Origin: a virus
IMG/VR virus record: IMGVR_UViG_3300040801_000995
Span: 1 to 26,959 of that record
Length of the DNA stretch: 26,959 nt
Direction: 5' to 3' (one strand)
In this document: in pieces, positions 1-26,959 of the stretch
Layout: each line of letters opens with the position of its first letter
How positions within the stretch are numbered: the stretch's first letter is position 1
The notes under the pieces: model-generated
Database searches by the model: none
Told to the model about the DNA's origin: nothing
The model's input: only the letters and a program-made list of their open reading frames with translations
Position numbers and translations under genes: made by a program

Positions 1-1
1 A

Positions 2-214
2 CCACAAGCACAAGGAGTTCCTGCACAAACTGCACAAGAAATTCCTGCACAACAAGAACAACCACAACAGATTCAAGCTCAAGGACAACAAGGTCAAGGG
101 CAACAAGGTCAAGGGCAACAAGGTCAAGGGCAACAAGGTCAAGGGCAACAAGGTCAAGGACAACAAATTCAAGTTGGACAACAAGTACAACAACAGCAAC
201 AAGCTGAAATATAA
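2..214 (+). CDS. C-terminal end of a glutamine-rich protein (5' truncated)
   Basis: An open frame enters from the left edge and ends at TAA 212-214, giving about 70 residues of the C-terminus. The visible part is almost entirely Gln, Gly, Ala and Pro. It starts with spaced PAQ/AQ units, runs through six copies of a pentapeptide (A/G)QGQQ at 77-166, and ends in a run of Gln before QAEI. Such tails are usually disordered. The rest of the gene lies outside the window, so no function can be given. The third-position and repeat pattern support real translation in this frame, and the next gene follows after 14 bases on the same strand. Confidence 0.7.
   Translation, partial: PQAQGVPAQTAQEIPAQQEQPQQIQAQGQQGQGQQGQGQQGQGQQGQGQQGQGQQIQVGQQVQQQQQAEI
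77..166 (+). repeat. 15-bp tandem repeat, six copies
   Basis: The unit is GGTCAAGGGCAACAA, in frame and encoding GQGQQ. Copies begin at 77, 92, 107, 122, 137 and 152. The first has GCT for the first codon, and the first and last have GGA in place of GGG. The near-identical copies suggest recent slippage or unequal recombination, so copy number probably varies between relatives. It is not a CRISPR: there are no spacers. Confidence 0.9.
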
Positions 215-228
215 AAAAAATTAATTTT

Positions 229-693
229 ATGTCTCTTAAAAAATTTAGTCAATTTGTAGATAATAATAAAAAAATAGAATCTGTTTCAGAAAAAACTGAA
301 ATAGATTCTATTAATCATAATTTATCAAATGAAATAAATAAATCTGATAAAGTATCTTATAAATATACTATACATGAAAATGTTATAGTGTTTGTAGATG
401 ATTTTAAACCATCAGAATCATTTAAAATACTAAATGAGAGGGAAGATATTAAATCAAAATATGTTATTACTAAACAACCAAAAAATACAATATCTATTTT
501 TAAACTCAATCCAAAAGAAGGTGTAAAACTATTAGAATTTTGTTCAGCACTTATGGAACATTATAAAAAATCTTTTAATCATAATATTAAGTTAAGTGGA
601 TCATCTGAAGTATTATTAATAAATAATATTGAAAATGGAAAATTATTAGAAAAAATAAAAACAGATTTAATTAATTTATTAAAAGATAAATAA
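229..693 (+). CDS. Unknown phage protein with KKFSQ N-terminus
   Basis: A 154-residue protein that I do not recognise. It begins MSLKKFSQFVDNN, followed by a Lys/Glu/Asn-rich stretch to about residue 40 and then a more hydrophobic, mixed alpha/beta-looking C-terminal two thirds. No signal peptide or membrane segment is seen. The N-terminal KKFSQ motif recurs in the gene at 1395, which suggests a shared short targeting or docking element. The start has an A/T leader (AATTAATTTT) and no Shine-Dalgarno sequence. Its stop abuts the stop of the convergent gene at 694 with no space for a terminator. Confidence 0.75.
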   Translation: MSLKKFSQFVDNNKKIESVSEKTEIDSINHNLSNEINKSDKVSYKYTIHENVIVFVDDFKPSESFKILNEREDIKSKYVITKQPKNTISIFKLNPKEGVKLLEFCSALMEHYKKSFNHNIKLSGSSEVLLINNIENGKLLEKIKTDLINLLKDK

Positions 694-1314
694 TTATCTA
701 TTTTTCATTTTATTTTTAACATCATCAACATCAAAATCCTCTATCATCTTATTTAATTTTTTAGGATCACCTATAATATTTAAAGATTCTTCTGATTCGT
801 CAAATTCATCACCAGGATTTATACTATTTAATTCTCCTTTTAATTCAGAATAAAATTTTTTCATTTTTACATTTAATAATTCATGTACTGCTTTTATCGT
901 TTCCCTCATTTCTCTTTGTGCTTCAAAAACAGACTTATATAATTCTGCATTTTTTGTACCCATTTCAATTTGATTCATTAATAAATTTAATGCTCTTTTT
1001 GATACAAAAATACTATAATTCAATTCTGCTATTTTTATTGAATCATCTCTTATTATTAAATTTATATTTTTATTCTTCATAACTTCATCATCCAAATATA
1101 AATTAGCCAAACAATTTAATGTTTCTTTTGCATCTATTTTAATACTTTCTAATTCACTTTCATAATCGAATGTTTGTATTTGATTAATATTTAAATCTGG
1201 CAATAAATCATCATCAGGTAGCAATGAATCTGGATGATCCATCATTCCTAATGTATCATTTAATCTAGATTGCAATAACTCAATATTATTTTTTATTTCA
1301 TCTTCATTTGCCAT
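694..1314 (-). CDS. Probable terminase small subunit (T4 gp16-like)
   Basis: 206 residues. The N-terminal 45 residues are acidic and Leu/Pro-rich (LLPDDDLLPDLN), followed by a long helical centre and a C-terminal acidic tail containing GDPKKLNKMIEDF. T4 gp16 has the same plan: an acidic N-terminus, a helical oligomerisation core with repeated Met/Gln/Asn helices, and a late GSPTELMDEIGD segment that resembles the GDPKKLNKMIEDF element here. In T4, gp16 recognises DNA and stimulates the gp17 packaging motor. The match is by pattern only. The large subunit is not in the window, and the gene stands alone between two plus-strand genes. Another coiled-coil structural protein would also fit. Confidence 0.45.
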   Translation of the reverse strand: MANEDEIKNNIELLQSRLNDTLGMMDHPDSLLPDDDLLPDLNINQIQTFDYESELESIKIDAKETLNCLANLYLDDEVMKNKNINLIIRDDSIKIAELNYSIFVSKRALNLLMNQIEMGTKNAELYKSVFEAQREMRETIKAVHELLNVKMKKFYSELKGELNSINPGDEFDESEESLNIIGDPKKLNKMIEDFDVDDVKNKMKNR

Positions 1315-1394
1315 ATAAACGTATTATTTTTAATTATATATTAAATTTACTTGTTTCATATTTTATATATAGTTAAAAAGCAATTATAATAATT
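1315..1394. promoter_or_regulatory. Divergent intergenic region
   Basis: An 80-base, almost pure A/T gap between the divergent starts at 1314 (minus) and 1395 (plus). It must hold promoters for both directions, since neither gene has an upstream same-strand neighbour. TATATATA-like tracts are present, but I cannot assign a specific -35/-10 pair in such low-complexity sequence. Neither start has a Shine-Dalgarno sequence. Confidence 0.4.
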
Positions 1395-1823
1395 ATGTTT
1401 AAAAAATTTAGTCAAGAATATTCACACTACTTATATGAAAGTTTATCTTCACAATTATCTGAAAAATTGTCAAAAGATTATTCAGAATTAAAAAATAAAG
1501 CACTTGAATTAATTGAAAAAAATATGGATGTTTCTAATTTTGTAGAACAAAACACAAATATTATTAATTTAGTTAAAACATTTATCCAAGATTATATAAA
1601 TGAACCAGAAAAAAATCCTTTAACTGGGTTTATTCAAGATAGAGAAATATTTGAAATTTATGAAAAAGGTGGTCCACTTCAAACTGATATTGATTTAATA
1701 TGCAATAATAATAATTTTTTTGATAAAAAACCCAATGTTATTAGTCTATATAAATATGTGGTGGAAGGATGCAAATTTGCTATGTTAAAAATTATGGAAA
1801 ATATTCTTAAAGAATTATCTTAA
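1395..1823 (+). CDS. Unknown phage protein with FKKFSQ N-terminus
   Basis: A 142-residue protein that I do not recognise. It starts MFKKFSQEYSHYLYES and is mostly predicted helix, with Ser/Leu/Lys heptad-like spacing up to residue 50. Its FKKFSQ start echoes LKKFSQ in the gene at 229, although the remainder of the two proteins is not obviously alike. Short conserved N-termini on otherwise different T4-like proteins can be capsid-targeting sequences, as in the T4 internal proteins; this is only an analogy. The stop overlaps the stop of the convergent gene at 1820 by four bases (TTAA). Confidence 0.75.
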   Translation: MFKKFSQEYSHYLYESLSSQLSEKLSKDYSELKNKALELIEKNMDVSNFVEQNTNIINLVKTFIQDYINEPEKNPLTGFIQDREIFEIYEKGGPLQTDIDLICNNNNFFDKKPNVISLYKYVVEGCKFAMLKIMENILKELS

Positions 1824-2710
1824 TTACTGTGGTATATTTTCAATATTTTATTAAAACTATCTAAAATTATTTCTGAATTTTCTAATTTTGAAATTTCATT
1901 TATAATATTTTTTTCAATATCATCATCTATATCTATATCAACATTTTCATCACTATCATTTGAAAAATAATCTATACTATTATATTCAAACTTATCTAAA
2001 TAAACATCCATCTTATTGTGATTTATATCATAAAGTTCTTTATTTATTTTCAATTCTATATTATCATTAAACATTTCTTCAGATAATTTCTCAATATCTT
2101 CAATTGTATTGATTGTTTTTGTTATATATTTTTTTGAAAAATTATTTGGTATAAAACTAACTTCATTACTATCTAAATCAACTTCTAAAAATCCAACTTT
2201 CTTACCTTCATCTTCTTTAGATAATTGATATAATAAGCCGACATTTTTATCACTATGTTCATTATAGTAACCATTTATACCAAATGGATAATATTCTTTA
2301 TTATTATAAAGAACAATGTCTTTTTCTTGTTTAATTTTTTTATTTGTATTGGGAATTACTTGGTAATTATCATATATCTTATTTGTTGTAATGATTTCTA
2401 CATTTTCTAAATTAGACATAACATATAATGAATTGTTATTGTTATTATTCAAACTATCTTTTTCACTAACTATAAATTTTATATTTAAATATTTTTTTAA
2501 TTCATCAAATATAAAATAAAATTGGTTCAATCTCTGTATGTTTATAGATTTTGAATTAAAAAATCCACCCATATGAATTAATACATCATTTGGATTTGAA
2601 TTTTCTTTAATATAAGGTATGAAACTATTTTTAAAATAATAAAAAAAAGAGTTTGTATTCTTATGTCCAAAATTTGTATTTGATATTAAAAATAGTTTCA
2701 TTTTTTTCAT
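1820..2710 (-). CDS. gp47/Mre11-like protein lacking the nuclease metal ligands
   Basis: 296 residues that align by eye along the length of T4 gp47, the SbcD/Mre11-type subunit of the gp46/47 recombination nuclease. Residues 5-16 match the first phosphoesterase strand, IHMGGFFN (45-52) matches the gp47 GDIFD motif, FIVSEKD (79-85) matches the GNHD motif, and GFLEVDLDSNEVSFIPNN near residue 175-195 matches the gp47 cap region GFWMFDTETERTEFIPNN. However, the metal-binding residues are gone: D-x-H is N11-T-N13, GD is G48-G49, and GNHD is S82-E-K-D85. The GHxH motif is also absent. It is therefore likely a pseudo-nuclease with a scaffold or regulatory role. The start overlaps the upstream gene by 50 bases; M4 (2701) is an alternative. 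Confidence 0.7.
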   Translation of the reverse strand: MKKMKLFLISNTNFGHKNTNSFFYYFKNSFIPYIKENSNPNDVLIHMGGFFNSKSINIQRLNQFYFIFDELKKYLNIKFIVSEKDSLNNNNNNSLYVMSNLENVEIITTNKIYDNYQVIPNTNKKIKQEKDIVLYNNKEYYPFGINGYYNEHSDKNVGLLYQLSKEDEGKKVGFLEVDLDSNEVSFIPNNFSKKYITKTINTIEDIEKLSEEMFNDNIELKINKELYDINHNKMDVYLDKFEYNSIDYFSNDSDENVDIDIDDDIEKNIINEISKLENSEIILDSFNKILKIYHSN

Positions 2711-2987
2711 TTTTTTTCTTTTTCATATCCAATTTACTCGAATAAATATCATTAATTTTTTCTTCTAATTTTCTAAATTTATTTTCAAATTCTTCTGGAT
2801 TTTCGACACAATTCGGATTTAACAATTCTATCTTTGTTTCTTGATTTTTCACAAATAAATATATTTTATCCATTTCATTTAAATTATCAAACATATTTTT
2901 TATCTTAATAAGATGTTCTTCTGATTGTACTCTACTTAATCCATCACAATTAATATAAAACACTAAAATTGGTTTGTACTCTTTCAT
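2661..2987 (-). CDS. Unknown small phage protein
   Basis: 108 residues, unrecognised. It opens with a hydrophobic strand (KPILVFYINCDG), then SRVQSEEHLIKIK and a second strand (DKIYLFVKN), and ends in a very Lys-rich tail (MKKKKNEKNE). An in-frame stop lies just upstream of the ATG, which fixes the start. Its last 50 bases overlap the start of the gp47-like gene in another frame, so translation of the two is probably coupled. Confidence 0.7.
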   Translation of the reverse strand: MKEYKPILVFYINCDGLSRVQSEEHLIKIKNMFDNLNEMDKIYLFVKNQETKIELLNPNCVENPEEFENKFRKLEEKINDIYSSKLDMKKKKNEKNETIFNIKYKFWT

Positions 2988-3003
2988 TTCATTTCATTTT
3001 TTT

Positions 3004-3324
3004 TTACTGATCATAATATTCTTCATCATTAGTATCATCATAACAAGTTAATTCATCTAATTTTTTCCTTAAATTTAATAAATATCTTTTTTCATGTTGA
3101 ATCCATTTCTCAACCATTAAATATAAATATCTTAAATCTTTTATAGGTCTTTTATAATTTTTATAATATGATTTATATTCTAATATTCTACAATGTCCTA
3201 TAATTTCTTCAATAGATTCAGCAAATGTCATATTATTGAAATCTATAGGATGCTTTATTAGTTTTCTTTTTAATAAAACTTCATTTATTTCCTTATGTAT
3301 TTCATAAATTTCTAAATATTTCAT
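3004..3324 (-). CDS. Unknown small phage protein
   Basis: 106 residues, unrecognised, rich in Lys, Tyr and Leu with a largely helical pattern and an acidic C-terminus (DDTNDEEYYDQ). Residues 45-95 look like two helices that could form a hairpin. It sits in a same-strand run of small genes separated by 1-16 bases or short overlaps, downstream of nrdJ. No motif supports a function. Confidence 0.7.
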   Translation of the reverse strand: MKYLEIYEIHKEINEVLLKRKLIKHPIDFNNMTFAESIEEIIGHCRILEYKSYYKNYKRPIKDLRYLYLMVEKWIQHEKRYLLNLRKKLDELTCYDDTNDEEYYDQ

Positions 3325-3337
3325 TGTTTATATTATT

Positions 3338-3733
3338 TTAAACTTCAAAATACAGACCATATCCAGTATTGTATATATCAGTTAATTCTTTTTTGAATCC
3401 ATTTTCACCAACTATAACCTTTAATAAAAATTCATAAATATTATTCTTTTTTTCTAATTTAGTTCCACCTATGCAGAATTTATTATTTATAACTTTATCT
3501 TTAACTAAATCTAATAAAATAAAACGTATTCTATTTAGTATTTCTACCATTTCATTTCTATCCAATAATCTTTCATAGTTATCTTCATCATCTAAATTAT
3601 TACTATAATCTGAAAATACAATATGATTTATAAATTCTTTACCCGTTATTTTTAAATTCTTACTTAACCTATCTACTTTATTTTCAGATATAAAATTTTT
3701 ATAATGATCATATTTAACATATAGATAATTCAT
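3338..3733 (-). CDS. Unknown small phage protein
   Basis: 131 residues, unrecognised. It has a basic N-terminal third, an acidic loop (NLDDEDNYERLLDRNE), a helical segment (MVEILNRIRFILLDLVKDKV) and a final strand-rich part ending GYGLYFEV. It lies one base from the gene at 3735, as part of the small-gene run. No catalytic motif is visible. Confidence 0.7.
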   Translation of the reverse strand: MNYLYVKYDHYKNFISENKVDRLSKNLKITGKEFINHIVFSDYSNNLDDEDNYERLLDRNEMVEILNRIRFILLDLVKDKVINNKFCIGGTKLEKKNNIYEFLLKVIVGENGFKKELTDIYNTGYGLYFEV

Positions 3734-3734
3734 A

Positions 3735-3953
3735 TCATTTCAATTCTTCTACTATTTCAAATTTTTTATCAAATTCTTCTTTAAGAATCCATTGGGTGTC
3801 AAAATTGAAAAATGAAGATGTTTCACCTTTTGAAATCCTATAACATTTTTCACTTTCTTCTAAAATCTCAATTTTATTAATATCTGAAATCATTCCACCA
3901 AATAGATCTATTGGTTTAGATTTATTTATAACTAAAAATTTCTTTCCTACCAT
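3735..3953 (-). CDS. Unknown 72-residue protein
   Basis: A very small predicted protein that looks like a compact beta barrel: alternating hydrophobic strands (KKFLVINKSKP, NKIEILEES, CYRISKG, QWILKEEFD, FEIVEEL). The start overlaps the upstream gene by seven bases. A GGAGT stretch precedes it at a usable spacing, but this lies within the coding sequence of the upstream gene and may be coincidental. Confidence 0.65.
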   Translation of the reverse strand: MVGKKFLVINKSKPIDLFGGMISDINKIEILEESEKCYRISKGETSSFFNFDTQWILKEEFDKKFEIVEELK

Positions 3954-4264
3954 AATTCCACTCCTTCTGGTAAATTAAGTTCCAATTTTTTATTGTCATC
4001 TAATGTTATAGTCATATCATCAACATATTGTTGTGGATTTATAAATAAATCCATTTTATGAATACTACCTAACCAATATGAAAAACTATTTACATCATAT
4101 TTATTAACAATAGATTTATAAGGTACAAAACTTTCAGATTCAGCCAAAAATGTACCAATCTGTACATTACATACAATTTTGTTTGTGTTTTTTGATAAGA
4201 AATCAATCAATTCTTTTCTCGATTCGTCTGTTTTTTCATCAATTTTAAATTCTAATTTTTCCAT
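3947..4264 (-). CDS. Unknown small phage protein
   Basis: 105 residues, unrecognised. An acidic, charged N-terminus (EKLEFKIDEKTDESRKEL) is followed by mixed strands and helices, ending LNLPEGVELW. There are no cysteines apart from one in NKIVCNVQIG. It overlaps the downstream gene by seven bases and follows the gene at 4267 after two bases, consistent with co-translation in the small-gene run. Confidence 0.7.
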   Translation of the reverse strand: MEKLEFKIDEKTDESRKELIDFLSKNTNKIVCNVQIGTFLAESESFVPYKSIVNKYDVNSFSYWLGSIHKMDLFINPQQYVDDMTITLDDNKKLELNLPEGVELW

Positions 4265-4266
4265 AA

Positions 4267-4620
4267 TTATTTATTTTTTTTAAGATTACTAACTTCATTT
4301 ATATCTAATTTTAGAATATTATTAAAAATCCATTCAATATCAAATAATTTAACATCTAACATTTTTATTGCTAATGTAAGTCTTTTTTCCATTAAATCTA
4401 ATTCTTCATATTCTGATTCTAAATCATCTTTTGAATAAAAGTTAGTCAAAATTTGTGTTTTATATAAAACTCTTTTTTTACTTTCATCATTTGGATATTG
4501 AATCCAAACTTCAGTTCCATCAACATCATATCCAAGTACAATACTATCTGGATCAATTTCTTTATAACCTACGATTTTTTCATCATCATAAATTATTTCT
4601 ACAGCTATTTTTTTTTTCAT
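4267..4620 (-). CDS. Unknown small phage protein, internal start chosen
   Basis: 117 residues starting MKKKIAVEIIYDDEK. An upstream ATG at 4764 would add 48 residues, but those read against the zinc-finger coding end of nrdJ in another frame and look like noise. The ATG at 4620 lies just after the nrdJ stop with an A/T leader, like its neighbours. The N-terminal half is strand-rich (VGYKEIDPDSIVLGYDVDG, VWIQYP); the C-terminal half is helical. Function unknown. Confidence 0.7.
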   Translation of the reverse strand: MKKKIAVEIIYDDEKIVGYKEIDPDSIVLGYDVDGTEVWIQYPNDESKKRVLYKTQILTNFYSKDDLESEYEELDLMEKRLTLAIKMLDVKLFDIEWIFNNILKLDINEVSNLKKNK

Positions 4621-4645
4621 AATTATATTATTTTTTTTTATTTTA

Positions 4646-5890
4646 TTAAGATCCACATTTAGAATATCCACAATTTGAACACGTAAGACAACCATCTTGA
4701 AAAATAAGACTATCTTCACCACATTCTGGACAAATATTCTTTCCTTCACCCAATTCCAACCCATCTTTTATATAACTTTTTAACATTCTTTTTACACCCG
4801 CTTTCCAAGTACCAACAAATTCACCATCAATTTGTAAACTATCTATTAAGTTTATTACATGTGGAATTGGCATACCATGTCTCAATACAGCAGACACCAT
4901 CTTAGCAGTATCCCAATATTCCTTTTTAAATGCTCTACTCAATCCTCTAATTTCTTGTGGGTAGCCATCTTTATCTTTAAATAAGAAGTCATATCTCTTA
5001 TTATCCACTTCTACTCCATCTTCATCCTTTTCCTTCCACTTTACTTTTTTAATAATTCCTTTTTCAACATAAGATGGAACAGTAAAAGATTCTTGTAAAC
5101 CAGTAAATATTTCATATGGTTGACCATCCAGTAATCCAATAAATCCTATCCATTTTTCACCCTTGTTTACAAATCTTAATATATCACATTCAAGTTTTTT
5201 TGGTCTTCTTGGTGCTTGAGTTTCTTTAATTATATTATTTATTGTTTGTGTTTCATTTTTCTTTTTGTCTTTATCATCATTAGATATCAAAACACCAGAA
5301 CGAGAACCATCCCTATAAATAGTAATACCTTTACAGCCTACTTCATGTGCTTTTTTATACAATTTATCAACAGTTTCAATTGTAGTATCTGCTGGTAAAT
5401 TGACGGTCTTACTTATCGAATGATCCACAAATTTTTGCACACCACCTTGTAACTCCACACTTTCCAACCAATCAACATCATTAGCACATGCACCATAATA
5501 TGGAGATTTTTCAAATGCTTTTTGTAATTCTTCATCTGATGAAAATTTATCTATTTTGACATCATTTATCTTAGCCCAATCTAAAAATTTTGGATGAAAC
5601 ACCACATATTCTTGCCAATGATCTCCAACATCATCAATAAAATCTACCCTTGAATCCTTATCATTTGGATTAATTTTTCTTCTCCTTTTGTAATAAGGTA
5701 GAAATAATGGTTCTATACCAGATGTTGTTTGTGTCATTAACGAAACTGTATTATGTGATATAATTCCACCAGATAATTCGTAATAGTGATCGTTTTCAAC
5801 TTCAATATCCATAGTTTCCTTTCTTCCACTTTCAATATTAATTATTTCTACTTCATTATAATCTAAATTTTCAATATTTATTTTTTTCAT
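4646..5890 (-). CDS. nrdJ: Ribonucleotide reductase NrdJ, C-terminal fragment with C-intein
   Basis: 414 residues. Residues 1-47 are the C-terminal part of a split intein, ending GGIISHN with the usual His-Asn. The extein starts at T48 (TVSLMTQTTSGIEPLF), which joins seamlessly to the TIAPAG end of the N-fragment and rebuilds the conserved RNR finger loop. The rest is the last third of a class II, adenosylcobalamin-dependent reductase, including GCKGITIYRDGSR. The C-terminal cysteine cluster is CPECG, then GCLTCSNCGYSKC, typical of NrdJ and thought to re-reduce the active site. The fragment is useless alone; trans-splicing must ligate it. Its start overlaps the endonuclease gene upstream by 20 bases. 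Exteins together total about 860 residues, normal for NrdJ. Confidence 0.93.
   Translation of the reverse strand: MKKINIENLDYNEVEIINIESGRKETMDIEVENDHYYELSGGIISHNTVSLMTQTTSGIEPLFLPYYKRRRKINPNDKDSRVDFIDDVGDHWQEYVVFHPKFLDWAKINDVKIDKFSSDEELQKAFEKSPYYGACANDVDWLESVELQGGVQKFVDHSISKTVNLPADTTIETVDKLYKKAHEVGCKGITIYRDGSRSGVLISNDDKDKKKNETQTINNIIKETQAPRRPKKLECDILRFVNKGEKWIGFIGLLDGQPYEIFTGLQESFTVPSYVEKGIIKKVKWKEKDEDGVEVDNKRYDFLFKDKDGYPQEIRGLSRAFKKEYWDTAKMVSAVLRHGMPIPHVINLIDSLQIDGEFVGTWKAGVKRMLKSYIKDGLELGEGKNICPECGEDSLIFQDGCLTCSNCGYSKCGS
5750..5890 (-). mobile_element. C-terminal half of the split NrdJ intein 3
   Basis: 47 residues from its own ATG to the terminal Asn codon at 5750-5752. Block F-like TMDIEVENDHYYELSGG and block G IISHN are present, and the +1 residue is Thr. 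It pairs with the 114-residue N-half at 7040-7384. The site interrupts the conserved TIAPAG/TVSLM segment, a known intein insertion point in ribonucleotide reductases. Confidence 0.92.
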
Positions 5891-6983
5891 AAATTTTATT
5901 TATTTTTTGTATTACTTCTTTTATAGTTTTTTCTTTATTTTGTTTATAATCATCTTCCCAAATTATTATTACTTGTGTATTGAATTTTTCTTTTATCTTA
6001 TCTAATCTCTTATTATCATGTGTCCAGGTTTCTTTTACAAAATCTTGATTTATATCATATTTTTTAGGATTTTTATGCCAAAAATCACCATAAAATTCAA
6101 TAACCAAATTTATATCTTTAATATAGAGATCTGGTGAAATTATATTAAAATCTTCATCATAAATAAAAAACATATATTCATTATCACCATAATATATTTT
6201 ATCATATTTTTGTTCTAAATTATTTACAATTTCTTGGCAAAATTCTAAACCAATATTAGAATATCGATTATTTGATTTAAGTCTGTTCTTTATTAAATCT
6301 TTATATTTATCAAATCCATATTTTTTAATATATTTTTCTTTACTATTTTTGTTTGATTTTTTCCATTCATCATATTTTTCTTTACCATTTATCTCACCAT
6401 GCAATTGTATCATCTTTTCTAAAGTAATTGCACACTTTGAACAATTTTCTATATATTTCTTTTTTCCATCTTCTTCACCATATCTTTCAATAAATTTATC
6501 AAGCGATGAATTATTCTGATATTCGCTTAACTTTTTTTGTGCTAATTCTTGATCATTATTGCATTTTTCTAACCAATATTCCATTGTTCTTGGTGAAACA
6601 TTCTTTGTTTTTTTCTCTAACGCATCTAAACATTTTTTTAAAAAAATATCATATTTCTTTTTACCTTCATCTTCACCATAACGCCTAATAAATCCATCTA
6701 AATCTTGTCTGGTATTTAATTTCCAATTTTCATATTTCTTCCTACCTTCATCTTCACCATATTTATTTATCATTTTTTGAAGTGATACTCCAGATTTTTT
6801 ATTTTTTTCTTTTAATTCTTCATATTTTTTTCTACCTTCATCTTCACCATATTTAAGAATATATTTTTCTAATGATGTTCCTCTTATAAATTTATAATAT
6901 AATTCTGATCCTTCGTCTTCACCATATTTATCTATCAATTCTTTATATTTATTAGGATATGATATTTTTTTTATTTTTTTCAT
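5871..6983 (-). CDS. Free-standing Vsr-fold homing endonuclease with KYGEDEG repeats
   Basis: 370 residues. The N-terminal two thirds hold seven imperfect copies of a KYGEDEGRKKYEEWK-like unit (near residues 20, 45, 75, 102, 168, 195 and 221), probably a modular DNA-binding array. The C-terminal 120 residues are a Vsr-type (very short patch repair) nuclease domain: SPDLYI with D285, IEFYGDFWHKNP with H303, and the IIIWEDDY strand at 340-346. The gene lies exactly between the N- and C-halves of the split NrdJ intein. This is the fractured-gene arrangement in which a Vsr-like endonuclease is presumed to home into intein-free nrdJ alleles. Unlike nearly every neighbour it has a good Shine-Dalgarno sequence (AAGGAG), and that sequence is buried in a hairpin. 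Confidence 0.88.
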   Translation of the reverse strand: MKKIKKISYPNKYKELIDKYGEDEGSELYYKFIRGTSLEKYILKYGEDEGRKKYEELKEKNKKSGVSLQKMINKYGEDEGRKKYENWKLNTRQDLDGFIRRYGEDEGKKKYDIFLKKCLDALEKKTKNVSPRTMEYWLEKCNNDQELAQKKLSEYQNNSSLDKFIERYGEEDGKKKYIENCSKCAITLEKMIQLHGEINGKEKYDEWKKSNKNSKEKYIKKYGFDKYKDLIKNRLKSNNRYSNIGLEFCQEIVNNLEQKYDKIYYGDNEYMFFIYDEDFNIISPDLYIKDINLVIEFYGDFWHKNPKKYDINQDFVKETWTHDNKRLDKIKEKFNTQVIIIWEDDYKQNKEKTIKEVIQKINKIYEKNKY

Positions 6984-7030
6984 AACTATTGCTCCTTATT
7001 TTTATTCTATATATTAAAGAGCAATAGTCA
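6983..7030 (-). promoter_or_regulatory. Hairpin sequestering the endonuclease ribosome binding site
   Basis: Read on the minus strand, the 7030-7015 arm pairs with the 6998-6983 arm over 16 bp. Ten are contiguous Watson-Crick pairs (ACTATTGCTC with GAGCAATAGT), and two G.U wobbles lie in the extensions. The loop is 16 A/T-rich bases. The whole AAGGAG (6997-6992) and the A of the ATG are inside the stem. T4 homing endonuclease genes such as I-TevI are silenced on read-through transcripts by just such hairpins and are translated only from a late promoter that omits the 5' arm. The loop contains TATATAGAATA, which might serve as a promoter element, but that part is weak. Confidence 0.72.
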
Positions 7031-7039
7031 AAAATATCA

Positions 7040-7384
7040 TTATTTTTTCTGAATTATTTTATCACCAATTTTCAATTCTTCAGCTTTCTTCCATATGGCT
7101 TCTTTATCATTCAATTTAACAAGAAATTTATGTTCTAAAGTAGATTCTATTGTAGCATCATTTTCTAATGATATTATTTTTGTTTCTGATTCACCATTCC
7201 AATATAGTTTGGTTATTTTATTCTTCTTTCCATCTATATTTTCTACATAAATATCTTTATGGACATCTAACCATATGTTTTTCAATCCCCTAAATTTATC
7301 TAAATCATATCCATTAACTAAAAATAATTGTGCAAGTGTTATCTCTCCGTTATCTGTTTTTATTTTAGTATCCTCAACTAAACA
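7040..7384 (-). mobile_element. N-terminal half of the split NrdJ intein 3
   Basis: 114 residues (1371-1484) plus stop. It begins at Cys (TGT 7382-7384) directly after TIAPAG and shows block A (CLVEDTKIKTDNGEITLAQL), block B with T-L-E-H (IESTLEHKFLV) and a final IGDKIIQ strand before the stop. The split falls at the usual endonuclease position. With 47 residues in the C-half, the total is 161, the size of a mini-intein. Confidence 0.92.
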
Positions 7385-10300
7385 ACCAGCTGGGGCAATT
7401 GTAAGTAGTGCAATATTTCTCCTACCATACTTTTCCATATCAACTTTTAATTGTGGATCTAAATCAAACAATCTATTAAGAAATGGATTATTTTTTTCTT
7501 TTTCAGAATCATAGATTTTAAATTTTCCTCTTTCTTTTGCTAAATTAACAGATTCTTTAAATGCATTTAATGCTAATGTTTGGTGAACTTTTATTGAAAA
7601 ATTTGTAGCTTCTTTAGTTCCATATTTTATTCCTAATGCAGCTAACATATCACCTTCACCAGTTACACCAGTACCAGTTCTTCTACCAATCTCACACTTA
7701 CTTCTAATTCTTTGCCAAAGATTCTTTTCATAGAATTTAGTGTCTTCAGATTCTGGATCAGATTCTATTTTATTTAAAATCTTATCTATTTGTTCTAACT
7801 CAATATCTACAATATCATCCATATATCTCTGAGCAGTTCTAACATATTTAGAAAATTTATCGAAATTAAATTTAGCATCTTTTGTAAAAGGATTTTCGAC
7901 ATAACTATACAAATTCAATAGGAGCAAACGGCACGAATCCGCATCACATAATACGATTTCTCCACAATTAAGCTGATTTACATTCACATATTTCTTTTTT
8001 CCATTCTTAGTTAGTTCTTCAAATCCAGTAAAATAGTTATGAAAATCATCAACAGTTCCATTATATACATCTTCATATCCATCTTCAATAACTGAAACAA
8101 CTTTATGATTATAAACTTCAGCACTTTCTGAAACTTCTTTGAAATTTTTAAATCCATGTTTAGTTCTTAATCTACATGATGTATTTAATTCTTTACATTT
8201 ATCTTCCCATTCAGATAATTTTGGAATTCTATTTAATTCAAATTTTAAATCAGAATATATTTTAACTTGTTCTTCTTTTGTTTTAGTTGCTTTTAATAGA
8301 TATGCATTATTTACACTATTTGTTCTTTTATCTTTAATATCCTTATTGGTATTTAAATATTTATTTGAACATTCTGAACTACAAAAAGACACTTCTCTTT
8401 TAAAATAATTAATTTGAAATGGTTCTCCACATTCTTCACAATATTTAGTTACAAGAACTTCATTATTTGATATTTCTGCATCATAACCATTATCTAAAGC
8501 TTTTTTATATGTTTTAACCAATCTTGGATCAACATCAATATTATCATATCCTAATTCTAAAGCAATTTTTTTAGATAAAGTAATCACATTACCCAATTGT
8601 CTATATTCAACTAAAACTTGTGGTAAATTATTTTCTTTTGCATATTCTTGCCAATCTTTATATGAAATTCTTCTATCTAATTTTTTTGTTAATACCTTAA
8701 AATGTTCAATTATTTCATCATTAGAAATATTAGAATAATTTGGATTACTTTCACCTGGATGTGATGCAAAATTAAATTTCCACTTATCTTCCATTTTATG
8801 ATATGGATTTTTATTGCCTTCCATCATTAATCCATGATATTTATCATGTTCTTTTTTAGTTAATAATTCTAAGTTATCTAAAGAATTATTCTTACTATTA
8901 AAGTCTTTATGATGAATCACATACCCTTTATCTATTTTATTTCCTGTAAATTGTTCATAAATAAATCTATGTTCTGATTTAGGTTTAGAAAACTTTCCAT
9001 CATTTATCCAAAAATAATCTGAACTTCTTGAATTAGATTTAAAAATATCATCAAAAGATGCTTCCCATTTAGTCATAATATGGAGACTGTCACCCTTTAC
9101 TAAATCTTTAGCTTCTTTATAAGAACCATCTTTAAGTCTAAATTTATGATTTCCAGTTACTCTAATTGAATGTCCACCTTCGATATTAACTTTATAAATT
9201 TTTTGATTAAAATTACTAATTCTTGGGTTTCTCATTGTTCTAATGCACAATTCACCATTGTTATCTAAGGTATAAACAGGAATATCATTTCCTTCTTCTG
9301 CTAATTGTTTAATAGAAACATAATTTCTACCATCAGCAACAGAAACCATTGTATCTCCAACCACACATGGATTTGTTCCAATACTTTTAAATCCTTGATC
9401 AGCATAACAATCTGGAATAGATTCCTTTTCTATAGTGTCCCAGAAAAGAACACCTGGTTCTGCACTTTTATAATTATTCTCAATCAATTTATCCCATATT
9501 TCCTTTGGATCTATTTCTTTTGTTTGTATAGGATTTTCAGACACAATTGGAAATTGTTGAATATATTTTTTTTCATTGTTTAGAGCATCCATAAATGCAT
9601 CATCAATTTTAACAGAAATATTTGCACCAGTAACTTTTGTTGTATCTAATTTAGCATCTATAAAGGCTTTTGAATCTATTGATTTGACATGGGTTGATAG
9701 CATAAGAGCACCCCTTCTCCCACTATTATGAACATAAAAACCATTAGCCCAAAACAAATGAGTATTTTCTAATGTTAAATCATAAACCTCAGAATCTTTT
9801 TCATAAAAATCCTTGGAAACTAATTCATCTTGATATAAATTTGATTCATTTTTTAATTCTACTTTATCTTTTTTCAATCTTTCAATAGTATTTAAAGATA
9901 AATATTGAGAATTATCTGGAACATAATTAAAATCATTATAATTAGATTTAATAAGTATATCTTTACTTTTATAATTGGATATAAAACAATCTCTTTTTGT
10001 TTCTAAAATATTTTCAGAAACTTTACAACTATGTAAAGCAGATTCATAAAATTTAGTTTTACTCGATGCACCAGGTACAGATAAAGTATATAAATCTTTC
10101 CAACCCTTATTACTTCTATCTTCTTTAGATATTTTAGATAAAATACCATAGGTTTGTAAAATTAATTTAACATCAGTTAAAAATTCTCTATTAATTGAAT
10201 GAAATCTATATGATTTCTTTTTCTTTGCATAAGACCCATCAGCATCAAAATATCCAGATATAAATGCCATTTGAACTTTTTTATTTGATTTCTTAATTAA

Positions 10301-11494
10301 TTCTGGAAATTTAATTTTATCACTTTTTTCTTTTGCAATAAAATTATCTATTAAGAAGTCATATAAATATTGTGAGTTTATTCTCAAATTAATCCAATTA
10401 CCTTTATTATATTTTTCATTTAAATTTTTTCCAAATTGTTCTTTAAATATTTTTTTAAGTTTATTTATTATATTTGGTCTTTTAGAATCACAAGCCAATG
10501 ATATTTCAGTTGCTATATGGTTTTGTGTTTCATTTGATATTTTTTTATATATTGATCCATCACCATACATATAACCCAATAAATAGGCAATATCATCATT
10601 TAAATATTTTGGTAAATTTAATTCTTGTATTCTATTTCCATATTGTTTTTCTTTTTTTATTAAAGGTAATAAATCTATTTTATTATTTAGATTTCCATTT
10701 ATCATACTCAATTTTTCACCAATTTTAACGTCCTTTATTCTTTTTTCTCCTTTTAAAGTATGAAAAATATGATCTTCGCTACATATTATTTCATTTCCAT
10801 ATTTTGTAGTTACTTTAATAGTATCTTTTGTGTTTTTTAACTTATTAATGACTTTAACCCATCCATTTTCAGTCCAAACTTCCATTCCGATACTTACATC
10901 TTTTATTTTAATTAAACCATCTTTTGTTAAAATATTTGTATCATATCTTAAACATTGTGCTACTTCTCTAATGCTATTAGAATATCTTTCCATAAATGGA
11001 ACTACGCCAGTTGATGTTAATGCAGCATTTTTAACATGAGTTCCACTTGGTCTAATATGTTCCAATGTTGTTCCAACACCAGCTCTCCTTTTACATAATT
11101 GAATTATTTCTTGGTCTGTTCTTAAAACTGAACCATAAGAATCTTCTGCATTACCATCACCTTTTTCTTGCGCACCAACTACAAAACAATTAGATATTGA
11201 AGATATTTGAAAATCATTACCAATACCTGCCATTGGACTACCTTGTGGTATAATATATTTGAAATCTTTCATTGAATCAAATATTTCATCTTCATTTAAT
11301 GGATTTGTATATTTACTTTCAATTCTAGCTATTTCTTTTGCAATTCTTCTATGCATATCCTCTGGTGATTTTTCATATAAATTACCTTCTGAATCTTTTA
11401 ATGCATATTTATTAATCCATACATTTGCTGGTAATTCTTCACCATTAAAATATTTGAGTGTTTCCTTTAATACTTCTTCTCTTGAATATTTCAT
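7040..11494 (-). CDS. nrdJ: Ribonucleotide reductase NrdJ, N-terminal fragment with two full inteins and an N-intein
   Basis: 1484 residues. Extein segments are 1-180, 591-709 and 1177-1370. It reduces ribonucleotides to deoxyribonucleotides using adenosylcobalamin. The N-terminus (SREEVLKETLKYFNGEELPANVW) is typical of class II enzymes. C103 (SNCFVV) and C1188 (DSCRLL) fit the redox pair. The catalytic N-x-C-x-E motif reads N708-P-C1177-G-E1179 once intein 2 (710-1176) is removed, so C1177 is the predicted thiyl cysteine. Intein 1 (181-590) carries a LAGLIDADG endonuclease, intein 2 an HNH endonuclease, and residues 1371-1484 are the N-half of split intein 3. The remaining third of the enzyme is encoded at 4646-5890. 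Three inteins make up about two thirds of this fragment. Confidence 0.95.
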   Translation of the reverse strand: MKYSREEVLKETLKYFNGEELPANVWINKYALKDSEGNLYEKSPEDMHRRIAKEIARIESKYTNPLNEDEIFDSMKDFKYIIPQGSPMAGIGNDFQISSISNCFVVGAQEKGDGNAEDSYGSVLRTDQEIIQLCKRRAGVGTTLEHIRPSGTHVKNAALTSTGVVPFMERYSNSIREVAQCLRYDTNILTKDGLIKIKDVSIGMEVWTENGWVKVINKLKNTKDTIKVTTKYGNEIICSEDHIFHTLKGEKRIKDVKIGEKLSMINGNLNNKIDLLPLIKKEKQYGNRIQELNLPKYLNDDIAYLLGYMYGDGSIYKKISNETQNHIATEISLACDSKRPNIINKLKKIFKEQFGKNLNEKYNKGNWINLRINSQYLYDFLIDNFIAKEKSDKIKFPELIKKSNKKVQMAFISGYFDADGSYAKKKKSYRFHSINREFLTDVKLILQTYGILSKISKEDRSNKGWKDLYTLSVPGASSKTKFYESALHSCKVSENILETKRDCFISNYKSKDILIKSNYNDFNYVPDNSQYLSLNTIERLKKDKVELKNESNLYQDELVSKDFYEKDSEVYDLTLENTHLFWANGFYVHNSGRRGALMLSTHVKSIDSKAFIDAKLDTTKVTGANISVKIDDAFMDALNNEKKYIQQFPIVSENPIQTKEIDPKEIWDKLIENNYKSAEPGVLFWDTIEKESIPDCYADQGFKSIGTNPCVVGDTMVSVADGRNYVSIKQLAEEGNDIPVYTLDNNGELCIRTMRNPRISNFNQKIYKVNIEGGHSIRVTGNHKFRLKDGSYKEAKDLVKGDSLHIMTKWEASFDDIFKSNSRSSDYFWINDGKFSKPKSEHRFIYEQFTGNKIDKGYVIHHKDFNSKNNSLDNLELLTKKEHDKYHGLMMEGNKNPYHKMEDKWKFNFASHPGESNPNYSNISNDEIIEHFKVLTKKLDRRISYKDWQEYAKENNLPQVLVEYRQLGNVITLSKKIALELGYDNIDVDPRLVKTYKKALDNGYDAEISNNEVLVTKYCEECGEPFQINYFKREVSFCSSECSNKYLNTNKDIKDKRTNSVNNAYLLKATKTKEEQVKIYSDLKFELNRIPKLSEWEDKCKELNTSCRLRTKHGFKNFKEVSESAEVYNHKVVSVIEDGYEDVYNGTVDDFHNYFTGFEELTKNGKKKYVNVNQLNCGEIVLCDADSCRLLLLNLYSYVENPFTKDAKFNFDKFSKYVRTAQRYMDDIVDIELEQIDKILNKIESDPESEDTKFYEKNLWQRIRSKCEIGRRTGTGVTGEGDMLAALGIKYGTKEATNFSIKVHQTLALNAFKESVNLAKERGKFKIYDSEKEKNNPFLNRLFDLDPQLKVDMEKYGRRNIALLTIAPAGCLVEDTKIKTDNGEITLAQLFLVNGYDLDKFRGLKNIWLDVHKDIYVENIDGKKNKITKLYWNGESETKIISLENDATIESTLEHKFLVKLNDKEAIWKKAEELKIGDKIIQKK
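7967..9367 (-). mobile_element. NrdJ intein 2 with HNH homing endonuclease
   Basis: 467 residues (710-1176), inserted between TNP and CGEI, inside the catalytic loop. Splicing blocks: CVVGDTMV at the start, GNHKFRL as block B (N-H rather than T-x-x-H), and VYNGTVDDFHNYFT as block F. The end is VNVNQLN followed by Cys, so the usual penultimate His is Leu. The endonuclease has an HNH core (VIHHKDFNSKNNSLDNLELL, H861/H862, N874, H883) followed by a C-x2-C...C-x3-C zinc-finger element (CEECG to CSSEC). It is contiguous and should splice in cis. Confidence 0.92.
9725..10954 (-). mobile_element. NrdJ intein 1 with LAGLIDADG homing endonuclease
   Basis: 410 residues (181-590), inserted between REVAQ and SGRRGALM. 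It begins at Cys (CLRYDTNIL) and has block B as ICSEDHIF. Two dodecapeptide motifs follow, YLLGYMYGDG (about 304-313) and FISGYFDADG (about 411-420), each with an acidic catalytic residue. It ends GFYVHN with Ser at +1. All splicing residues are standard, so both the intein and the monomeric LAGLIDADG nuclease appear intact. Confidence 0.94.
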
Positions 11495-11535
11495 ATTTAT
11501 CTCGTTATTTTTTATTTTTTATTTTATTATATTTT

Positions 11536-12204
11536 TTAAACAAAGTTTATATCACCTAAGTTATCTAAATATCCTTTTTGTTTTAATTCCATTATAATTA
11601 CTGTTGCATACTTTTTTTCTAATAATTTATACATATTGAATATATTATCTGTAAAATAATATGATAATGCAACAAATATTTCACATCTAGTGTATTTATG
11701 TTTCAATTTTTTAATTAATAATTCAAAATAATCATTAAAATCTTCCCTTCTAGGTTTTCTTCTATTTTGATTAAAATCTAAATCAGTATCATTTGTTAAT
11801 ATTTCATGGACATCTTGTTCCAAATTAATATCATTTAAATAATCCATATTATTAATAGATTCATACTCATATCTAGAACCAGTTTCTACAGAAACTTCTT
11901 CATTAAATATAGTTGATGAATATTCATCCACATCATCTTTTTCTTCTATTTTACCTGCAAACAAAACATCTCTTTCTAAGGAATGTTTTCCTTCAATTTT
12001 ATGTTTATTTTGCTGATTTATAAATTTGAAATCGAAATCATTATTTGATTCATTATATTTATCATCTTCATCATCTATATCAATATCCAAATCATTATTT
12101 GATTCATTATATTCATCATCTATATCAATATCTAAATCAACACATTCCAATTCATCTTTTTCATCATATTCAATATCATCATTTTCATTCTCTTTATCAT
12201 TCAT
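11536..12204 (-). CDS. Acidic repeat protein of unknown function
   Basis: 222 residues, between gene 41 and nrdJ. Residues 1-60 are extremely acidic and contain a duplicated 18-residue unit (DLDIDIDDE...YNESNND, twice). The middle is polar and probably disordered. The C-terminal 75 residues look like a folded, helical domain (EDFNDYFELLIKKLKHKY, FVALSYYFTDN, LLEKKYATVIIMELKQKGYL). The acidic part could mimic DNA or bind a basic partner; that is inference. Placement among replication genes suggests a replication-linked role, but no family is recognised. Confidence 0.75.
   Translation of the reverse strand: MNDKENENDDIEYDEKDELECVDLDIDIDDEYNESNNDLDIDIDDEDDKYNESNNDFDFKFINQQNKHKIEGKHSLERDVLFAGKIEEKDDVDEYSSTIFNEEVSVETGSRYEYESINNMDYLNDINLEQDVHEILTNDTDLDFNQNRRKPRREDFNDYFELLIKKLKHKYTRCEIFVALSYYFTDNIFNMYKLLEKKYATVIIMELKQKGYLDNLGDINFV
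12035..12136 (-). repeat. 54-bp direct duplication inside the acidic protein gene
   Basis: The 24-base string starting at 12035 recurs at 12089, 54 bases later, and the flanking bases also repeat with a few changes. It encodes two copies of a DIDIDDE...YNESNND unit. The second-strand reading frames over this stretch are Ser/His/Tyr-rich artefacts. Confidence 0.8.
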
Positions 12205-12222
12205 ATGATTTTATTTATTTTT

Positions 12223-13314
12223 TTATTTAGTTGTACCAATAAATTGATCATTTTCCATCAATAGAAATTTGGTATTAAAATCAAATCTTATTTGTTCATT
12301 TGTATATTCACCATCTCTCAATTTTAATACTTTTAAAATATATTTATTTTCCTTTTTCATTGCAGCATTTCTAATAATACCTAAAACGACATCTGATGTT
12401 TCTGCTACAGCTTTAGATTCTGGTATATCTTTTAATCCAATATCACTCCCACCCCAAACAGATTTATCTGTTTGTGTTGCAGTTATCATTGCAAGTTCGT
12501 GTTTATCTGCAATATATCTCAAACCTTCAGCAAAATGCTTACCTTTTAAAAATAACATATTTCCAATGTCTTGACCTTTTTCCAGACCCATAATATTAAT
12601 ATAATCAACACACACAGCATGTATTTTTATCTTTTTAACTTCTTCTAATTTATGAATAAAATTATCTAATTGGGTTACTGTCATAGAGCTTGTAGGAAAT
12701 TTTTTAACTATTAATTTACCTGGTGTTTGTTCAAACATACCACCACTACCAGCAGCATATTTCATTTCATTAATTTTATTTTTCATATATGTTTCATCCT
12801 TAGATAAATCATTATATTGATCAATAGGTATCTTTAATCTTTGAGATCCCATTCTTTTAATACATTTATGTTCAGCCATTTCTAATGAAACATATAATAC
12901 ATTTTTTCCTTGGTCTGCAATTTTTACACTAATGTTATTTAACCACATAGAATTATGGGATAAAATATCATTGGTATAAAATCTATGATTATCATCTCCA
13001 ATTTCCATATCATACATATTTTCTTTCTGCTTTGTGTTTTCTATTGAAACAACGACATCTGGACCATCTTTAGTTAAAATAACATTATTTGGCTTCAAGT
13101 CTTTCACAAAGACTTCTTCTAAATCTTCATTGAAGACAATATGTGTATCTGCACATTCTAAATAATGTCTTTTTGTTTTTAAGATCCACTTTTCATATTC
13201 TATAGTTTTTCCAATTTTTTTAATATCAGACCAACCACTATCAGTTTCAACTTCCCAACCATCTACATTAAGTGTATCAATAAATTTTCTTTCTATATTT
13301 TCTGATTTTAACAT
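12223..13314 (-). CDS. 41: Replicative helicase gp41, C-terminal fragment with long C-intein
   Basis: 363 residues. Residues 1-121 are the larger part of an atypically split intein. From S122 the extein reads SMWLNNISVKIAD, completing the Walker A motif GETNVGK-S begun at 15437-16150. The DnaB/gp41 core follows: VLYVSLEMAEHKCIKR, as in T4 gp41 VLYISMEMAEEVCAKR, then the Walker B strand IHAVCVDYINIM and the ITATQTDKSVWGGSD segment. The enzyme unwinds DNA 5' to 3' at the fork as a hexamer. N- and C-exteins total about 447 residues, close to T4 gp41 (475). No helicase exists until trans-splicing restores the P-loop. Confidence 0.94.
   Translation of the reverse strand: MLKSENIERKFIDTLNVDGWEVETDSGWSDIKKIGKTIEYEKWILKTKRHYLECADTHIVFNEDLEEVFVKDLKPNNVILTKDGPDVVVSIENTKQKENMYDMEIGDDNHRFYTNDILSHNSMWLNNISVKIADQGKNVLYVSLEMAEHKCIKRMGSQRLKIPIDQYNDLSKDETYMKNKINEMKYAAGSGGMFEQTPGKLIVKKFPTSSMTVTQLDNFIHKLEEVKKIKIHAVCVDYINIMGLEKGQDIGNMLFLKGKHFAEGLRYIADKHELAMITATQTDKSVWGGSDIGLKDIPESKAVAETSDVVLGIIRNAAMKKENKYILKVLKLRDGEYTNEQIRFDFNTKFLLMENDQFIGTTK
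12952..13314 (-). mobile_element. C-terminal part of the atypically split gp41 intein
   Basis: 121 residues. Unlike a normal C-intein (about 40 residues), it contains block B (YLECADTHIVF), the following strands (VFVKDLKPNNVILTKDG), block F (ENMYDMEIGDDNHRFYTND) and block G (ILSHN), with Ser at +1. The complementary N-part at 15437-15535 has only 32 residues. The break is therefore just after block A rather than at the endonuclease position. Confidence 0.92.
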
Positions 13315-13382
13315 CTATATTTTTACTTTATTTTTATTTACTTATCCATAATTAGATAATTCTTATTATAATTTTTTAAAGA

Positions 13383-13401
13383 AAAGTTTTAGAAAAACTT
13401 T
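13383..13401 (-). terminator. Weak hairpin downstream of the ART-like gene
   Basis: AAAGTTTT and AAAACTTT form an 8-bp stem with a 3-base loop a few bases after the stop at 13407. On the minus strand it is followed by TCTTT. The stem is almost all A/T, so it would be weak. It lies in the 92-base gap before the gene 41 C-fragment, the largest gap in this run, and could modestly limit read-through or stabilise an mRNA end. Confidence 0.25.
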
Positions 13402-13406
13402 AATTT

Positions 13407-14093
13407 TTAAATTAAAGTTATTGATTTTGGATTGAAATGGTTATATGTATAAACACCACTGGATCTTGGATCTTTATATAATTTTAAATTTCCTATATTA
13501 TTTATATCAATTTCTAAGACAACATATTTAAAATTATTTCCATACATTTTATCTCTGAATTCATTTTGTTCTTTAATTTTGAAAACATCTTTTTTATTTA
13601 ATGAAAAATAAATTCTATCTAGTCTCCAATCTCCTTTTTTATCATATTTTGGAATTAGTCCATTTTTCTTTATTTTATTTAAGTTTTCTATTTTTGTAAC
13701 ATGATATAAATTATCTGGTTTATATTTTAATTCTTCATCATATTTTGAATCAAAAAATAATTCACATTTATCTTTATTTTTTGATTCCTTTAAGAAAAGA
13801 TTAACACTTATCCAAGGAAAAGATTTTACCATTTTTTTCGTATTATATATTTTATAATAAGAAATATAATATCCTAAATTATTAAATATATGAAACATAT
13901 ATTCTAACTGATTTTCATTAAGTGTTTCTTCAAATAAAACCTTGAATAATCCATCATTATAATTAAATTCTACATTATACCATATTTTTAAATCTGATAG
14001 AGTTCTATCTATAATTGAATCACATTTATTTAGATTATGTGTAGTTATTAAACCATCTTTTATCATAACCACAAAATCACTATATTTTAACAT
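13407..14093 (-). CDS. Predicted ADP-ribosyltransferase-fold protein in the gene 41 break
   Basis: 228 residues with two parts. Residues 1-125 are unrecognised alpha/beta. Residues 126-228 show the pattern of small ART-fold enzymes (KptA/Tpt1, DarT and PARP-like groups): LYHVTKIENLNKIKKNGL with H131, RIYFS with Y162, a VVLEIDI strand, and LYKDPRSSGVYTYNHFNP with D208 and Y215. Family knowledge suggests NAD-dependent transfer or RNA 2'-phosphate chemistry, but the third catalytic residue is not certain. It is a clear paralogue of the protein at 16865, which lies in the uvsX break. It is followed by the gene 41 C-fragment and preceded by an 80-residue gene. Fold assignment is from motif shape only. 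Confidence 0.55.
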   Translation of the reverse strand: MLKYSDFVVMIKDGLITTHNLNKCDSIIDRTLSDLKIWYNVEFNYNDGLFKVLFEETLNENQLEYMFHIFNNLGYYISYYKIYNTKKMVKSFPWISVNLFLKESKNKDKCELFFDSKYDEELKYKPDNLYHVTKIENLNKIKKNGLIPKYDKKGDWRLDRIYFSLNKKDVFKIKEQNEFRDKMYGNNFKYVVLEIDINNIGNLKLYKDPRSSGVYTYNHFNPKSITLI

Positions 14094-14101
14094 TTCAATC
14101 T

Positions 14102-14344
14102 TTAGTTTTTAAATTCTATATCATCAAATTCAAATAATATATTAGAAAAAATAGGGTAGTTTTTATCATTCAATTTTAAAAATCCAAACTTATAATCACC
14201 AACAACATCTTGTTCAATGTTCTTTTGAATTGGGATAAATGATTTAAAATTTTCTACTATTTTACTAAATTCATATGATATATGAATTTCTTGTTTATCT
14301 TTAATATTATCTTCTATAAATTTTATTATTTTATCTTCATTCAT
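14102..14344 (-). CDS. Unknown 80-residue protein in the gene 41 break
   Basis: 80 residues, acidic, with helix at the N-terminus (EDKIIKFIEDNIKDKQ) and strands after it (YKFGFLKLNDKNYPIF). Its start overlaps the end of the endonuclease gene by eight bases, and its stop is eight bases from the ART-like gene, so all three are probably co-translated cargo. It could be a partner or inhibitor of the ART-like protein, but no homology supports that. Confidence 0.65.
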   Translation of the reverse strand: MNEDKIIKFIEDNIKDKQEIHISYEFSKIVENFKSFIPIQKNIEQDVVGDYKFGFLKLNDKNYPIFSNILFEFDDIEFKN

Positions 14345-15431
14345 ATTTTAAAAATTTTTTACATTTTTCTATAACTAATTTTGGGTTTTCTTTAAATTCA
14401 TCTTCCCATATAACTAAAACATCAAATCCATTTTCTTTTGCTAAATTTATCTTATATTCATCCATTTTCCATATATCTTCTGATTTCAAATGTTTTAAAT
14501 ATGGATGTGGATTGTCACATTTTTTAAATATTTTTGGGTTTGCATGATATACATCACCATTAAATTCTATTATCTTTTTCCTACTTATATTTGTATAATC
14601 ATATTTCTTATTTGTTATATTGTATTCGTAATTTTTTTCACCATAAAAAACATATTCATTATTTTCCAACATTCTAAATAATTCTTGTGATACCTCAGAA
14701 TATCCTATTTTTAGTTTTCCATTTTTATTTAAACTTTCAATCCATTTTTCTTGCCTATTTATAAAAACTTCCAAACCTTTCTTATAACCATATTTTTCAA
14801 TGCAGATTTTCCTTGAAAATGTTTCTTGTCTTTCTTTTATTTTTTCTTTTGCTTCTTCTTTATTAAAACCTTTTTTAATCCAATAATCTATTTGTGTTGT
14901 ATTTACATCTTTATATAATTCTGGTTTATTTCTTCTTTTGTTCCATGTTTTCTTATGTAAATTGTTCAACACATATTCAATATTCAATGTGGATTCTTCT
15001 TCGTTAAATCCTCTTTTTAACCAATATTCCTTACATTGATGACTTCTTTCTTTATTAAAATTTGGATTTTCTTTTAGTTTTTTGTTGATTGTTTTTTTAT
15101 ATGATTTTTTTCTATCTTTATTAAGTTTATCTAATCTTTGGACTGCATCTTCTTTTGACAATTCTAACATTTTTATACCATATTCTATAGTATATGTGGC
15201 TCTACTTTTTGAAATACAATTTTTAGATTTACATATTTTTTTATATCCTTTAGTATATCCTATTAAGGAACAAACATCACCACAAAAAACACATCTTGGT
15301 CTATTTATTTTTGATATAAATTTATCATAATAATCTTCAATAGTAATATCGTTTTTATGTGACATTTTTATATGTTTCTGAATATTGTTTATTCCGTTAA
15401 ATTCTTTACCACATAGTTTACATTTTATCAT
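14337..15431 (-). CDS. Free-standing zinc-finger Vsr-fold homing endonuclease
   Basis: 364 residues. It begins with a C2H2 zinc finger (C4-x2-C7-x12-H20-x4-H25) and continues with a second cysteine cluster (C47, C50, then C67 and C72). Residues 135-235 hold repeated KKGFNKEEAKEKI-like helices that probably contact DNA. The C-terminal 115 residues form a Vsr-type nuclease: D278 in KYDYTN, EFNGDVYHANP with H296, and VLVIWEDEF at 338-346. It lies five bases after the stop of the gene 41 N-fragment, so it is placed to home into the GETNVGK/S codons of intein-free helicase genes. Its DNA-binding region differs completely from that of the nrdJ endonuclease. Confidence 0.85.
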   Translation of the reverse strand: MIKCKLCGKEFNGINNIQKHIKMSHKNDITIEDYYDKFISKINRPRCVFCGDVCSLIGYTKGYKKICKSKNCISKSRATYTIEYGIKMLELSKEDAVQRLDKLNKDRKKSYKKTINKKLKENPNFNKERSHQCKEYWLKRGFNEEESTLNIEYVLNNLHKKTWNKRRNKPELYKDVNTTQIDYWIKKGFNKEEAKEKIKERQETFSRKICIEKYGYKKGLEVFINRQEKWIESLNKNGKLKIGYSEVSQELFRMLENNEYVFYGEKNYEYNITNKKYDYTNISRKKIIEFNGDVYHANPKIFKKCDNPHPYLKHLKSEDIWKMDEYKINLAKENGFDVLVIWEDEFKENPKLVIEKCKKFLKYE

Positions 15432-15436
15432 ATAAA

Positions 15437-15535
15437 TTAATTTTCTATTGATTTAAAAAAATCATAAATATTAATCCGTTTAATTTCGTTATTGTTTTTA
15501 TTACGAACTGTAATTAAAGTATTTGGTGAAAAACA
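15437..15535 (-). mobile_element. N-terminal part (32 residues) of the atypically split gp41 intein
   Basis: Only block A and the following helix are present (CFSPNTLITV, then INIYDFFKSIEN and stop). Known atypically split inteins, such as AceL-TerL with a 25-residue N-part, have this layout. The insertion is at GK/S of the P-loop, so unspliced helicase cannot bind ATP properly. Confidence 0.9.
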
Positions 15536-16150
15536 TTTTCCAACATTAGTCTCTCCTATAATGACATTTAATGACTGATAATCCCAACCACCACTCAACA
15601 CAGTATCCAAACAACTCCAACCAGTATTAATCTTATGTATAACTTCATCTTGTCTATGGACATTTGGATCATCAAAGTCAGAACCTAAATCAGAATCATC
15701 ATCATCTATTAAATCTATTTCATTAGAAATATTTTTTATTTGATTAACAATTTCTTTAACATTATCATAATCAGTTTCATCAACATTTCTAACTTTTTCA
15801 ATGGATTTTGTTATATTGTCTCTTAATTTATTAGACAACTTCCATGATTTAAATCTTGGCTCCAACCACCCATCTTCATATTGAGAATTATCTTGTTTAA
15901 GTATTAATTTTAATGTATTTGCATCCATTTCTCTAACTTCAGAATGCATTTTAACCATAGCAAAAATTTGTTTTGCTGAAGGTACTACTTTAACTTTACT
16001 GACTATATATTCTTCTCTGATTATACTATAAACAAACCTAATATCTTCATTTTTAAAATAATGTGGTTCTACTTTTGTTATTTGATCACTATTATCTAAT
16101 ATATGACGGAAATATACTTTTTCCATCAATACATTCATTTTTTCTGACAT
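15437..16150 (-). CDS. 41: Replicative helicase gp41, N-terminal fragment with short N-intein
   Basis: 237 residues. Residues 1-205 are the N-terminal domain and linker of a gp41/DnaB-family helicase, with an acidic linker around LIDDDDSDLGSDFDD. It ends in GWSCLDTVLSGGWDYQSLNVIIGETNVGK: the first half of the RecA-like core, cut within the Walker A motif between Lys and Ser. Residues 206-237 are a 32-residue N-intein starting C206 (CFSPNTLITVRNK), followed by the stop. The start is four bases from the uvsX C-fragment stop, matching the adjacency of uvsX and gene 41 in T4-type phages. Confidence 0.92.
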   Translation of the reverse strand: MSEKMNVLMEKVYFRHILDNSDQITKVEPHYFKNEDIRFVYSIIREEYIVSKVKVVPSAKQIFAMVKMHSEVREMDANTLKLILKQDNSQYEDGWLEPRFKSWKLSNKLRDNITKSIEKVRNVDETDYDNVKEIVNQIKNISNEIDLIDDDDSDLGSDFDDPNVHRQDEVIHKINTGWSCLDTVLSGGWDYQSLNVIIGETNVGKCFSPNTLITVRNKNNNEIKRINIYDFFKSIEN

Positions 16151-16153
16151 TGA

Positions 16154-16846
16154 TTAATCTTTATTATTTTTTAGTTTTTCTTGAACTTCTTTCAGTTCGT
16201 CTTCAAGTTCTTCTTCCATTCTTTTGATACTTTTCTGTTGTTCTTCATAACTTGAATATGAAAAATATTTTTCTATTATTGGCTCTAATGCATCTAACAC
16301 ATCATTATTAAATATCTCCGCAGTGTGTAATTCTTTTGTATAAAATGTTTTTCCTAAATGTCTTACATACCATTTAGTTCCACCTGGAATAAAGTTTCCA
16401 TCTTTATCAGCTTTACCTTTTGCAATTCCAACTTTTTCATAATTTTCTTCTGTACAAAATGCTTCCAAACCTTTATATGGATTAGTTCCTTGATCAAAAT
16501 TTATATCAAATTTAATTTTCATTGGTTTTGCTAACCTATTCTTTATAGATTTTGCGGTTACTTTAATACCATCTTGTCCAATATCTTGAACATAATCATC
16601 CTTACTAAAAGATGTTGGATCTGATGTTTTATCATCCAGTTTTGCAATAGACATCAATACTACTGTTGATGCTGAATATTTAACACCTTCACCACCACTC
16701 ATAACAGCAGTAGGAAATAAATCCTGTGAATTGTGTGATACTATCCCATTTTCCATTAAATAATGATGTGAATCTTTGATTTGTATATCAAAAACTTTCT
16801 GAGATTGTATTTTATTAATAGATTTAATTTTTAATTCTTTAAACAT
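16154..16846 (-). CDS. uvsX: Recombinase UvsX, C-terminal fragment with C-intein
   Basis: 230 residues. Residues 1-39 are a C-intein ending GIVSHN. From S40 the extein reads SQDLFPTAVMSGGEGVKYSA, matching T4 UvsX after its NHT motif (MFSKTVMTGGTGVMYSA), and continues through the C-terminal part of the RecA/UvsX core. The last 30 residues are charged and helical (EEELEDELKEVQEKL). UvsX coats ssDNA and drives strand invasion for recombination-dependent replication. The extein total with the N-fragment is about 406 residues (T4 UvsX 391). It follows the ART-like gene by 18 bases. Confidence 0.93.
   Translation of the reverse strand: MFKELKIKSINKIQSQKVFDIQIKDSHHYLMENGIVSHNSQDLFPTAVMSGGEGVKYSASTVVLMSIAKLDDKTSDPTSFSKDDYVQDIGQDGIKVTAKSIKNRLAKPMKIKFDINFDQGTNPYKGLEAFCTEENYEKVGIAKGKADKDGNFIPGGTKWYVRHLGKTFYTKELHTAEIFNNDVLDALEPIIEKYFSYSSYEEQQKSIKRMEEELEDELKEVQEKLKNNKD
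16730..16846 (-). mobile_element. C-terminal half of the split UvsX intein
   Basis: 39 residues from its own ATG to Asn (16730-16732). Block F is KVFDIQIKDSHHYLMENG and block G IVSHN, with Ser at +1. Length and motifs are those of a canonical C-intein. Confidence 0.92.
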
Positions 16847-16864
16847 GATTTTATATTATTTTTT

Positions 16865-17593
16865 TTATTCTTCATCATAGACTTTTATTCTATTTGGTGA
16901 AATATTATCAACTAAATAATAACCACCATCATAATTTGGATCTTTATAAATTTTTATATCTAAATTTTTAGTATTTATTTCATATATAATCCATTTATCG
17001 TTTATTTTATATTTACTATTATAGAATTTGTTTAACTGATATTCCCTCTTCATACTATTTATTAAGTTATAACATTTATCAACTTTACTACAAACATATA
17101 TTCTATCTAAATGATTTGATATTTTTGATTTAGATTTTGGTGATATACCATTTTTTATAATATTTTTATTAAATTGTTGAATAGATAAATGATATAATTT
17201 ATCTGGTAACTTTATTTCAACATCAAATTTGGGTTCAAATATAATAGTTATTTCTTTTACAATATTATAACTTTGTTTCAAAAATTCTTTGTTAAATTTA
17301 TTAACATATTTTTTATCTTTTAAATTTACCAATTGCATTGTTGAGGGGAACCATCCAAACCTATCAATAAACAAATTACATATATAATCCAATTCAGTAC
17401 AATAAATATCTTTTGTAGTCTTTATAGGGTTATAAATTAATTTTAATTTATTTTCATCTATCGTTAAATCAAAATTATAATTTAATAATGACAATTCATT
17501 AAATACAGATTTATATGTTTTTTCTATATTAATGGTTTTTAATGTTTCATTAATAATAAATTCATAATATGTTTCTATAAAATTATGTTTCAT
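16865..17593 (-). CDS. Predicted ADP-ribosyltransferase-fold protein, sole cargo of the uvsX break
   Basis: 242 residues, paralogous to the protein at 13407. After an unrecognised N-terminal domain of about 128 residues comes an ART-like part: KLYHLSIQQFNKNIIKNGI with H135, LDRIYVCSK with Y166, the strand WIIYEINTKNLDIKIYKDP with D218, and GGYYLVDNISPNRIKV with Y225. No Vsr, HNH, GIY-YIG or LAGLIDADG motif is present. It lies exactly where a homing endonuclease would be expected between two intein halves. Its ATG shares a base with the stop of the uvsX N-fragment (TAATG), so translation is coupled. Possible roles are host or phage target modification, RNA 2'-phosphate removal, or an unknown nuclease; the fold call is from motifs only. 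Confidence 0.55.
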   Translation of the reverse strand: MKHNFIETYYEFIINETLKTINIEKTYKSVFNELSLLNYNFDLTIDENKLKLIYNPIKTTKDIYCTELDYICNLFIDRFGWFPSTMQLVNLKDKKYVNKFNKEFLKQSYNIVKEITIIFEPKFDVEIKLPDKLYHLSIQQFNKNIIKNGISPKSKSKISNHLDRIYVCSKVDKCYNLINSMKREYQLNKFYNSKYKINDKWIIYEINTKNLDIKIYKDPNYDGGYYLVDNISPNRIKVYDEE

Positions 17594-17943
17594 TAATCTA
17601 CATACTGCTTTTTTTCTTTTTCATAATTTTCATTTAATATTTTTGAAACTTCATCATATGCTAAAATTATATCATCATCTTCTAAATCAATTGCAGCTTT
17701 CCAGCAATTTGCATTTTCATCAGATTTCCATTCTTTTTTTACTAAAAATTTATGATTTGGTGTACAAGATATTTTATCACCATTTTCCAATTCTATCTCA
17801 AAAACTTCACTATTTTGATACTCAAAAACATCTTCTACTACTTTACTTCCATCTAAAGTTTTTACTACATCACCTTTAATTATATCAGATATATCTATAA
17901 TTTCTCCATTTGACATTTGTACTTTATTACCTTCAGGCATACA
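17593..17943 (-). mobile_element. N-terminal half of the split UvsX intein
   Basis: 116 residues plus stop, starting at TGT 17941-17943. Blocks A and B are canonical (CMPEGNKVQM; ISCTPNHKFLV). The last 20 residues are a charged helix and may help the two halves associate. With the 39-residue C-half the total is 155. Confidence 0.92.
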
Positions 17944-18588
17944 CATATAAATATGATTTGTTGCAACCATAGGTATACCAAGATAACCCATATCAGATGT
18001 AATTACCCTAAATAAGGATTTCAATCCTTTTGCCCTAGACATATCCACTTTTATTTTTCCATCATGTGCATCTTCTATTTCTTTGTTTGATGCTAATTGA
18101 CCAATAGAATCTAAAACAATTAACCATTTTCCTATTTCTAATCCTTCTTGTTTCTTTTGTTTTAATGATTCTAAAATTTGAGACAACCCGATTTTTATTT
18201 CTTCCACCATATTATTTCTCAAAATTCTAAATCTAGATTCATCAGTGTTTATACCATATCTTTCCATTTCTTCTCTTTCTACTGCATATTCAGTATCAAT
18301 AAATATGATATTATATCCATCTTTTTGTGCATTTCTTGCAATATTATAGCATATATAACTCTTCCCACAACCAGGAGGACCTGCAAAAATTGTAATTCTA
18401 TTATCTGCAACTCCACCTTTTCTAATATTCTTAGAAAGAAGTGCATTCATAACATAATTTCCGGTGTCTATAAATGTTTTTTCTTTTTCACTTTCTTCTA
18501 CTATTATTGTTGTTTTTTTAGATAATGTTGAAAATACATCATCCAAATCAGTCATATTCAATCCAGTTGAACTTTTCTTTTTTGCCAT
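17593..18588 (-). CDS. uvsX: Recombinase UvsX, N-terminal fragment with N-intein
   Basis: 331 residues. Residues 1-215 are the N-terminal extein: Walker A GPPGCGKS (70-77), the NIIFIDTEYAV strand, Walker B WLIVLDSIGQLAS, and a break at VATNHIYM, next to the conserved NH that contacts ATP in RecA-type proteins. Residues 216-331 form an N-intein that begins CMPEGNKVQMSNGEI and has block B CTPNHKFLV. A long charged tail (YEKEKKQYVD) precedes the stop, so the N-half is 116 residues. This is the first gene of the leftward block and should be made early, as in T4. Confidence 0.94.
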   Translation of the reverse strand: MAKKKSSTGLNMTDLDDVFSTLSKKTTIIVEESEKEKTFIDTGNYVMNALLSKNIRKGGVADNRITIFAGPPGCGKSYICYNIARNAQKDGYNIIFIDTEYAVEREEMERYGINTDESRFRILRNNMVEEIKIGLSQILESLKQKKQEGLEIGKWLIVLDSIGQLASNKEIEDAHDGKIKVDMSRAKGLKSLFRVITSDMGYLGIPMVATNHIYMCMPEGNKVQMSNGEIIDISDIIKGDVVKTLDGSKVVEDVFEYQNSEVFEIELENGDKISCTPNHKFLVKKEWKSDENANCWKAAIDLEDDDIILAYDEVSKILNENYEKEKKQYVD

Positions 18589-18706
18589 AATTTTAATAAT
18601 TATTTTTTGTTTTCTTATAAATAATTATATAAAAAGTTTTAATTTTAAGTAATTATATTTTGGACACATAGAAGAATATATATACATTAAAAATTAATTA
18701 TTCCAT
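18589..18706. promoter_or_regulatory. Divergent control region between uvsX and the rightward block
   Basis: 118 bases of almost pure A/T separate the leftward uvsX start from the rightward gene at 18707. It is the switch point between the replication and structural blocks, so it should hold promoters in both directions. On the plus strand TATAAATA at 18616-18623 equals the T4 late -10 element, but the same octamer is frequent by chance in DNA this AT-rich. No Shine-Dalgarno sequence precedes either start. Confidence 0.4.
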
Positions 18707-19108
18707 ATGAATTTTTATATAGTATTCTGTAAAACACGAAAAAAATTTGATAAGTTTATTAAAATTAATCGAATAAGAAATAAAGTCATAGTAGATATAA
18801 AAGAAATAAAAAATGAAGAAAACATTATTATAAATAATAAAAATAAAGATTATTTTAATTTAATGATTTATACTAAAATTTCTCATGCTATGCAAAAAGG
18901 TAAATCCATATATTATATTCCAGATTTTACAAATAAAGACATTGATGTAAAACAAGTATATTCTGTTAAAAATGTATTTAATGATTTTGACTTTGAATTC
19001 AATGCATTAGTATTCTTTAAAGAATTTATTAATGATAATAATATAAAAGATGATATATTTGATAATTTAGATCTTTTTGATAATTCTCAATTAATTGAAG
19101 ATTATTAA
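18707..19108 (+). CDS. Unknown phage protein
   Basis: 133 residues, unrecognised. It begins with a hydrophobic strand (MNFYIVFCKTRKK) and has a central segment, KISHAMQKGKSIYYIPDFTNKDID, that could be part of a small alpha/beta fold. The C-terminus is acidic (DDIFDNLDLFDNSQLIEDY). It is separated by 61 bases from the baseplate operon downstream, so it may be transcribed with it or independently. Confidence 0.7.
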   Translation: MNFYIVFCKTRKKFDKFIKINRIRNKVIVDIKEIKNEENIIINNKNKDYFNLMIYTKISHAMQKGKSIYYIPDFTNKDIDVKQVYSVKNVFNDFDFEFNALVFFKEFINDNNIKDDIFDNLDLFDNSQLIEDY

Positions 19109-19169
19109 TTATTACTTTCCATTCCACTATTAAATATTTAATATATAAATTAAAATAAATTAATTTTAT

Positions 19170-20636
19170 ATGGCTAGAGAAATGTTTTTTCTTTTAGAAG
19201 CTTCTAGAACCAATCTTTATAAGAATAGGGATGGTTCATATAATAATTCTAGGATTTTACAACAAAGAAGAATAAAAGAAAATAATTATCAAAATGATAG
19301 TGAAGAAAATCCATATATGTATATTATAAGAAAGTTAGAAAAACTTCCAGGTACAAGAATTGAACCTAGAGATTTAGCTTATCTTAAAGACTTGGGTAAA
19401 TATCCTGTAAATCGAATGTTTATACTTAGAAGGTGGGATATGGATAATATACGTGGACCACATGCTGATTTAATGAATGATCCATATTATAAACAAAAAG
19501 AACCAATATCAAAAGTAATTGGTTGGGTAGATGAAGATTCTGATTTTTTTAATATACAAATTAGTGAAGGTTGGACTGTCATAAATGATTTATTTCACAC
19601 ATTGGTAGGAAAAATATTAGATGAAGAATTTAAACAAGTAGGTGCAAATATTGCACCTATACCTGGTTGGAGTCAGGGTATGTTAGTTAAATTGTTAACT
19701 GGTGTTGATGGTAAAGAATTATCAGCAAATGAAATAGCAAATTACTTTAGAAATCCTAATGTTTTAACTGAAGGTGCGACTAGAAGTGGATGGGAAAAAG
19801 ATGAAGGTATGTCATTAAAATCCACAACATCAATAGATTTAAAAGTTGTATATGAAGCTAAATATATTTATGATATAGATCCTGTTGATGCGATGCAAAA
19901 TATTATCAATAATCTTTTATCTATGGGTTCATCACCTGAAACAATATTTGAAATTGGTGCATTTAATGATGCTGCATCCTCACTTTATGCAACATCACCT
20001 GAAAATGGTTGGAACACTGTAAAAAATTTAGTTATAGATTTTATAAAAAAAGTAACTAATTATATTATAGGTGAAGTTAATGAAGCTAAAGAAAATGTTT
20101 CAAATGAGGTTAATAATAATAGTGATAGTATTACTGATGCAATTTTCAATGAACTTAAAAAAACCATACAAAGTGCATTAAGTTTAATATATGCAACAAC
20201 TGTTGCTAAATATAGATTTGCATTTAAAGGTGCATATGGTATACACACAGGAAATAATACTACACCTTGGCATTTAACTATTGGTAATCCTTTATCTCCA
20301 ATACTTAGTATGAATCATATTATAGTAAATAATATTTCTATTAAAGGATTAAAAGAATTAACATATAATGATATACCAGATGTTGTTGAAGCTACAATAA
20401 GTGTTTCTTTTGCAAGAAATTTAGGTACAGATAAAATTAGTCAAATGTTTTTTAAAAATTATAGTAGAACATATTCTAATGGTGAGATAATTAAAAATAC
20501 TTTAAATAATCAGAGAACACAAGCAACAGTAGTAACTGTGTTATGGGATGATGTTAGTGATAATGATAAAAGAGATGCAAATACAGTGGGAAATGATGCA
20601 TTAAGAATACAAGAAGAAAAAAAGAATGATGAATAA
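19170..20636 (+). CDS. Tail/baseplate structural protein
   Basis: 488 residues, first in the baseplate operon. The N-terminal third contains LKDLGKYPVNRMFILRRWD and SKVIGWVDEDSDFFNIQISEGW, a pattern I associate with baseplate or tail-tube-proximal proteins of T4-like phages. The middle (about 255-340) is helical and polar. The C-terminal 130 residues look like a beta domain (KGAYGIHTGNNTTPWHLTIG, then a string of strands). The place just before a gp53-like gene suggests a gp48/gp54-type tube initiator role, but this is inferred from position. Its stop shares a base with the next start (TAATG). Confidence 0.5.
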   Translation: MAREMFFLLEASRTNLYKNRDGSYNNSRILQQRRIKENNYQNDSEENPYMYIIRKLEKLPGTRIEPRDLAYLKDLGKYPVNRMFILRRWDMDNIRGPHADLMNDPYYKQKEPISKVIGWVDEDSDFFNIQISEGWTVINDLFHTLVGKILDEEFKQVGANIAPIPGWSQGMLVKLLTGVDGKELSANEIANYFRNPNVLTEGATRSGWEKDEGMSLKSTTSIDLKVVYEAKYIYDIDPVDAMQNIINNLLSMGSSPETIFEIGAFNDAASSLYATSPENGWNTVKNLVIDFIKKVTNYIIGEVNEAKENVSNEVNNNSDSITDAIFNELKKTIQSALSLIYATTVAKYRFAFKGAYGIHTGNNTTPWHLTIGNPLSPILSMNHIIVNNISIKGLKELTYNDIPDVVEATISVSFARNLGTDKISQMFFKNYSRTYSNGEIIKNTLNNQRTQATVVTVLWDDVSDNDKRDANTVGNDALRIQEEKKNDE

Positions 20637-21097
20637 TGGAATTATATTCTTTAAATGAAAATAAATTGGGTGATAGATTAGAAAATCAAAATAATTTATA
20701 TAATATATCTTTACCTAATATGAAAACTTTTGAATTTGATGAAAGTCAACTTGGAATCTATGTTGTTCCAAGAGAACATCATATGAGGTTGGATTTAATA
20801 TCTCAGAAATTATATGATACTAATAAGTTTGTAGAAGAATTAATGCGATTAAATAATATTAAAAATCCATTTTCTGTTAAGGAAGGTGATATTATAAATT
20901 ATGTTAAATTAGATAATTTAACTTCCATGTATACATCACAAAGTGAAACTGAATTAAAACCTTTCAATATTTCATTAGATGAAAATATAAATGGTAATAT
21001 ACCTAAACCAAAAACATCTGTATCAAAACCTAGAAATGTAGAACAATTAACTGAAAGAAATAATAAAGTAAAAATAATAAATAATTTTAGAAGATGA
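20636..21097 (+). CDS. Baseplate wedge protein with LysM-like domain (gp53-like)
   Basis: 153 residues. Residues about 40-96 resemble a LysM domain: YVVPREHHMRLDLISQKLYD, a helix with EELMRLNNIKNPFSV, and KEGDIINYVKLD. T4 gp53, a baseplate wedge component, also carries a LysM-like region and is encoded next to gene 5, matching the gp5-like genes downstream here. The C-terminal 45 residues are Pro/Lys/Asn-rich and probably extended. It overlaps the next gene by ATGA. Confidence 0.65.
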   Translation: MELYSLNENKLGDRLENQNNLYNISLPNMKTFEFDESQLGIYVVPREHHMRLDLISQKLYDTNKFVEELMRLNNIKNPFSVKEGDIINYVKLDNLTSMYTSQSETELKPFNISLDENINGNIPKPKTSVSKPRNVEQLTERNNKVKIINNFRR

Positions 21098-22479
21098 TTG
21101 AAGTAAAAAGAGAAGCTGCAATTAATTTAAAAGAAATAGAAGTTGATTCAACTGGACAACCAGAAGGATATTATTCTAAAGAAATGTCTAAAGGTGTTCC
21201 TTTTATAACATATACTAAAAGTCAAGTTAATATTGATTTTAATGATTTAATTTATTTAAAATTGCACAATGATGAATTTCTACCTTGGATTGAATTAAAA
21301 TTTAAAGATTCTACTAATAAATCATTTGATGAATTATTTCCAGGTGATAATGAAATCATTTCATTATTTATTAAATCACAAACAGAAGATTACTGGCCAA
21401 TTAGAATGGATTTTAAAATAATAACATTCAATCCTATAAATGATGTGATACAACAAACAAATACTAAAACAAAGAAAAACAAAAAAAGTAATAGAACAAC
21501 ATATAATGTTGTTGGTGTATTGGATATTGATTATTTATATTATAGATTGTTTTTGAGTAATAATGATACATCATATAACACATTAGATAAATTGGCTAAA
21601 AATTCTAACTTAGGATTTTGTTCTAATATGTCTAATACTAATGATAATATGACTTGGATTAATCCTGCAAATTCTATAATGAAGCATATAAAAGAAATAA
21701 CTAAAAATTCATATAAGTCTAATGATAGTTTTTTATTTTCATATATAGATTTTTATTATAATTTAAATTTCATAGATATTGAAACCGAGTTGGGAAAAAA
21801 TATATCTGATGATGAAATAACTCTAAATGAAGTTGAAACATATATTGATAAATACTATAATAAAACTAGAAAAGTAAGACCAAAATTAACCAATCATCCA
21901 GATTATATCTCTATACCTGAATTATATATTGAAAAATATAATATTGATAATTCGACAACAAAAATAAACATTGAACGTGGATATAAATCCAAAACACATT
22001 ATTATAACTTTACAAAAAATAAATATATATTTAAAGACATAGATAGCATTTCCACACCTGGTAATGATGATCAAATTGTATTAAAAACATCAGATGAAAT
22101 AAGTAATTTTGCTATTAATTCTGAATATTTAGGTAAACTTGATGAAGATAACCAACATGAAAATTTCTTTGTTGCTAATATACAAAATGATATAAATTTG
22201 GAGTTTTTACAGAAAATGAAAATGGTTGTTTTATTAAGAGTTCCTAATTGGGGATTATATAGATTTCAAAAAATTAATGTAGAATTATATAAATTATCTG
22301 AAATTGATATGGATGAAAATGCACCACCAGATAATTCAAATAAATTAAATAAAAAATTATCTGGTGAATGGTTAATAACATCTATAAATTATACATATTC
22401 TAAGGGAAAAGGAACAACACAATCAATAACATTAGTTAAAAGAGAATTATCTAGTGGCTATGAAAAAAGAAAATATTAA
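21094..22479 (+). CDS. Baseplate hub protein (gp27/gpD-like)
   Basis: 461 residues. The first 130 residues form strands (VPFITYTKSQVNIDFNDL, DYWPIRMDFKIITFNP). The segment NVVGVLDIDYLYYRLFLS is followed by SYNTLDKLAKNSNLGF and INPANSIMKHIKEITKNSYK. Tube-like hub proteins of contractile tails commonly show this order: a barrel, then a TLDKLAKN/GF element. A second barrel lies near the C-terminus (GEWLITSINYTYSKGKGTTQSITLVKRE). In such phages this protein forms the trimeric hub that connects the tube to the spike. Position directly before the gp5-like OB proteins agrees. Confidence 0.55.
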   Translation: MIEVKREAAINLKEIEVDSTGQPEGYYSKEMSKGVPFITYTKSQVNIDFNDLIYLKLHNDEFLPWIELKFKDSTNKSFDELFPGDNEIISLFIKSQTEDYWPIRMDFKIITFNPINDVIQQTNTKTKKNKKSNRTTYNVVGVLDIDYLYYRLFLSNNDTSYNTLDKLAKNSNLGFCSNMSNTNDNMTWINPANSIMKHIKEITKNSYKSNDSFLFSYIDFYYNLNFIDIETELGKNISDDEITLNEVETYIDKYYNKTRKVRPKLTNHPDYISIPELYIEKYNIDNSTTKINIERGYKSKTHYYNFTKNKYIFKDIDSISTPGNDDQIVLKTSDEISNFAINSEYLGKLDEDNQHENFFVANIQNDINLEFLQKMKMVVLLRVPNWGLYRFQKINVELYKLSEIDMDENAPPDNSNKLNKKLSGEWLITSINYTYSKGKGTTQSITLVKRELSSGYEKRKY

Positions 22480-22482
22480 TAT

Positions 22483-24357
22483 ATGGCAGAAAATAAAAAT
22501 AGTGTAGATAAAAATAGTGGTGGATCATATAGTGGTTCTAAAGCAGATTCTATATCTAAAGCAATTTCAATAAATGGAAATGTAAGTTCATCTAAAAACT
22601 TAGGTGAATCCGATACAACATTTCTAAAGAATACTATCGATAGTAGTAGTTTAAATTCAAATTTAGATTTACCAGATACAAGTAAATTGGTAGGTAAACC
22701 TATAACTGATGCAGATATTGATAAAGCTAAAGGATTAAGTACACCTAAAATAGAATCACCTATTCTTGGTTATATTGATGGATATAATATTAAAAAAAAT
22801 GAAAATATTAGAAATAGTTCTCCTGCGGATTTAAGTGATTCACCATCAATAGTTGGAGACTCATCTGAAAGTGGTGCTAGAAATATTACGGATAGTGATA
22901 AAAATATATCACCAGGTCAAAATGTTAATGAAATTGGAATAGGTGATATTGGTACATTACCATCAAATAGTGAACGGAAATTTAGATATGATGAAAATAT
23001 GGATTTTGAAGATCCAACATATTTAACATTTGATATAATAATGTTTTTGGAACAGAGGGCTTTGTGGGATGATAATATAGGTTATGGTGCATATGCATTT
23101 CTAAAAAGAAATGAATCAATTTCTGAGAATTTTAGTAGAAGAGTTAATTATTTAAATGCATTTAGAGAACAAATAAAAGAATTGGTTTTCACAAGTGAAG
23201 ACAACACAGAAGATTTATTTGATAAAAAACGTCCATATTATATCGAAAATATTTCTGGTTTAGATAAATTAAAACAGCCGATTGCTAAAGATGATTCAAA
23301 TGAAATTACAATAAAATTAAGTGAAGATTTGAAAATGTCATCTGAATATTTAGCAGAATTATATAATAATCTTAGTTATGATTATTTATATAAAAGAAAA
23401 GCTATACCAGATAATTGTCTGAGATTTGATATGGCAATTGTTATATCAGATGTTAGAAAATTTAAAGTGTCTCCAGATGTTATAAATCAAAATAGATCAT
23501 CATCTGATGTAAAAAGAGAATTTGAACTAAATCCAGATGAATTTAATGATGAATTTGGTTCTAATGGATTTACATTCAATGGTGCAACAAAGAGTAAGTT
23601 AAATAATGGTGAAACTAAAAATCAACTATTAGAAATAATAAATCCATATGTTTCTAGACAGATTTATATATTAAGGGATTGTAATTTTGATTTTTCTGAA
23701 TCTTATAATGTGGGAAGTGAATTGTCTCAAGGTGGTTTTAGTGGAGGTGGTTCAAATATATCAGATGGATTGACATTTAAAATAAAATATAAATCAACTG
23801 AAAGAACTATGTATGCAGATCTATTTAGATTAACTAAAAATGGAAAAGGAACTAGATGGGGACTACCTACACATGATTTAAAATTCACTACAGATAATGG
23901 TGATAGAGGTGAAACATATTATAGAGATAAACATCAAAAAATATCTTATATTGATAACACTTATGTAAAATCATACACAAACAAACCTGAAAAAAATAGG
24001 AGTGATGATGACAGTAAAAGCAATACTTCACAGGGTTCTAATTTTTTTAAAGATAGATTTAACAGTTTAACAGACAGTTTAGTTGATACTACACTGGATA
24101 TTAGTGAAAAATATTTAAAACAAGTATCAGAAAAAGTTAGAGGTTATAGGGGTGCTTTATTAAATACATTAGACCAAGAAATTAGCAATTTCACACAATT
24201 GGATCAATTGGGTAATGTGTATGATGAAGATTTTGGTGAAGTTACATTAACCAATTTTGTAAAGGAATTGGGTGGTGCATATATAGATACTATAACATCG
24301 GAAGTTCAAGGTACTATAAATGATACATTTAATAATTTAGGTGGGGGATTAATTTAA
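22483..24357 (+). CDS. Large tail-tube/baseplate structural protein
   Basis: 624 residues. Residues 1-165 are low-complexity and Ser/Asn/Asp/Gly-rich, likely disordered. The core (about 170-500) contains FLEQRALWDDNIGYGAYAFL, YYIENISGLDKLKQP, a long helix region, CLRFDMAIVISDVRKF, and QIYILRDCNFDFSES. This order (ISGLDKL, then LRFDMAI, then RDCNFDF) recalls tail-tube-fold proteins at the tube-baseplate junction. The last 110 residues are helical and amphipathic (LNTLDQEISNFTQLDQLG). The assignment to a specific T4 gene is uncertain. Confidence 0.5.
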   Translation: MAENKNSVDKNSGGSYSGSKADSISKAISINGNVSSSKNLGESDTTFLKNTIDSSSLNSNLDLPDTSKLVGKPITDADIDKAKGLSTPKIESPILGYIDGYNIKKNENIRNSSPADLSDSPSIVGDSSESGARNITDSDKNISPGQNVNEIGIGDIGTLPSNSERKFRYDENMDFEDPTYLTFDIIMFLEQRALWDDNIGYGAYAFLKRNESISENFSRRVNYLNAFREQIKELVFTSEDNTEDLFDKKRPYYIENISGLDKLKQPIAKDDSNEITIKLSEDLKMSSEYLAELYNNLSYDYLYKRKAIPDNCLRFDMAIVISDVRKFKVSPDVINQNRSSSDVKREFELNPDEFNDEFGSNGFTFNGATKSKLNNGETKNQLLEIINPYVSRQIYILRDCNFDFSESYNVGSELSQGGFSGGGSNISDGLTFKIKYKSTERTMYADLFRLTKNGKGTRWGLPTHDLKFTTDNGDRGETYYRDKHQKISYIDNTYVKSYTNKPEKNRSDDDSKSNTSQGSNFFKDRFNSLTDSLVDTTLDISEKYLKQVSEKVRGYRGALLNTLDQEISNFTQLDQLGNVYDEDFGEVTLTNFVKELGGAYIDTITSEVQGTINDTFNNLGGGLI

Positions 24358-25052
24358 TGAATTTTGATAATAAATTATATATTGGTCTTGTTGAAGACAA
24401 CATCGATCCAGATAGGAAAGGTAGATGTAAAGTTAGAATTCAAGGAATTTTTGATGATATTCCATTAAATGATATTCCTTGGGCAGAACCATATAAATAT
24501 TTAGCTGGTAAATCATTTGAATTACCAGCAGTTGGTAAAATAGTTAATATAATATTTCAGAATAATAATATTTATTCTCCTTTATATTTATTTTCTCAAA
24601 ATTATAATATAAATCTTAAAGAAGAATTAAATGATATATCTGATGATGAATATCAAGATTTAATTTCTATCCTTTTTGATCATCGTTCACAAATATATAC
24701 TAATAATACTGATTTGACAATAGATTATAAATATAACAAAGTTACTATTGATAATGATAATATTAATGTTGAGTTATCTAATAATAGTAAAAGGGTTAAT
24801 ATTGGTACTAAAAAATCAACACAACAATTTTTATTGGGTAATAATTGGTATGATTGGGTGGATAAATTTGTTAGGGCTTTGCAAAATGATCCTTCAATGT
24901 TAGGAAATGGTACAATAGTTGGACCACCACTTCCAATTGTTAAACCGGATTTAACATTAAATATATTAAAAGATTATTGGTTGAAAAAAGATAGTTTTTT
25001 ATCCAATAATATAAATGTGGTTGATAATAAAAAAGTTAAGAAATTAGAATAA
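24357..25052 (+). CDS. gp5-like OB-fold spike/hub protein, copy A
   Basis: 231 residues. The N-terminal 90 residues have the hallmark of the gp5/VgrG OB domain: KLYIGLVEDNIDPDRKGRCK, VRIQGIF, DIPWAEPYK, ELPAVGKIVNIIF. T4 gp5 has VEDRMDPLKLGRVRVRV in the same place. There is no lysozyme domain and no long beta-helix; the C-terminal part includes VNIGTKKSTQQFLLGNNWYD. It begins on the A of the previous stop (TAATG). It probably sits under the hub as part of the central spike complex. Confidence 0.78.
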   Translation: MNFDNKLYIGLVEDNIDPDRKGRCKVRIQGIFDDIPLNDIPWAEPYKYLAGKSFELPAVGKIVNIIFQNNNIYSPLYLFSQNYNINLKEELNDISDDEYQDLISILFDHRSQIYTNNTDLTIDYKYNKVTIDNDNINVELSNNSKRVNIGTKKSTQQFLLGNNWYDWVDKFVRALQNDPSMLGNGTIVGPPLPIVKPDLTLNILKDYWLKKDSFLSNNINVVDNKKVKKLE

Positions 25053-25729
25053 TGGATTTGAATAATAAAATATATGCTGGTATTGTTGAAGATATTAATG
25101 ATCCAAATAAGAACGGTAGAATAAAAATTAGAGTTCAAGGAATTTTTGAAGAAATTCCATTAGAAGATATTCCTTGGGCAGAACCATATAAATCTTTAGC
25201 GGGTAAATCATTTGAATTACCTGCTTTAGGTAAACTAGTAAATGTGGTTTTTCCTAATAATAATTTATATAATCCACATTATATATTTTCACAAAATTAT
25301 AATATAAATTTACAGGAAGAATTAAATGATATGTCTGATGAAGAATATCAAAATTTTAATGCATTATTATTTGATCATCGTTCACAAATATATGTTAATG
25401 ATTCTAATTTAACTTTGGATTATAAATATAACAAAATTACTATTGATAATGAATCAATAAATTTAGAAGCCAAAAACAACCAACAAAAAATAAATATTGG
25501 TACTAAAAAATCAACTCAACAAGCGGTATTAGGTAATCATTGGTTAGATTGGTTTGATTCTTTAGTGGAAACTTTACAAAAACCCCAAACACTTATGGGT
25601 AATTTAGGAGCACCTGTAATAAGACCAGAACTTGATGCTGTTTTAGCAGAATATTGGTTACTTAGAAAAACTTTTATATCTGATCATGTTTACTTAACAG
25701 ATGATAATAAAATAAAAAAAATAGAATAA
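25052..25729 (+). CDS. gp5-like OB-fold spike/hub protein, copy B
   Basis: 225 residues, a tandem duplicate of the gene before it, sharing roughly two thirds of residues by eye over the first 190 positions (for example DIPWAEPYK, LAGKSFELPA, FSQNYNIN, FDHRSQIY, INIGTKKSTQQ). The C-terminal 40 residues differ. Both copies are intact with the same TAATG junctions, so they are probably both used, for instance as a mixed trimer or as alternative spikes. Confidence 0.78.
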   Translation: MDLNNKIYAGIVEDINDPNKNGRIKIRVQGIFEEIPLEDIPWAEPYKSLAGKSFELPALGKLVNVVFPNNNLYNPHYIFSQNYNINLQEELNDMSDEEYQNFNALLFDHRSQIYVNDSNLTLDYKYNKITIDNESINLEAKNNQQKINIGTKKSTQQAVLGNHWLDWFDSLVETLQKPQTLMGNLGAPVIRPELDAVLAEYWLLRKTFISDHVYLTDDNKIKKIE

Positions 25730-26959
25730 TGTCTAAAAGAAAAAATAAAGCTAAAGTTGATGATGTTTATTTAGAAATAGATGATAATGGTGTTATTGGA
25801 AATCCTTCAAATCATCCAACTAAAGTTTCACCACAAGCAAAAGATAATATAAATAAACAAAATGAAAAAGCCAAAGAAGATGTTAAATCTTCTATACCTA
25901 AAGAAACTGTTATAGATACCACTATACCAGATTACAACACTATCGGAGATTCTGATTCTAATGATGAAGGTATTTTTATAAAAAAAGAAAACATTTATAC
26001 TGGTGATAGAACTAATTCAACTTATCAAGAGTATATTAAAGAACAAGAAAAAATAGACAATAATATTGATTTAGAAATTGAATCTTTGGAGAATGGCACA
26101 GAAATAGAAGAGTCTGACATTTTAGAACAAAATCAATACTATATCAAATCAGAAAAAACATACAATTCTTCTTATGGTCCATATATTGATAATTTAGAAT
26201 TATCTGGTGATATAAATAAGTCTAAATTTAGTAATAAAAAAGGCGATATTAATGTTGAAGTTTATAATGGTGAAGGCGAACTATTAGGATATAGACCATT
26301 GGTTAGAAACAATCCTTATGGGATACCTATAATTCAAGATTTTTATGCTGCAGTAGCAAGATTATCAACTGGTGCAGAATTAGAAGGTGTTGATTTAACT
26401 TTTTTTAGAGGTTATCAATCTATCAATAACCAAACAAGTATTAGAAGACAATATGCACCAGAAAATAAAAAAACAGATGATGAATGGTTAAAATCAGCAG
26501 AACCTAATGCTGGATTTAAAAATTTTAATGGTGATGATATAAAAGTAAATAAACCTGGTTATGGTTATCATATATTCGGCACAGCTTTTGATATAGATAC
26601 AATAAATAATGAAGTGTATAAATGGATGATTAAAAATGCTCATAATTATGGTTTTTATAGAACCATAGAATCTGAAATTTGGCATTGGGAATATAAACCT
26701 TGGCTGTATAGACTTGGTGGTGAACAAAATCCATCACAAAATAAATCTGATGCTTGGACAACATGGAAAAATCTTTATAAGCAAGTTTCTAATGAAAATG
26801 ATCCTATCGGTCCTAAATTTATTCCAAAAGAACATAATTCTTGGTTAGGTTATCATAAGTTAGCAGAAATAAAAATGATTGATAATTCTATACCATCATT
26901 TATTTCTTCTGGTAATACCGGAGAAACTATAATATTTGCAGATTTGGTTGAACAAACAC
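25729..26959 (+). CDS. Tail protein with M15/VanY-type peptidase domain (3' truncated)
   Basis: 410 residues visible before the window ends. Residues 1-150 are polar and probably disordered. A VanY/M15 D,D- or L,D-carboxypeptidase-like domain follows at about 180-325: TFFRGYQSINNQTSIRRQ, then PGYGYHIFGTAFDID with H281 and D288, and EIWHWEYKP with E316 and H319. These match the zinc ligands (His, Asp, His) and catalytic Glu of the family. The enzyme would cut peptidoglycan stem peptides. At the end of the spike operon it is likely the tail-associated wall-penetrating enzyme, replacing the lysozyme domain of T4 gp5. The start is the ATG overlapping the previous TAA. Confidence 0.82.
   Translation, partial: MSKRKNKAKVDDVYLEIDDNGVIGNPSNHPTKVSPQAKDNINKQNEKAKEDVKSSIPKETVIDTTIPDYNTIGDSDSNDEGIFIKKENIYTGDRTNSTYQEYIKEQEKIDNNIDLEIESLENGTEIEESDILEQNQYYIKSEKTYNSSYGPYIDNLELSGDINKSKFSNKKGDINVEVYNGEGELLGYRPLVRNNPYGIPIIQDFYAAVARLSTGAELEGVDLTFFRGYQSINNQTSIRRQYAPENKKTDDEWLKSAEPNAGFKNFNGDDIKVNKPGYGYHIFGTAFDIDTINNEVYKWMIKNAHNYGFYRTIESEIWHWEYKPWLYRLGGEQNPSQNKSDAWTTWKNLYKQVSNENDPIGPKFIPKEHNSWLGYHKLAEIKMIDNSIPSFISSGNTGETIIFADLVEQT

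What the first reader, a model, noticed from the sequence alone, without database searches (positions are those of the whole stretch)
4646..18588. Three essential phage genes in one block are each fractured by a split intein with cargo in the break
uvsX, gene 41 and nrdJ are each encoded as two genes with complementary intein halves. Extein junctions rejoin perfectly: NHIYM/SQDLF, GETNVGK/SMWLN and TIAPAG/TVSLM. Split inteins flanking Vsr-like endonucleases are a known arrangement from marine metagenomes. Three in one run, sitting in recombinase, helicase and reductase, means DNA replication depends on three independent trans-splicing events. It could act as a timing or integrity checkpoint.
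Basis: partly seen in the sequence, partly recalled or inferred. Interest (0 to 1): 0.85.

Follow-up and report, generated by a model that had tools for sequence, protein, structure and literature searches.

The report
Three phage genes split by inteins
In a fragment of a very large bacterial virus, three DNA-copying genes are each cut in two by self-splicing protein elements; comparison with relatives indicates that these are mobile parasites that come and go, and that the gaps they make hold changing passenger genes, here including a gene with an ADP-ribosyltransferase fold.

Summary
uvsX, gene 41 and nrdJ are each two ORFs carrying complementary intein halves; the junctions rejoin as in intact relatives. 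Nearest named records are huge phages (634-735 kb). Relatives point to ordinary mobile split inteins. Occupancy is patchy (uvsX 9 of 28 contigs, gene 41 13 of 28) and unlinked (Fisher p 0.69). Intein halves are under purifying selection; one pair of relatives shows recent transfer of the uvsX element; endonucleases decay to remnants. The gene 41 endonuclease models as Vsr/I-Bth0305I. One further contig has all three genes split. A timing checkpoint is not supported. The new part is the cargo: the window's uvsX break holds a protein whose C-terminal half has a KptA/ADP-ribosyltransferase fold, where relatives mostly carry an endonuclease; a paralogue sits in the gene 41 break, where the nearest relative has a Dam-type methylase; two other contigs hold TnpB in breaks. 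Verdict: a new variant of a known kind (fractured genes). Trans-splicing and homing are inferred, not shown.

The parts
17593..18588 (-). uvsX N-terminal half (215 aa extein + 116 aa IntN at 17593-17943)
   Evidence: phrog_97 UvsX-like E 1.2e-44; IntN aligns to the L156 contiguous intein, 45%
16865..17593 (-). cargo of the uvsX break: 242-aa protein, C-terminal half with KptA/ADP-ribosyltransferase fold; no endonuclease
   Evidence: AF2 model pLDDT 78.8, pTM 0.55; residues 123-240 vs Tpt1 8tfi Z 11.3, rmsd 2.3, 92 aligned; no HEN hit in this break
16154..16846 (-). uvsX C-terminal half (39 aa IntC at 16730-16846, then extein SQDLF...)
   Evidence: Pfam Intein_splicing E 2.3e-4, below its curated cut-off; IntC aligns to the L156 intein 103-142
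15437..16150 (-). gene 41 N-terminal half, with an atypically short 32-aa IntN at 15437-15535 after Walker A GETNVGK
   Evidence: IntN aligns to the L151 contiguous intein 1-27, E 6e-4
14337..15431 (-). cargo 1 of the gp41 break: 364-aa Vsr-like homing endonuclease
   Evidence: phrog_22677 E 7e-21; residues 233-364 vs Vsr 1cw0 Z 11.2, 245-364 vs I-Bth0305I 3r3p Z 10.2
14102..14344 (-). cargo 2 of the gp41 break: 80-aa protein, also in the gp41 breaks of L002 and L111
   Evidence: tblastn hits in 3 of 17 gp41 breaks; 47% to L111
13407..14093 (-). cargo 3 of the gp41 break: 228-aa paralogue of the uvsX cargo
   Evidence: 32% identity over 179 columns, E 1e-13; weak Tox-ART-HYD1 (E 0.065) and RNA 2'-phosphotransferase (E 0.07); no fold made of this one
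12223..13314 (-). gene 41 C-terminal half (121 aa IntC at 12952-13314, then DnaB-like extein)
   Evidence: DnaB_C E 3.9e-13; IntC vs VidaL 6vgv E 0.0016 and gp41-1 6qaz E 0.0024
7040..11494 (-). nrdJ N-terminal half, 1484 aa, ending in a 114-aa IntN (7040-7384)
   Evidence: TIGR02504 NrdJ_Z E 1.3e-89 (below its whole-protein cut-off, as expected for a half), Ribonuc_red_lgC E 1.2e-45
9725..10954 (-). contiguous LAGLIDADG intein inside nrdJ_N (site a, 410 aa)
   Evidence: Intein_splicing E 1.3e-36 and LAGLIDADG_3 E 8e-20 for the protein; length, end from intein_Cterm match
7967..9367 (-). contiguous HNH intein inside nrdJ_N (site b, TNP|C, 467 aa); also in relatives
   Evidence: HNH_3 E 1.9e-13; intein_Nterm E 1.7e-22; relatives
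5871..6983 (-). cargo of the nrdJ break: 370-aa homing endonuclease of the same family
   Evidence: phrog_22677 E 2.6e-27; 29% to the gp41 HEN, E 4e-9; homologue in the L108 nrdJ break
4646..5890 (-). nrdJ C-terminal half (47 aa IntC at 5750-5890, then extein TVSLM...)
   Evidence: Ribonuc_red_lgC E 1.1e-14

Best explanation
Three independent class-1 inteins have invaded essential replication genes of a huge phage and now exist in split form. Each gene makes two polypeptides whose intein halves associate, excise themselves and ligate the exteins (inferred). The gp41 and nrdJ elements spread by homing: the Vsr-like endonuclease in the break cuts the uninterrupted allele of a co-infecting phage, and repair copies the module (inferred). 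The uvsX element has no endonuclease. Its break holds instead a gene with an ADP-ribosyltransferase fold, and the gp41 break has a paralogue of it behind its endonuclease. Because a precise double excision is needed to restore the host gene, breaks persist after the endonuclease decays and can take in or exchange passenger genes. The three elements are together in one 14-kb block because uvsX, gp41 and nrdJ are neighbours in these phages and each is a recurrent target, not because they act together.
For: Complementary halves, shown against contiguous inteins at the same uvsX and gp41 sites. Intact splice-site residues in all three: first residue C, HN at the end, then S, S or T. Purifying selection on intein halves in relatives, dN/dS 0.03-0.24 in 11 half-against-half comparisons. 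Patchy occupancy, uvsX 9 of 28 and gp41 13 of 28 contigs, unlinked. Recent transfer of the uvsX element between L108 and L159: intein dS 0.30-0.31 against extein 0.91-0.98, and nucleotide identity 98% and 94% in the bins at the two intein edges against 79-90% in the extein bins. Endonuclease decay: of 54 breaks, 45 show HEN similarity, 4 of them only 36-50 aa remnants, and 9 show none. Vsr/I-Bth0305I fold of the gp41 HEN. ART fold of the uvsX cargo. Cargo difference at one gp41 site: ART-like in the window, D12 methylase in its nearest relative L002. Same three splits in L108.
Against: No splicing or cleavage is shown by any tool here. Block B of the gp41 intein reads ADTH, not TxxH. The transfer signal is clear in one uvsX pair only: in the other two pairs with L106 the intein dS (0.61-0.88) is near that of the exteins (L106/L108, 0.76-0.83) or somewhat lower (L106/L159, 0.75-0.78 against 1.11-1.27), and in L108/L159 the second IntN bin (84%) and most endonuclease bins (81-93%) are no more alike than the exteins. 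That element has its own HEN, unlike the window's. Inteins are less constrained than exteins (extein dN/dS 0.03-0.12). gp41 occupancy is somewhat clustered on the tree (7 changes, shuffle mean 9.5, 39 of 500 shuffles at or below), so part of it is inherited. Foldseek alone gave the HEN no significant match (best E 0.21; Vsr 0.47); the fold call rests on VIA Z-scores of a model with pTM 0.46. The window is a 27-kb fragment, so intact copies elsewhere in its genome are not excluded directly.
Confidence: 0.87

Rival explanations
1. Timing or integrity checkpoint: the three trans-splicing events are kept because they delay or gate replication.
For: The three genes are all in DNA replication and recombination, and L108 carries the same three splits. 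The intein halves are under purifying selection, but that is also required merely to keep essential genes working.
Against: In 11 of 28 contigs uvsX and gp41 are both empty. Presence at uvsX is random on the tree and not associated with gp41. L156 has a contiguous uvsX intein at the same site, and L136 and L151 contiguous gp41 inteins, so splitting itself is not conserved.
Confidence: 0.04
2. The splits are assembly errors, frameshifts, recoded stop codons or pseudogenes.
For: Metagenomic contig; Lak phages, among the relatives, are reported to use an alternative code (PMC12363816, passage). A frameshifted HEN does occur in L111.
Against: Same architecture in independent contigs (L002 for gp41; L106, L108, L157, L159, L162 for uvsX; L108 for nrdJ). 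Stops are TAA and readthrough is not coding. dN/dS well below 1.
Confidence: 0.02
3. On the cargo alone (compatible with the best explanation): the ART-like genes are ordinary phage genes that landed in the breaks by chance and have nothing to do with the inteins.
For: The family is free-standing elsewhere, as far as neighbouring ORFs show: next to an intact uvsX in LR756502, between a DnaB-like helicase and a ribonucleotide reductase in L097, and in Lak phages. In the loci seen, only the window has it in breaks.
Against: Two paralogues in two of three breaks of one contig, one of them where relatives mostly carry an endonuclease. Other non-nuclease or unusual cargo recurs in breaks: methylase, the 75-91 aa protein in 3 of 17 gp41 breaks, TnpB in 2 breaks.
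Confidence: 0.45

Closest known systems
Fractured genes with split inteins and Vsr-like (EDxHD) homing endonucleases (Dassa et al. 2009, doi 10.1093/nar/gkp095; paper not held, content recalled)
   Same: Gene in two ORFs with complementary intein halves, Vsr-like endonuclease between; helicase and NrdJ are among the genes recalled from that work
   Different: uvsX target; uvsX break without endonuclease and with an ART-fold gene; extra ORFs in the gp41 break; three such genes plus two contiguous inteins in one 14-kb block
Atypically split inteins AceL-TerL, GOS-TerL, VidaL (recalled; VidaL is PDB 6vgv)
   Same: Very short N half without block B; long C half (their lengths recalled); the same intein type splits TerL-like genes in the relatives found here; VidaL is the best, though weak, PDB match of the gp41 IntC (E 0.0016)
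   Different: Here in gene 41 at GETNVGK|S; with TerL-like genes and an AAA ATPase it sits at a Walker A GK|[ST]; contiguous forms exist in L136 and L151
Vibrio phage vB_VmeM-32 (KU160494, isolated phage)
   Same: uvsX and gene 41 both fractured by split inteins with an ORF in each break (annotated SegG-like in uvsX; Vsr-like by eye in gp41); gene 43 also carries intein N and C parts in two ORFs
   Different: Other insertion sites (uvsX VSGG|TGA, gp41 GVN|TGKS); GIY-YIG-type endonuclease in uvsX; gene 43 broken into more pieces
AceL NrdHF split intein (PMC7891396, passages read)
   Same: Phage-like contig, ribonucleotide reductase gene in fractured organisation with an endonuclease between the halves
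   Different: Class 3 intein, GIY-YIG endonuclease, beta subunit gene
Jug phages (PMC12363816, passages read)
   Same: Huge phages with terL, nrdD and polymerase genes fragmented by introns, endonucleases and intein-domain proteins
   Different: Mostly group I introns; none found in the window

Membership tests
Fractured gene (split intein + HEN in the break) | gene encoded by two ORFs, each with one complementary intein half, exteins rejoining as in intact homologues | tested here: met
   three of three genes
Fractured gene (split intein + HEN in the break) | homing endonuclease gene in the break: gp41 and nrdJ | tested here: met
   phrog_22677 hits, a family of unknown function, tied to endonucleases by the fold
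Fractured gene (split intein + HEN in the break) | homing endonuclease gene in the break: uvsX | tested here: not met
   746-bp break holds only the ART-fold ORF; no HEN hit at E 1e-3 with the 12 HEN queries used
Vsr-like (I-Bth0305I) homing endonuclease | Vsr-type catalytic fold in the gp41 endonuclease | tested here: met
   1cw0 Z 11.2 (rmsd 4.0, 122 aligned), 3r3p Z 10.2 (rmsd 2.6, 95 aligned), above the rows ranked 7 and below (Z 4.5 and less); mitoribosomal chains at Z 6.8-9.0 lie between; Foldseek alone not significant
Vsr-like (I-Bth0305I) homing endonuclease | invariant acidic/His motif in the family alignment | tested here: met
   E289, G292, D293, H296, W342 and E343 invariant in 9 of 9 rows, both window HENs included; that they are catalytic is inferred
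Class 1 intein | Cys at position 1, block B TxxH, terminal HN, +1 nucleophile, in uvsX and nrdJ-c | tested here: met
   C1, TPNH, HN|S (uvsX); C1, TLEH, HN|T (nrdJ-c)
Class 1 intein | same residues in gp41 | tested here: inconclusive
   C1 and HN|S present; block B is ADTH without the usual Thr, ADxH also in the relatives aligned or listed
Atypically split intein | IntN much shorter than about 100 aa, block B in IntC | tested here: met
   gp41 IntN 32 aa, IntC 121 aa; same layout in L002 and the TerL-type loci
Intein (all three) | protein splicing activity | not testable with these tools
   needs expression; selection on halves is indirect
KptA/Tpt1 RNA 2'-phosphotransferase (ART superfamily), uvsX cargo | ART-like NAD-lobe fold | tested here: met
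   residues 123-240 vs 8tfi Z 11.3, rmsd 2.3, 92 aligned; Foldseek E 1.6e-5 to KptA, TM-score by query only 0.31
KptA/Tpt1 RNA 2'-phosphotransferase (ART superfamily), uvsX cargo | KptA N-lobe and full catalytic set | tested here: inconclusive
   N-terminal residues about 24-122 match ferredoxin-like S6 permutants (Z about 9); invariant H135, K153, R164 in the family, roles not tested

The most novel reading that the evidence does not exclude
Breaks made by split inteins in essential phage genes act as locked cargo bays. Once the intein is split, any imprecise deletion across the break kills the essential gene, so a gene inside it is protected and can travel with the module. In this lineage the bay has been re-loaded repeatedly: endonuclease, ART-fold enzyme, DNA methylase, TnpB (an RNA-guided nuclease that may take over homing), or nothing. 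The cargo is then selected for host take-over or counter-defence rather than for homing.
Probability: 0.3. Interest if true: 0.75.

Novelty: new variant of a known kind. Interest (0 to 1): 0.5.

Why it matters
Fractured genes have been known since 2009 (recalled), and inteins such as gp41-1 and NrdJ-1 are among the fastest split inteins in use (PMC7090010, passages). Here one block of genes in one phage lineage shows many stages of their life cycle, most of them at the same uvsX site: empty, contiguous, split with endonuclease, endonuclease fused to the C half, endonuclease decayed to a remnant, and other cargo. It supplies natural pairs for testing how split inteins arise and persist. It also gives uvsX and gene 41 split inteins, the latter atypically split, that could be tested as tools. 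If the cargo-bay reading holds, split inteins are also vehicles that fix accessory genes inside essential ones.

Tried and rejected
Checkpoint reading: rejected on the occupancy tests. Recoded stops: rejected. Group I intron: no Rfam match. Hitch-hiking of the HEN-less uvsX element on the nearby gp41 endonuclease: would predict association of the two sites; none seen. TnpB as a homing nuclease guided to the empty site in L110 and L137: best 16-base match of the break to the joined extein junction was 12 of 16 in both; no shuffle was run, I judge it chance level in such A+T-rich DNA, so no support. uvsX N half alone as query in viral contigs: no relative. HEN profile against PDB sequences: no hit at E 1 or below. 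ART-like family in bacterial genomes: 103 pattern stretches, none a relative. PADLOC: no hit for the two ART-like proteins or the 80-aa protein.

Rows and tables: the first automatic site table miscounted and was replaced; L162 uvsX is still called empty, which I corrected by hand to split, and L018 and L159 nrdJ are split at a further site (d) read from the ORFs. L110 was left out of the 28-row tree; L145, L147 and L150 show no uvsX in their loci and were also left out. Contigs that looked near-identical in the match tables were represented once (for example L017, L019, L026, L105, L112, L113), but two near-identical pairs stayed in the tree (L007/L029 and L024/L056), which can only lower the count of changes. 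The 54-break census leaves out duplicate TerL loci and L127, L132, L136, L144, L151 and L155. Only the best 80 of 106 uvsX relatives are listed.

Papers: Dassa 2009 was asked for twice and is not held; what is said of it is recalled. Passages only were read of PMC7090010, PMC7891396, PMC3653736, PMC2988022, PMC13096335, PMC7824862 and PMC12363816. 'split intein' + 'phage' + 'uvsX' gave 0 papers; 'UvsX' + 'intein' gave 9, of which I looked into three; 'TnpB' + 'intein' gave 17, 10 listings seen, none opened.

Full report
What is there. The window is a 26,959-base IMG/VR record of low G+C, with replication genes on the minus strand up to about 18.6 kb and structural-type genes on the plus strand after it. 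Its closest named relatives in the phage collection are uncultured phages of 634-735 kb (LR756501-LR756504, LR745206), then Lak phages and others. In transcription order the block reads uvsX_N, a 242-aa ORF, uvsX_C, gp41_N, three ORFs (364, 80, 228 aa), gp41_C, a 222-aa ORF, nrdJ_N, a 370-aa ORF, nrdJ_C. The extein families are clear: UvsX (phrog_97, E 1.2e-44), DnaB-like helicase (E 3.9e-13) and adenosylcobalamin-dependent ribonucleotide reductase (TIGR02504, E 1.3e-89).

The intein halves. uvsX has a 116-aa N half and a 39-aa C half. nrdJ has 114 and 47. Gene 41 has only 32 and 121, so its block B lies in the C half: an atypical split. Each starts with Cys and ends in HN followed by S (uvsX), S (gp41) or T (nrdJ). 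Block B is TPNH in uvsX, TLEH in nrdJ and ADTH in gp41. The halves are pieces of one intein. In L156 the same uvsX site holds a contiguous 142-aa intein, to which the window's halves align at 1-116 (45%) and 103-142 (37.5%). In L136 and L151 the gp41 site holds contiguous 154-aa inteins; the window's gp41 halves align to L151 at 1-27 and 35-154, and the C half to L136 at 41-154, while the N half was placed wrongly on L136. nrdJ_N carries two more, contiguous inteins: LAGLIDADG and HNH. The HNH one is shared with relatives (L002, L022, L103, L108, L152); the LAGLIDADG one was not seen in the loci where that site is visible.

The cargo. The gp41 break holds an endonuclease. Its model (pLDDT 76.4, pTM 0.46) aligns at its C-terminus with Vsr (1cw0, Z 11.2, rmsd 4.0, 122 residues) and with the homing endonuclease I-Bth0305I (3r3p, Z 10.2, rmsd 2.6, 95 residues). 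Foldseek alone was not significant. The nrdJ cargo is related to it (29%, E 4e-9; phrog_22677 E 2.6e-27) and has a homologue in the nrdJ break of L108. The uvsX break holds no endonuclease. Its 242-aa protein is a paralogue of the third ORF of the gp41 break (32%, E 1e-13). The model (pLDDT 78.8, pTM 0.55) has a C-terminal half matching Tpt1/KptA RNA 2'-phosphotransferases (Z 11.3, rmsd 2.3, 92 residues; Foldseek E 1.6e-5, TM-score by query 0.31) and, less closely, other ADP-ribosyltransferases. The N-terminal part matches ferredoxin-like domains (Z about 9). The family is found in LR756501, LR756502, Lak phages (weakly, E 5e-4 to 3e-3) and the phage contigs L095-L101. By their neighbouring ORFs the copies examined look free-standing; one lies directly downstream of an intact uvsX and one between a helicase and a reductase. 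None was found in the collection of 84,980 prokaryote species genomes at the sensitivity.

Relatives. I fetched 80 uvsX relatives (of 106 found), 56 loci with the gp41-type C intein and 21 with a relative of the uvsX-type N intein, overlapping sets. Empty sites are common, and L002, the window's sister on the tree, has an uninterrupted uvsX and an uninterrupted nrdJ c site. At the window's uvsX site eight other contigs are split: a separate endonuclease ORF in L108, L157, L159 and L162, an endonuclease fused to the C half in L018 and L022, a 50-residue endonuclease remnant in L106, and TnpB in L110. In a tree of 28 contigs (window included) from joined exteins, the uvsX site is occupied in 9, counting the contiguous L156, and the gp41 site in 13. 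Occupancy changes at least 8 and 7 times. For uvsX this equals shuffled labels (mean 7.9, 341 of 500 at or below). For gp41 it is somewhat clustered (mean 9.5, 39 of 500 at or below). The two sites are independent (5 of 9 against 8 of 19, p 0.69; 6 independent pairs, no trend, too few to be decisive). Among the loci in which all three genes are seen, uvsX, gp41 and nrdJ-c are all split in the window and in L108; L110 has uvsX and gp41 split but its nrdJ was not seen. Vibrio phage vB_VmeM-32, an isolate, has uvsX and gp41 fractured at other sites and intein parts in two ORFs of gene 43.

Mobility and decay. Intein halves evolve under purifying selection (dN/dS 0.03-0.24 in the pairs), less strict than on the exteins (0.03-0.12). 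Between L108 and L159 the uvsX intein has dS 0.30-0.31 while its exteins have 0.91-0.98. Nucleotide identity is 98% and 94% in the bins at the intein edges and 79-90% in the extein bins, but the second IntN bin is 84% and the full endonuclease bins 81-93%. I read this as recent transfer with a conversion tract; the pairs with L106 do not show it as clearly. gp41 IntC dS is below that of the exteins in each of the five pairs compared. Of 54 breaks examined, 45 show endonuclease similarity, 4 of these only as remnants of 36-50 residues in breaks of 101-213 bp, and 9 show none; in two of the nine (L018, L022) the endonuclease is fused in frame to the C half instead. Named families other than endonucleases of these kinds occur in five breaks: ART-like in two (both in the window), a D12 adenine methylase in one (L002) and TnpB in two (L110 uvsX, L137 TerL; Pfam Cas12f1-like_TNB E 1.9e-21 and 1.7e-26). 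A small 75-91 aa protein recurs in 3 of 17 gp41 breaks.

Is the split copy the only one? Six records were searched with gp41 and five with uvsX. The five with a split gp41 and the five with a split uvsX gave the two halves and no intact copy; the sixth gp41 record (L159) has an uninterrupted gp41, as expected. The longest, 388 kb, is L078, a distant relative split at another uvsX site. Three records also gave a weak match at E about 3e-4: in G003 and G004 in the neighbouring recombinase or helicase gene, in G010 within the uvsX C half. The window gives one match to the uvsX N extein and two gp41 halves plus a weak match in uvsX; nrdJ was not searched so. The window's own genome is incomplete, so this is inference for it.

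Mechanism, shown and inferred. Shown by sequence: the halves, their complementarity, their conservation, the patchiness and, for relatives, the signs of transfer; by models, the endonuclease and ART folds. Inferred from established intein and homing biology: association of halves, splicing, cutting of empty alleles, and repair by the phage's own recombination. That route runs through UvsX itself, as described for T4 (PMC2988022, passages). A phage that carries this uvsX element therefore needs trans-splicing to make the protein that homing uses. This is a dependence, not evidence of a checkpoint.

Novelty. Fractured genes with Vsr-like endonucleases are a known kind (Dassa 2009, recalled), as are atypically split inteins (recalled) and gene fragmentation in huge phages (PMC12363816, passages). 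What I did not find in print, within the listings, is a uvsX split intein whose break has no endonuclease and holds an ART-fold gene, or TnpB inside a split-intein break; those libraries hold only open-licence papers. I therefore rate it a new variant of a known kind.

Noticed in passing
L110:3181-4425 and L137:5704-6900: TnpB (Cas12f1-like TNB + OrfB_IS605) is the only long ORF on that strand in split-intein breaks of uvsX (L110) and TerL (L137), where relatives have a homing endonuclease. No guide-like match to the empty site was found.
   Followed up: partly
L102-L155: The gp41-type atypical intein also splits TerL-like genes and an AAA ATPase; in the N halves listed the cut follows a Walker A type GK, and the C exteins begin with S or T: a family apparently specialised on P-loops.
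   Followed up: partly
L018:9998-11941 and L022:10002-11936: Endonuclease (DUF7487 in L018) fused in frame to the N-terminus of the uvsX C-intein half, a form between split and contiguous inteins.
   Followed up: partly
window 14102-14344: 80-aa protein of unknown function that recurs in the gp41 breaks of L002 and L111 (47% identity to L111), in L111 next to a frameshifted endonuclease.
   Followed up: partly
L018:14055-18069, L159:11410-14303, L107:1840-5665: nrdJ is split at further sites in relatives (site d in L018 and L159, the HNH site b in L107), each with its own endonuclease-like ORF; at least four intein sites in this one gene.
   Followed up: partly
window 11536-12204: 222-aa protein with acidic low-complexity N-terminus, conserved between gp41 and nrdJ in L002 (68% over 168 columns) and seen by eye near gp41 in huge-phage records; no PHROGs hit.
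   Followed up: no
window 24357-25729: Two adjacent genes are tandem paralogues (58% identity over 231 columns), unnamed structural-type genes.
   Followed up: no
window 74-166: 15-base tandem repeat (6.2 copies, 96% matches) in a Gln/Gly-rich reading frame that runs off the left end.
   Followed up: no

What the first reader, a model, noticed from the sequence alone, without database searches (positions are those of the whole stretch)
16865..17593. The uvsX intein break holds an ART-like gene and no endonuclease
In known fractured genes the insert is a homing endonuclease. Here the only gene between the uvsX intein halves has H135/Y166/D218/Y225-type motifs of an ADP-ribosyltransferase fold and no nuclease motif I can see. 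Either an endonuclease was replaced by a cargo gene, or this is a new nuclease or mobility factor, or the ART protein gives the phage a benefit that keeps the locus.
Basis: partly seen in the sequence, partly recalled or inferred. Interest (0 to 1): 0.8.

Follow-up and report, generated by a model that had tools for sequence, protein, structure and literature searches.

The report
ADP-ribosyltransferase gene inside split-intein gap
In a giant-phage DNA fragment, the gap in a recombinase gene that a split intein repairs at the protein level, a gap that relatives fill with a self-spreading DNA-cutting gene or leave empty, instead holds a gene for a likely NAD-using ADP-ribosyltransferase, so a mobile element's niche has become a parking place for a phage accessory gene.

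Summary
At 16865-17593 (-) a 242-aa gene is the only gene between uvsX-N+IntN (17593-18588) and IntC+uvsX-C (16154-16846). It is not a nuclease. Its AlphaFold model has an ADP-ribosyltransferase (ART) C-domain: Tpt1/KptA NAD lobe, Foldseek E 3e-5, VIA Z 10.8. The N-domain is ferredoxin-like. H135, R164, Y166 and D218 are invariant in 14 relatives.

Comparison decides the origin. The same uvsX split-intein site in five other phage loci holds a DUF7487 PD-(D/E)XK homing endonuclease, fused to IntC or free-standing. In three loci (one a partial, possible near-duplicate) the gap is empty (18-74 nt), and the closest relative has intact uvsX. No endonuclease trace remains in the window. The best reading is that the endonuclease was lost and an ordinary jumbo-phage ART gene took the space.

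The ART family is a multicopy accessory family of jumbo phages. Every other copy examined lies outside intein gaps. The one exception is a second, separately captured ART in this same window, beside the endonuclease in the gp41 gap; a sister phage carries a Dam methylase there.

The most likely role is a T4 Alt/Mod-like host modifier; a gp21-type N-terminal tag hints at packaging in the head. Activity and target are unproven.

The parts
17944..18588 (-). uvsX N-terminal extein (215 aa, ends TNHIYM)
   Evidence: phrog_97 UvsX E=1.2e-44; in-silico splice aligns with intact UvsX of L007
17593..17943 (-). uvsX IntN half of the split intein (116 aa, Cys1, CTPNH block) and stop codon
   Evidence: Pfam Intein_splicing 1.1e-7 and Hint 4.2e-7; 46-49% identical to IntN of L083 and L086; same insertion site
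16865..17593 (-). ART-like gene: N-terminal tag (1-20), ferredoxin-like domain (24-122), ART domain (123-242) with H135/R164/Y166/D218
   Evidence: AlphaFold pLDDT 79.9; Foldseek and VIA to Tpt1/KptA; invariant residues
16730..16846 (-). uvsX IntC half (39 aa, ends HN before Ser+1)
   Evidence: Intein_splicing 2.3e-4; alignment with the IntC of L083/L086, where it is fused to an endonuclease
16154..16729 (-). uvsX C-terminal extein (starts SQDLFP)
   Evidence: phrog_18112 recombinase 1.6e-12 and phrog_97; 72% identity to L007
15437..16150 (-). gp41 (DnaB-type helicase) N-half with short IntN (32 aa)
   Evidence: syntenic with L007, L086, L020; splits at GETNVGK/C
14337..15431 (-). homing endonuclease of the gp41 gap (phrog_22677 family)
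   Evidence: phrog_22677 7.1e-21; 36-63% identical homologues in the gp41 gap of L007, L113, L114, L115, L120
14102..14344 (-). 80-aa gp41-gap passenger shared with L007 (56%)
   Evidence: blastp E=1.3e-26; found in no other held locus
13407..14093 (-). second ART paralogue (228 aa) inside the gp41 gap
   Evidence: E=1e-13 to the uvsX-gap ART; AlphaFold pLDDT 83.4, VIA Z 11.8 to KptA
12223..13314 (-). gp41 IntC (121 aa) + C-terminal extein
   Evidence: Pfam DnaB_C 3.9e-13; 74% identical to L007

Best explanation
The uvsX gene is broken by a split intein at a recurrent site (TNHxY[M/A] / [S/T]). The operon is translated as three proteins: UvsX-N-IntN, the ART protein, and IntC-UvsX-C. The intein halves join the UvsX halves by trans-splicing (inferred from intact catalytic residues). 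The gap once held a PD-(D/E)XK (DUF7487) homing endonuclease that spread this intein; in this lineage it was lost. An ART gene from the phage's own multicopy accessory ART family now fills the space, overlapping the uvsX-N stop by one base. The ART is therefore cargo: it is not needed for splicing or homing, but it sits in an operon the phage cannot easily lose. The protein has a Tpt1/KptA-type NAD-binding ART domain (shown by prediction) behind a ferredoxin-like domain and a short N-terminal tag with a gp21-type L/I-x-E site. The most likely biochemistry is NAD-dependent ADP-ribosylation of a host protein or nucleic acid, as for T4 Alt/ModA/ModB (inferred), possibly after packaging in the head (weak inference). 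Estimated likelihoods: ART fold 0.95; endonuclease lost and replaced 0.85; functional trans-splicing 0.85; active transferase 0.65; head-packaged 0.4.
For: Fold: AlphaFold pLDDT 79.9. The top 18 Foldseek PDB hits are all Tpt1/KptA, best E 2.6e-5. VIA Z 10.8 at 2.6 A over 92 residues (123-240), then pertussis S1, DarT1, PltA and TreX. Viral structure hits are RNA 2'-phosphotransferases or uncharacterized proteins. The paralogue model gives the same answer, Z 11.8. Sequence: profile-to-PDB hits are Tpt1 and DarT1, marginal at E 0.08-0.3; homologue L101 matches PF01885 at 3.4e-5 and also carries an ART-PolyVal domain at 2e-24. Replacement: same intein and same site with DUF7487/phrog_3339 endonuclease in L083, L086 (fused to IntC), L130, L134, L135 (free-standing); empty in L133, L136, L150; intact uvsX in L007; no endonuclease trace by tblastn in the window gap. 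Cargo: family members stand alone elsewhere, up to 6 matches per record; the window ART nests at 99/95 support with free-standing copies L013_a, L014_a and L016_a; its GC is 18% against 27% for the exteins. Tag: [LIV]xE[GT]L/I in nearly all members; tag-like N-termini occur in 6.9% of proteins against 2.3% of internal windows; an S77 prohead protease match is found in LR756501, LR756502, Lak-B5 and a 345-kb contig; gp21 cuts after L/I-X-E and T4 Alt is a packaged ART (PMC9026906).
Against: No biochemistry. The third catalytic position of classical H-Y-E ARTs is not clearly filled; D218 is invariant but its active-site role is not shown. The window is a 27-kb fragment, so an endonuclease acting in trans from elsewhere cannot be excluded. 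The order of loss and gain (deletion then insertion, or direct replacement) is unknown. The ART lies in a replication operon without a T4-type late promoter signal above chance, which speaks against packaging as a late head protein. Direct Pfam matches of the window protein itself are absent.
Confidence: 0.8

Rival explanations
1. The ART protein is itself a new mobility factor: it modifies DNA or recombination proteins at the intein-free uvsX site and thereby drives spread of the split intein without a nuclease.
For: It sits exactly where the endonuclease is found in other loci; DarT-type ARTs modify DNA (general knowledge); two ARTs in one window occupy two gaps.
Against: All other family copies examined lie away from inteins. 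The nearest relatives of this ART are free-standing genes. The gp41-gap ART coexists with a normal endonuclease. No other locus with the uvsX intein carries an ART.
Confidence: 0.04
2. A true RNA-repair enzyme: a divergent Tpt1/KptA RNA 2'-phosphotransferase that heals tRNAs cut by host defence nucleases.
For: Closest fold is Tpt1/KptA; PF01885 matches homologues L101 (3.4e-5) and L102 (7e-4); jumbo phages do encode KptA (PMC9503650, PMC7824862).
Against: Tpt1 needs a winged-helix RNA lobe and an Arg-His-Arg-Arg tetrad, three of whose residues lie in that lobe (PMC6333775). Here the N-domain is ferredoxin-like and its only invariant residue is G80. All PF01885 scores are below Pfam's cut-off.
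Confidence: 0.12
3. The gap is simply a neutral landing place: the ART gene landed there by illegitimate recombination and gives nothing.
For: ART copies decay in relatives (L104 remnant; a copy with stops in G010). Empty gaps are viable (L133, L136, L150).
Against: The frame is intact at 18% GC (chance of a 242-codon open frame 3e-13), catalytic-type residues are conserved, and codon position 2 differs least from homologues (0.27-0.30 against 0.45-0.48 at position 3), so it has been kept functional until recently.
Confidence: 0.12
4. Ancestral linkage: the ART stood directly after an intact uvsX (as in L003 and L058) and the fracture formed around it by rearrangement, rather than the ART entering an endonuclease slot.
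For: An ART gene follows intact uvsX at once in LR756502 (L003, 16 nt downstream) and in L058.
Against: The L003 and L058 ARTs are not in the four-row clade of the window ART. Only 1 of about 73 uvsX loci fetched by uvsX itself has this neighbour, about what chance gives. The closest relative L007 has no ART after uvsX.
Confidence: 0.08

Closest known systems
Fractured genes with split inteins and a free-standing homing endonuclease (Dassa et al. 2009, NAR 37:2560; text not held, recalled, cited in PMC10448857 and PMC3653736)
   Same: DNA-metabolism gene broken in two by a split intein with a gene between the halves; EDxHD/Vsr-like or PD-(D/E)XK endonucleases in the gaps of relatives and of the window's own gp41 and nrdA
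   Different: The uvsX gap has no endonuclease; its only gene is an ART
Tpt1/KptA RNA 2'-phosphotransferase (PF01885)
   Same: NAD-binding lobe fold (Z 10.8-11.8) and an LYHxT...GLxPK motif
   Different: Ferredoxin-like N-domain instead of a winged helix; three of the four Arg-His-Arg-Arg tetrad residues have no counterpart; second motif is R-x-Y, third is D-P
T4 Alt/ModA/ModB and polyvalent-protein ARTs (PF18760)
   Same: Phage ARTs of large myoviruses; N-terminal L/I-x-E tag as in gp21-processed head proteins; one homologue (L101) fused to ART-PolyVal
   Different: Alt, ModA and ModB are R-S-E ARTs; this family is H-Y-D-like; packaging not shown
DarT1 / Tox-ART-HYD1 families
   Same: H-Y-type ART motif; weak sequence match (E 0.07-0.11)
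   Different: No antitoxin or macrodomain partner next to it; no significant Pfam match for the window protein

Membership tests
Fractured gene / split-intein locus | Conserved gene in two ORFs carrying complementary intein halves with catalytic residues (Cys1, TxxH block, HN/S) | tested here: met
   spliced UvsX aligns gap-free with intact L007 UvsX
Fractured gene / split-intein locus | Endonuclease gene between the halves | tested here: not met
   No nuclease motif, no trace of the relatives' endonuclease, ART fold instead
ADP-ribosyltransferase superfamily | ART fold of the NAD-binding domain | tested here: met
   Foldseek 2.6e-5; VIA Z 10.8; replicated with the paralogue
ADP-ribosyltransferase superfamily | Conserved H-Y-[E/D/Q]-type catalytic residues | tested here: inconclusive
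   H135, Y166 and D218 invariant in 14; whether D218 is catalytic cannot be told from the model
ADP-ribosyltransferase superfamily | NAD-dependent transferase activity | not testable with these tools
   needs protein
Tpt1/KptA (PF01885) | Winged-helix RNA lobe with Arg-His and Arg of the catalytic tetrad | tested here: not met
   N-domain ferredoxin-like, only G80 invariant there; definition from PMC6333775
Tpt1/KptA (PF01885) | Pfam match above the gathering score | tested here: not met
   window protein none; best homologue 24.4 bits against cut-off 26
Homing endonuclease | Nuclease motif or fold | tested here: not met
T4 Alt-like packaged ART | N-terminal propeptide with gp21-type L/I-x-E cleavage site; prohead protease in the genome | tested here: inconclusive
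   Tag in nearly all members, S77 protease matches in LR756501, LR756502, Lak-B5 and G010; cleavage and packaging not testable, window lacks head genes
T4 Alt/Mod clade | R-S-E active site | tested here: not met
   Family invariants are H, R, Y, D; clade definition from PMC5512222
Tox-ART-HYD1 (PF15633) | Pfam match above cut-off | tested here: not met
   14.3 bits for the paralogue only, cut-off 25

The most novel reading that the evidence does not exclude
In some jumbo phages, split-intein gaps in essential replication genes act as cargo docks. Once the endonuclease has fixed the intein, the gap captures accessory effectors (ART, Dam methylase) that gain a secure, co-expressed position in an operon that cannot be lost, sometimes displacing the endonuclease altogether. 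Here two ARTs from different branches of the family were captured in two gaps of one genome.
Probability: 0.35. Interest if true: 0.68.

Novelty: new variant of a known kind. Interest (0 to 1): 0.5.

Why it matters
It gives a series of states at one site: intact uvsX, endonuclease fused to the intein, endonuclease free-standing, empty split, and split with a non-nuclease passenger. That makes the life cycle of split inteins after loss of their endonuclease directly testable. It also suggests that selfish elements can leave behind durable insertion niches for phage effectors, and it describes an ART family, widespread in huge phages, with an unusual ferredoxin-like partner domain.

Tried and rejected
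Pfam and PHROG scans of the window protein gave nothing significant. Single-protein scans of viral contigs with each ART found no relative; a three-sequence alignment succeeded, while the seven-sequence alignment was too divergent to scan with. No match in plasmids or bacterial genome contigs. Relatives by kinship cannot be drawn for a virus record. T4-type late promoters (TATAAATA) are not enriched: 20 found, 15.7 expected. A link between ART genes and uvsX was considered because L003 and L058 have an ART right after intact uvsX; the unbiased count (1 of about 73) is too low to claim it. Duplication from one gap to the other within the window was rejected: the uvsX-gap ART groups with free-standing genes at 99/95 support and the gp41-gap ART does not join it. 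Dassa 2009 is not in the library; no held paper has 'split intein' and 'uvsX' together.

Full report
Observation. The window is a 26,959-base virus record with jumbo-phage-like genes. On the minus strand lie uvsX-N with IntN (17593-18588), the 242-aa gene in question (16865-17593) and IntC with uvsX-C (16154-16846). The gene overlaps the uvsX-N stop by one base, and 18 nt separate its stop from the IntC start. IntN (116 aa) has Cys1 and a CTPNH block; IntC (39 aa) ends HN/S. The spliced product, joined in silico, is 406 aa and aligns without a gap at the junction to the intact UvsX of the nearest relative L007 (70% over 395 aa).

What the protein is. AlphaFold with eight family members gave pLDDT 79.9. 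The top 18 Foldseek hits in the PDB are all Tpt1/KptA RNA 2'-phosphotransferases (best E 2.6e-5). VIA places residues 123-240 on the NAD lobe (Z 10.8, 2.6 A, 92 residues); pertussis S1, TreX, PltA and DarT1 follow. Residues 24-122 resemble ferredoxin-like folds (circularly permuted S6, Z 8.9), which is only suggestive. A model of the paralogue gives the same answer (pLDDT 83.4, Z 11.8); the two models share family members, so they are not fully independent. Predicted structures of viral proteins agree. By sequence, profile hits in the PDB are Tpt1 and DarT1 at marginal E-values, and homologues L101 and L102 match PF01885 at 3.4e-5 and 7e-4, below the curated cut-off; L101 also carries an ART-PolyVal domain (2e-24). 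G80, H135, I145, G149, R164, Y166 and D218 are invariant in 14 members. No nuclease signature was found. It is not a canonical KptA: the winged-helix RNA lobe and three of the four catalytic tetrad residues (PMC6333775) have no counterpart.

What the gap holds elsewhere. Viral contigs were scanned with a uvsX alignment (73 loci) and with the IntN alignment (79 loci). At the same uvsX site (TNHxY[M/A] / Cys1), L083 and L086 have a DUF7487 endonuclease (7e-47 and 7e-45) fused in frame to IntC. L130, L134 and L135 have a free-standing homologue (DUF7487 in L130 and L134, phrog_3339 'homing endonuclease' in L130). All five carry a PD-x-ExK motif. L133, L136 and L150 have only 18-74 nt between the halves; L136 is a partial locus with an IntC like that of L133, and the site in L150 is one residue off. 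L007, the closest relative, has no intein in uvsX. The window is the only locus with another gene there, and tblastn finds no remnant of the endonuclease. Gaps at other split inteins held nuclease-like ORFs or, in L143, nothing.

The second gap. The window's gp41 gap holds an endonuclease, an 80-aa ORF and a second ART (13407-14093; E=1e-13 to the first). The gp41 gap holds only an endonuclease in L113, L114, L115 and L120, but in L007 it holds an endonuclease, a homologue of the 80-aa ORF (56%), a 116-aa ORF and a D12-class adenine methylase (6.9e-21). Passengers thus occur in the gap in this lineage, and they differ between the two phages.

Where the ART comes from. Relatives occur in LR756501 (735 kb), LR756502 (642 kb), Lak phages and several contigs, up to six matches per record (some of them fragments), some decayed. 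All copies examined outside the window stand free of inteins. A tree puts the uvsX-gap ART with free-standing copies L013_a, L014_a and L016_a (99/95); the gp41-gap ART is elsewhere. L007's contig has a decayed ART outside any intein, whose N-terminus is 43% identical to the gp41-gap ART. The two window ARTs are therefore best read as separate captures. Both have 18-19% GC against about 27% for the flanking exteins. Position-specific divergence shows constraint.

How it may work. The inferred chain is: one operon makes both UvsX halves and the ART; trans-splicing restores UvsX; the ART acts on its own. Nearly all members carry an N-terminal [LIV]xE[GT] site. Similar tags start unrelated proteins in these phages (6.9% against 2.3% in internal windows). 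Matches to an S77 prohead protease are present in LR756501, LR756502, Lak-B5 and G010 (only the Lak-B5 match exceeds the curated cut-off). T4 gp21 cuts after L/I-X-E and T4 Alt is an ART packaged in the head (PMC9026906), and myoviruses are rich in ARTs (PMC9503650). I therefore favour a host-modifying ART, possibly packaged. Against packaging, the gene lies in a replication operon and no late promoter stands out.

Verdict. Target, activity and benefit are open. It is a new variant of fractured split-intein genes.

Noticed in passing
window 7040-11494 and 4646-5890 (-): nrdA appears to carry three inteins: one with LAGLIDADG-like motifs (GYMYGDGS, GYFDADGS), one with an HNH-like stretch (HHKDFNSKNNSLDNLELL), and a split one with a Vsr/EDxHD-like endonuclease gene (5871-6983).
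   Followed up: partly
window 15437-16150 and 12223-13314 (-): The gp41 intein is split very early: IntN is only 32 aa and IntC is 121 aa, unlike the usual late split.
   Followed up: no
L011 2545-5678 (Lak-B5 uvsX): Lak-B uvsX is fractured at a different site (IPQNIQAMG / SGIVYN) with a 463-aa ORF that looks like an endonuclease between the halves; Lak-A uvsX is intact.
   Followed up: partly
L101 1492-2721 (-) in G012; L109 1297-2325 (-) in G002: Apparent double-ART proteins: L101 joins an ART-PolyVal domain to the family's ART domain; L109 has a weak PARP-like N-part (E 0.011) before it.
   Followed up: partly
L096 1159-2745 (+) in LR756501: A family member fused to about 250 extra C-terminal residues with no Pfam match.
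   Followed up: no
L104 1501-2300 (+) in G005: Remnant of an ART resembling the gp41-gap ART (N-terminal ~50 aa, then a GVYSYNHINPN-like C-terminal piece in another frame), outside any intein, in the sister phage whose gp41 gap holds Dam.
   Followed up: partly
L003, L010, L038, L054, L059 and others: Many unrelated jumbo-phage proteins start with M[IK]KK[YFW]xxF[IVL]xE, resembling T4 capsid-targeting propeptides; candidate head-packaged proteins.
   Followed up: partly
L083 5998-7941 and L086 5969-7903: Pfam DUF7487 ('unknown function') members here carry a PD-(D/E)XK motif and lie fused to split-intein C-halves, so DUF7487 is probably a homing endonuclease family.
   Followed up: yes
L016 5974-9965: Two ART genes with a 378-aa ORF between them and a 473-aa ORF after the second; the sequences look like DNA-methyltransferase starts (no family scan made), suggesting an accessory island.
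   Followed up: no
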